Shown here: piece by piece, positions 1 through 64,000 of the stretch
Numbering within the stretch: the first letter of the stretch is position 1
Layout of the letters: each line of letters begins with the position of its first letter
Origin: Hexactinellida sp. DTS-2022
Lineage: Eukaryota; Porifera; Hexactinellida
Reading direction: 5' to 3'
DNA length: 64,000 nt
Assembly (NCBI GenBank): GCA_028753945.1
Contig: JAPNXP010000004.1
Span: 806,001-870,000 of the forward strand
Program-made: the position numbers and the translations under genes
Notes under the pieces: generated by a model
What the model was told of the DNA's origin: nothing
What the model saw: the letters and a program-made list of their open reading frames with translations, nothing else
Database searches by the model: none

Positions 1-190
1 AGGCAGACGTAGCTAATACTTGTTGAGTTCCAAGAAGACAGGCTAATACTTAGATTGATAGTATTAGAAGCTGTATAGAGATTTTCTCCTACAATCAGAC
101 TGATAGAAGCGTTGGGAATACTGTTAATAAAGCACTCTATTATTATTTGGGTATTGTCAACAGATGAGGAGGAATTCAATTGTATCGGAA
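1..190 (-). CDS. Ig-like exon of cassette 4 (partial, cut by the window edge)
   Basis: The acceptor AG lies at 191-192. The exon starts in phase 1 and reads VPIQLNSSSS, then the first Ig cysteine (ECFINSIP), then the second in SYVC just before the edge. It has the same length class and C...YxC layout as the three other Ig exons. Several N-x-S/T sites fit an extracellular domain. The donor is outside the window. Confidence 0.75.
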
Positions 191-3100
191 CTGAAAGAAT
201 AAAAGTATTTTATTAATTAATTAAATTACCAAAAATATATTATTACCATTTTGTAAATAAATTACATAGTATATGCTCAAAGATAAATTATATAGCACTA
301 AATAAATATTTATATTTAACAGAAATGTTAATATACTACTACACAAATAAGATTGTCGATCTACAGAGTAATGATTTATCTAGAAACTAACTTCCTGACT
401 AGATTATTATTTATACTGTACCTAGTATATTATGTAACATAGTATTCCTAATATCAGATGCCCCCCAGTTTCTTTAAAAAATTATGCTCACTTTAAAGGT
501 ATTTTGAGGTATTTTGATGCAGTGCGTGATTGCAATACTAGATACCACTGATTATATATTATTTATTTATGTATTTGAAATGTATACGTGTAATATAAGC
601 CAAATAAAATTATCATAAACAAATTAATGTCATTAACTTATTTTAAGAATTCCTCAAGCTATCTTCACTTAGCTTGAGGAAATTCAGACATTGAATGGAG
701 ACATGGAAGGATTCAAATATATAATTGATATTACTATTCATTCTTATTTGTGTATTTGACATAATGAATGAACTAGTACAACGGCCCTCCCGCTTTTTTT
801 GTCAACTTGACGCCCCTGATTGAAGTACCCCTGGAAATGGAAAACAAAACTACACATTATCATAGTATACGAACTAACCGAGTTTATCTTAACAAGACTA
901 TTTATAAAATTGGTTTTAAAAATAGTACTTACCGAAGTATGTGCTAAGCTAGGCACTTTATAACCGACTTTCTAGTCAAAAAAGTAAGAATTAAGATAAA
1001 ACAAACTTTAATACCCAATGTAAGTCTCACCATAGGTAGTAGGTACACATCTACAATATATTAAGAAAATCATCGGAATTTTTTTGGAAATTTCCAAGGC
1101 TTTCGTGGACAGATAAGGGAAAAGTAGAGGCAAACAATAATGGAAAATTAAAATGCTACCATTTCATGTATATATGTTATGTCGATTTTGTCAAACGTTC
1201 GACTTTGGCTATATTACTCGGATAAGCCTTAGTTTTATTGAATTTTGTTCAGAATTCGCTTCATCCAAGTATACCTAAGTGTACACTGTACACTGTAAGA
1301 AGAAATTTTTTACTATAATGAAAAAATATTCCAGGGTGATTTTGAAAATCAACGAATAAAATATGTCGATTTTATAAAGTCAACATTTTTTATTAGTTGA
1401 TTTTGTAAAATCGACATTTCTAATTAGTTGATTTTATAAAATCGACGTTCTGAAATGTCGATTTTATAAAATCAACAATTTTACAAATTTAAATTAAGTT
1501 TGTATGTTGATTTTACAAAATAGATATTTTGTATGTTGATTTTGTAAAATCGACTATTTGACAAAATCGACATAACATATATTCAAGAACAAATTGATAA
1601 ATAGTTGTGTATCGTAATTCAATTCAGTTCGTTGAAGAATCAAACCATCAATACAATAAGCATGTGTACGTAAATAAATATTTAAGAATATAACTGTACC
1701 ATAAGTTCCCCAGCTGAACATCAGTGTGTTGAATGACGTCACGACACTCTTCAGATTATAATTACCGTTTTGAAAGTAGTTCAAGTCAAATGCTAAACCC
1801 CCGGTTTGCCATGCTAGAGCTACATAGTCACGATGCTGTGAGGAAGATCTTATTGACAGCTGCATGGGAGAATATACATCAACATTTTGTTCTGATGTAA
1901 CCATGAACCCAATTTGGCTGTCAGATTCCAAAGTAGCGGCTTGTAATCTGACGGAAGAATCGAGTTTGTAGAAGTAAGAAGCATCAGTCACAGATGTTAG
2001 TATAATATTGTTATCTGCCAAAGACCGGAATATGCTGTCTGCAGTGAGAGAAGAGTTCACAACACTTCTGGGCTAAAATATAATTGTAGTACCAGTAATA
2101 AGCAATTTCCGTTAATGACAAAGTATTATTCATTAAAATCTAATTTAATGAAATCTTATGTGAGCAAAATGATAATCATAACTCTATAACTAAATAAATA
2201 TTATCAAAATAGTATTAATGGGTATCAATCATTGAAACTACATTAGTTATCCATAAATATATCTACTAAAATTGCATTTGTTTAAATTAAGGACATTTGT
2301 GTTGATCTGATATTCCTAACATTCTGCACTTGGATGGTCGTTTTTTTAAACATGGAAATCGGGTTAATAAATTGTAAAAGTTTAAATAGATAAATCGGCG
2401 GTAATATATAAGTAAGCCCTTACTTATACACCTATCAATATAAAAAGCTGCTTCGCAAGAGTAAAAATTTGATGTAAAAAATGACTTTACCAGTGCCTTA
2501 AAATAGAAAAGGTGCCTGTTGGCCGATATTTACTTTTTATATTAATTATCTATATTCATAACTTACCTCATCAGTAAATAAGATAACATGTTTTCGCACA
2601 TGTACGCTATCTCTAAATTCAAATTCATTTATAATTGAATCAATTGCACCATATGCTTCCTCTGTGCCCCCGCTCAAGCTAAATGAAATCAACTCGCTGT
2701 AGAGCTGACTGGCTGTACCGAATTTATCTGTGCCGTTGATGTTAAATATAGTAGCCGTTCTCTCGAAGGACACCAGACCATACCTGTGTAGTGTATGTAA
2801 TATGTATCAAATGAGTATACATAAATATCGAGTATTCACATTAAACCAGAAAATAAACAAATATTTGATAGCAGATCACTAAATTTAATATGTTCTAAAG
2901 TGCAAGCAGATAGAAATAAATTCAAAAATAATTCAAAAGTGTTAATATGAACATCAAAGTAATCTATATTATTAAATCTCGATTTGATAAGTATATAACT
3001 ATGACAAATATTAACTAACTATGTAATCAATTGTATAGTGAGGAGTAAGGCCGCGTAGCGGCCGTTAACTTGAGGTGCGTAGCACTGATATGACGCAAAG

Positions 3101-6100
3101 CGACCGAAACAGAAGGGCTCGTACTACAATAAAATCGTTTCCAACAATTGTCACTAAAGTAAATTTATATTCGAGATTCCAATTATATATTATGGACACT
3201 ATTTATGATAAATATAGTAGTATAATCCTGTATTTCCTTAATTCTCACCTATTAACACAACCATTTCCATTATCAGGTAGGTATTTAGCTACATTCTTAA
3301 CACCAGGTAAATAACTTCTGAATGATGGGGTTCTGTCCACTAGGAACACCATGTCCACACAGCTGGAGACTACTTGAGGAGTTATTTGAGTCCATTTAGA
3401 GTAGTACGTTGATGATGATGTGATATTACGATTATCAAAATTAAATGCGACATCTAAAACATAGACAAAATCAATATTGAGATAATTGCATATTCCCCAC
3501 CACTTTTTCCAATGTAATTTTCAGGCTCTAGCAAAGTAAATTTTAACTTCAAAAAATTCAACTTTCAATGCCGGGATTTGAAATTGAAAAGGTGTTGGCA
3601 GATCAATTTTGTATTGAAATGGAGTAATGTGTAATTAGCTTACCATTTATCTCACAAGGAGAATTATCTATCACAGCAAACTTGAACAGGTTAGCAATAA
3701 GTGTGGGAGAGTATGGAACGTTAAACTTGTAGAAATATTTCATATCGAATACAGCACCATTTGTATTAAATGCCAGACTGACATAGCTCTGATATGTGTT
3801 CGCGTCATATGTACTAAGGTAAGGGTTTGGTACAGCATTAACTTCTGTATTGGCTGATGAGAAATTCCCGAATCCAATATTAGAGAAGAAATTAATTCCA
3901 ATGAGTCTGTTAGAAGATTCGCCAGTGTAGTGGTATATGTAGCCAGAGTAGGTTACTACAGTCAACTTGATTCGATTTTGCAATAAAAGTGAGATTGTGT
4001 TCTCGTAAGTGTACTGTTGGGTTGTAGAGTCAGTTGAACGAGGCTAGAAATAGAGATTGTATGTTACAGAGAGTAGAATACTCAATTTGTAAGATTTGCC
4101 AATTTCAGGTTATAGACTTCTGTTGTGTACAAAATTATTAAAATTAATGGACTTATATTTGGCTATAAAAAAGACTTATTCCACCGAAGAAATTTTCCTA
4201 ATACTGAGTATGAAAGCAGAGATTGGAAATTTGTACAAGTATTTACTAGCAAACAACATTAATTTAGTTAAATTATTCTAAAAAAGTGTGTTATAAATAT
4301 TCATAAATTAGATAATAAACAAGGCCGGCGGAAGCGGTCAGGCCGGTCAGGCCATGGCCTGACCACTTTATAACTGCTTTCACGGTCCTGATAAATCAAA
4401 TTAAACTTTAATCTCTAACTACAGTACAACTTCGCTAGTACGAACACTGTTAATACGAAATTTCAGTTAATACGAACACTATTTCAGTCCAATACAAATG
4501 TTTCAATACAAATGAAAATTATTATAAGGCCAACGCATTTTAACGGCCCCGGGTGTTGATACTAATGAGGTTCTACAGTAGTATACATGACAAACTAACC
4601 TCATCTGCAAACAGCACTAGTCTCCTCTCTACTCCATCTCTGAATGAGAATGTACTGAGTGCCACGTGAATAGCAGGGTATCCGTCTTCCAGACCGCTAC
4701 CGAGGTTCTTAGAGTTAAAGATAACAGACTTGAGCTGAGCTGGAGTGCCATAGAGAGAATTAGTGGTGAGATTGAACACAGTAGCACCACCAGTCAAAGC
4801 AAAAAGCGTTAAGCCGTATCTATATAGCAGACAAAATAAAGCAATGAGATTATCGAATGTATATTAACTGACCTGTTTTCACAAGTACCGCTAACATTGG
4901 GAAGGTTTCCAGCTAACTCAGCTATTCTATCCAACTCATTATTAATAGATCCGCTTATGTCCAATAGGAATATCAGGTCTACACAATTTGTTAGTTCAAA
5001 TGAGTTACAGGATTCTCCGGCATCTGGTGTGAATGCGAACTGATTGAATGGAGAGGGTATTGGTTCTAAACACAGAATATTTATTGAATAACATTTAAAA
5101 TATTATAAAGGATGAAATAAATATTCAAATATGATAGAAGAATCCTAAAATTGTTTAGTTAAATGGTTCCCACATATAACAGTAGGGTTTGAATACTGAA
5201 TACCAAACTCATCAGACAAAAGATTAATTCTATGTGTTGAAAAAATTTACTCTACCAGTACATATAATTTATTAAGATAAAATCTATATGTTTGTGTGTT
5301 TTTGGTTTGTTTGTTTGTTTGTTTGTTTATTTGTTTGTCCGGATTGTATTCAAGTGATGGGGGAATAGAAACCGCATTTATAATTGAGATTACATTAAGC
5401 ACAATGCATTTTCACCTATGATAGTAAACAGATCTCTCTGTGTATCTCCTCCATTAGAATTGCTTGCAGAACATACATACTGGTAAGTGTCAGGCGTCAG
5501 ATCAGATAGAGCTAACACTTGTGTTATGGAGGTGGTGTCAGTAGCTACATAGCTAACTCCCTGTACCACAAGCGTGAGAGTAGCATGCGGTACACTGCTA
5601 ATCGTACAAGTGAACTCGTAGGGTCCAGGATTGCTGAGTGATCCTTGTGGCCTCACATTCATAGAGATTACCTTAATAGGATCTAAAGAATAGAAGCATG
5701 CATCAAATTCTTTTTTTATTTAGTAACTGGTAATAATGTTAGTAAAGTATTGAATACTCTAAGTAGAACAGATTAAACAAATATAATAATTGATCTAAAT
5801 CTTTTTTTAAATATTTGTGTTGGAATAAAGAACATTCAGCAGGCCGTGTCAAGAGAACCAATGTTCCCTTGGGTGGCTGGTATTTAAACAATAATACCAC
5901 TAGCCCACTAAGTTGTAACTTTAATACAAACAAAGAAAGAAAGAAAGAGAGTAAATAGTAAACGCTCACAATTCAATTAAAATACCATAAATCGAGTTAC
6001 TTTTAACAAAGTTGAGTTAAATAAAAATAATAATTAATGAAACAAGCCAAATTGTAAATTAAATATTATAACTGCGATCACAAGTAACAAATGTGGATAG

Positions 6101-9100
6101 TATACTCACCTGGATCTCCCCATATATAAATGAGTGTAGTGAATTGAGTGAGAGCACTCAGAGAAGTAGATAGCAAATCTATATTAAAAGCCACACCTCC
6201 AGTCTTCCAGGCTATATCCACATAATCACTATCAATAAGGCTATTGGACACATTATAGCTAACTGGGGAGACAGCGTCTAGGATAGAAGTGTTCGATCCC
6301 GTGATTCCAAATCCAACTAGCGTGTCTGATACTCTAGCAGCAGCCAACAGGCTGGTAGGAGAAGGTTGGTTTATATAGAAATTACCAGCATTAGTGATTA
6401 CACTCAGAATAATCCCATTTTCACGGAGAGAAGAGAGGATGGATGATTTTGTGTAACGAGTTTCAACTATCGTCCTAGGCTAAATATACAGAATAATAAT
6501 AATAATAGCGTAAATAAAATATCCGTAAATACAAGGAAGGAAAATCGTCAAATCTATATGTATTCCATATGTTATTATATACAGTTGAACCTCGTTAGTA
6601 CGAACAGTATTGATCCATGAAATGGGTTCACCTTATCTGGAATTTGTATTAACTTCGAAGGGGAATGGAATAGTGTTTGCAATAACCGTATCCGTACCAA
6701 CGAGCTTCTACTGAATCCTATTTGTTTAGTATATCATTATAACACATCAAAAACAAACCTGTTCGGTGACAACCACAATATATTTGATGTGATCTGTCTC
6801 AAAGCCATGATAATCAATGATGTACTGAATTCCATAGTATACATCCGTATAGAAGTATCCAGAATAGCTGTTAGATCAAACGATATATGAAATATAATAA
6901 ATAATGTAAATGTTACGCAGACTTTTGACAGTAATTAATCCAAGTTAACTGCAGACCAGGAATTTGTAACATAAATTATCATCAAGAACAAATCTGCAAA
7001 CATGAGCCAAAAGAGCATGACGGTCAATAAATAATAGTGTTATACAAATACCATTATCTAATAATTATTTGTAACCCTGGAAGAGAGACCATAATTAATT
7101 TGTGGCATACAATAAAACTTCGTTCATACGAACACCAGGGGACCGTCAAATTAGTATGAAACAATATCATTTGTATTGAAAATCCTTGGAAGGGACTGAA
7201 ATAGTGTTCGTATTAACCGGAATTTCGTATCAATCGAGTTCGTACGAACGAAGTTCTCCTGTGATTTGAAGAAAACGGGACATACGTAAGTGTCTCGATT
7301 CGGAACTGAATACAATAACTAAACTCACTAGTGGGAGCAGCCGTTTGAGGAAGTTACGAGACTAAAATATATGTTGTAGAGTATGTTTGAATATGTACTG
7401 TACGGAAGGGAATTGTCTAGCAGAAACACCATATCTACACAGCTAGTATCTACTTGAGGTAGAATGTTCTCCCAGATTGAGTGAGTTGGAAACTGAGTGC
7501 GAGATGTAAAGGCATAGTCCACAACTAAATATAAGAAACATAGTGTTATAATTATATTTGTGAGGCATTAAAAGAGGAATTTATTCTTACACTAATTTGT
7601 ATAACAATTATATTGATATATTTAATCCATTGTAAAGTATCTTAGAGTCAAAAGCAATTAAATTAGCCCTATAAGTCAACATATACGTGCATCTAAACTT
7701 AGGAATTATATATTAATCAGCCACACCTTCTCTAATGTAATTTTAGTTCGCTGGTAGGTCAAAATTAAATATCAAAAATTCACTTTTTCGAAGATGGGTT
7801 TTTGAACTAAAAAGATCTTAGCGGTTAGCCGATATCTAAATTAGTATCTCAACTTTAAGTTAGTTAATGGAGATAATTCATTTGGATTATAATATACACT
7901 AGCGCGCTTCGCAGCAGATCACAACCACACACCAACCGCTTCGCGATTGGTGTGGTTTATATACTTCTAACCTTGATTATAAAGCGAAAATAGGCCAATT
8001 TACAATAGGAAATTTTAGTGATTACGTCATCATGCGATTATGAGTTAGCATATTGGCAATCTGGTGTGACCAACGTGTCAGTATCATTAATGTACATGTT
8101 CTATTAAATTTTCAGATTTTATCTCTTATAGGGCGCGAATTATGTGCGATTAAGTGAATTTTCAGGGTTCTCGAAATGTGACAATGACGTCATAACTTGG
8201 CGAGCTGTAAGAAATTTTGAGTGAAAACCTCAACTTGTTGGCGGGGGCTAAAAGTTACCCCTATATGCCAAAAATCAGATTTGGAAACCGTCCACTTTCT
8301 TCAATCAACTCGGAACATACAAACAAATATAAATACAGTCAGGTTCTATTATTCTAAACATTCAAGGGACCAAAGATTGTGTTCATAATAGAGAGACTTC
8401 ATAATAAGCGAACTCAACTTAATACAAATCCTATGTAAGTTGTTAAATTGGGACCGTAGGGTATGTTCATAATAAAAAATCTTCATATTAAGCAGACGAA
8501 ATCTTGTTCATAATAAGCAGACCTGACTGTTTATCTATACTATTAAAACACAAACCTGTGTGTATATGTGTATATGTTACGTCGAATTTGTCAAATGTTG
8601 ATTTTACAAAATCGACATCCAAAACGTCGATTTTGTAAAATCAACATACAAACTTAACTTCTAATTTATAAATAATTGATTTCGTAAAATCGACATTCTG
8701 AAAATTCGAGTTTACAAAATCAACGAATAAAATATGTCGATTTTGTAAAACTAACTATTTTCAGAATGTCGGTTTTGTAAAATCAACATATTTTATTAGT
8801 TGATTTTGTAAAATCGACAATCTGAAAAGTTGATTTTGTAAAATCGACAATCTGAAAAGTTGATTTTGTAAAATCGACAATCTGAAATGTTGACTTTGTG
8901 AATCGACATTTCAGAATGTCGATTTTACAAAATGATCCAATAAAATATGTTGATTTTATAAAATCGACATATTTTATTCGTTGATTTTGTAAACACACAC
9001 TTAAAATGGCCCGAGCGTTTCAAATAACTATATAAGATACTTCGTTTAAAGCCTGGTTCTTTTATCTTGCTATGTGCTACATGCTTACTCAGTTAAGCAT

Positions 9101-12100
9101 GCCTTTTACCTTCATTCCACACCTAGACAGAGAATGTTTGATTCATGTCGATTTTGTAAATCAACATTTGTTGCTGTTGATTAAACATGTTGATTTACAA
9201 ATCAACATTTTTTTTTGTAAAATCAACATTAGACAAAATCGACATAACATATATATACAAGTAAACCTCCCAAAGCGGCACCCATCGGGAGAATGATTTT
9301 GTGCCGCTTCTCGGAAGTTGCCGCTACTCGGAGGTTGCTCGTAAGGTAAACTTCCTAAAGCGGGACCCATCGGGAGAATGATTTTGTGCCGCTTCTCGGA
9401 GGTTGCCGCTACTCGGAGGTGCCGCTTTTGTATATATATGTTATGTCGATTTTGTCAAATGTTGATTTTACAAAATTAACATGTAGATTTTACAAAATCG
9501 ACATGAATCAAATATTATCTGTCAAGGTGTAAAATGAGGGTAAAAGCAATGCTTAACTGAGTAAGCATGTAGCACATAACAAGATAAAAGGCTTTAAACA
9601 AAGTGTCTTGTATGGTGATTTGAACGCTCGGGCCATTTTAAGTGTGTGTTTACAAAATCAACGAATAAAATCGACATTCCGAAAATAGTTGGCCTTACAA
9701 AATCGACATATTTTATTCGTTGAATTTGTAAAATCGACTTTTCAGAATGTCGATTTTACAAAATCCACTATTTTACAAATTAGAAGTTAAGTTTGTATGT
9801 TGATTTTGTAAAATCAACATTTGACAAAATCGACATAACATATAATCTATATTATTAAAACTCGATTGTTGTGTGTTTGTTTGTTTGTTTGTGTGTTTGT
9901 CCGGATTGTATTAAAATGATGGGGGAATAGAAACCGCATTTATAATTGAGATAGAGACTAAGTTCCAAATGTTGAATGGCGGAACTTTCGTCGCCGGAAT
10001 TTTCGTCGCCGGAATTTTCGTCGCTTAACTGACTAATGTCGAACAGGTACGATTGTATCCTGAAGTTTAATTGGTCACACCATTACCCTGTTTTCGTCAT
10101 AAAACAGATGGAGAATTGTCCTACAAATTGCGGAAGTATTCAGTTTTAATGAACAATACCAGTACAATACAGTGAAGAATGAGAAATACTATTGGAATAC
10201 TGATAGAATGAGAACATATACTATTGAAAAATTGATTTAAAAGTTGACTAGAAAGTAAAATTATGTGCTATGCCCCTTAAATAAGCTAACGTATCACGAT
10301 TTTCATAGTCCATCACAAGATTAAACAACCTTTCATCTCGATCCTTACTAGATTTTGATTGCTGATGCATATTTCCGCTTTCCCATTTTGCATATTTTTC
10401 GTCTTGCACTGCTTGCTCCCGTTGCAGATAATTAACTAGTTTGGGGAAGCTGGGATGTGAAATAGAAATTCCAGACTGAAATGCATTATGCCACCCCTCT
10501 ACAGAATTATTTGTTCTGGCAGAATGATTCAAACCACGAGTGTGCATGTTCCAATTATACAGGAGAATTATTGATAATTAACACTTAAGAGTTATAATAG
10601 AAATAGCTAATTGCCACCCCTGATTTAAAGTGTCTATCATAAACGAGAAGCACTAAATATACTTTTGCGAAGCCAATAATTTAGAGGAGTTAAATTCCGT
10701 TGACAAAAATTCTGGGCGACGAAAATTCCGGCGACGAAAATTCCGGGGACGAAAGTTCCGTTTACCCCAAATGTTATAATAGGTAAACAATTATGCTGAT
10801 TTCGAATTTCGCATTTATACATTTATAATATGAATATTTGTTGTTGTTGTTTACACAAATAGGTAAACAAATTAATGAAAATTCAAAATCAACCTAGAAG
10901 TTAGCATTCAACGGGTATCATAGGTAAACAAGTATGCTGAACACGAATTTCGCATCTATAAATTTATAATATGAATATTTGTTGTTATTGTTTACACAAA
11001 TAGGTAAACAAATTGATGAAAATAGGTAAACAAATTGATTAATAGAATATGCGCATTAATGATGCGGACACGTTGGTTACACCAGATTTCCACTATGCTT
11101 ACTCATTGTCGCATAATGATGTGATCAACAAAATTTACATTGTTAAATTTGACTATTTAGGCCTATTATGCTTTATAATCAATGTTAGAAGTATATAAAC
11201 CATACACCAACCGAGGCGGTTGGTGTGTGCAGGGGCGATCGCAGGATCTGGCCAGCCCGGGGCAAAAGAGCAGCTTTTAGTATAAATCCGGGGCATGCTC
11301 CATGTAATTATACTACCAATTGGGCTGGAATCCGGGGCAAAATATTTTTTACCCGGGGCATTTGCCCCGGATGCCTCCCCCTGGGACCACCACTGGGTGT
11401 GTGTGGTTGTGTTCTGCCGCGAAGCGACCTAGAAAGCGAAGCGCGCTTGTATATAACAAAACGGATAACCAGACAAAGTGTCTTTTAAGTGTGTTTATGG
11501 ATATTATCCAGCAAAAGTGTCTTTACTCGGCAAATTATCCATAGGATACGCCTCAGTTTTGCCTAGGCAAAATAACGGATAATCGGACAAAAAGCTGGAA
11601 AAAAGCTGTTCGGACAATATCTAGACCAGGGGTTCTCAACCTTTTTTATGCCATTTCTCCTTTTGGCCTATCCACTCTACCCGATTTCCCCCTTCATTTG
11701 TATAAGGAAAAAGTAGCTTTGAACATACAATTTATTACTTGTCTGCCGGTTGCGTTATTAGCAAACAATAGTGCACAACATCAATATGATTGGTGATCAG
11801 TACTTTTTAAATGACCTATGTAGATAAAATATATGGTTTGTATTCTTTTATTTAAGTTTTATTATTATTATTAATTTTGTCTAAATTGATTTCCCCCTTA
11901 GATTCCTGAAATTTCCCCCAGGTTAAGAACTCCTGATCTAGACATATATATATATATAAATATATACACCCAGTCACCCACCCTTGTGTTTTAATATTAT
12001 AGATAATATACAGAATAATGTCATAATAATAACCTTTGAGGTATTGTAAGTTGTTCAGAACGAATTAAACGATAATTTAAATATTTTTTTACTGTGCCGA

Positions 12101-15100
12101 CTATACTATACTATAGTGGCCCAGTATTGGTCTTACTGCCTTTTTTTAATTTTAGTAAATACAATTTAGAAATTCACTCACCATCTAGTGTACATGGCAG
12201 GTTTTTCACCACAGCATACAGAACAGCAGCATCAATTAGATTGGGACAATAATCTGTTTTATCAAAATAACTCAAATCAAATGCAACTCCGTTGCTCTTC
12301 CAAGCGAGTTCAACATAATCTTTATGTTCTCTCTGTCTAACTACGCTGAACTCAGCACTGGGGATAGAAGCTATATCATCAATAGAGTAGTTACAGATTG
12401 AGGAGAAATTCCCTACTCCTGTCCGTGTGTTGTAGTGCATTCCAATTAGCCTGTTGTTAGTGTTGTTATAGAAATAATAAAATTTATTTGAAGAGGATAC
12501 TGTATTCAGTGTGACTCCATTTGCTAATAGAGTTTGTAATGTGTTCCAGAAAGTCAAGTTACTGAATGATGGCGCAATCTCTCGAGCCTGAAAAAAAGTT
12601 ATTTCACACTATGCACACCAAGGTACAAACCACATGTAATATTATAAAAGTTGTATAATACGTACGTGAATTGTCTCTCACATATTACGCACATATAGTA
12701 CGTATTAACGGAATCGAATACGTATTAAACATAGAACAACTGAAATATTAAGTTAGAAAGTGAAATATTTTATTGCACGACGAGGGAAAATAATATCAAA
12801 AATGTAAAATAAGTTCGTTTCCACAATAAATTAGAAATATTTAGTAGATCTTCTATAACTAAGAAATTATTTTTTGCAATACGTGAAGCAATTTAACGTA
12901 CGACGTATTATACGTGAAAGGCGTATTATATAACTAGACAATTGCCATACTAAAAAGTAATTATTAGAAAAATAATTTCATGAAAAGGAAGTACAGTTTA
13001 CCTCATTTGAGATAATTAGAATCTTTCTTTGTACATTTCCCCTGAAAGAGTACTGCTTTATAACATTGTGAATAGCCTCGTATCCATCCTTGCTACCAGA
13101 GCCTAAAGTGCTAGCTATATTTCTCTGTTTCTTAATTGCAGTACTCAGATCTGAGGGAGAACTGAAGTATGACTGTGTTGGTGAGTTGGTGAGTGGGATT
13201 GTTTGAGACAAACTTGAAGTACCATACAGAGTCAACCCGTACCTAATACATTATGTAATTACAGTATGTACAAATTTCAAGAAAATAATTCTTCAATTTA
13301 TCGGTGATCTCTTAATATGTTCAGTCCACAATCTTTATTTTATCCCGAATTAGATTTTATTAACAACTATTTATTGTTCTTCTAATTATATTGAAGACAA
13401 AGATGGCGCTTCGCTTTTTGATCGTAATTATTTAAACCTCTAAAAATTAAGCTTTCTGTCTGCCCAAAATCTCTCCCCTTATTATTCTGTTTGAACAAAA
13501 TTTGTTTTTGTACTAGGGTAATGCATAACAAAATACAATTTCATCATGATATTCTTTATAAAATACAAGAAATTCTTCATCAGTAATGTGATGGCATTTG
13601 AAAGAATGAAAAATTTAGTGCAAACAAACGAGAACATTTTACAATTTAATTGCAACTCTACTTTGTCAAAGCAGGGGGAATATTAATGCTATATTTACTA
13701 TTTCAAAAAGATATATCCTAATCCATTCGGTTCCTATGAATAGACAGAAATACAATTACGGTTTAACATATTACCTGTTGGAGCAAGTAGACGCATTAAC
13801 TGGGAGAGATGCAGCTAGATAGCTTATCCTATCTATAACTGTATCTGTGTATGCAGATATATCTATTAGCAAAACTAAATCCATACAATGGGTCTCTTGC
13901 AACGCAATAGAGTTACACTCTATTTTGTTCTCAGGAATGTACGTGAATTGAGAGTACTGTGGGTATATGCGTGGAGTGTCTAACAAGAAATACAAATATT
14001 ACATAAACATAATTAAAGTCACTCAAATGTAGTAAAGACAAAGTTAGGAAGCTTTTAATGAAGACTTGTATAACAAATACAAATTCAGGGTTTATGTCCC
14101 ACAGTCCTAGCTAGAAATAATTTTGCCTGCCGTTATATAATTGCTACTAACCAGGCACTGTATATACTCCCAAGGTCTGGTCCCCTCCAATAGAACTGTT
14201 AGCAACACATATAAAGTTGTATGAACCAGGATGAGGGTATGGATAATCAAATATAACAACTTTGTCAATAGAATTTGATCCTTCATTAGAATACCAACTT
14301 CCATCTATGAATATGCTAATATTGGTCGTTGAAACAGAAGTCGCGATACAAGAGAAGCTGTAGATAAGTTCTCCAGTCGTTGAGGTAATAACTGTCGAGT
14401 TGATAGCAGATACAAGTACGGGAGCTAAAGGAAATATTAAAGTTATTCAGAACATAATTTGTAAAGTAGCTTATTGTAGCGAAACTTTACTGGGAATACG
14501 CCACTAGAAGAAAATTATGTTAAATCAAAGTGTTTCGGAAATCACACATTTAGGTTATTTCATTTAGCGCGATTGGGCGAGATATATTTGCACATTAATG
14601 AAATTGAAGCAAAATGTACAGTAAAAGTTATATATAAATAAATAATTCCGATTTTGAATGTAATTTTAAATTATACACGAGTTAACAGTAGAACTCTTAC
14701 CATATGTAGAAGTAATAGAAGAATTCGCTCTACCACCCCAACTGAACATCAACTTGTTGTATGTAGCAGAGAGTCGGCTATAATACTGAGAATATCTGCT
14801 GAAGTATAAATCAAAAGCAATTCCTCCAGTCTCCCATGCTAGCTCCACATAATTAGTGTAAGTATTAGAATTCAGTATGTTCAGAGAAATGGGAGAGGCG
14901 GCATCAATTTGATCAGTGAGATCGAGCCAATTCGAAAATCCAATCACAGTGTTAGACACCTTTACTGCAGCCATTTGGTAGAATATATTTGTACTGTTTC
15001 TGTAATAAAAGCGATTAGCTAGCGATAAGACACTGAGAATAACTCCAGCTTGATTCAGTCTATTCAGAACACTCAGTTTTGTAGTCGATGATGATACGAT

Positions 15101-18100
15101 TGAACGGGGCTAAAGTAAGATATATATAATAAAATAAGTGGTAGGGGTGGAACGGACATTTCATATAAACTTTTAATACTTCATATGAACTACTATACTT
15201 GCCCTACCATTCGATTTGTTAAAATTCAGGGGCGCCTACAGGCAGGGGCGTCTCGTGACCATTTTGAGTGGGGGTGTAACTTCTTGGTTTTACCGACGAA
15301 CATGCATTAGTGCTAACGTGGAGGCAGATAGAACAGATTACCCACAGGTTTCCGACAATTTTTGTAATCCAAAAAGAATGCTTTGTCATACATTGGTTAA
15401 ACTGCTCCCCTTGGAAGCACCACATAACGTTTGAACGGTTTTAGACTGTCCTGAGTAATATAGTTGGTACACAAATAATACAAATAATACCTCATCAGTC
15501 ACAAGGATAATATGTTTCTGTACGTCACTCCTGAATGAACCATTATAATTATTCAATACATATTCAATTGCTAGCAGACCGTCTTCAGTGCCTCCCAATA
15601 TTGTGTAAGAGAGCTCTGACAGCAGCTGACTTGGTGTTCCGAATAGCTTGCTTCCTCCTCCAACATAAATAATTTCTGAATAATCTTCAAATAGCGTCAG
15701 ACCATACCTTTAATTTAATAAAGCATAATATAATAAATTATTATAAAAGTGCTAATTAACGCAAAGTTAATAACCTGTAACACATTTTACAAACGTGCTA
15801 GCAAGTCATTATTTAGATACGCTCAGTTCCAAGCTCTAACCAATCCGCAAACCTTAGTTATTATTAACAAAGTTTAAAGTTGAAATCGCTCCAACCGAAT
15901 ACTGATCTAACTGAATAGTTTTCAACAAAATATGTAGTCAACCGAATAATGATATTTGATTGACCATAGTTTACCAAGTCGTGACGAGCAACAAGGAACG
16001 ATCGATCAATTTGAAGTTTGTTATTATTTTGAAACATCTTTGAAATTAATGACATTTATATAATACGAGCCCTTCGGTCTCGGTCGCTTTGCGACGGATC
16101 GGTGCTACGCACCTCAAATTAACGGCCGCTCTGCGGCCTTACTCTTCAGCCTTTCTGCCTTGGAAATGGTAGAAAGGGCATTATGATTTTGAATTTCATT
16201 AATTTGTTTGCCTATTTGTGAAAACAACAGAAACACAAAAACAACAACAACAAATATTCATATTCAAAATTATAAATGCGAAACCAACACAACCAACCCA
16301 TTCGAATTATATAATTCCCAAAATTGTGAAAACACATTTTTTGACGATCTCATCATCACCTCAAGGTATCAATACCCATTTGTAGAGGTGTTACGTGTCA
16401 TAAGGATCAATTGATCAATTGGAAGTTTGTTTCTATCTTGTATCATCTCTGAGATTAATGAAATTAGCTGATTAGTATTAATATTTAATTAATTTATTAA
16501 TAATTTAACACAATTATTATGTACAGCAAAATTAATTAACGTTAAATATTTGCAATAATTATTTATATAAATTGAATTTGACTATAATATTGAATTCAGC
16601 GCACTCGATAACCCCAATAATCTAATTGGAACCGTCTCTATAAGTTAAACACAGAGCGAATTAATTAGAATTAAATGTGACTCATTATATCCATTTTTCA
16701 AGAATATTCTCGCAGAAGTAAAGATATTCACATAATCTGTCGTTGTTATAGAATTTCAAATCTTAGTATTCTATTAGAAAATAGAAGCCTACTCGATCTC
16801 ACAAGTGGAATCAATATAATAATCACAAGTTGAAACAATATAATTATTTAACACTTTCAATTGAACAGAGTGTTAGTAAACAAAGGAAAATTTCAACTCA
16901 AATGTGGCACAAACGAAGCCCAATTTGAAAATTCGTGCACTGTGAAAATGTGTTGAATTAGATTCTCTATCGAATGCATACAAATTGAATATTCGGGCAC
17001 CATTTATTGTTCTTTTTCCAACATTAAACAGGTTTAAAAATGTGTCATAAAAAATCGTGACCCCAGGTTCACATCTGTAACCCATGAGACACGACACCCT
17101 TCCTAAAAATTTGTGCTCTTAGTTAATAACACTCTGTTCTGTGGGTGAGCTACGGATAAATAATAACTAACCAAGGCAGTAGAACTGGGCCACTATACTA
17201 AAGTATAGTCGGCACAGTAAAAAATATTCATATTAATACTAAAGGCAGTAATTTCAATACTGGGCCACTATACTATAGTATAGTCGGCACAGTAATAAGC
17301 AATTCAGATGACCATAAGAAAGTGTTCTACATATAAGTATTTTCTATAAATATTCTCATATTCATTCCACAATATTCAGGTCCGTGTGCCGCATTGCAGT
17401 GGAAATGAGAGTAGTGATTCCTTTAATTATGGGAATATAAACGAGTAAAATTGGAATTTTCTTATTGATATATGTATATAGAAATTTTATATGTACTAGT
17501 ATTGAAATATTTGTAACACCATATTCTTCAGACTATATTTTATTTATTTATTATGTACCTTCAAAGGCAACATAATAAATAGACTTCCTAATTAGCCACC
17601 TCACTTAATTATATAAGTTGTTATAATGGGACCATAGGGTTTATTCATTTCAAAATAGATTCTAAAAATTTATCTTTCATTTAAGATCAATATTATCTAA
17701 TAAAAACGTTACCTAACTAATATGTGAGAAATTAGCGACGACTAAATGTAATACCAAAGGTTTAATCCAGGCGCTCACGATGAGTAAATTTGAAGAATAT
17801 CTTTCAAGGCGCGCGAAAATTTCAAGATGCTCCCATAAGGGAATGCAAAGTGAGTAATTTAGGTGTTTTTGAGTGAGCTCAAACTAAATCTAGACGTGCA
17901 GAAATTCTGCCGGGACGAAAGGCTGCATGTACCTACCTGTTAATACAAGATTCCCCATTAGTTGGTAGGTTAGTGACTATTCTCTCAATCCCAGGTAGAT
18001 AGCTATTCAGTGAAGAAGTTCTATCAATTAGAAACACCATATCCACACAGTTGGAGAAAGCATGAGGATTTATATCATTCCAAATCTTGTAGCTACCAAT

Positions 18101-21100
18101 AGTTGATATACTTTCATATGTGAAAGTATTAGCTGATTGGGGAAATAATAAATACATAAATTGTGTTTCCATAAATTACGAATCAATTAATGACGTTAAT
18201 AAAAAATGTAATTAGTGAATTAGTGAAATAATTTTAGTTGTGTTTGTTAGAATGTATTTTCACATGTGTTTCTAATCTTAGTATATAATAGAAACATTAA
18301 TGAATACAGATACAGTATAACATTATTGCAACAAAAATACGAATATTATTCCTGGATCTTTTATCTCTCCCAAAAGCCAAGATTATAATTTTTTCGAACA
18401 ATTTCATGAATTTGAAATGTATGATGCAAATTTTATCAATTTAGATCATTTAGAAAATTATTGGTATCAAGCTTTGAGCAAATAAATAAATAATACTATA
18501 TTTTAAGGTTAGAATATTGTCCGCATATTAGGTTTACATGTTTCTGTTATTAATAAAGTGTGGTAAACATGTAATATTATCCCGATTTCCTATTATCAGA
18601 ATACCAGGACGGTTTGTGTAGAAATCAGTCGAGGCCCTAGAATGGGGCTAAGATCATACTAAACATGTAATTTTTTTAGGTGCTAGAGATAATGTAATAA
18701 TTACTAGTATGCCCTAACATGAAACGCCAATGTTTTTGATTAAAGGATGGTATGCCGGTAGGCCATGTTTTGCTATCCTTGTCGGTTATTTCAGGTTGAT
18801 GGATCCGAGTCAAAGTGGACTATACGGGTTTAATAATTGGAAAATTGCTATGGAGAAGAAAAAAGGTATCAAACTCCATGAAGAGTCGTTAGCACACCTA
18901 AGTTCAATGTTCAAATGGACAGAATGCAAAAATAGCCTTCTAACTGGGAGTATTGAGGCCAAGGTTGAGGTGCACAGTACCCAAACACTTCGTGATAATC
19001 GATATTTCATAAAAAACAGTTGGTCAGGTAATCACTCTGTGTGCTGTCCAAGACCTTTCTCTCCGTAGGCATCGTGAGGGAAGATTGGTGGATGACTCAA
19101 GGGAAGTTATTGATCCTGGATTCAATTGCGGTTTTCGGAACAGAGGCAATTTTTAGAGATCCTTACTCCATTTGGTGCCCATGACAAAGTGATAAAAGAG
19201 AAACTAAACCAGGGTGTACGGTATTATCCAGGCGTGCTGGGCGCGCCTAAAGGAGCGTAATTTGGCAGGATTTTAATCTAGGCGTACAAAAATCGATTAT
19301 AGGCCTACAATATCGAGAGATGCTCCCATAGACTTAATACAAGATGACTAATCTAGGCGTACAAAATGAAAACTGAACGAGCTCAGACAAAATCTATGAG
19401 CGGGGTAATTATTTCCTGGATGAAAGCCTGAACTAAACGGACCGCGGAATGCTCAATATGTTCATCACTCTGTCCAGGATTCAATTTTGTCTATTCTTGT
19501 CAAGTCAGTACATCAGGATATTTAGAAGAACTCAAGGCAGCAGTCTATTTTTCATTATTGGCGGACGACTTCAGAGATGTTGGTAAGATCGAGCAAATAT
19601 CAGTATGCCTAAGATACATATGCGAAGGTTAAGGTGTGCTGCAAGAGGATTTCTTCGACTTTGTCAGAGCAGAGAGGTTAGACGCGAATTCAATCAAGGA
19701 AAAACTGAAGGATGTCCTCGCAATTATGGATGTATGCGCACGTCAAGCTGAGGTTTGCACAGCAGTGGCTCTTACTTTAGGACCAATCATTGCGGCTGCC
19801 TAGCATTTCGCCCAAGATTACATAACTGATAGAAGAGCTGCAGCACAAGCGATCGTTAGTATGATTGAAGCTGACTTTGTGATCTGTCTTCAGTTATTCA
19901 GAAAAGTGTTGACACTTACGTCGTATTCAGCGAACTACTTCAGCATAAACACTTTGATATGGGTATTGCCGTTCATGGCATTGATACACTTAAGATGTCT
20001 CTTTCTGAAAAGGATCTATTTAAATAAATCTGAGAAACGGCGAAGATACTCATTGACGAAAAAAGGATACCGAGACCACTCGAAAAACGTCGTCGAAAAT
20101 GCAGAAACGATGCTACCAATGCCAAAATGTGGGTCAAATCGGACTACAGAGAAATTATTCCTCTCAGTGATCACACTTTTCATTTCTAAATTAGACAGAC
20201 GTTTCAGAAAGGACACAAGTTCCGTACTTACGAAATGTCAGCTTTGGTTCCAACATCTAAGCATTTCCTCAAAATCCAAGTAATCAGGCCTTTTGTTGAC
20301 CATTATCATCTAAACGAGGAATTGCTCAATGGTGAGTTTATTGCAGTAAACTTTACTGGGTGGAAAGTTTTACTGGTTGGAGTGTCACGAAAAGATTGGT
20401 CCGGGCCAAAACTGGTCCGGGACCAATTTTGGCCTGCCATAAATGGTCCGGGACCAATTTTGTCCTGCCATAAATGGTCCTAGCTTGTTAAAATAGGTCC
20501 GGCCTAAACTTTTTGTTAGATCGCACTAAAGTTGCTATAACAGACCTCCCACTAGTGCGAAATTGTATAAGACAATCAATTATTAAATTGAAAATGTAGC
20601 TTTTTCTAATTGTCTACTATGGTTTAGGGGGAAAAGGAGTCCCTTGTAAGTATGAAGGCATGAATAATAGTGAAAAGAATTGGTTTTGTAATTGTGATAT
20701 ATGGAGTTACGGTGTAAAGAATCAACTTTGTAATTGTGTATTATTGACTATTGTGAAATCATTGTTGATGAAAGATAAAAAGCTCTATAATTAATGTCTT
20801 GGAATGGCTGCCAAAACTGGTCCGGCGGGGACCACCTTTGGCCAATGGGGACCGCCTTTGGCGACTAAAACTAGTCCGACCGGACCATTTATGGCCAGAC
20901 AAAATTGGTTCCGGACCATTTTGGCAGTCAAAAGTATGTTGGAGGTAATCAACTTCATTGAGCCTCACAAAGTGGTATACACCGAACTCTACAAGACATA
21001 CCAGATTGCCACAGGTGAAAATGATCGTTCATTCTCCTGAATGAAACTTGTTAAAACGTATCTGGAAGCAAAATGGAAGATTATAATCATTATATACTAG

Positions 21101-24100
21101 GATACTTTGCGACTTTGTCAATCAATAGGACACGTAAGTCCAAAATTGATATGAATGATAAATTCAACAAAACTGAGAATCGCAGGATATCATTGAGTTT
21201 AACTATTTTTAACATTTAATTGTTAAAATACAAATTATAGTCAAATCAGATCATAATATATTACTTTCTTAGAAACTGAATTTACTGGTAACAGAAACAA
21301 TTTTAATATCTAAGCATTGGGGTTCCATTTATCAAAGCTATTTAATTAACACTGGTATTGTCCAGTCAAGTTTAATTTCGGTTACTAGTAACACAGTTCC
21401 AAATTACGATTCCGAAAATTCTAATATAGATATAGTTATATGTACAAGTTAGTTTAAATAATAGCTTCTTATATAGCAAGGTTGGGTTAGCCCCATCAAG
21501 AAAATATTGAGCCCGGGTTAGCCCCATTCATTATGGAGCGCTAGCTCCGCCACTGGTATAAACTAACCATTAAATTCGCATGTAGCCTCTGAAAAAATAG
21601 CGAATGTGAATGCTTTCAATAGCAACATAGGACAGTAGTTGGAATGCGATGAGTTGAAGTAGTTGAAATCAAATGCAGCTCCATTAGTGCTCCATGCTAG
21701 CTCATAATAGCTAACATATATATCCATATTGGTTATAGAGTATTGAGCTCCTAGCACAGGATCTGAGGGATTCGCACATACATTATCGTTATAGAGACCG
21801 AATCCAATTCTGTTATTGTATATGATTCCCAACAGGCGTTCTTGCTTACTCTCATCAGAGTATTGAGCCCCGTAAGATACTATACTGAGAGCAATATCGT
21901 ACTTCAACAGTTCTGTGAGTGTATTTTCATAGTTGTATTGCTCAGTGAAAGCACTTGTTTGTCGAGGCTAATCAGATTATATTATAAATACGTAGCTAAT
22001 TAAAAATAGTAAGCTTTAAATAATATTAGACGACATTTGTAATTTAGCAATACAACTTTTTGGATACATACTGCTTTATAAACTTGGTTAAAAATTTGTA
22101 AATAAATTAGTAAGTACTAAAGCCGAAGTAAGCCGAGTAGAATCAAAGAGAAAATTTCAAAAATCCTTAAAAAGTGCAACTAATTATTTATTTGAATAAT
22201 CTAGATTATTTTTACCTCTTTGGTAACAAGTAGCATTCTCCTCTTCACCCCATTTCTGAACTGATACTTCTCCAATGCATTGTGAATACCTAAATACGCA
22301 TCTTCTACACCAGCTCCTATTGTTGACCATACATTCTGATTCTGTTGCATAGCTGTCCGTAGCTGTTGAGCTGTACCGAAATACGAGTCGGTGCTGACAT
22401 TGACAATGAGAGAACCGGTGCTCAATCCAAACAAAGTAAGCCCGAATCTAGAAGTGAGATTAAATTAAATTTATACTGGCAAATAACTCATAATTATTAA
22501 GACAACCAAAAATTTAGTGTTAGTACAAGCAGTAAGGCAATATTAATTGGTATGAATATAAGATGAATACAAAATCAGGAGGTAATCGCTTAAGATTCAC
22601 TCTTTAATCAACGTTAGTATATCCTTCGACAAAATTGAATATTTTTGCATATTGTCATGTGTCAATCTATGAATATATATATATTTCTGATTTCTTTTGA
22701 GATATGATTTCTTTCGAGTGCTATGAATTGGGAATAGTTGAAATTTGGACAAATAGATACGGGATCCTTAGACGAATAGAGTCTGAGTATGAAATTGTAA
22801 AAGGTTGTGGCATAACATAGTGACAAAAGTTGGTATTAACGTTTTGTTTAACAATTGATGAAGTTAAGTAATGTAGATTAAAGTAGTTCCAATTAATGAA
22901 AACAAGCCCAATACATTTCGATTTTGCTCGGTATATAACGTTCACCCAATAAAATTGGATTGAAATGGGGATTTACTTGGGAAATGTGCCATTTGTGAGA
23001 AAATCTCACACATTGTTGCCAGCCATGACCATGGGAATCCTGTACCAACATATACAAATATGTATCTATGCATACATTTTGGAATAACTAGACTAAGTAT
23101 AAATTTCAGAAATGCATTTAATATACACTGATGCTACTTACTTATTAACACAGTTGTAAGTTGAGTTTGGAAGAGTACCAATCAGTTCCAGTAACCTATT
23201 AATCTCATCATCCAGTCTCTGCGTTAAGCTGATAACGAGTACAAGATCCACGCAGTTCGTGTAATGAAAATTCCCACAAGAAATAGGACTTGAGTTGAAT
23301 CCGGGAGTGAATTGTTCGAAAGGATAAGTTGGGATTTCTGCAAAAATAGAAATTTAATACAGTATAACTCGATTATAACGTACACCCCCAATATGAGTAC
23401 GTATTATCTGACTGTAAATACGAACCGAGTTTAACGTACATAAAAAAGACTGCTTTATAAACTTGGTTAGAAAAAATCGTCCGAATAATTCGAAGTACGT
23501 ACTAACCAGGAAATTAAAATCCAAAATTGCAGCCTGTGCCGACGCATGTTCCTTTGGTGGCACTATATTTTGGTGGTAGTTTATTGATAGTGCCTCCAAA
23601 GGAATATGCTGTCGGCAAAGGCTGCAATTTTGGATTTTTTTCGCCAAATCATCAACGCCACAAGGTGACAAGAACCATTTGTTAATTGTACCGAGTCACA
23701 AGGAACGGTAGATAAATTTGAAGTTAGAACTTGAAAGGTGTTAAAGATGTGTTGAAAATTTGTTAATCAAAAATCGTAACCCCAGGTGCACATCTGTAAC
23801 CCATGAGACAACTGTCCTGAAAATTTCAGTTCTTAGTAAATATAACTCTGTTCTGTGGAGAGGATACGGACTAATAATAATAATAATAAAATCCAAATTG
23901 CAGCCTGTGCCGACGCATGTTCATTTGGTGGCACTATATTTTGGTGGTGGTCCATTGATAGTGCCTCCAATGGAACATGCTGTCGGCACAGGCTGCAATT
24001 TTGGATTTTTTTTTTCCACCAAGTCATCATCACTATAAAGGTGTTAAATTATTTCAGAAAGGTGTTTCAGAAGGCTACGACCCTTAGAGTGGTGGAAGTT

Positions 24101-27100
24101 TCCATTTTGCTCACTTCGTTTCAAAGATATTCAAGTTTCAGTAGAATATAATAAGTGATGAATCAGCATTTATTATGTGCGTGTTGGGTGATCACCCAAA
24201 ACCAACCGACCCATTTGAATTATATAATTCACAAAATTGTGAAAACACATTTTTTTTACGATGTCATCAACACCTCAAGGTGTCAAGACCCATTTGTAGA
24301 GGTGTTATGTGGCATAAGGATCAATTGATAAATTGGAAGTTTGTTTCTATCTCGTATAATCTCTGAGATATATGATATGTAATTAATTATTATTAATAAT
24401 TATTAATATTATTAATAATTTAACACTTTTATTATGTACAGAAAATAAATGAAGTTCAATTATTTGCAATTATTATTAATTTATATTTACTTCACTATCA
24501 TATTTGAATTCAGCGCACTCGATAACCCCAATAATCTAATTGGAACCGTATCTATAAATTAACCACAGAGCAAATTAATTAGAATTAAATATGTCATGTA
24601 TCCATTGTGCAAGAATATTCTAAGCAGAAGTAAATATAATCACATAATCTGTCGTTGTTATGAAATATATAATCTTAGTTTTCAATTAGAAAATAGAATT
24701 CTACTCGATCTCACAAGTTGAATCAATATAATAATAACGAGTTGAAACAATAGAATTAGATTTAACACTTTCAATTGAACTGAAGTGTTAGTAAACAAAG
24801 TAAACTTGCAACTCAATTGTGGCACAAACTAAGTACAATTTGAAAATTCGTGCACTGTGAAAAGGTGTAGAATTTAATTCTTTATCGAATGCATATAGAT
24901 TTAATTTTCGGGTACTATTTATTGTTCTTTTTCTACCATTAAACAGGTGCAAAAATGTGGCCAAAAAAACAGTAACGGCAATTTCCACGCCTGCGAATAG
25001 GTAGCTATAACAATTCTGAGAAAAGGTATGTTGACTAATTCATTGAATAATTCCCGTGAATTATGAATAATTCATTAAGATTTCAATAATTAATGAATTG
25101 TTCATCTTAGGAAAAAAGTGGTACGGTAATTGCCGTGCCAGCTGAACCGGCCCTGTTGTAGCATACAATTTAACAATCTAACCGAGCGAGCTTTGCGAGC
25201 AGAAATTTTTTTTTAGACGTTCAAGCCCTAGAGAACTTATAACAATTAACATCATTGAAACAAATCATAAGATTCATAGTTGTATTTTTGGGTCTTGTCT
25301 TAACATATCACGCATTATTAATTAATAATTTCACGACACCAATAAATTACTAATTTTAGTGGAAATAAAAATGTAAGGTGCGCCAAATGGGGGGGCGAAA
25401 TTATACTCTCGCCCCCCCCCCCTGTATTGACATTGGGGGGGCATTGGCCCCCTTGCCCCCCCAGGATCGACGTCCTTGATACTGGGCCACTATACTATAG
25501 TATAGTCGGCACAGTATTATTAATATACCAAAGTACTAAGACCAATACTGGGCCACTATAATATAGTATAGTCGGCACAGTAATAATATCCAAAGCACTA
25601 AGACCAATACTGGGCCACTATACTATAGTATAGTCGGCACAGTAATAACCAAGGCAGTAAGATTAGAACTGGGCCACTATACTATAGTAGTCGGCACAGT
25701 AATAATAATAACTAACCAAAGCACTAAGACCAATACTGGGCCACTATACCAGAGTGGACCATGGGTCAACATTGGTGACCCATGACCCATCTGACCCATC
25801 CCATTTCTGACCCATGACCCATTGACCCATTGACCCATGACCCATCGAGTGACCCATTGACCCATCACACAATTTTAAATATCTAAATACTATAGTGTAA
25901 CATTAACAGAATAACAGAATAACAGTTTAAATTACCTCAACAAACCTACTTGTTGCAATGTCGAATACGTTTAGTATTTCAATGCACATCAATGTTATAA
26001 TAATATTGATGATGATGAGTGAAACGTATTTTAACTGAAGATTACATTGAAATTCCACATGGGTCATGGGTCATGGGTCACGGAGCCGTGACCCATGACC
26101 CATCTGACCCATCGATTTAGGTGACCCATCTGACCCATGACCCATGACCCATCGACCCATGGGCCACTCTGCACTATACTATAGTATAGTCGGCACAGTA
26201 ATAATATACCCAAGCAGTAAGATTAGAACTGGGCCACTATACTATAGTATAGTTGGCACAGTAATAACTAACCAAAGCACTATGATTAGAACTGGGCCAC
26301 TATACTATAGTATAGTCGGCACAGTAATAAAAATCCAAAATTGCAGCTGTGCCGACGCATGTTCCTTTGGTGGCACTATATTTTGGTGGTGGTTTATTGA
26401 TAGTGCCTCCAATGGGACATGCTGTCAGCACAGCTGCAATTTTGGATTTTTATTCGCCATGTCATCATCACTATGAAGGTGTTAAATTATTTCAAAAAGG
26501 TGTTACAGAAGGCATCGACCCTTAGAGTGGTGGAAGTTTCCATTTAGTTCACTTCATTTTAGAGATATTCAAGTTTGAGTAGAATATAATAGCTGATGAC
26601 TCGGCATTTTTTATGTGAGTGTTGGGTCATCACCCAACATCAACTAACCCATTTTAAATATCGAATTAACAAAATTGTAAAAACACATTTTTTTAACGAT
26701 GTCATCATCACCTCAAGGTGTCAAGACCCATTTGTAGAGGTGTTACGTGGCATAAGGATCAATTGATAATTTGGAAGTTTGTTTCTATCTTATTTGATTT
26801 CTGAGATTTCTGATATTTAATTAATTAGTATAAATAATAATTAATATTATTTATAATTTAACACCAATTTCAATGTAAACTTACAATTATTAAGTTAAAT
26901 TATTTTGTCATGAATAATTAATTAATTATTTGGTTACCAAATTTCAATTCCGCACTCTCGATAACCCCTAATAAACAAATTATAAGCATCTATATAAGTA
27001 ATATACTGACTGAATTAATTATAATTAATTACGTCAGTCTATTAACAGTGCAAGAATATTCTCGCAGGAATAAATATAATCGCTTAATCTGTCGTTGTTG

Positions 27101-30100
27101 TGGAATGTAAAATCTTAGGTTTCAATTGGAAAATAGAAGCCTACTCGATCTCACAAGTTGAATCAATATAATTATTACAAGTTGAAACAATAGAATTCGA
27201 TTTAACACTTCAATTGTACTGAAGTGTTAGTAAACAAAGGAAGCTTGCAACTCAATTGTGGCACAAACTAAGTACAATTTGAAAATTCGTGCACTGTGAA
27301 AAGGTGTAGAATTTAATTCTCTATCGAATGCATATAAATTGATTATTCGCGCACTATTTATTGTTCTTTTTCTAACATTAAACAGGTGCAAAAATGTGTC
27401 CAAAAAAATGTGATATAATATCGTGACACCAGGTGCACATCTGTAACCCATGAGACACATATCCTGAAAATTTCAGTTCTTAGTAATTACAACTCTGTTC
27501 TGTGGAGACAATACGGACCAATAATAATAATAATAAAAATCCAAAATTGCAGCCTGTGCCGACGCATGTTCCTTTGGTGGCACTATATTTTGTTGGTTGT
27601 TTATTGATAGTGCCTCCAAAGGGACATGCTGTCGGCACAGCTGCAATTTTGGATTTTTTTCCGCCATGTCATCATCACTATGAAGGTGTTAATTTATTTC
27701 AGAAAGGTGTTTCAAAAGGCAACGACCCTTAGAGTGGTAGAAGTTTCGTTTTAGCTCACTTCATTTCAAAGATATTCAAGTTTCAGTAGAATATAATAAG
27801 TAATGAGTCAGCATTTTTTATGTGCGTGTTGGGTGATCACACAACAACATCCAACCCATTCGAATTATTTAATTCACAAAATTGTAAAAATACATTTCTT
27901 TGACGATGTCATCATCACCTCAAGGTGTCAAGACCCACTTGTATAGGTGGTACGTGGCATAAGGACCAATTGATAAATTGAAAGTTTGTTTCTATCTGCT
28001 ATCATTTCTGAGATTAATGAAATTTAGATAATTAGTATAAATATTTAATTAATCTATTAATAATTTAACACCAATATTATGTCAATCAAAATAAATTAAG
28101 TTCAATTATTTGCAATAATTATTAATTTAAATTGAATTTCATTATCATATTTGAATTCAGCGCAATCGATAACCCCAATAATCCAATTGGAACCGTCTAT
28201 AAGTTAAATACAGAGCGAATTAATTAGAATTAAATATGTCATGTATCCATTGTTCAAGAATATTCTAAGCAGAAATAAACATAATCAAATAATCTGTCTT
28301 TGTTATGGAATGTAGAATCTTGGTTTTCAATTGGAAAATAGAAGCCTACTCGATCTCACAAGTTGAATCAATATAATAATCACAATTTGAAACAATAGAA
28401 TTAGATTTAACACTTCAATTGATCTGAAGTGTTAGTAAACAAAGAAATTTGAACCCCCATTTATGGCATGAATTACCAATTATAAACATTTACATTTTTT
28501 CCCATCAGACGCAGAATTTTATCGTGAATCCAATAGTGAAAAAAATTGTGGCTTTAATATAACATTTTTTGAGTTAAGAACCAGACAAATTTTGAAAGGT
28601 GTTAAAAATTTGTAAAAAAATTGTTAATAAAAAATCTTAACCCCAGGTGCACATCTGTAACACATGAGACACCCATCCTAAAAATTTGGGCTTCTAGTTA
28701 ACTAAACTCTGTTGTGTGTAGAGGATACGGACTAATAATAATAATAATAAAAATCCAAAATTGCAGCTGTGCCGACGCATGTTCCTTTTGTGGCACTATA
28801 TTTTGGTGGTGGTTTATTTATAGTGCCTCCAAAGGATCATGCTGTCGTCACAGCTGCAATTTTGGATTTTTTCGCCATCTTATGAACGCCTCATAGTGTT
28901 TAGACTCATTTAACAAGTTGTATGGTACAAAGGAACGATTGTTGATTTTAAATTATTTCTATCTTGAACCACCTTGAGTTTAATGCCATTCATTCATTAT
29001 GTATAGATAATAATTTATATAAATAGTTAATTATTTGAGCAATGTTAGCCACTGTGATTTGAGTTAAGTAAACAAATTCCCAATATAATTTACTTTGCTT
29101 TAATCCATTGAATATTAATATACTGTTAAAAATTGGAAATAAGCATACTTGTTTACTTAGAATGACAAAAGGATTAAGTTTATATTTCCATTATAAATGC
29201 GTTATAATTATCCCCCCCCTATCACTCTAATACAATTCGGACACCAAACACGCACACAGACGAATAGTCATTTAATAGATATTCCATTTCATTAATCCAT
29301 TGTTTGTATATCAGTCATCGTTTTAAAATTGAAATCAGCATACTCGCTTACTTTGAATTACATATGGGATTAAGTTTATATTTCCATTATTAATGCGTTA
29401 TAACCCCCCCCCCCCTTATACTCTAATACATTTCGGGCACCAAGCACACACATAGACAAATATTTATACAAATAGATATTCCATCTCATTAATCCATTGT
29501 TTGAATATCAGAATCGTTCTGAAATTGAATAACTGTTGAGTTAAATTGAATTTTCTTATAGGAGAAAACTTTAATACGACTATGTATTAGAAATCGATTT
29601 ATATAGTAGCAGCTATTGAATCAAATTGGATTATTCATTTACACTAGAATACTTTATTGTAACTATGATATCAGAAATTGATTTGTATAGTAATAGCTAT
29701 TGAATGTAAATTAACTATTCATATATTCTAGAATTCTTTATTGTAATTATGATATCAACAATAACTTGAATCGAAATAACACTGAATCTAATTGAATTAT
29801 TCATAAATATAGTTATTCATTGAAACCACGAAATAATTGCATAATTGAATATTAATGAATTTATGATTTTAGAAAGTTAAGGGTGAATTGTGGCAACTTT
29901 GAGCCTAATTATTGGGAAAATGAGGACAGATTAAAAAAATCGTGAAGAGCTATCAGTTGCAAAATACTTTTCTGATACTAATGATTCTAAATTTTTTCTT
30001 GTTATTGCATTTATTTTCTTATGGGACAAAAAAAGCTAAAAGTCCCGTTAAAAATTTTCCCAAGTCGAAATTAATAAATCGTGACCCCAGGTGCACATCT

Positions 30101-33100
30101 GTGACCCATGAGACACATATTCTGAAAATTTTGGCTCTTAGTTAATAAAACTCTGGTCAGTAGAGAGGCTACGGACCAATAATAACCAAGGCAGTAAGAT
30201 TAGAACTGGGCCACTATACTATAGTATAGTCGGCACAGTAATAATAATAACCAAAGCACTAAGACCAATACTGGGCCACTATACTATAGTATAGTCGGCA
30301 CAGTAATAATAATAATAAAAAAATCCAAAATTGCACCCTGTGCCGACGAATGTCCTTAGGTGGCACTATATTTTGGTGGTGGTTTATTCATAGTGCCTCC
30401 AAAGGAACATGCTGTCGGCACAAGCTGCAATTTTGGATTTTTTTTCGCCAAGTCATCATCACTATGAAGGTGTTAAATTATTACAGAAAGGTGTTTCAGT
30501 AGGCAACGACCCTTAGAGTGGTGGAAGTTTCCATTTAGCTCACTTCATTTGAGAGATATTCAAGTTTCAGCAGAATATAATCTGTGATGACTCAGCATTT
30601 TTAAAGTGCGTGTTGGGTATTCACCCAACTCCAACCAACCCATGCGAATTATTTAATTAACAAAATTGTAAAAATACATTTTTTTGACGATGTCATCATC
30701 ACCTCATGGTGTCAAGACCCACTTGTATAGGTGGTACGTGGCATAAGGACCAATTGATAAATTGAAAGTTTGTTTCTATCTTGTATCATCTCTGAGATTA
30801 ATGAAATTTAGCTAATTAGTATAAATAATTAATTAATAAATTAATAATTTAACACCATTATTATGTACAGCAAAATAAATAAAGTTCAATTATTTGCAAT
30901 TATTATTAATTTTAATTTCATTTAATTATAATAATTGATTTCAGCGCACTCGATAACCCCAATAATCTAATTGGAACCGTCTCTATAAGTTAAACACATA
31001 ACGAATTAATTATAATTAAATATGTCATGTATCCATTGTGCAAGAATATTCACGGAGAAGTAAATATAATCACATAATCTGTCGTTGTTATGGAATGTAG
31101 AATCTTAGTTTTCTATTAGAAAATAGAAGCCTACTCGATCTCACAAGTTGAATCAATATAATAATAACGAGTTGAAACAATAGAATTAGATTTAACACTT
31201 CAATTGAACTGAAGTGTTAGTAAACAAAGGAAACTTGCAACTCAATTGTGGCACAAACGAAGCGCAATTTGAAAATTCGTGCACTGTGAAAAGGTGTAGA
31301 ATTTAATTCTCTATCGAATGCATATAAATTAAATATTCTCGCACTATTTAATGTTATTTTTCCAATATTAAACAGGTGCAAAAATGTGTCCAAAAAAATG
31401 TAATAAAAAATCGTGACCCCAGGTGCACATCTGTAACTCATGAGACACATATCCTGAAAATTTCAGTTCTTAGTTACTAAAACTCTGTTCTGTGGAGGAT
31501 CTACGGACCAATAATAAAATCCAAAATTGCAGCCTGTGCCGACGCATGTTCCTTTGGTGACACTATATTTTGGTGGTGGTTTCTTGATAGTGCCTCCAAA
31601 GGTACATGCTGTCGGCACAGGCTGCAATTTTGGATTTTTTTTCCGCCATGTCACCATCACTATGAAGGTGTTAAATTATTTCAAAAAGGTGTTTCAGAAG
31701 GCATCGACCCTTAGAGTGGTGGAAGTTTCCATTTAGTTCACTTCATTTTAGAGATATTCAAGTTTGAGTAGAATATAATAGCTGATGACTCAGGATTTTT
31801 TATGCGAGTGTTGGCTCATCACCCAACATCAACTAACCCATTTTAAATATCGAATTAACAAATTGGAAAAACACATTTTTTTGACGATGTCATCATCACC
31901 TCAAGGTGTCAGGACTCATTTGTTACGTGGCATAAGGATCAATTGATAAATTTGAAATTTGTTCTATCTTATTTGATTTTTGAGATTTCTGATATTTAAT
32001 TAATTATAAATATTATTTATAATATAGCACCAATTTCAATGTCAACTTACAATTATTAAGTTAAATTATTTTGTCATAAATAATTAATTAATTAATTTGG
32101 TTATCAAATTTCAATTCCGCACTCTCGATAACCCCTAATAAACAAATTGGAAGCATCTATATAAGTAATATACTGACTGAATTAATTATAATTAATTACG
32201 TCAGTATATTAACAGTGCAATAATATTCTCGCAGAAGTAAATATAATCACATAATCTGTCGTTGTTATGAAATATATAATCTTTTTTTTCAATTGGAAAA
32301 TAGAAGCCTACTCGATCTCACAAGTTGAATCAATATAATAATAGCAAGTTGAAACAATAGAATTCGATTTAACACTTCAATTGAGCTGAATTGTTAGTAA
32401 ACAAAGGAAACTTGCAACTCAATTGTGGCACAAACGAAACTCAATTTAAAAATTCGTTCACTGTGAAAAGGTGTAGAATTTAATTCGCTATCGAATGCAT
32501 ATAAATTAAATATTTGTGCACTATTTATTGTTCTTTTTCTAATATTAAACAGGTGCAAAAATGTGTCCCAAAAAGTGTAATAAAAAAACGTGACCCCAGG
32601 TGCACATCTGTAACCCATGAGACACATATCCTGAAATTTTCAGTTCTTAGTTACTAAAACCCTGTTCTGTGGAGGATCTACGGACCAATAATAAAATCCA
32701 AAATTGCAGCTGTGCCGACGCATGTTCCTTTGGTGGCACTATATTTTGGTGGTGGTTTATTGATAGTGCCTCCAAAGGAACATGCTGTCTGCACAGGCTG
32801 CAATTTTGGATTTTTTTTCGCAATGTCATCATCACTATGAAGGTGTTAAATTATTTCAAAAAGGTGTTACAGAAGGCATCGACCCTTAGTGTGGTGGAAG
32901 TTTCCATTTAGTTCACTTCATTTTAGAGATATTCAAATTTCAGTAGAATATAATAGCTGATGACTCACATTTTCTATGTGAGTGTTGGGTCATCACCCAA
33001 CATCAACTAACCCATTTTAAATATCGAATTAACAAAATTGTAAAAACACATTTTTTTAACGATGTCATCATCACCTCAAGGTGTCAAGATCCACTTGTAT

Positions 33101-36100
33101 AGGTGGCACGTGCCATAAGGACTAATTGATAAATTGAAAGTTTGTTTCCATCTTATATCATTTCTGAGATTAATGAAATTTAGATAATTAGTATAAATAT
33201 TTAATTAATCTAAGATAATTTAACACCAATATTATTTACATCAAAATAAATTAAGTTTAATTATTTGCTATAATAATTAATTTTAATTTAATTTCATTAT
33301 CATATTTGAATTCAGCGCACTCGATACCCTAATAATCTAATTGGAACCGTTTCTCTAAGTTAAACACAGAGCGAATTAATTAGAATTAAATATCTCATGT
33401 ATCCATTGTTCAAGAATATTCTGAGTAGAAATAAATATAATCACATAATCTGTTGTTGTTATGGAATGTAAAATCTTAGTTTTCAATTAGAAAATAGAAG
33501 CCTACTCGATCTCACAAGTTGAATCAATATAATTATCACAAGTTGAAACAATAGAATTCGATTTAACACTTCAATTGAACTGAAGTGTTAGTAAACAAAG
33601 GGATTTTGCAACTCAATTGTGGCACAAACGAAGCGCAATTTGAAAATTCGTGCACTGTGAAAAGGTGTAGAATTTAATTCTCTATCGAATGCATATAAAT
33701 TAAATATTCTCGCACTATTTAATGTTATTTTTCCAATATTAAACAGGTGCAAAAATGTGTCCAAAAAAATGTAATAAAAAATCGTGACCCCAGGTGCACA
33801 TCTGTAACTCATGAGACACATATCCTGAAAATTTCAGTTCTTAGTTACTAAAACTCTGTTCTGTGGACGATCTACGGACTAATAATAACAAAATTGCAGC
33901 TGTGCCGACGCATGTTCCTTTGGTGGCACTATATTTTGTTGGTGGGTTATTGATAGTGCCTCCAAAAGAACATGCTGTCAGCACATCTGCAATTTTGGAT
34001 TTTTTTTCGCCAAGTCATCAACGCCTCAAGGTGTCATGATCCATTTGTTAATTGATCCGAGCCACAAGGAACGGTAGATAAATTTGAAGTTTGTTTCTAT
34101 CATAAACCATCTAGAGTTTAATGTCATTCATTCATTATGTATTGATAATAAATTATATTATTAGTTAATTTTTTTAGCAATGTTATCCACGGTTGAGTTG
34201 AATTAAGTCAACAAATTCCTTATAATATATTATTTTATTTAATCCATTGTCTAGTAATACTACAATTAAATAGAAGCCAGCTGGAATTTATAAGTTAAAT
34301 CAATATATTTATCGCAAGTTGAAACAATAGAATAAGATTTAACAAGTCAAATCAATATAATTATTACAAGTTGAAACAATAGAATTAGATTTAACACTTT
34401 CAATGGAACTGAAGTGTTAGTAAAGAAAGGAAACTTGCAACTCTATTGTGGCACTAACGAAACCCAATTTAAAAATTCGTGCACTGTGAAAAGGTGTAGA
34501 ATTTAATTCTCTATCCGTACATGTAAATTATATCAAGCTCAATATTAATTATTTCATGTTATGAGCTATAATTAGTTTAAATAGGTGTTGAAATCATTTG
34601 ATAAAAAATCGTAACCCCAGGTGCAAATTAGACGGTCCCTCCGCAACTACATGCCAAATTTCAGCCCTCAATATATACAGGTGTGGCCAGGGCACCGGCT
34701 ACGGAGAAAAAATCCAAAATTGCAGCTGTGCCGACGCATGTTCCTTTGGTGGCACTATATTTTGGTGGTTGTTTATTGATAGTGCCTCCAAAGGAACATG
34801 CTGTCGGCACAGCTGCAATTTTGGATTTTTTTTTCGCCTAGTCATCATCACTATGAAGGTGTTAAAATATTTCAGAAAGGTGTTTCAGTATGCAACGACC
34901 CTTAGAGTGGTGGAAGTTTCCATTTAGCTCACTTCATTTGAGAGATATTCAAGTTTCAGTAGAATATAATCTGTGATGACTCAGCATTTTTAAAGTGCGT
35001 GTTGGGTATTCACCCAACTCCAACCAACCCATGCGAATTATTTAATTCACAAAATTGTGAAAATACATTTTTTTGACGATGTCATCATCACCTCAAGGTG
35101 TCAAGACCCACTTGTATAGGTGGTACCTGGCATAAGGACCAATTGATAAATTGAAAGTTTGTTTCCATCTTGTATCATCTCTGAGATTAATGAAATTTAC
35201 CTAATTAGTATATATATTTAATTAATAAATTAATAATTTAACACCATTATTATGTACAGCAAAATAAATAAAGTTCAATTATTTGCACTTATTATTAATT
35301 TAAATCGAATTTCACTATCATATATGAATTCAGCGCACTCGATAACCCCAATAATCCAATTGGAAAATTCTATAAGTTAAATACAAAAGGAATTAATTAT
35401 AATAAATTACGTCAGTACATTAATTGTGCAAAAAGAATATTCTCGCCGAAATAAATATAATCACTTAATCTGTCGTTGTTGTGGAATGTAAAATCTTAAC
35501 GGTTCTATCATAAACCATCTTTAGTTTAATGCCATTCATTCATTACTTATTGATAATAAATTAATTTATTAGTTATTTATTTTAGCAATGTTATCCACGG
35601 TGAGTTGAGTAAAGTCAACAAATTCCTTATATAAATTAATTTAATTTAATCCATTGTATAGTAATGCTACAATTAAATAGAAGCCAGCTGGAATTTATAA
35701 GTTGAATCAATTTAATTATCGCAAGTTGAATCACTAGAGTAGGATTTAACAAGTTAAATCAATATAATTATTACAAGTTGAAACAATGGAATTAGATTTA
35801 ACACTTTTACTGAAATTGAAGTGTGAGTAAACAAAGAAATTTCAACCCCCATTTATGGCAGAAATTAAACCATTTATTGAAAATTTTCTTCACCCATCAG
35901 ACGCAGAATTTTATGGTGAATCCAAATATGAAATAAAATTTGGGGGTTTAGTAAAAGAATTTTTGAGTTATGGACCAGACAAAATTTGAAAGGTGTTAAA
36001 GATGTGTCAAAAATATCTTAATCAGAAATCGTTACCCCAGGTGCAAATTAGACGGTCCCATCGCACCTACATGCAAAGTTTAAGCCCATCAACTATAAAG

Positions 36101-39100
36101 CTGTGGCCAGGGCACCGTCTACGGAGAAAAAAAAAATAATAAAATCCAAAATTGCAGCTGTGCCGACGCATGTTCCTTTGGTGGCACTATATTTTGTTGG
36201 TGGGTCATTGATAGTGCCTCCAAAAGAACATGCTGTCAGCACATCTGCAATTTTGGATTTTTTTTCGCCAAGTCATCAACGCCTCAAGGTGTCATGATCC
36301 ATTTGTTAATTGATCCGAGCCACAAGGACGGGAGATAAATTTGAAGTTTGTTTCTATCATAAACCATCTTGAGTTTAATGCCATTCATTCATTATGTATT
36401 GATAATAAATTATATTATTAGTTATTTATTTTAGCAATGTTATCCATGGTTGGTTGAGTTGAGTCAACAAATTCCTTATATTATATTATTTAATTTAATC
36501 AATTGTATAGTAATACTAAAATTAAATAGAAGCCAGCTGGAATTTATAAGTTAAATCAATATAATTATCGCAAGTTGAATCACTAGAGTAGGATTTAACA
36601 AGTTAAATCAATATAATTATTACAAGTTGAAACAATAGAATTAGATTTAACACTTTACTGAAATTGAAGTGTCAGTAAACAAAGAAATTTCAACCCCCAT
36701 TTATGGCAGAAATTGACCCCTTTATTGAAAAATTTCTTCTCCCATCAGACGCAGAATTTTATGGCGAATCCAAATGTGAAATAAAATTTTGGGGTTTAGT
36801 AAAACATTTTTTGAGTTATGGACCAGACAAATTTTGAAAGGTGTTAAAGATGTGTCAAGAATTTGTTAATACAAAATCGTAACCCCAGGTGCAAATTAGA
36901 CGTCGACTCCGAATCTACATGCCAAGTTTCAGCCCTCTATGTATACAGGTGTGGCCAGGGCACCTGCTACGGAGAAATAATAATAATAATAAAAATAATA
37001 ATAAAGGCAGTGATTCTAATACTGGGCCACTATACTATAGTATAGTCGGCACAGTAATAATAATAAAAAAAAAAATCCAAAATTGCATCCTGTGCCGACG
37101 CATGTTCCTTGGGTGGCACTATATTTTGTTGGTGGTTTATTGATAGTGCCTCCAATGGAACATGCTGTCGGCACAGGATGCAATTTTGGATTTTTTTTTC
37201 GCAAAGTCATCATCACTATAAAGGTGTTAAATCATTTCAAAAAGGTGTTACAGAAGGCATCGACCCTTAGAGTGGTGGAAGTTTCGTTTTAGTTCACTTC
37301 CTTTTAGCGATATTCAAGTTTGAGTAGAATATAACAACTGATGACTCAGCATTTTTTATGTGAGTGTTGGGTCATCACCCAACATGAACTAACCCATTTT
37401 TAATATCGAATTAACAAAATTGTAAAAACACATTTTTTTAACGATGTCATCATCACCTCAAGATGTCAAGACCCACTTGTATAGGTGGCACGTGCCATAA
37501 GGACCAATTGATAAATTGAAAGTTTGTTTCTATCTTCTATGATCTCTGAGATTTATGATATTTAATTAATTAGTATATATAATTATTAATATTATTTATA
37601 ATTTAACACCAATTTCAATGTCAACTTATATTTATTAAGTTTAATTATTTTGTCATAAATAATAAATAAATTAATTTGTCCATCAAATTTCAATTCCGCA
37701 CACTCGATAACCCCTAATAAACAAATTGGGAGCATCTATATAAGTCATATACTGACTGAATTAAATATAATTAATTACGTCAGTATATTAACAGTGCAAT
37801 AATATTAACGCAGAAGTAAATATAATCACATAATCTGTCGTTGTTGTGGTATGTAAAATCTTAACGGTTCTATCATAAACCATCTTTAGTTTAATGCCAT
37901 TCATTCATTACTTATTGATAATAAATTAAATTATTAGTTATTTATTTTAGCAATGTTATCCACGGTGATTTGAGTTTAGTCAACAAATTCCTTATATTAT
38001 TATATTTTATTTAATCCATTGTATAGTAATACTACAATTAAATAGAAGCCAGCTGGAATTTTTAAGTTGAATCAATATATTTATCTCAAGTTGAAACAAT
38101 AGAGTAAGATTTAACAAGTTAAATCAATATAATTATTACAAGTTGAAACAATAGAATTAGATTTAACACTTTTACTGAAATTGAAGTGTGAGTAAACAAA
38201 GAAATTTCAAACCCCATTTATGGCAGAAATTAAACATATTTTTGAAAATATTCCTCTCCCATCGGACGCAGAATTTTATGGTGAATCCAAATGTGAAATA
38301 AAATTTGGGGGTTTAGTAAAACATATTTTGAGTTATGGACCAGACAAATTTTGAAAGGTGTTAAAGATGTGTCAAAAATTCGTTAATCAAAAATCGTAAC
38401 CCCAGGTGCAAATTAGACGGTCCATACGCACCTACATGCCAAGTTTCAGCCCATCAACTATAAAGCTCAGGCCAGGGCACCGTCTACGGAGAAAAAATAA
38501 TAATAATAATAATAATAATAATATAAATAAAGGCAGTAATTCCAATACTGGGCCACTATACTATAGTATAGTCGGCACAGTAATAATAAAGGCAGTGATT
38601 CTAATACTGGGCCACTATACTATAGTATAGTCGGCACAGTAAAAATAATATTAAAGGCAGTGATTCCAATACTGGGCCACTATACTATAGTATAGTCGGC
38701 ACAGTAATAATAATCGGTAACCAAAGCACTAAGACCAATACTGGGCCACTATACTATAGTATAGTCGGCACAGTAATAACCAAAGCACTAAGACCAATAC
38801 TGGGCCACTATACTATAGTATAGTCGGCACAGTAATAATATACCAAAGCACTAAGATTAGAACTGGGCCACTATACTATAGTATAGTCGGCACAGTAATA
38901 ATAATAACCAAAGCACTAAGACCAATACTGGGCCACTATACTATAGTATAGTCGGCACAGTAATAATATACCAAAGCACTAAGACCAATACTGTGCCGAC
39001 TATACTATAGTATAGTCGGCACAGTAATAATAACCAAGGCAGTAAGATTAGAACTGGGCCACTATACTATAGTATAGTCGGCACAGTAATAATAACCAAG

Positions 39101-42100
39101 GCAGTAAGATTAGAACTGGGCCACTATACTATAGTATAGTCGGCACAGTAATAATAATAACCAAGGCAGTAAGATTAGAACTGGGCCACTATACTATAGT
39201 ATAGTCGGCACAGTAATTACTAGTCGTACTGTATATGAATGAATGTCTCTATCTTACTAAATCTTGATCCTTGTATCCTTTCAACTTACCAATAATATAA
39301 TATGTATCTACACTTGTATCAGATCCCATAGAGCTGTTGGCCACACAAAGGAAGTAATACACTCCTATTGACAGGTGGGAGAGAGGGAGAATTACTTGAA
39401 TGGATGAGGAGTTGTGGTTACTGTACCACTCCCCATCAATTAGGAGACTCAATGAAAAGTCGGAAGGTGAAGCAGCAGCGCAGGAGAACTGATACTCTAC
39501 ATAGTTTATTGTAATGTTAGTCAGCACGTCTGTAGTGATGATCTTAACCGGTTCTAAGATAGAAAAGTAAGACAAATTAACTCAAGTGTGTTATAATTAC
39601 GTATAAATTATTTAAGGATACCAATGGTGGGGGAAATGAAATTTAAATAATGTATAGTTTATAATAACAAAAATAAACCCTAATTTTACATTTTTAACAC
39701 AAATTCACTAAATTGATGAATAATCAAAAATATCAAATTGATTTTCATACAATATGTCATTCATAAAATGTGGAAATAATTCGATTTGAGTTCATAATTA
39801 ATGGATCTAAATAAAAGAAGGGAATGTCACGAAAAAATTGGTCCGGGCCAAAACTGGTCCGGTCGGACCAATTTTAGCTCGGCCAAAAATGGTCCGGGAC
39901 CAATTTTGGCCTGCCATAAATGGTCCTAGCTTGCTAAAATAGGTCCGGCCTAAACTTTTGTTAGATCGCATTGTTAAATCGCACTAAAGCTATAACAGAC
40001 CTCCCACTAGTGCGAAATTGTATAGGACAATCAATTATTAAATTGAAAATGTATCTTTTTCTAATTGTCTACTGTATTCAGGAGAAAAAGCAATCCCTTG
40101 AAAGTATGAAGGCATGAATAATAGTAAAAAGAATTGTTTTTGTAATTGTGATATATGGAGTTACGGTGTAAAGAATCAACTTTGTAATTGTGTATTATTG
40201 ACTATTGTGAAACATTTGCATCCCTATGTATTCTTGTGTTGATGAATGATAAAAAGCTCTATGATTATTGTCTTGGAATGGCTGCCAAAACCTGTTCGGC
40301 GGGGACCACCTTTGGCCAATGGGGACCACCTTTGGCGACCAAAACTGGTCCGGCCGGACCATTTTTGGCGACCAAACTAGTCCGACCGGACCATTTATGG
40401 CCGGCCAAAATTGGTCCCGGACCATTTTTGGCAGTCAAAATTGGTCCGGCCGGACCACTTTTGCCCCGGACCAATTTTGGCGTGACAGGAACACTCACCA
40501 TAATTGAACGAAATAGAGAAGTCATAACTAATCCCATAACTGAACAGAAGTTTGTTGAAAACAGCAGAAGTCTGCTGATAATATAGGCTACTAGTGTAGA
40601 AAGATAAGTCAAATGCCACACCGCCAGTCTGCCAGGCTACATCAACGTAGTTCTCATGTCCGTTGTTATTTTGAGTTCTGAAAGCAATGGGAGAATAGGA
40701 ATCTATTTGAGTGTCGTTATCGGTATTATTTCCGAAACCTATTAGATTTTCTGAGATTAAAACTCCGGCTAACAGATAGTCGGTTGGTGTATTAAGAGGA
40801 TAGAAATCATCTGCAATAGTTGCTGCACTCAGGATAATAGAAGCAGTCTGAAGCTTGCTAATAATTGTAGAGTTTGTAATAGTAGAGTCTAAAATTGTGC
40901 GGGGCTAAAGGGGAAATAAAATTTCATATATACTTCATAAAGCCATTTGGGTTATTTACGTATACTAATCTCTCGCTAGTACATAACTTTCACAGGTATA
41001 TAAAGAAGAAGTGAGGTTAAAAGCAAGTAGAGTTGAATATACACCAGGCTTGGACCGGGTCAAAATTTCATGACCCGGTGACCCGGCTGACCCGGTAAGT
41101 AAGTATACAGTGATCAGCGATACCAAAGAAGTTTCAATTGAAGTACTATGTCTCATAAATATTAAACTAATATTAGATGAATCTTTCTGTTTTATAATTT
41201 TATAAACCAATAAAATTTAATTAGCATTACTGTGAAGAAATGGCTCAATCAAAATTAAGTACCCGGTTGACCCTGCCAAGCAGGACCCGGTAGACCCGGA
41301 ATTTTAGCGATATTGTGATCCGATTGACCCGGTGCCCCGGTCCAAGCCTGATATACACTATATGCACTATCCAATCCAAGATTCATTTGTAAATACGTTC
41401 GAATTATGCAAATTTGCATAAATTAAACATTGTAGATTAATTTTATCTGAATATATGATCACATTGAATATTCAATTGATGTTATTTACAATAATAGTAT
41501 ATTGGTAGAAGATAGCTATACGTACATGTAATAATACATAAACCATTAAATTTACCTCGTCAGTGAATAACACAATATGCCTCACCACACCAGTACGAAA
41601 GGTATACTCATCAATAACATATTCAATAGCTACTAAGCCCTCTTCATTATAGCCTGCAGTTGAGAAACTATTCAGTGCAGTATATAACTCACTTGGAGTA
41701 CCCCAGTAGCTGCTAGATCCTCCTACAGTAATTCTAGTCGCAGAGTCTTCGAAAATGCTTAATCCATATCTACACATATGCAGTAATAACAATAGGATTA
41801 ATCTGTTTTCAAATTGAATTAGTTAATATTGAGCTTCCTTATATGTAGACGATCAATTCCTAGACCGTCTATAACAGTCATGCAATCATGCAAACCACGG
41901 ACTACTAGAATACCCGGACGCGACAAAGCCAAACCACAGTCAAAAATGCGTAGGCTGAACATTGTATGACTGAAAATGTGGTCAATTCTGTATGTTTAAT
42001 CACTAAATTTGGTATATAACACAATCTTTGGGCGCTGAATTCAAAAATGACAATTTCTAGGTCCAAAAACTCACTCCCCGCCCCAACTTTTGCAAAAAGG

Positions 42101-45100
42101 CGTGGTCACACCAAATATGGTCAATTCCATATTTTTGTTTCTATTACTTCATCATAACACTAAATTCGCAATATCCTCTTAACTAGGAACGATATTGATG
42201 AACATATGATTGATAAATAGTTCAGCTAAATATATATTACTACGTGACCTTCGATATACAAGGCCTGAGTGCTAAGCGAAAATTTGTGTACCATGGATTA
42301 CTTAAAGTGCATTGAAAAATGGAGAATTGATCTTTATTCAATAATTAGCAATGATAGAGCTGAAAAGTGTATTATAACTATATAGGAATATGGTATCCAG
42401 TATACATAGCATCCTCCAGAATTGTGATATGTCATCATCTGATGACGTTATGGTTATTTTGGTTGCGAATTATCTTGTTTTTCGAGCATACTTTTAACAT
42501 AGTTAAACGCGTTATAATTGTTCAAAATTGGGAAATGGTTATACCCAGAAGTAGTCGAATAAAATATATCGAAATTATAAATGGAATGTTGACACATTCC
42601 TTGGTTGCCATGGAAAGTGTATTTTCCTAAAATGTGCCATAACTCAAAAACTATGAATGTTATATAAACTAGACTGGTACTGATCTGTCCGTAATAGATA
42701 ACTTCCTATCCATCGATAATACATTTTATATGCCTAACTTCAATAATCTTTGAGATAATGAGATAATTAACACTTAATTCATTATTAGGTGATGACTAAT
42801 TATCTCAAATATGATGCAGTAATAGAAACAAAAATATGGAATTGACCATATTTGGGTGTGACCACGCCTTTTTGCAAAAATTGGGGCGGGGAGTGAGTTT
42901 TTGGACCTAGAAATTGTCATTTTTGAATTCAGCGCCCAAAGATTGTGTTATATACCAAATTTAGTGATTAAACATACAGAATTGACCACATTTTCAGTCA
43001 TACAATGTTCAGCCATAGACTACTTAATATACAGATGGGCAACTAACCGAAAATGGAAAAAAAAGAGAGGCCATTCTTAAATACTCTCTCTCGTGTAATC
43101 TAATCCTCTTATCACCTAGATAATATCCACTACTAGGTAGTCAGGTATGGCGAATCTATTGGGACCATTTTCGAGGTCCTTAGGAATGTAGTTTTGTGGT
43201 TTTGGCCCTATTTTATGATGACGGTAGCATTATTTCTATTCATTAGATATATCCAAATATCTCGACATTAATTCATATTTTATACTGCAATCCTATAAAT
43301 TGTTGAAAGCGCTACTATATAGCACTTCCTTCTCTATATTAGTAGTTCAACTTCAGCATGATATTTGTGTTCATTTAGAGGAAACAGAACTATAATACTA
43401 CAAAAGTAAACATAGAACTACCATTTAATAACAAATTCATAATAGATTCTTTTTAAGTTTGTTAGCCTTAAATGCTTCTACTTGATCTTTACGCCTAGTT
43501 TCACTGATTTCCCTTGAAAGTCCAGTTAGGTAGAGGTTAGCAATAATAGAATTTGTTTGATTTCGGAGGGCAACGTAATGTGATTCACAAGCAAATGTAG
43601 TATCCCATTGGTTTGACATCACCTCAAGTAGACGGTAAATGAGAATCTTCAATGGCAACATAGTAGCTAGGATCTTTGTTTCTAAATACTGAACAACGCA
43701 AAATGCTGTTTCTTCATAACTATAGAGGACTGACGAAGGTAATTGAAGGCCGCCCCTATTTAATGCGCTAACAAAAGAAGTTGTCATGGGATCTTTATGA
43801 AGAAGATCAGAACAGTTTTGGCATTTAGATTGTTTAAGAAGTGAACGAGTAATATAACCTGAAATGTATGCTACAACGTCTTTTGTATCATGTGATATTA
43901 CAAGCTGTTCGAGTAAGTTACTATGGAGATTTATAGCCAAAAACTCAGTAATTTTCTTATTGATAGCATCAGTTGAAGAGTATTGTAATTTGGTATAATC
44001 TATATCGTGTTTGAGTAATATCTTGTACGATAAAATTAATTCAGACCTAAGAACTTCAGTCAAGCTGACTAGGAAACGGCCACCACTCATTTGCCTGTAT
44101 TGCGAGAAACGCCTTTCCAAAGGATCCGTTTGAAATCGGCCAGTTAACACATATATATAACCTTCTTGGATTAATTCAGATGACAAGTCAGAAATAGCAT
44201 TGTTGGTGGTGATTAATGCGTTAAAGGTTTGTTTCGACAAACCAAGTCTTTCAGAATCTTTCCAAATTGTAAGCCATTGATTCATGCCTTGGATAAACTT
44301 GCATATGCTTTCATAGGTATTGGCATGTATCGCATTACCAATTGGGTTTGGATGATACCGTTCTTTCGCATTAACAATTAACCACCATGCATTCATAAGT
44401 TCTAAAAAAGCTGGGGTTACGTAATCTGAATCCTTTAGATATTGCCTCATTGCAGTCGTCGTTTTAGAATCAAATATGGCTAGCGCTAGAGGAACTGATT
44501 GTTTGTTATTACCTGGATGTAGTACTGAATAGTTCAGTGCAGGAGCTTTGCGAAGGTGACAATTCAAAGAATGATCAAAGTCGTGCACTTTGTGGAGGCT
44601 ACACCATCGGACATGACCCTCTGGAACGCTGAATAATACATCCAAGAGAGAGAGTTCAAATTTAGGGACAGTAAAGAAACGCCTGCCAAGTAAATTATTT
44701 CGAATATTCTTTACGAGATGAACAGTATCATAAAATAAGTAAATAATTTTTCTGTCATAGGATTCTTCATGCAATAGTTTTTGCCATTGATAGGGAAATC
44801 TTTCATTAGTGTATTGAAAGAGGAAACATTAGACTGGTGATTGTCCGAAATTACACAACGAAGTTGGAAATCAGCACCATTCAGAATCTTGATACAATTG
44901 AGTATTCCATCACATATGATATGTTTTGATAACTTGACAATCGGTATCGCTTTAATAATATAGGGAATTGATTTTTTAAGAGATACAACCATGAAGCATA
45001 GAATGCTCTTAAACATCTTAAGACTTTCGTTACAACCAATGAGATCTCGGCCATCAAATTGCACTTGCTGTTGAAGATGCATTTCGTCTAAGAGAAGCAC

Positions 45101-48100
45101 CACATCATTCCCACAAAATCCTTCATCTCGAAGTTTACAAAGTGCACTAATACTGTCAATAGATTCTGATTTAAGATTACGCAATAGTCGTTCACTAGGT
45201 AAGGGCATGTGATGATGAAGTAATCTATATGCGGCATGAGATGTGTAACGTAATTGGAGAGCGAATCTAATAACATGTGAAGAATATCTACAAGACTTAG
45301 GGTGGTACATACAAAGATGGAGTTCTTTAACAGGCTCAGAATCAAAATTATGTGTAAAGTTTCTGCAATAGTTTGGTAAATTGGTGAGCATGTCTAAAGA
45401 GGTAATTTTAGAGTTCACTGATTTGGTAATATAATCTGGTAGTGGTATGGAAGAACTTTGAAAACTTAGCTTAACATGCAAGTCACTAGTAATGTGAATG
45501 CATTCTTTTACCTGAGCTATTCCTGAATTGATTTCAACGCGATATGCAGTGACACCACTTTCTGTTATACAATGAGTGAAATTTAGATATTCTCTTGCTG
45601 TGTTAATATATTTTACAATGTCCTCAATATCAGCACACCTAAAATGATCTCGGAATAGAGGAAGTTGGTCAGACTGTACAACACGTTTAGTAGGTGGTTT
45701 TCTGATGGATTTAGGAACAGTTGCTTGGCTTTTAGGAATTGAGTAATGAAGAATAGTTGGTATAGGATTCATTGCCATATTGAGTCTAGTTTTGTATAAA
45801 TGACGTAGAATGTACTTAGATTCGAAGTGATCGATACAAATTCTTGAAGAAGAAGTAACAGAAAAACCTTCACGGTTAATAAATTGTATCCATCTTTGTC
45901 TGAGATCAGTATTGGAAGGAAATGAAAACATTGGTCTCACAGGTCCATTAGTATAACCAGCACGACACTGGACTACAGAACATTTGTGAGGCATTATCTA
46001 ATAATCAAAACGAAATAAGAAAATTAGTAAAGGAGTCCCAATGGAGACGAAACATTTATAATATATTGAGAATAAACCCTTAAGGGGGACACTTAGTGAT
46101 CAACGCATGTTGTAATTGCAAATGAAAATAAATCTTTTGTTGATAATTATAGTGTATAAATATACCAAGTTTCCAAATCTGAAAAAAAATTTCAAAAATA
46201 ATAAATATGAGGTCACTTTTGGGAAGAAACAAAAAAAAATTTCTCCCACAAATGATGTTGTTTTTATTAATTTGAATTATTCAGAAAAACTTTAAAAAAA
46301 ATTTTTTGGAAAAAAGACACTTTTTACTAATTTTTATACACGAAAAAAAATTTTTTTGCAACGGACATACATTGTAAAAAAGGCGGCTAAGATCAAGTAG
46401 AAAAATCCAAAATTGCAGCTGTGCCGACGCATGTTCCTTTGGTGGCACTATATTTTGTTGGTGGTTTATTGATAGTGCCTCCAAAGGAACATGCTGTCGG
46501 GCGCAGGCTGCAATTTTGGATTTTTTTCGCCAAGTCATCAACGCCCAAGGTGTGAAGAACCATTTGTTAAGTGGTCGGAGTCACAAGGAACGATTGTTGA
46601 ATTTGAAGTTTGTTTCTATCATAAACAATCTAGAGTTTAATGCCATTCATTCATTATGTATTGATAATAAGTTATATTATTAGTTATTTATTTTAGCAAT
46701 GTTATCCATGGTTGGTTGAGTTGAGTCAACAAATTCCTTATATTATATTATTTTATTTAATCAATTGTATAGTAATACTAGAATTAAATAGAAGCCAGCT
46801 GGAATTTATAAGTTAAATCAATATAATTATCGCAAGTTGAATCACTAGAGTAGGATTTAACAAGTTAAATCAATATAATTATTACAAGTTGAAACAATAG
46901 AATTAGATTTAACACTTTACTGAAATTGAAGTGTCAGTAAACAAAGAAATTTCAACCCCCATTTATGGCAGAAATTGACCCCTTTATTGAAAAATTTCTT
47001 CCCCCATCAGACGCAGAATTTTATGGCGAATCCAAATGTAAAATAAAATTTGGGGGTTTAGTAAAACAATTTTTGAGTTATGGACCAGACAAAATTTGAA
47101 AGGTGTTAAAGATGTGTCAAAAATTTCTTAATCAAAAATCGTAACCCCAGGTGAAAATTAGACGGTCCCATCGCGCCTACATGCCAAGTTTAAGCCCATC
47201 AACAATTAAGCTCTGGCCAGGGCACCGTCTACGGAGAAAAAATAAAAAAAATAATAATAATAAAATCCAAAATTGCAGCTGTGCCGACGCATGTTCCTTT
47301 GGTGGCACTATATTTTGGTGGTGGTTTATTGATAGTGCCTCCAATGGGACATGCTGTCAGCACAGCTGCAATTTTGGATTTTTTTTCGCCATGTCATCAT
47401 CACTATGAAGTGTTAAAATATATCAAAAGGTGTTACAGAAGGCATCGACCCTTAGAGTGGCGGAAGTTTCCATTTAGTTCACTTCATTTTAGAGATATTC
47501 AAGTTTGAGTAGAATATAATAGCTGATGACTCAGCATTTTTTGTGAGTGTTGGGTCTTCACCCAACTTCAAATAACCCATTTTCAATATCGAATTCACAA
47601 AATTGTAAAAATACTTTTTTTTGACGATGTCATCATCACCTCAAGGTGTCAAGACTCACTTGTATAGGTGGTACGTGGCATAAGGACCAATTGATAAATT
47701 GAAAGTTTGTTTCTATCTTGTATCATCTCTGAGATTAATGAAATTTAGCTAATTAGTATAAATATTTAATTAATAAATTAATAATTTAACATCATTATTA
47801 TGTACAGCAAAATAAATAAAGTTCAATTATTTGCACTTATTATTAATTTAAATCGAATTTCACTATCATATTTGAATTCAGCGCACTCGATAACCCCAAT
47901 AATCCAATTGGAACCGTCTATAAGTTAAATACAAAAGGAATTAATTATAATAAATTACGTCAGTACATTAATTGTGCAAGAATATTCTCGCGAAATAAAT
48001 ATAATCACTTTATCTGTCGTTGTTGTGGAATGTAAAATGTTAACGGTTCTATCATAAACCATCTTTAGTTTAAAGCCATTCATTACTTATTGATAATAGA

Positions 48101-51100
48101 TTAAATTATTAGTTATTTATTTTAGCAATGTTATCCACGGTGAGTTGAGTAAAGTCTACAAATTCCTTATATAAATTAATTTAATTTAATCCATTGTATA
48201 GTAATGCTAGAATTAAATAGAAGCCAGCTGGAATTTATAAGTTAAATCAATATAATTATCGCAAGTTGAATCACTAGAGTAGGATTTAACAAGTTAAATC
48301 AATATAATTATCGCAAGTTGAATCACTAGAGTAGGATTAAACAAGTTAAATCAATTTAATTATCGCAAGTTGAATCACTAGATTAGGATTTAACAAGTTA
48401 AATCAATATAATTATTACAAGTTGAAACAATGGAATTAGATTTCACAGTTTTACTGAAATTGAAGTGTGAGTAAACAAAGAAATTTCAACCCCCATTTAT
48501 GGCAGAAATTGACCCCTTTATTGAAATATTTTTTCTCCCATCAGACGCAGAATTTTATGGCGAATCCAAATGTGAAATAAAATTTGGGAGTTTAGTAAAA
48601 CAATTTTCAAGTTATGGACCAGACAAATTTTGAAAGGTGTTAAAAATGTGTCCAAAATTTGTTAATCAAAAATCGTAACCCCAGGTGCAAATTAGACGGT
48701 TCCATCGCACCTACATGCCAAGTTTAAGCCCATCAACAATTAAACTCTGGCCAGGGCACCGTCTACGGAGAAAAAATAAAAATAATATAAATAAAAATCC
48801 AAAATTGCAGCCTGTGCCGACTCATGTTCCTTTGGTGGCACTATATTTTGTTGGTGGTTTAGTGATAGTGCCTCCAAAGGAACATGCTGTTGGCACAGCT
48901 GCAATTTTGGATTTTTCTTTCGCCATGTCATCATCACTATGAAGGTGTTAAATTATTTCAAAAAGGTGTTTCAAAAGGCAACGAACCTTAGTGACTTGTA
49001 AGTTTCGTTTTAGCTCACTTCATTTTAGAGATATTCAAGTTTGAGTAGAATATAATAGCTGATGACTCAGCATTTTTTATGTGAGAGTTGGGTCATCACC
49101 CAACATCAACTAACCCATTTTAAATATCGAATTAACAAAATTGTAAAAACACATTTTTTAACGATGTCATCATCACCTCAAGGTGTCAAGACCCACTTGT
49201 ATAGGTGGCACGTGCCATAAGGACCAATTTATAAATTGAAAGTTTGTTTCTATCTTCTATGATCTCTGAGATTTATGATATTTAATTAATTTGTATAAAT
49301 AATTATTAATATTATTTATAATTTAACACCAATTTCAATGTCAACATACAATTATTAAGTTCAATTATTTTGTCATAAATAATTAATTAATTAATTTGGC
49401 TATCAAATTTCAATTCCGCACACTCGATAACCCCTAATAAACAAATTGCGAGCATCTATATAAGTCATATACTGACTTAATTAATTATTATTTATTACGT
49501 CAGTATATTAACAGTGTAAGAGTATTCTTGCAGAAGGAAATATAATCACATAATCTGTCGTTGTTATGGAATGTAGAATCTTAGTTTTCAATTGGAAAAT
49601 AGAAGCCTACTCGATCTCACAAGTTGAATCAATATAATAATAACGAGTTGAAACAATAGAATTCGATTTAACACTTTCAATTGTACTGAAGTGTTAGTAA
49701 ACAAAGGAAACTTGCAACTCAATTGTGGCACAAACTAAGTACAATTTGCAAATTCGTGCACTGTGAAAAGGTGTAGAATTTAATTCTCTATCGAATGCAT
49801 ATAAATTTTATTTTCGGGTACTATTTATTGCTCCTGTTTCAATATTAAACAGGTGCAAAAATATGTCCAAAAAAATGTAATAAAAAATCGTGACCCCAGG
49901 TGCACATCTGTAACCCATGAGACACATATCCTGAAAATTTGGGCTCTTAGTTAATAAAACTCTGTTCTGTGGAGAGGATACGGAAGGAAAATAACAACTA
50001 ACCAAAGCACTAAGATTAGAACTGGGCCACTATACTATAGTATAGTCGGCACAGTAATAAAGGCAGTGATTCCAATACTGGGCCACTATACTATAGTATA
50101 GTCGGCACAGTAAAAATAGTACCCTCTCAAAATTTCATATGTAATGAAGTTTTATTGAGAAAAAAAAAAATTGAATTTATAAAATTTTATTTCGAAAATC
50201 AAAAAACAAAGTTGGCGATATTAATTTAAATAGAGTAAGGAACATTTTATAATTGATGTTACTATTCGAAAAAATAATTCTAGATAGTGAAACAAAAATT
50301 AGTTGGCTAGTATGAATCAGTATACAGGTAAACCTCCCAAAGCGGCACCTCCGAGTAGCGGCAACCTCCGAGAAGCGGCACAAAATCATTCTCCCGATGG
50401 GTGCCGCTTTGGGAGTTTTACCTTACGAGCAACCTCCCAAAGCGGCAACCTCCGAGAAGCGGCACAAAATCATTCTCCCGAATGGCGCCGCTTTGGGAGG
50501 TTTACCTGTAGTATAAAATCTTGATTAAGCTATAACCGAGGATATATGAATTCGCAACTTCTAATATTATGGATTTTTACTAGTTAGTTGTAAAGCAAAT
50601 TAATGGCTATTTCAACTTTCTCAAATTCGAATGTTGAAAATTCAAAAAGTGTCCCCCTTAATGCCCTATATTAAAACGACTCGAGTCACATGGGAAGAGG
50701 GGGAAAAGAAATTGAGTGAAAATAAATATATAAACAAATTTATAGTAAACAGTACCTTATAAATCACATATATCGTTCAATTGTGGTTGCATTAAAATTA
50801 CATAATATATAATGATGGTTATGTTATGTTGTTCTAAATTTCATGCAAACTAGTTAATAACTCCCAGAAGGAAGTGCTATATAGTAGCGCTTTCAACAAT
50901 TTATAGGATTGCAGTATAAAATATGAATTAATGTCGAGATATTTGGATATATCTAATGAATAGAAATAATGCTACCGTCATCATAAAATAGGGCCAAAAC
51001 CACAAAACTACATTCCTAAGGACCTCGAAAATGGTCCCAATAGATTCGCCATACCTGACTACCTAGTAGTGGATATTATCTAGGTGATAAGAGGATTAGA

Positions 51101-54100
51101 TTACACGAGAGAGAGTATTTAAGAATGGCCTCTCTTTTTTTTCCATTTTCGGTTAGTTGCCCATCTGTATATTAAGTAGTCTATGGTTCAGCCTACGCAT
51201 TTTTGACTGTGGTTTGGCTTTGTCGCGTCCGGGTATTCTAGTAGTCCGTGTGCAAACTAAGCTAAAATTTGTAGACGATGTATAAATTTGTAGAACAAAG
51301 TTCCTGCAGTTTATGGGTAATATTATTTACGGGAGTTTGATCAGATTTTATGAAAATATGATAGAGTTCGACCACAAATACATAGCTAGGAGTATATATT
51401 TACCTATTCTGGCAAGAATTCCCATCTAAAGGGAGGTTCCTTGCAATATTATCAATTGCAGAATAATATGACCCCATTGATCCTGTTTTGTCTACCAGAA
51501 ACACCATATCAACACAAGAGGATACTTGGAATGGATCAATCTCCTCCCATTGAGTATAGAGTGGGAAACTAACTAGCTCAGAAAAGGAGTACACAACATC
51601 TAAAGGAAACAAAATAGTCATTATAAAAACAATAATAATACTCTAATTATAAGGCCAATCTTTGCCAACATTAGAGTATCTTACCATTAAATGAACAGGG
51701 TGTATTTGCTAGTGTTGCGAAAGAGAACACGTCTGTTATCAAGTTAGCACAGAACTGAACAGTTGATACTTCAAAATAACTCAAATCATAAGAAGCACCT
51801 CCACTCAACCAAGCCAGCTCTACGTACTCATGGTGCTCTTTGTTATTTCGAGTTCTATGCTCTGCATTGAAAACAGTGCTGATATCCTGTAGAGCTGTTG
51901 AAGAGCAGTGAGAGTAGTTACCATAGCCTAACCTGTTGCTACCACTCATTCCAATGATCCTGTCCTGTAACGATGTTGAGTAGGTATCTGCATTTGTAAC
52001 TACACTCAAGATGACGTCATTTACAAATAGAGCTAACAAAATTTCTTCGTATGTGAATTCCTTTGTTGCTGCTGGTAACTAAAATTTGGATATTGTGATA
52101 ATTTAGATCTCGAAATAATTTTTAATAAAAAATTCTATTTTGTTATTTAAATCGATCGGATGTAAACATTATTTAATAACTTTTAGCTTGAGTCTATAAG
52201 ACATGTTATTGCCAAGGCATCCCACTAAAACTATATTCAGGTCACTTTGGTCACATATGGGATGAATAATATATTTACACTTATTATTATAAAGTGGTAG
52301 TTTAATACGTTAATATATTCAGTTCATATTTAATAGATAATTGTGATTTGATTTAAACAATAGTTCAACATACTTGATTAGTGATAAAGAGAATCTTCTT
52401 CTGCACTCCACTTCTGAACTGATATATCTTGATAACTTCGTGTATAGCTTTATATCCGTCTGCTGATGCTACAGCTGATCCCTGATTTACGTTAGTATTG
52501 AGTGCTGTCTGTAGCTGAGACGGAGTACCAAATACTGAATGTGTTGTCAAATTAACAACAGATATACCAATGCTGCTTCCAAATACTGTAAGACCATATC
52601 TATACAGAAATAGGCAATCTAATCTCATTATTAGCTGTTGGTCTGTGTATAATGTGATAAAACAAGTAGAGAATAGATTGCGAGAAATCATCTTTTAACA
52701 AGATAACCATTCATCCATTAAAAAATTATAAAAATTAGTCCATAATCGTAAAATCTAGTGCTATGATGTTTGTGATATAATGTAATATATACGTATTTTA
52801 ATTATTCTACAATAAATTCAGAAAAATTGAGATCGTGTTGATATTTCTCCTTTTTACTCCTTATGATAACCAAATGATGATCCAGCGAATTTCAATTAGT
52901 CCATATTGGTAAGCTTGAAAAAGAATAAAATACTTAATTTGGGGACATACAGTACAAGTTGTACAACGTATATCGAATCTAGAGTCGATGTAGTATATTT
53001 TGTACTTAAATGAACCAATTTTTATGTTGAATAATAAATGCTAGTTAAAAGTGAAACTGAAAGTAATTCAATTCAATTGAAAGTTAAAGTGAAAATGGGA
53101 TTTGTCTATTTATAAATTTACCCAAAGTGTGTTTTATTAAGTGTGTTTACCTGTTTGTACAATTTAATATAGATTGTCCCAGAGAGCCAGCTAATGAAGC
53201 AATTCTTGCCAAAATATTGTTAGAAGTCAGTAGATTAACGTCTATGACGAAAATAAGATCAATGCAATTTGATAGTTCATAGGAGTTACAAGTGATCTCT
53301 TCAGAGAGAGGCTTAGGAGAGAATTGAAGAAAGGGAGAGATTGGGAACTCTAGTACTATAAAAATATAATGATAAATAACATCACATTCCAAACATGAGC
53401 AAAAGATGCATAGAAATGCTGCACCCAAACTAGGCTTTAATTTTCCTTGAAATTTCGTGGCGATCTTGAATTGAAGATATTATAACTCAGAATTTAATTA
53501 AGTTAGAAATTCCTTTGGTCATTGCCTATTTAGCATCAAATATATGGACCATCAGGTAATGTAAGTAGTTTATCATTAACCAAACTATAAAATATAGAAA
53601 AATTTCAAACTATGCATCTGTGTATCCTGTAAGCAGTTGCGGTTCAATATATAATTAATGGGGGAAAGATTTGGACAGGCAGATCTCCCAGACTATCTAC
53701 TTCTCTAATTATAGATTTTATAATTATTAATATATTAAATTCCTTTACAGTCTGTGGCGTAACCAGCTCTAGGCTTGCAGTGATGCATAAGCTCATCTAG
53801 GTTGGTATGCTGGGAGCGGGATTGTCTCGTTTGGCTCTCCCCAAAAGTATTTTCCAAACAGTTCTGGCTAATTGCACCCAGTTGAATTATCAATAACTTT
53901 ACAGTTCATTTTAGTAATTTCAGGACTGCAAATCTTGGTTAGTGCAAATTAATTGTGACTAATTATGCATCCAGGAATCCCTTGGACATGCAATTGTTAC
54001 GCCATATTAAAATTTTAAAATGAATAACGTGCCAGTGCAGCAGGTTTGTCATGTGAATGGATTGGAATTTGGAATGGGCGAAATATTTACTGATAGGAGC

Positions 54101-57100
54101 AAATACTATATATAACCAGTGGCGTATCCAGAAGGCGCGTTATATAACAAAAAAACAGAGTGTTAATCATAGATCAATCCTACTATTAGATCAATCCACA
54201 CTAAAACATAGAATTTAAGGTTTTTCTACCAGATAATAAATACAATTGATATTTTTATAAGATTTCAGAGGGACCCACAAATAAATATTCAACAATTTGA
54301 TTTATGATTGAGTAATCATTTTAGATCAATTTAAATAGCTAAAAATATTACCATATGTGCAGTTGAGATAGAGACCCTCTGACGATCCACAATTATGTGA
54401 ACCCCACCCAATATTACTACAATCGACTAATAATGATTCATCTCCATTGCATATCACGTCATCAAGCCAAAAAGCTGTGGTAATGGAGTTACCATGTCTG
54501 TAGGAGACATAAGTAGCAAAGCCCAACTGTTTACAAGCAACACGACTTTCTTCTGAGCCCCATCCGTCGTCACACACAGTTCCCCATCGGCTACCATGAT
54601 ATATCTCAAGTATTCCATCATCAGTGCCGCTTCCATAGAGACGAAGAGTACCATCTGGTACTAAAAGATAAATATTATGTAGCACAGTTAATTATTTGCT
54701 CTAACCATGAGGAGTATGTAAAATTAATATGAAGAATCAAACCATAGCGACTAGTTGATATGTATATGTACTACAACACGGACTTCTAGAATACCCGGAC
54801 GGGCAACTCGCATAGTGTTGAATAAAAACTGGCGGCTGAGAGGCTCCAATTGAAAAAGAATTAGGTTTCCGGTTTCCAAATGTGATTTTTGGCATATAGG
54901 GGTAACTTTTGGCACCCATCAACAATTTGAGGTTTTCACTCAAAATTTCTCACATCTCGACAAGTTATGACGTCATTGTCACATTTCGAGAACCCTGAAA
55001 AGCAGGGCTTTTCACGAGTCATCGAGTCAGACTCGGTGACTCGAGTCACCTAATTTAGTCACGGGTCAATTGACTCGCTGACTCGAGTCATCGAATTTTG
55101 TCACGAGTCAATTGACTCGGTGACTCGAGTCATCGAATTTTATCACGAGTCAGGACTCGCGAGTCAATTGAGTTAGGATTCGCGATCCATCGAGTTCAGG
55201 AATCGCGAATTATTGATGTCTACATATGGTAAGATTAAGCAATTGGAAATTGAGTATTATCCGAATAATCTTTTCCTAATCTGATTATATTCAGAATTTG
55301 ACAAACCCATGAATCTCAAAAGATATTATTTGATTGACTTGATGACTCGCGAGTCACCACGAGTCATCGAGTCAGACTCGGTGACTCTAGTCACTGAATT
55401 TTGTCGCGAGTCAATTGACTCGGTGACTCGAGTCACTGAATTAGGTCACGAGTCAATTGACTCGGTGACTCGAGTCACTGAATTTTATCACGAGTCAAAT
55501 GACTCGGTGACTCGAGTCACATGACTCGGTGACTCATGAAAAGTCCTGCTGAAAAGTCACTTAATCGCACATAATTCGCGCACTCTAAGAGATAAAAATC
55601 TGAAAATTTAATAGAACATGCACATTAATGATGCGGACACTTTGGTCACACCAGATTGCCAATATGCATACTCACTATCACATGATGACGTAATCACTAA
55701 ATTTCACATTGTTAAATTTCACTATTTAGGCCTATTTACTCTGTATAATCAATGTTAGAAGTGTATAAATCATACACCAACCGCGAAGCGGTTGGTGTGT
55801 GGTTGGGTTCTGCCGCAAAGCGACCTAGCAACGAGGCGCCCTAGTCTATATAGAAGTATTACTGTAGCATCAATCTAAATAGATACTAGCGCGCTTCGCG
55901 GCAGAACCAGTGGCGGCGCGAGACCAAAATGAGCGATGGGGCTGGCCGGGGCAAGGGACATTTGAGATGGGGCAAAATTTTTAACTATAAAACCACTATC
56001 AAAAAATATAGGTAGACACACAATAGTGCTAGTACTATATGAGCCCCATGAAAACCATGAAAACCAATTCAAACGTAATCCATGCTACAAAATTTGGTTC
56101 AAAAAGCGTCCTAGTAAGAAGACGAGCGAAAAAAACTTCAAAAGCGCCCAAATATATTCTAAGCTATTGATAAGCCTTGCCCCACCAGTGGTGGGGCAAG
56201 CCGAAGGCCAGGTGGGGCATTTGCCCCACCTTGCCCCAGCGTGGCGCCACCTCTGGGCAGAACCCAACCACACACCAACCGCTTCGCGGTTGGTCTGTTG
56301 TATGACGGTTTACTAACCATGACAGTTTACTTACCTATATTACTATAACAATAATTAACCATGGATACTTCTATCCATTATGGTTTACTTACTGTCTTTC
56401 TTATGCATGGCTCCCAAGTGACCCACCCTGGGCGGGTCCGACCCACATTTGAGCATCGAAACCCGCTGACCCGCGTAGGTCCTCGAAAAAGCCGCATTGG
56501 AAAATTAATTTTCTGGAGCACAATTCTCTAAAATCAGATCAGTATTAAGACTAAGCACGCTTAAAACACCTAAATAGTTTCCTTTTTGTTCATTTTAGTT
56601 ACTCTTATTCAGTAAATAGGTACTAAAACTTGTCTTTTTCCTATAGAAACTAAAATATGTCAAAATGACTTTACCAATCTAATTTTAAGTATATAAGAGT
56701 CCTAACTAATCTCCAAAACGAGTTCACATCCCTTCGAATATATGTAGTGAAGGGGGGTGGGTGACCCGCATTTGACCATCTCAAACTTTGGAGGTATGCT
56801 TATGGCTTCACACTTTATACTTCCTATTACACATCCAGCACTTATGAGGATTCACATCTCAAATTCTAATTGAAAAATGTCATTATGGCCTAAAATATCT
56901 AATGCTAATATGGAATTATTAAATGCGTTGTTGATGCAATGTTAAATTATGAAATTAGAATTAGAATTTGAGATGTGAATCCTCATAAGTGCTGGATGTG
57001 TAATAGGAAGTATAACGTGTGAAGCCATAAGAAAGACGGTAAGTAAACCGTCATGGATAGAAAGTATCCATGGTTAATTATTGTTATAGTAATATAGGTA

Positions 57101-60100
57101 AGTAAACTGTCATGGTAAGTAAACCGTCATACAACAGGTCTATGGTTTATACACTTATAACATTGATTATAAAGCGTAAATAGGCCTGAATAGTCAAATT
57201 TAACAATGTGAAATTTAGTGATTACGTCATCATGTGATAGTGAGTATGCATATTGGTGATCTGGTGTGACCAAAGTGTCCGCATCATTAATGTGCATGTT
57301 CTATTAAATTTTCAGATTTTTATTTCTTAGAGTGCGCGAATTATGTGCGATTAAGTGACTTTTCAGGGTTCTCGAAATGTGACAATGACGTCATAACTTG
57401 TCGCGGTGTGAGAAATTTTGAGTGAAAACCTCAAATTGTTGATGGGTGCCAAAAGTTACCCCTATATGCCAAAAATCACATTTGGAAACCGGAAACCTAA
57501 TTCTTTTTCAATTTTTAAATTGGAGCCTCTCAGCCTCCAGTTTTTATTCAACACTTTGCGAGTTGCCCGTCCGGGTATTCTAGAAGTCCGTGACTACAAG
57601 CTCTAAAAATATTGAATTAATTATAACTGTTCCGAAGGTCCGCATTCCGGGAGACAGGACGAATTGGGTAGTCAATACATATGTACACCTGATAGCATTT
57701 CACAATTAAGGATTGCAAAAAATGTTACAGCACCTAAAGAAATTACAATCTCCCAATTATCAAATCATTAATTGTATCAGAGATGCAGCGGTCCGGAGAT
57801 TTCATGGACCGGACCGGACCGTCATGATTCTTTTCTGGACAGTGCAGACCGGTCCAGACCGTATGATCAAAATATTGAATCGGTCTGGACCGGTCCAGAT
57901 CGATGAAACGGTCCAGATCGATGAAACGGTCCAGACCGATGAAACGGTCCAGACCGATGTACTGGTCCAGACCGTTATACGTATCCCTTATTTGGACCGT
58001 TACAGACCGGAAAGTAGAGTGGATAATTATATCCACTTGTGTTTATAAGATACTTATTACTTATGTGCTTGTAAACAATGGGAAATAACGGATTTGAGCC
58101 CGATCGCTTGTCCAATCTAGGATGAGTCCAGACCTATGAACGATCCAGACCGTTATATCGTTAATTTGGACCGGTCCAGACCGCACTTGAAAACAAGCGA
58201 ACCGGACCGACCTGAGACCGGTCGGTCCGGTCCGGTCCAGACCGCTGCATCTCTGAATTGTATACATTAGCGTGGTAACACTTTTCGCGATAAGGGGCTT
58301 TCACCTATTTCTACACCAATGAATGTCTGACTATTTGGAAAAGAATGTTTCTGAGAATGCTTTTGGATAGATTATTTAGTCTTAGATATTAGTACTAATA
58401 CTCGAATCAAATGATAATAAAGGTTGCGAAACTTCTCGGTGGAGTTCACTATAAAGCTCATGAGTCTATCTATTGACAGAGGAATATGGGGTTCAGCTAG
58501 CAAATTTCAGTACCCACCTGTAAAATGCTTCTACTTAGCAATATTGATAGTTTTAAAAATAGACAATTAATAAACATAGCCATAGGCTAAATTAGCCTAC
58601 TTAAATGTGATTTAGTGACATAGCAAATTCGTAAATTTGTAAGCATATTTAGTTGTTAGTTGTTAGGATTATAATTATTAATATGGCATCAAGAATTCAA
58701 AATTCTCATCAAATATATTAGTTTAACTAAATATACCTGTTGAACAGTTGAGATAGAGACCCTCTGATGAATAACAATTATCAACACCCCACCCGTCATT
58801 CCTACAATCGAGTAGTGATGATTCATTCCCAATACATATCACGTCATCAAGCCAAAATTCTGTGGTGATGCTGTTACCATGTCTGTAGGAGACATAATTG
58901 GTAAAACCCAACTGTTTACAAGCAACACGACTTTCTTCTGAGCCCCATCCATCGTCACACACAGTGCCCCATCGACCACTGTGATATATCTCAAGTATTC
59001 CATCATCAGTACCGCTTCCATAGAGACGAAGAGCACCATCAACTAATGAAAAAGTTAGTGAGAATAAGTAAAATATTCAAACGTCGCTCAAATATTGACA
59101 GGCATAATATGGAGGCTACATTATTTGTATAAAAGGGTGGGGAATGAGGAATCCCCTCCAACTTAATTGCAAAAATGTATGAATAGAAAAAACATTTAGA
59201 GAAATTGGGATTGATTTGGATACAAATTTACTTGGAAGAACTTTTGTAGTAATTTGTACCGAAGCAGTGGCGTAGGGAGGGGGGGGGGTCCTGGGGGTGC
59301 AAAACCCCCCAATCTGTCAGACTGATTTTTTTCATTAGCAATAAAAAAAACAGAGGACTAGTATAGCTGTTAAATAAACATAAAAATAGGCCAAGCGATA
59401 GCCTACTAGGTTTATGGAAATTTTATTTATGTTTTCTTTTTGTTAATGGGTAGAAATTACTGCAATAGAGTTTCCCGTACAGCAAATCGGTCTTTTGTTA
59501 AAGTAATTTTAAATAATCGCTGGGGGCAATGCCCCCAGACCCCTTAAGGGCTTGCTTCACTCGCCTAGGACCCCCCCAATCAAAAACCCTAGCTACGCCC
59601 CTGTACCGAAGTTGTTATGAATTAATACTATTTTTGAACGCTATAATTTGGCCATCTTTGTTCTCCAAGCCAAGTGTTTATTATCAAAAGTTACGATGTT
59701 AAATAACCTATACATAACATGGGGCGGTATTTTATTGAAAATTATTTTCATTATAATGATTTAGCATTAGTTTGGATTCTCTTCAGCCATTGGCATCAAA
59801 CTTCGCCGAATATCGGGATAGCCATCATACTGAATTCCACTGTATACAGATATCCATAAATTATAAATATATTAATTTATTCAATATTACCTGCTGTACA
59901 GTTGAGATAGAGGCCCTCGTAATATCCACAATTGTCTACACCCCATCCATCATTTCTACAATCAACAAGTAAGGATTCATCTCCATTACATATCACGTCA
60001 TCAAGCCAAAATTCTGCGCTAATTCTGTTCCCATGTCTGTAGGATACATAAGTAGTAAATCCCAACTGCTTGCAAGCAACAATACTTTCTTCTGTCCCCC

Positions 60101-63100
60101 ATCCATCGTCACATACAGATCCCCATCGACCAATGTGATATATCTCAAGTATTCCATCATCATTTCCAAAACCATACAAACGAAGAGTACCATCAACTAA
60201 TGAAGAAAAATCAGAATAAGTATAAATTCAAAGACAGCACTCCAAGAGTGGTAATATTACCATTTGTACAGTTGAGATAGAGACCCTCTGATGAATAGCA
60301 ATTGTCAACACCCCACCCGTCATTCCTACATTCGAGTAGTGATGATTCATTTCCACTACATATCACGTCATCAAGCCAAAAATTTGTTGTGATGCTATTT
60401 CCGTGTCTGTAGGAGACATAATTCGTGTATCCTAATTGCTTACAAGCAACAATACTTTCTATAGATCTCCACCCGTCGTCACACACAGAGCCCCATCGAC
60501 CATTGTGATATATCTCAAGTATTCCATCATCAGTGCCGCTTCCATACAGACGAAGTGTGCCATCTGATACTAAAAGGTGTATCTCTGAATATAATATACA
60601 GAATAGTTTACTAACTGAGGCTTTTTTAATAGAACAGTCTATATATAGTATTGTGTAGGAACAAACATTGAGGACTGAGTCAAATTTCCGTTGTTCAAAT
60701 TGTCACTATTACTACTCAACTATATGGAAATTATAGATTTAAAGGAGCGGACTCCGAAGCCTGTCAATAACTTTTTTCACTACCCAGGCCAGTTATCGAT
60801 AATCCACACTACATTAATATATCATCGATCTAGTAAGCTCTTACAATTCTATAATACTATTTAATGTAGATTTGGTTAATAGCAAGTCAAGATGTTTGGC
60901 TAAAAAATGGTAACAGGTATTTATTAGACCTCTTAAAGGCGATTCATAAGTTGAAAGTGAGACTTGTTTCATGAATGAATATCTCTTTTTATGTAGAAAT
61001 AAATTAAAAATAATGATATATTAATAATTCAATAGATTTACCTAATTTGCAGCTGAGATATATACCCTCTGATGAATAACAATTGTCAACACCCCATCCA
61101 TCATTAGTACAATCGACTAGCAACGATTCATCCCCATTGCAGATCACGTCATCAAGCCAAAAATCGTTGGTGATGCTGTTACCATGAATATAGGAGACAT
61201 AAGTGGAGAACCCCAATTGCTTACAAGCAACAATACTCTCTTCTGATCCCCATCCGTCGTCACACACAGAGCCCCATCGACCATTGTGATATATCTCAAG
61301 TATACCGTAATCAGTGCCGCTTCCATAGAGACGAAGAGCACCATCTAGTAAAAAAATATATCTCTGATTAAATAAATTTTCTATAATAAATCAATTAGGC
61401 TTTTATTGCAGATTTGAATAACTATATTTTCGATAGGTAGGTAAATTATTGTTAGGTTAGCTAACAGTTATATATAACTAGATACTCAAGACGAATACCA
61501 AGATGTATCCATAGACGTTGTAAACCACCCGAGCACCCGGATATATCCAGAATCCGGATAAACTCCGGGTAAATGTACACTTGAATAGAGTTGGGGTCGA
61601 ATTACGGCCCTCAAGCAGTTGGCACGGCCCTAGATTTCATTGACCGGTGTAGCAGCCCAGATTAACCCCAAACCAGTATAAAAACGGGTATAATCTGGCC
61701 TAGGACAGAATATACCCACGGGTATACTATGTACTAGCCTAGAACATACCGGGTATGAAGTGGGCTAGCTCAAAATATACCCCCTTAGCCCAGATTATAC
61801 CCCCAAGGGGGTATAATCTGGGCTAGGTAGGATAGAATATATCGCTCTCTGATTTTTCGGGACATTAAAAGTATAGTCCCGATTGAGTTGAAATTTTCAG
61901 TGCAGCTAGTACTTATTGTATACTGTCCAAAAATACTATAATCTCAATTTATAAATGTTCAGAGAGGTGCTTAATTTTTGAAAATGATTGCCGGAGGCCC
62001 TTTGAATTTGTCGCTATAAAAAAGTTTCCCCAAATCTTCGAGACCGGCATGGGAGCTTAAATCGCGAGATATACCCTAAATTATCAGAATCAGACATAAA
62101 ACTTAACTTGCCGAGGTTGGTCACGGAATCTTAGATTTTGACCCTACTATCATGGATGATTAGCAATTCCAATTTGGAATTAATTCCGGCCATAGTTGAG
62201 GTGTTAATTTACGTTCCAACTACTATGTAGTGGGACATTATTGAAACCAATGCTTTTAGTTTGGAAGATTGTGTTGTGCAGGTGCTAATTCATGGGAGTG
62301 GAAGGGGTGGCTAGCCACCCCCTTAGCTCTCCATCAATAATATCCGAGTAAAGAAAAAATGAAAATAAACAAAAATAACTCAGCTGAATCCCGACGTGAC
62401 CCAATTAAGCGGAGTCGACTGTTATAAATATATTACTCCGTTGACCAAATATATTCGGTTGACCAAATATATTCGTTTGCTAACCGAATACCAAATACTG
62501 GTATTCGGAATATAACCAAATATTGAACTATTTGGCGAATACATTTGGTCAAACCAATATTAAACTATTCGGGTGCAACCTTGGTTTTTAATGACGTATA
62601 TCGACTTTATTAACAACCAATATTTCTATAATTTAGAAAGGGTTTGAATTAAAGGGAATTATAATTATCGAGGGTTAAATACTTGAATACTTAACGATAC
62701 CAAATGAAACCAATGAGATATTGAACTTATAATTATACAAATATAGCTTAAAGGCAACTAATTTCTACACATTAACATATAAACTAGAAGCATAGTCTCA
62801 ATTACTCGTTAGTAGATCAATTTTTCCATTATATCAATTTACTAGACGAGAATAGATCTATAATAGTATCTTAAAAGGGAATAAGTAAATTGATGTTCAT
62901 CAATCATAATTTGTTCTATGAACGAATACTTTTTTAGCAGGGAATGAAAGGTTTACGAACGGACTGAATAAAGTTCAATAAACTCAATTCAGTTCATTTC
63001 AAATTAACGCACGTTCACCTCCTAACTTCAACACCAGTGGCGTTCGTTCAATTCGTTCAATTCGTTCGTTCAGTTCGTTCAGTTCGTTCAATTCGTTCGT

Positions 63101-63857
63101 TCAATTCGTTCGTTCAGTTCGTTCCTTCATTTCGTTCGTTCGTTCGTTCAGTTCGTTCGTTCGTTCGTTCAGTTCGTTCGTTCAGTTCGTTCGTTCAGTT
63201 CATTCAACTGCCGTTCAGGCAACCGTTGGCGTTCGTTCAGTTCGTTCAGCGTAAATGACATAAAACTCGTTCGTTCAGTTCGTTCAGCGTAAATGACATA
63301 AAACTCGTTCGTGAACCTTTAATTCCCTGATTTTTAGATATACAGTGGAAGCCGCTTAATCGGGACGCCTCGGGAGTAGCTATTTAGTCCCGTTTATCCG
63401 GTTCTCCCGATTAACCGATATACTTTATACTATTTGATACGAATTTGTTTCCAAAGCCTCGTCCCAATTAACCGAATTTCCCGATTAACCGTCTCCCGAT
63501 TAAGCGGCTTCCACTGTACTATGATCGGTTAGATTCGTTGCTATATAATACCTTTCGTGCAGCTGAGATAGAGACCCTCTGATGATCCACAATTGTCCAT
63601 TCCCCAGCCAAGATTAGTACAATCGACTAGAGATGATTCATGTCCACTACAACTCACATCATCAAGCCAAAAGTCGTTGGTGATGGTGTTACCATGTCTG
63701 TAAGAGACATAATTGGCGAAGCCCAACTGTCTACAGGCAACAAGACTTTCTTCTGTATTCCATCCGTCGTCACAGACAGAGCCCCATCGACCATTGTGAA
63801 ATATCTCAAGTATTCCGTCATCAGTTCCGCTTCCGTAGAGACGAAGAGTACCATCAG
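1..63857 (-). CDS. Giant SRCR / VWA / Ig-like modular gene, 34 exons seen, both ends outside the window
   Basis: Seen: 34 minus-strand exons with AG acceptors and GT donors, in the order SRCR x6, then (VWA-a, VWA-b, Ig) x4. Exon lengths fit one phase scheme throughout: SRCR and Ig lengths are multiples of 3, and every A, B and C exon is 1 modulo 3. All join in frame, giving about 3,090 residues. Known: these domains are extracellular adhesion and ligand-binding modules, and phase 1-1 modules are typical of exon shuffling. Inferred: a secreted or membrane-anchored adhesion or recognition protein. The signal peptide, promoter, any transmembrane segment and the stop codon lie outside the window. 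Introns run from 85 bp to about 16 kb and hold nearly all the transposons. The alternative, several tandem genes, is less likely because no exon shows an internal start or stop and every junction is phase-compatible. Confidence 0.8.
191..1170. other. AT-rich intron sequence without a gene
   Basis: Intron between the cassette-4 Ig exon and VWA-4b exon C. The only structure I see is a short hairpin, with arms at 647-660 and 671-685 built on GAATTCCTCAAGCT. No coding signal was found on either strand. Confidence 0.5.
1171..1581. mobile_element. MITE-like element made of GTCGATTTTGTAAAATCGAC-type palindromes
   Basis: It begins TATATGTTATGTCGATTTTG and ends with the inverted form near 1581. The interior is a run of roughly 20-bp imperfect palindromes (TTGATTTTGTAAAATCGAC). 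The same family recurs at 8571-9843. It is a non-autonomous element of unknown superfamily, and the target duplication could not be fixed because both flanks are TA-rich. Confidence 0.6.
1700..2072 (-). CDS. VWA-4b exon C (C-terminal third of VWA domain)
   Basis: The acceptor is at 2073-2074 and the donor GTACAG follows 1700. It starts PRSVVNSS and has the conserved strand ILTSVTDA. The family motif YVALAWQTGGLAFDL follows, and it ends SWGTYG with the last codon split (phase 1), as in other type-b C exons. It has no cysteine pair, unlike the type-a C exons. Confidence 0.85.
2567..2783 (-). CDS. VWA-4b exon B (middle of VWA domain)
   Basis: Phase 2 in, phase 0 out, donor GTAAGT. It starts YGLVSFERT and has FGTASQL, then the loop GGTEEAYGAI that would supply the second MIDAS residue. 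It ends in strand HVILFTDE, whose Asp is the third MIDAS position. All the metal-site landmarks are present. Confidence 0.85.
3042..3124. repeat. Short GC-palindrome repeat (copy 1)
   Basis: This roughly 85-bp block, with the palindrome GGCCGCGTAGCGGCC and the motif GAGGTGCGTAGCAC, recurs inverted at 16066-16146. It stands out from the AT-rich intron by base composition. It is probably the end of a dispersed element of unknown class. Confidence 0.5.
3249..3453 (-). CDS. VWA-4b exon A (N-terminal third of VWA domain)
   Basis: Acceptor at 3454-3455, donor GTGAGA before 3249, phases 1 and 2. It has a linker of about 35 residues, then SSCVDMVFLVDRTPSFRSYL. The metal motif reads DRTPS (D-x-T-x-S) and is plausibly functional. 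It ends GNGCVN plus a split Arg codon completed by exon B. The two flanking cysteines occur in all type-b A exons. Confidence 0.85.
3644..4043 (-). CDS. VWA-4a exon C
   Basis: Starts PRSTDSTTQQYTYENT (phase 0). It has LTVVTYSG, then RLIGINFFSNIGFGNFS, then YVSLAFNTNGAVFDM, and ends SPCEING with a split Gly codon. The ending (xxCxxNG) marks it as type a, which is followed directly by the next VWA rather than by Ig. Confidence 0.85.
4422..4555. mobile_element. Fragment of a pogo/Tc1-like MITE
   Basis: CAGTACAACTTCGCTAGTAC followed by repeated TTAATACGAA/AGTACGAA units resembles the termini of the elements at 6592 and 7110. Only one end is clear. Confidence 0.4.
4600..4819 (-). CDS. VWA-4a exon B
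   Basis: Starts YGLTLFALTGG, contains YGTPAQL and GSGLEDGYPAI, and ends RRLVLFADE before donor GTTAGT. The terminal ADE keeps the metal-site Asp. This is the only type-a B exon of the four to do so. Confidence 0.85.
4873..5065 (-). CDS. VWA-4a exon A, intact MIDAS
   Basis: Starts EPIPSPFNQF and has CNSFELTNCVDLIFLLDISGS. DISGS is a perfect DxSxS metal site, the best in the window. It ends GTCEN plus a split Arg codon. With exon B (ADE) this is the only type-a domain predicted to bind metal. Confidence 0.88.
5290..5390. repeat. TTTG-run repeat block (copy 1)
   Basis: A (TTTG)n tract is followed by about 50 bp beginning CCGGATTGTATT and ending CATTTATAATTGAGAT. The block is nearly identical to 9866-9952, so it is a dispersed repeat. 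Its class is unknown. It ends about 25 bp from the Ig exon donor. Confidence 0.55.
5416..5682 (-). CDS. Ig-like exon of cassette 3
   Basis: Phase 1-1, 267 bp. It starts DPIKVISMNV, with the first cysteine in YEFTCTISSVP and the second in TYQYVCSASNSNGG, ending FTIIG. The D-x-YxCxAxN pattern is the classic Ig F-strand signature. Donor GTGAAA. Confidence 0.88.
6110..6479 (-). CDS. VWA-3b exon C
   Basis: Starts PRTIVETRYTKSS, has NGIILSVITNAGNFY, then DYVDIAWKTGGVAFNI, and ends IYIWGDPG with a split Gly codon (donor GTGAGT). It is type b and is followed by the Ig exon 5416-5682. Confidence 0.87.
6592..6713. mobile_element. pogo/Tc1-like MITE
   Basis: Inverted termini: CAGTTGAACCTCGTTAGTAC at the left, and a right end that inverts to CAGTAGAAGCTCGTTGGTAC. 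A TA dinucleotide precedes the left end, but a TA was not seen after the right end. Short and non-autonomous. Confidence 0.65.
6759..6867 (-). CDS. VWA-3b exon B, shortened
   Basis: Acceptor at 6868-6869, donor GTTTGT. At 109 bp it is half the usual 214-241 bp yet keeps the phases (2 in, 0 out). It reads YSGYFYTDVYYGIQYII and ends YIVVVTEQ. The GTPxQL segment and the metal-site Asp (TDE becomes TEQ) are missing. It was found by searching the A-C gap, so it is less certain than the other exons. Confidence 0.7.
7110..7262. mobile_element. pogo/Tc1-like MITE, diverged
   Basis: The inverted ends CTTCGTTCATACGAAC and GTTCGTACGAACGAAG enclose TTCGTATTAACCGG-type motifs shared with 6592-6713. The terminal bases are eroded. 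It lies in the VWA-3b A-B intron. Confidence 0.5.
7329..7524 (-). CDS. VWA-3b exon A, MIDAS lost
   Basis: Starts VDYAFTSRTQFP and has TSCVDMVFLLDNSLPYSTY. DNSLP lacks the second Ser of DxSxS. It ends GCSH plus two bases that form Tyr with exon B (donor GTGAGT). Together with the shortened exon B, this VWA is unlikely to bind metal. Confidence 0.82.
7893..8300. repeat. Partial copy of the foldback P-related element arm
   Basis: It starts at CTAGCGCGCTTCGCAGC and the palindrome CACACCAACCGCTTCGCGAT. It then matches the arm sequence of 57140-57500 through ATGACGTCATAACTTG to TGCCAAAAATCAGATTTGG. The outer terminus is missing. Confidence 0.65.
8335..8529. mobile_element. pogo-like MITE
   Basis: CAGTCAGGTTCTATTATTC at the left and a right end inverting to CAGTCAGGTCTGCTTATTA, with internal TTCATAATAAGC motifs. 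A TA precedes the left end, but the right flank is TT. Confidence 0.6.
8571..9843. mobile_element. TCGATTTTGT-palindrome elements forming a large inverted structure
   Basis: It opens TATATGTTACGTCGAATTTG and closes GACATAACATATA at 9843, with many TTGATTTTGTAAAATCGAC units inside. Arms at about 8981-9165 and 9490-9662 are inverted copies that include GGCCCGAGCGTTTCAAAT. The centre is interrupted by a separate MITE (9258-9430) lying between two element ends. It may be two abutting elements or one large foldback. Confidence 0.6.
9258..9430. mobile_element. TA-inserting MITE, AAGCGGCAC family (copy 1)
   Basis: CAAGTAAACCTCCCAAAGCG at the left and GTGCCGCTTTTG at the right, with an internal duplication of GAGAATGATTTTGTGCCGCT. 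A second copy with better termini lies at 50325-50508. It sits in TA repeats. Confidence 0.7.
9866..9952. repeat. TTTG-run repeat block (copy 2)
   Basis: It matches 5290-5390 from the TTTG run through CCGCATTTATAATTGAGAT. It abuts the MULE-like element. Confidence 0.55.
9974..10766. mobile_element. MULE-like element with 9-bp target duplication
   Basis: The 9-bp direct repeat CCAAATGTT flanks it (9965-9973 and 10767-10775). The inverted ends 9981-10025 and 10716-10760 carry GGAACTTTCGTCGCCGGAAT followed by repeats of GGAATTTTCGTCGCC. Both ends have exactly 7 bp outside the conserved motif. A 9-bp duplication is typical of Mutator-like elements. At 793 bp it is internally deleted and keeps only a transposase tail. 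Confidence 0.88.
10248..10547 (-). pseudogene. C-terminal remnant of a MULE transposase
   Basis: About 99 codons reading HTRGLNHSARTNNSVEGWHN followed by AFQSGISISHPSFPKLVNYL and ending near HNFTF. RTNNSVEGWHN is the well-known C-terminal motif of MULE transposases. The catalytic DDE region is absent. It lies inside the element with 9-bp duplications, which agrees with its class. Confidence 0.85.
10780..11022. repeat. Two direct copies of a ~100-bp AT-rich repeat
   Basis: Copies at 10780-10883 and 10921-11022 share AGGTAAACAA, ATGAATATTTGTTGTT and TTTACACAAATAGGTAAACA. An inverted relative occurs at about 16193-16290. Confidence 0.65.
11040..11450. repeat. Partial foldback-arm copy, interrupted by a hAT MITE
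   Basis: It matches the arm sequence at 55616-55850 (CATTAATGATGCGGACAC through CACCAACCG and CCGCGAAGCGACCTAG). It is split at 11230-11395 by a small hAT element. Confidence 0.65.
11230..11395. mobile_element. Small hAT-type MITE, TSD GGTGTGTG
   Basis: 8-bp duplications GGTGTGTG at 11222-11229 and 11396-11403. The ends are CAGGGGCG and CACCACTG, and the interior is rich in CCCGGGGCA motifs. Removing it restores the continuous foldback-arm repeat. Confidence 0.85.
11627..11935. mobile_element. hAT-type MITE (CAGGGGTTCTCAACC), TSD ATCTAGAC
   Basis: 8-bp duplications ATCTAGAC at 11619-11626 and 11936-11943. The left end is CAGGGGTTCTCAACC and the right end inverts to CAGGAGTTCTTAACC. This terminus is typical of hAT non-autonomous elements. 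309 bp, no coding. Confidence 0.92.
12182..12587 (-). CDS. VWA-3a exon C
   Basis: Starts AREIAPSFSNLTF, has NGVTLNTVSSSNKFYYF, RLIGMHYNTRTGVGNFS and YVELAWKSNGVAFDL, and ends LPCTLDG with a split Gly codon (donor GTGAGT). It carries the type-a cysteine pair (YCPNLI and LPC). Confidence 0.88.
13002..13242 (-). CDS. VWA-3a exon B
   Basis: Starts YGLTLYGTSS, contains FSSPSDLSTAI and GSKDGYEAI, and ends RKILIISNE before donor GTAAAC. The third metal-site Asp is replaced by Asn (SNE). Confidence 0.87.
13775..13979 (-). CDS. VWA-3a exon A, MIDAS altered
   Basis: Linker TPRIYPQYSQFTYIP, then CNSIALQETHCMDLVLLIDISAYTDT. DISAY keeps D and the first S but lacks the last Ser of DxSxS. It ends STCSN plus a split Arg codon. 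Confidence 0.85.
14152..14424 (-). CDS. Ig-like exon of cassette 2
   Basis: Phase 1-1, 273 bp. It starts APVLVSAINS, with the first cysteine in YSFSCIATSVS, then IFIDGSWYSNEGS, then the second cysteine in YNFICVANSSIGGD. Donor GTTAGT. It is closest to the cassette-1 Ig, sharing IDGxWYSN and CVANSS. Confidence 0.88.
14701..15109 (-). CDS. VWA-2b exon C
   Basis: Starts PRSIVSSSTTKLS, has AGVILSVLSLANRFYY and YVELAWETGGIAFDL, and ends ITSTYG with a split codon (donor GTAAGA). Type b. Confidence 0.88.
15491..15707 (-). CDS. VWA-2b exon B
   Basis: Starts YGLTLFEDYSEII, contains FGTPSQL and ILGGTEDGLLAI, and ends HIILVTDE before donor GTATTA. GGT and TDE supply plausible second and third metal-site residues. 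Confidence 0.88.
16066..16146. repeat. Short GC-palindrome repeat (copy 2, inverted)
   Basis: Reverse-strand match to 3042-3124 with GGCCGCAGAGCGGCC and GAGGTGCGTAGCACC. It lies next to the satellite unit. Confidence 0.5.
16150..17300. repeat. Diverged single unit of the hairpin satellite
   Basis: It matches units of the 23.5-39.2 kb array: CATCATCACCTCAAGGT, GCGCACTCGATAACCCC, GTCTCATGGGTTACAGATGTG on the minus strand, and AACACTCTGTTCTGTGG. It ends with two copies of the palindromic motif (about 17187-17225 and 17264-17298). It lies in the VWA-2b A-B intron. Confidence 0.75.
17937..18132 (-). CDS. VWA-2b exon A
   Basis: Starts ANTFTYESISTIG, then SNCVDMVFLIDRTSSLNSYL. DRTSS (D-x-T-x-S) is a plausible metal site. 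It ends SCIN plus a split Arg codon, donor GTAGGT. With exon B (TDE) it forms an apparently competent VWA. Confidence 0.87.
18133..18727. other. Intron sequence without recognisable features
   Basis: AT-rich. I found no gene, hairpin or terminal repeat here. Confidence 0.4.
18728..21090 (+). pseudogene. Decayed hAT transposase (TTF-type zinc finger / DUF4371 kind)
   Basis: Order seen: GLYGFNNWKIA with HEESLAH (TTF-type zinc-finger style, 18790-18905), then frames broken by stops. Next come ADFVICLQLFRKVLTLT (from about 19865) and FISKLDRRF (about 20185). Last is YQIATGENDRSFS with MKLVKTYLEAKW (20995-21075), matching the hAT C-terminal ERSFS dimerisation motif. The stops, frameshifts and two insertions (about 19205-19425 and 20382-20935) mean it is dead. 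It is opposite in strand to the host gene and lies in its intron. Confidence 0.75.
20382..20935. mobile_element. GGTCCGG-rich MITE, truncated copy inside the hAT pseudogene
   Basis: It starts TGTCACGAAAAGATTGGTCC, as does 39825-40487, and shares the internal segment from CTCCCACTAGTGCGAAATTG to TTGGAATGGCTGCCAAAAC. The right terminus is missing. It splits the transposase reading. Confidence 0.75.
21568..21967 (-). CDS. VWA-2a exon C
   Basis: Starts PRQTSAFTEQYNYENT, has IALSIVSYG, RLLGIIYNNRIGFG and YYELAWSTNGAAFDF, and ends ATCEFNG with a split codon (donor GTTAGT). Type-a cysteine pair (YCPMLL and ATC). Confidence 0.88.
22216..22447 (-). CDS. VWA-2a exon B
   Basis: Starts FGLTLFGLSTG, contains FGTAQQL and GVEDAYLGI, and ends RRMLLVTKE before donor GTAAAA. 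Lys replaces the third metal-site Asp. Confidence 0.87.
22448..23141. other. Intron, nothing recognised
   Basis: Intron between VWA-2a exons A and B. AT-rich, with a short (TA)n run near 22673. No gene or repeat family was recognised. Confidence 0.4.
23142..23337 (-). CDS. VWA-2a exon A, MIDAS lost
   Basis: Starts EIPTYPFEQFTPGF, then CGNFHYTNCVDLVLVISLTQRL. The first metal-site Asp is replaced (VISLTQ), so DxSxS is gone. It ends YNCVN plus two bases, donor GTAAGT. Confidence 0.85.
25750..26171. mobile_element. hAT-type MITE packed with GACCCAT repeats, TSD CACTATAC
   Basis: 8-bp duplications CACTATAC at 25742-25749 and 26172-26179. The ends are CAGAGTGGACCATGGGTC and, inverted, CAGAGTGGCCCATGGGTC. 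Both halves are runs of GACCCAT / ATGGGTC. The insertion split one copy of the palindromic motif, and removing it restores that motif. Confidence 0.92.
28900..29930. repeat. AT-rich spacer with two short tandem duplications
   Basis: A ~196-bp direct repeat (about 29126-29320 and 29322-29514) shares GGATTAAGTTTATATTTCCA and a poly-C run. A further ~110-bp repeat (about 29578-29770) shares ATAGTA(G/A)(C/T)AGCTATTGAAT. It interrupts the satellite array. No coding. Confidence 0.55.
38540..39220. repeat. Cluster of about 11 copies of a ~60-bp palindromic motif
   Basis: Core GGGCCACTATACTATAGTAT followed by AGTCGGCACAGTAATAAT, with spacer CCAAAGCACTAAGACCAAT or AAGGCAGTAAGATTAGAA. One copy (about 38990) is a perfect palindrome bounded by CTGTGCCGAC and GTCGGCACAG. 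Single copies or small groups lie near 12089, 17187-17298, 25483-25690, 26170-26320, 30206-30305, 37022 and 50022-50112, nearly always beside AAT repeats. Confidence 0.85.
39290..39553 (-). CDS. Ig-like exon of cassette 1
   Basis: Phase 1-1, 264 bp. It starts EPVKIITTDVLTN, with the first cysteine in YQFSCAAASPS, then LLIDGEWYSNHNS, then the second cysteine in YYFLCVANSSMGSD, ending YYIIG. Donor GTAAGT. Confidence 0.9.
39825..40487. mobile_element. GGTCCGG-rich MITE next to a splice donor
   Basis: Terminal TGTCACGAAAA and inverted CGTGACA, flanked by GGAA on both sides (39821-39824 and 40488-40491). Both halves are dense in GGTCCGG / CCGGACC. The superfamily is uncertain because the target duplication may be 4-5 bp. 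It ends 11 bp from the donor of VWA-1b exon C. Confidence 0.75.
40499..40904 (-). CDS. VWA-1b exon C
   Basis: Starts PRTILDSTITNST, has ASIILSAATIADDFY, LIGFGNN and YVDVAWQTGGVAFDL, and ends FSISFNYG with a split codon (donor GTGAGT). Type b, followed by the cassette-1 Ig exon. Confidence 0.88.
41045..41350. mobile_element. hAT-type MITE packed with GACCCGG repeats, TSD ATATACAC
   Basis: 8-bp duplications ATATACAC at 41037-41044 and 41351-41358. The ends are CAGGCTTGGACCGGG and an inverted match. GACCCGG is repeated on both sides of an AT-rich centre. It lies in the VWA-1b B-C intron. Confidence 0.92.
41556..41769 (-). CDS. VWA-1b exon B
   Basis: Starts YGLSIFEDSATRI, contains WGTPSEL and GYNEEGLVAI, and ends HIVLFTDE before donor GTAAAT. 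It keeps the third metal-site Asp. Its upstream intron holds the 9.4-kb P element. Confidence 0.88.
41960..43007. mobile_element. Element nested in the left arm of the P element
   Basis: Inverted ends of about 195 bp (41960-42154 and 42811-43007) start CATTGTATGACTGAAAATGT and include CCCCGCCCCAA. Comparison with the uninterrupted right arm (51185-51200) gives the insertion point. The bases just outside are inverted rather than direct (CTGAA against TTCAG). The interior is non-coding as far as I can tell. Confidence 0.8.
43437..45994 (-). pseudogene. THAP-domain P-element transposase, broken by a frameshift
   Basis: The start at 45994 opens MPHKCSVVQC. A THAP zinc finger follows (Cys5, Cys10, Cys53, His56 in C-x4-C-x42-C-x2-H, with FPSNTDLRQRW between and NPIPTI after). 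The frame runs about 427 codons. Coding then continues in another frame for about 445 codons to 43437, with YDTVHLVKNIRNNLLGRRFF, PLERRFSQYR and AYISGYITRSLLKQSKCQNC, all typical of P transposase / THAP9-like proteins. The shift falls near 44775-44830, in the catalytic part, so the copy is probably inactive. A tiny intron is a less likely alternative. Confidence 0.88.
46400..50115. repeat. Hairpin satellite units inside the P element
   Basis: Hairpins start near 46406, 47267 and 48795, with the same unit blocks as 23.5-38.5 kb. It ends with two palindromic motifs (about 50022 and 50075). It lies upstream of the transposase start, within the P terminal repeats. I saw no target duplication at its edges. 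Confidence 0.85.
50325..50508. mobile_element. TA-inserting MITE, AAGCGGCAC family (copy 2)
   Basis: Ends CAGGTAAACCTCCCAAAGCG and its inverse, flanked by TA (50323-50324 and 50509-50510), with an internal repeat of CTCCGAGAAGCGGCACAAAA. It is Tc1/mariner-like by target choice and nested in the P element. Confidence 0.85.
51404..51599 (-). CDS. VWA-1b exon A
   Basis: Starts DVVYSFSELVSFP, then SSCVDMVFLVDKTGSMGSYY. DKTGS is a plausible D-x-T-G-S metal site. It ends NSCQN plus a split Arg codon, donor GTAAAT. The preceding intron is only 85 bp, while the following one is about 9.6 kb because of the P element. Confidence 0.9.
51685..52078 (-). CDS. VWA-1a exon C
   Basis: Starts LPAATKEFTYEEI, has NDVILSVVTNADTY, RIIGMSGSNRLGYGNYS and YVELAWLSGGASYDL, and ends TPCSFNG with a split codon (donor GTAAGA). 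Type-a cysteine pair (FCANLI and TPC). Confidence 0.88.
52374..52599 (-). CDS. VWA-1a exon B
   Basis: Starts YGLTVFGSSIG, contains FGTPSQL and SADGYKAI, and ends KKILFITNQ before donor GTATGT. Asn replaces the third metal-site Asp (TNQ). Confidence 0.87.
53151..53355 (-). CDS. VWA-1a exon A, MIDAS lost
   Basis: Starts VLEFPISPFLQF, then CNSYELSNCIDLIFVIDVNLLTS. DVNLL is not DxSxS. It ends LNCTN plus a split Arg codon. This is the first VWA exon after the SRCR block. Confidence 0.87.
53356..54351. other. Intron between the SRCR block and the first VWA
   Basis: Mostly non-repetitive AT-rich sequence. A short CAGTGGCGTATCCAGAAGG stretch near 54117 looks like one end of a hAT-type element, but no partner end was found. 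Confidence 0.4.
54352..54660 (-). CDS. SRCR domain 6 (single exon)
   Basis: Phase 1-1. It starts VPDGTLRLYGSGTDDG, has RWGTVCDDGWG, VACKQLGF, FWLDDVICNGDE and LVDC, and ends LYLNCTYG (donor GTAATA). Six cysteines, as in group-A SRCR. It is the last SRCR before the VWA cassettes. Confidence 0.93.
55003..55548. mobile_element. hAT-type MITE packed with GACTCG/GAGTCA repeats, TSD CTGAAAAG
   Basis: 8-bp duplications CTGAAAAG at 54995-55002 and 55549-55556. The ends are CAGGGCTTTTCA and, inverted, CAGGACTTTTCA. The interior is tandem GACTCGGTGACTCGAGTCAC. The intact opposite arm (57355-57375) shows the empty site. Confidence 0.95.
55908..56255. mobile_element. hAT-type MITE, TSD GGCAGAAC
   Basis: 8-bp duplications GGCAGAAC at 55900-55907 and 56256-56263. 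The ends are CAGTGGCGGCGCGAG and, inverted, CAGAGGTGGCGCCACGC. GGGGCAAG motifs lie inside. Nested near the centre of the foldback element. Confidence 0.92.
56296..57135. mobile_element. Inverted-repeat element, TGTTGTATGACGG ends
   Basis: The left end TGTTGTATGACGGTTTACT inverts at 57117-57135. A likely 4-bp duplication GGTC (56292-56295 and 57136-57139) fits the uninterrupted sequence in related copies. A second pair of inverted arms lies at about 56807-56875 and 56960-57029. Superfamily not determined. Confidence 0.75.
56406..56798. mobile_element. GTGACCC-rich insertion nested in the TGTTGTATG element
   Basis: Flanked by CTTATG on both sides (56400-56405 and 56799-56804). The ends CATGGCTCCCAAG and (inverted) CATACCTCCAAAG match imperfectly. 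It carries several GACCC(A/G)C motifs. It interrupts an inverted-repeat arm that is intact on the other side (57025-57040). hAT-like by appearance only. Confidence 0.6.
57778..58255. mobile_element. hAT-type MITE packed with GGTCCAGA/GGACCGG repeats, TSD AATTGTAT
   Basis: 8-bp duplications AATTGTAT at 57770-57777 and 58256-58263. The ends CAGAGATGCAGCGGTC are inverted at the right. The interior has repeated CGGTCCAGACCGATGAAA and GGACCGGACC. Confidence 0.94.
58737..59042 (-). CDS. SRCR domain 5 (single exon)
   Basis: Phase 1-1, 306 bp. VDGALRLYGSG, RWGTVCDDGWG, VACKQLGF, FWLDDVICIGNE, LLDCRNDGWG, LYLNCSTG, donor GTATAT. Six cysteines. Nearly the same as domains 3 and 6. Confidence 0.93.
59265..59603. 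mobile_element. hAT-type MITE (CAGTGGCGTAG), TSD TACCGAAG
   Basis: 8-bp duplications TACCGAAG at 59257-59264 and 59604-59611. The ends are CAGTGGCGTAGGGAGG and, inverted, CAGGGGCGTAGCTAGGG, with GGGGTCCTGGGGG / GGACCCCCCC inside. It lies in the SRCR4-SRCR5 intron. Confidence 0.93.
59891..60196 (-). CDS. SRCR domain 4 (single exon)
   Basis: Phase 1-1. VDGTLRLYGFGNDDG, RWGSVCDDGWG, VACKQLGF, FWLDDVICNGDE, LVDCRNDGWG, LYLNCTAG, donor GTAATA. It is the most divergent of the six around the fifth cysteine (NCGYYEG). Confidence 0.93.
60261..60569 (-). CDS. SRCR domain 3 (single exon)
   Basis: Phase 1-1. VSDGTLRLYGSG, RWGSVCDDGWRS, VACKQLGY, FWLDDVICSGNE, LLECRNDGWG, LYLNCTNG, donor GTAATA. Only 64 bp of intron separate it from domain 4, the tightest pair in the SRCR block. 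Confidence 0.93.
60570..61041. other. Intron, nothing recognised
   Basis: AT-rich intron between SRCR domains 2 and 3. No terminal repeats or coding signal seen. Confidence 0.4.
61042..61344 (-). CDS. SRCR domain 2 (single exon)
   Basis: Phase 1-1, 303 bp. DGALRLYGSGTDYG, RWGSVCDDGWG, VACKQLGF, FWLDDVICNGDE, LVDCTNDGWG, IYLSCKLG, donor GTAAAT. Its acceptor is 3 bp nearer the core than in most of the others. Confidence 0.92.
61648..61826. repeat. Inverted-repeat block with GGGTATA motifs
   Basis: TAGCAGCCCAGATTAACCCC at the left is nearly inverted by the GTATAATCTGGGCTA end at the right, with several GGGTATA/TATACCC copies between. A target duplication could not be fixed. Probably another small element. 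Confidence 0.5.
62383..62580. repeat. Element remnants: pogo-like end and ACCGAATA/ACCAAATA repeats
   Basis: About 62383-62415 reads, inverted, CAGTCGACTCCGCTTAATTG, like a pogo terminus. It is followed by repeated TTGACCAAATATATTCG units and an inverted CCGAATACCAAATA (62430-62580). No complete element was defined. Confidence 0.45.
62938..63329. mobile_element. hAT-type MITE packed with TTCGTTCAG repeats
   Basis: The ends CAGGGAATGAAAGGTT and, inverted, CAGGGAATTAAAGGTT are flanked by TTTTTTAG (62930-62937) and ATTTTTAG (63330-63337), 7 of 8 matching. The interior is a long run of TTCGTTCAGTTCG units built on the subterminal CGAACG motif. Confidence 0.85.
63343..63516. mobile_element. pogo/Tc1-like MITE with TA duplication
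   Basis: The ends CAGTGGAAGCCGCTTAATCG are perfectly inverted at the right, with TA on both sides (63341-63342 and 63517-63518). Multiple CCCGATTAACCG motifs inside. 174 bp. Confidence 0.92.
63552..63857 (-). CDS. SRCR domain 1 seen (single exon); gene continues upstream
   Basis: Phase 1-1. ADGTLRLYGSGTDDG, RWGSVCDDGWNT, VACRQLGF, FWLDDVSCSGHE, LVDCTNLGWG, LYLSCTKG, donor GTATTA. Six cysteines. The acceptor AG lies at 63858-63859 and phase 1 demands a preceding exon, so the gene's 5' part is beyond the window. Confidence 0.92.
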
Positions 63858-64000
63858 CTAATGAAGAGGTTACCGATAATAAGTATCACATTAATTGAAA
63901 ACTCATCAAAGAGTGGAGGTTCCTTAACTCGTTCAAACTTTGAGAAGAAACTTGGAGTGGCATTAATAAAATTAGGAAGCAGCTCTCCTACTCCGTTGCA

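Follow-up and report, generated by a model that had tools for sequence, protein, structure and literature searches.

The window analysed here is a 64,000-nucleotide stretch of contig C13 (C13:806001-870000), part of a searched genome of 112.4 Mb in 18 contigs that, judging by its gene content, is probably a sponge's. Profile searches placed 34 exons in it, all on the minus strand: six SRCR exons and 28 cassette exons, the latter forming four cassettes of seven exons each in the order VWA-a A, B, C, then VWA-b A, B, C, then Ig. They are listed below in window coordinates, with their phases and the evidence for each.

63552..63857, minus strand, SRCR exon 14 of 19, first in the window; phase 1-1; profile, splice model
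61042..61344, minus strand, SRCR exon 15; phase 1-1; profile, splice model
60261..60584, minus strand, SRCR exon 16; phase 1-1, alternative acceptor 60563 scores nearly equal; profile, splice model
59891..60196, minus strand, SRCR exon 17; phase 1-1; profile, splice model
58737..59042, minus strand, SRCR exon 18; phase 1-1; Pfam SRCR 85.9 bits, profile, splice model
54352..54654, minus strand, SRCR exon 19, the last; phase 1-1; profile, splice model
53151..53355, minus strand, cassette 1 VWA-a exon A; phase 1-2, alternative acceptor 53349 possible; profile, splice model
52374..52599, minus strand, cassette 1 VWA-a exon B; phase 2-0; profile, splice model
51685..52078, minus strand, cassette 1 VWA-a exon C; phase 0-1; profile, splice model
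51404..51599, minus strand, cassette 1 VWA-b exon A; phase 1-2, MIDAS-like DKTGS; splice model
41556..41769, minus strand, cassette 1 VWA-b exon B; phase 2-0, donor picked for agreement with the other cassettes, a different donor outscoring it; profile, splice model
40499..40904, minus strand, cassette 1 VWA-b exon C; phase 0-1; profile, splice model
39290..39553, minus strand, cassette 1 Ig-like exon; phase 1-1; profile, splice model, PDB profile search
23142..23337, minus strand, cassette 2 VWA-a exon A; phase 1-2; profile, splice model
22216..22447, minus strand, cassette 2 VWA-a exon B; phase 2-0; profile, splice model
21568..21967, minus strand, cassette 2 VWA-a exon C; phase 0-1; profile, splice model
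17937..18132, minus strand, cassette 2 VWA-b exon A; phase 1-2, MIDAS-like DRTSS; splice model
15491..15707, minus strand, cassette 2 VWA-b exon B; phase 2-0; profile, splice model
14701..15109, minus strand, cassette 2 VWA-b exon C; phase 0-1; profile, splice model, Pfam VWA 25.4 bits for the joined domain
14152..14424, minus strand, cassette 2 Ig-like exon; phase 1-1; profile, splice model
13775..13979, minus strand, cassette 3 VWA-a exon A; phase 1-2; profile, splice model
13002..13242, minus strand, cassette 3 VWA-a exon B; phase 2-0; profile, splice model
12182..12587, minus strand, cassette 3 VWA-a exon C; phase 0-1; profile, splice model
7329..7524, minus strand, cassette 3 VWA-b exon A; phase 1-2, degenerate MIDAS DNSLP; splice model
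6759..6867, minus strand, cassette 3 VWA-b exon B, short 109-bp form; phase 2-0; profile, equal length in locus 2
6110..6479, minus strand, cassette 3 VWA-b exon C; phase 0-1; profile, splice model
5416..5682, minus strand, cassette 3 Ig-like exon; phase 1-1; profile, splice model, with Pfam ig at 17.5 bits falling short of the 21.8 cut-off
4873..5065, minus strand, cassette 4 VWA-a exon A; phase 1-2, MIDAS DISGS; profile, splice model
4600..4819, minus strand, cassette 4 VWA-a exon B; phase 2-0; profile, splice model
3644..4043, minus strand, cassette 4 VWA-a exon C; phase 0-1; profile, splice model, Pfam VWA 24.8 bits for the joined domain
3249..3453, minus strand, cassette 4 VWA-b exon A; phase 1-2, MIDAS-like DRTPS; splice model
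2567..2783, minus strand, cassette 4 VWA-b exon B; phase 2-0; profile, splice model
1700..2072, minus strand, cassette 4 VWA-b exon C; phase 0-1; profile, splice model, Pfam VWA 25.2 bits for the joined domain
1..190, minus strand, cassette 4 Ig-like exon, truncated at the window edge (complete exon C13:805948-806190); phase 1-1; profile, splice model

The exons were recovered from stop-to-stop ORFs with eight profiles built from the window's own exons, and since 33 of the 34 were in the training set, the recovery of those is by construction. The exon outside the training set, exon B of cassette 3 VWA-b, was matched at E 0.001 by the window profiles, and all 28 cassette exons were matched again, in the same order, in a second locus on the same contig (locus 2, see below) that had been unused for training. 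In the six frames of the window, 56 profile-ORF matches were obtained, a count in which related profiles may share an ORF. Every one of them lay on the minus strand; the reversed sequence yielded none and ten block shuffles one in total. The profiles, the recovery in locus 2 and the Pfam matches given below thus bear out the preliminary description, which had placed 34 exons on one strand and in one order. The middle exon of cassette 3 VWA-b measures 109 bp, versus 214-217 in the other cassettes, and is equally short in locus 2; this short exon explains the seeming lack of a middle exon, for which a broken VWA-b had been considered. A weak plus-strand profile match outside the window (C13:930994, E 0.022) was disregarded, and Rfam and tRNA scans of the window gave no match.

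The domain identities proposed in the preliminary description received differing degrees of support from Pfam. SRCR reached 85.9 bits against a cut-off of 26.1 in the one exon scanned, and the family profile counted 19 SRCR in the whole locus (locus 1). As for VWA (PF00092), three of the eight joined domains scored above the cut-off, one fell at 23.7 against 23.8 and four were without match; the Pfam match emerges only once exons A, B and C are joined. A profile of nine VWA domains (the eight and one from contig C3) had as its sole PDB match at E <= 0.01 the sporozoite surface protein 2 (3e-4), a VWA protein. One of the four cassette Ig domains gave a Pfam ig match, below cut-off, while the cassette Ig profile had 28 PDB matches at E up to 5 (best 3.7e-4), all of them presumably proteins with Ig domains. 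When ten single ORFs were scanned, Pfam returned only SRCR families, P-element/THAP families and one Peptidase_C92 match (E 0.081), the last of which was taken as chance.

By manual reading, which covered the MIDAS-like DxS/TxS motif and a later Asp, both were present in four VWA domains of locus 1 (DKTGS in 1b, DRTSS in 2b, DISGS in 4a and DRTPS in 4b), and both were altered in 1a, 2a, 3a and 3b. From this, we infer four putative metal-binding and four putative structural VWA copies in locus 1. The split was less clean in locus 2, where the later Asp was present in 1a and 3b though the first motif was not intact or not found, and where some entries were missed by the search pattern. The joined VWA domains are only 28-45% identical to the first aligned one, and so the VWA duplications are old. 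In the tree, VWA-a and VWA-b formed separate groups and each cassette of locus 1 paired with its counterpart in locus 2 (several inner nodes were weakly supported), indicating that the cassette had multiplied as a unit before loci 1 and 2 split.

Transposable and repetitive sequences were also observed between the exons. At 43440-45997 (minus strand), in the long intron of cassette 1 VWA-b, lie two overlapping THAP/P-element-like transposon ORFs, the upstream one matching Pfam THAP (41.6 bits) and a TNP-like RNase H (45.4 bits) and the other without match; because the frame changes between the two, this element is probably degenerate. An interspersed repeat occurs in many copies from about 24000 to 50000, on both strands; translated in six frames, it shows strings similar to KIQNCSCADACSFGGTIFWWW. 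Repeats of this type sit in the largest introns and are present around locus 2, too.

All 34 window exons follow one phase scheme, i.e. 1-2 for A, 2-0 for B, 0-1 for C and 1-1 for Ig and SRCR. As splice sites had been chosen under this scheme, a phase-blind control was essential; it covered the whole 59-exon model described below and took the best-scoring site within 45 nt (for donors), agreement by chance being about one third. The phase-blind donors agreed in phase with the model in 57 of 58 cases (at the identical site in 56) and the acceptors in 48 of 58 (at the identical site in 47), so that a single phase scheme, as stated in the preliminary description, was borne out with the control in place.

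The window holds the middle part of a predicted gene that spans about 125 kb of the minus strand, from C13:920019 to 795226. Its model comprises 59 exons with 17,466 nt of coding sequence in a single open frame (5,821 aa, one terminal stop), and AG and GT are found at all 58 acceptors and all 58 donors, respectively. Outside the window, a signal exon and 13 SRCR exons are located upstream and 11 exons downstream. The signal-peptide exon (C13:919950-920019, minus strand) reads MLGKEIVFLLILVIFNQKYHCYT and ends in phase 1; the prediction of a signal peptide is a sequence reading, based on a hydrophobic first exon conserved in three loci. The downstream exons, on the same strand at C13:795-806 kb, encode five FN3 domains, an Ig, a GAIN-like region, a GPS-like motif with TM1-3, then TM4-7 and a tail (FN3 to 7TM exons at C13:799108-805485). 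The encoded order is therefore signal peptide, 19 SRCR, four times VWA-a, VWA-b and Ig, five FN3, Ig, GAIN/GPS-like region, 7TM and tail, and the SRCR, VWA, Ig and FN3 modules are all bounded by phase-1 edges in the exon model. Ahead of the GPS-like motif, there is a long multi-domain ectodomain of 5,379 residues with 74 N-glycosylation sequons.

When the Ig, GAIN and 7TM exons were joined, Pfam 7tm_2 was matched with 45.6 bits (cut-off 20.6), and the best PDB relatives of the GAIN-7TM part were ADGRD1 (2.1e-13), ADGRL2 and ADGRL3, secretin-type CRF receptors being weaker. An exon-by-exon genome search with PF00002 contained neither locus 1 nor locus 2 and only one exon of the third locus (27.2 bits). 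FN3 scored above the Pfam cut-off in all four of the five FN3 exons that were scanned, and the Ig that follows them fell just below the Pfam cut-offs (Ig_3 28.8 against 30). The 7tm_2 match and the adhesion GPCRs as best solved relatives identify the predicted product of the window gene as an adhesion GPCR. The opinion of the preliminary description that no named family has this architecture was thus wrong at the family level, the telling 3' end being located outside the window. Its suggestion of adhesion, matrix or recognition functions fits as regards adhesion and recognition; with the 7TM found, however, the product is predicted to be a signalling membrane receptor and more than a matrix or adhesion protein.

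Three features led to the call of a GAIN-like region, namely its position, an HxT motif and a PDB alignment that continues across it into the 7TM; the Pfam GPS model had no match in the joined Ig-GAIN-7TM stretch, and a profile of the GAIN region gave only two chance-level matches against solved structures. The GPS-like motif (H-x-T) reads NHFTSFLVF in loci 1 and 3 and NHLTSFLVF in locus 2 and was aligned with the GPS stretch of ADGRD1 in the PDB alignment. A GPS normally has cysteines, and as these usual cysteines are absent from the motif, cleavage at NHF|T is uncertain. The stretch after NHF|T resembles the consensus of a tethered agonist. In the tail, there are two NPIY, one YEEI and two NPF motifs, identical in loci 1 and 2; motifs of these kinds bind PTB, SH2 and EH domains, respectively.

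Next, the paralogues on C13 were compared. The signal exon was found at three places in the genome, C13:919950-920019 (minus strand), 1162937-1163006 (minus strand) and 1180632-1180701 (plus strand), each time upstream of one ectodomain and ending in phase 1; compared with the locus 1 copy, identity is 87% for locus 2 and 94% for locus 3. The three loci have nearly the same 3' half and different sets of modules, with SRCR and VWA in locus 1, VWA only in locus 2 and SRCR only in locus 3. In locus 2, the signal exon leads directly to the same four VWA cassettes (C13:1091.8-1160.4 kb), after which comes the 3' end as in locus 1; neither the genome search (150 of 197 candidates scored) nor the profiles, run on C13:1080001-1170000, detected SRCR on the locus 2 strand. 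In locus 3, the signal exon precedes 19 SRCR matches and then exons for FN3 (of which two were found), Ig, GAIN-like region and 7TM; no VWA match came up there when the genome was searched with VWA exons, the stretch C13:1182001-1296300 being covered by genome searches only. The comparison leaves out C13:1170001-1172000 and 1182001-1296300 as well as the locus 3 tail. Within the locus 3 array, at C13:1250367-1291140 (plus strand), twelve SRCR matches form six pairs of equal scores at a spacing of about 7.66 kb, which looks like a very recent tandem expansion.

Interspersed repeats aside, homology between loci 1 and 2 ends at C13:859739, between SRCR 19 and the first VWA exon, and the homology of locus 1 with locus 3 breaks off at C13:805677, inside the intron that separates the last cassette Ig from the first FN3. 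Both breaks sit in phase-1 introns, and, as far as can be read from the sequences, this shows gain or loss of modules at phase-1 introns among the C13 paralogues. The expectation that cassettes could come and go without breaking the frame holds for whole blocks, since the complete SRCR array and the complete VWA block differ between paralogues; loss of a single cassette was unseen, and both VWA loci have four cassettes. The module sets of the three paralogues also support SRCR and VWA belonging to one predicted gene, and their comparison favours the proposal of one giant gene. SRCR being absent from locus 2, transcripts free of SRCR might also be made from locus 1.

Between loci 1 and 2, dS was 0.10, dN 0.04 and omega 0.39 over 3,596 codons (Nei-Gojobori estimates without significance test); the totals exclude the SRCR exons as well as FN3 and FN5 exons, for which no locus 2 partner was found, and FN4 was compared out of frame, which inflates the FN and overall totals. 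Omega was 0.34 over 2,116 codons of the VWA exons (the locus 2 cassette-1 VWA-b exon B being cut at another donor, with 61 codons compared) and 0.22-0.37 in the TM exons, the 7TM and the tail being open and conserved. Values near or above 1 were obtained for short exons, namely cassette 1 A (1.46), cassette 4 VWA-b B (1.37), FN1 (0.92) and Ig/GAIN (0.90). At C13:1088431-1090299 (minus strand), the FN2 exon of locus 2 is interrupted by one in-frame stop and the FN4 exon is longer by 4 nt, so the locus may be in decay, or these symmetric exons may be skipped; the other locus 2 exons that were compared are open, the terminal stop aside.

Taken together, the 34 exons would form the central part of a single minus-strand gene (C13:795226-920019) for a giant adhesion GPCR, a reading to which we assign a probability of roughly 0.85 from the sequences at hand. 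Alternatively, the secreted ectodomain might be the main product, released by alternative 3' ends or by GPS cleavage as a matrix or shed adhesion protein, with signalling a minor function. The large ectodomain with its many sequons would suit such a protein, and symmetric 1-1 modules permit many isoforms, but the 7TM and tail have stayed open and conserved at the omega values given above, and the 3' half has been retained in all three loci (the locus 3 tail lying outside the comparison), which makes this alternative unlikely.

We consider it very unlikely that two genes are present, the first encoding a secreted SRCR-array protein that ends near window position 54300 and the second a separate VWA adhesion GPCR. 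Such an arrangement would agree with the VWA block of locus 2 having its own signal exon and no SRCR, and with the end of the locus 1-2 homology, interspersed repeats aside, between the last SRCR and the first VWA exon. However, a single signal exon was found in locus 1, ahead of the first SRCR, with none beside the VWA block; the acceptor of the first VWA exon is in phase 1 and fits the SRCR donors, and locus 3 carries an SRCR array on the same type of receptor. This single signal exon was the reason to discard a VWA gene driven by a promoter of its own, and inspection of the 1-kb gap between SRCR and VWA by eye revealed no unrelated first exon. Finally, it is highly improbable that loci 1, 2 and 3 are badly merged haplotypes and the SRCR-plus-VWA gene not real as drawn. 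High heterozygosity is common in sponges, the three loci all fall within some 0.5 Mb and their signal exons are similar, but the copies are unlike in orientation and in the modules they contain, dS between loci 1 and 2 is near 0.1, and the intact 59-exon frame of locus 1 would be hard to obtain through misjoining.

Returning to a single giant adhesion GPCR, its action can be modelled as follows. Ligand on microbes, neighbouring cells or matrix would be bound by the SRCR domains and by the four VWA domains with a retained metal motif; pull or binding would expose the tethered stretch after NHF|T, and the 7TM would then signal. The tail motifs could recruit endocytic or tyrosine-kinase adaptors, which may lead to uptake of the bound particle or to a firmer contact. 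At the level of the gene, unequal recombination in phase-1 introns would swap the sensor and keep the engine. More tentatively, the whole C13 cluster could be a sensor-swapping system, in which the signal exon and 7TM are constant and recombination installs SRCR arrays, VWA-VWA-Ig arrays or both; individuals or species could then differ in recognition, be it for discrimination of self from non-self or of symbiont from prey, with uptake driven by NPxY, YEEI and NPF. We regard this extension as conceivable though doubtful. In any case, the three C13 loci represent a natural exon-shuffling experiment, with modules present or absent at phase-1 introns and both ends retained, and the diversification of sponge recognition receptors becomes testable through RNA sequencing and comparison of individuals.

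A further, single-VWA adhesion GPCR was found at C3:20809-24250 (plus strand). It has the motif DRTAS and matches 7tm_2 with 117.8 bits; its VWA (18.5 bits) and a weak HRM-like match are both below the Pfam cut-offs. Its VWA groups with VWA-b in the tree, and its 7TM is only 28% identical to that of the C13 family. This indicates either shuffling of VWA onto two 7TM backgrounds or an old VWA-7TM pairing. VWA is best known from integrins and matrix proteins; with these genes, it would join the ectodomain toolkit of adhesion GPCRs in what is probably an early animal lineage, on two 7TM backgrounds within one genome (C13 and C3). SRCR and 7tm_2 matches also cluster at C15:3.80-3.93 Mb and C6:4.67-4.71 Mb, possibly representing further SRCR adhesion GPCRs.

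Among known systems, receptors of the latrophilin/ADGRD1 type are the best solved relatives of the GPS-7TM part and share the order of ectodomain, GPS-like site, 7TM and tail; their ectodomain modules are not known to be related to those of the window gene, in which the GPS cysteines typical of these receptors are missing. Hemicentins are large extracellular proteins with a VWA followed by a long Ig array, and thus unite VWA and Ig in one large protein, as does the window gene. Hemicentins are not known to have a 7TM or a tandemly repeated VWA, whereas the window gene differs by eight VWA domains and by a 7TM, i.e. a transmembrane receptor domain that places it outside the hemicentins. ADGRV1 is of the same size class and built on the same principle of a long repeat ectodomain and a 7TM; its repeats are Calx-beta, and neither SRCR nor VWA is known from it. 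This receptor (also VLGR1) is described as the largest member of the adhesion GPCR family (PMC13101372).

As for the literature on sponges, a word search found neither VWA nor SRCR in the main text of a 2025 survey including several sponge proteomes (PMC12716839) or in the first 300,000 of 412,533 characters of a 2026 review (PMC13197933). Among the papers listed, no VWA-bearing adhesion GPCR was described in titles and abstract openings; as a sign of novelty, this silence is weak evidence. A large SRCR expansion has been documented in Amphimedon (PMC10855680), and an SRCR gene and an adhesion GPCR were reported among sponge genes responding to microbial molecules (PMC6208332). SRCR repeats have already been described in the sponge adhesion GPCRs Aq712029 and Aq715659 of Amphimedon queenslandica (Krishnan et al. 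2014, PMC4302439), which have an adhesion-family 7TM and multiple SRCR in common with the window gene; fn3 and Ig also appear in the domain list of a figure legend of that paper, and locus 3 looks like a receptor of this kind. VWA is absent from the list in this legend, which covers a selection of receptors, whereas the window gene has eight. By description only, the window gene is set apart from the Amphimedon receptors by its four VWA-VWA-Ig cassettes between SRCR and FN3. SRCR adhesion GPCRs are hence already known, and what is added here is VWA beside SRCR in a predicted giant receptor with sister genes that share its ends and differ in their sensors.
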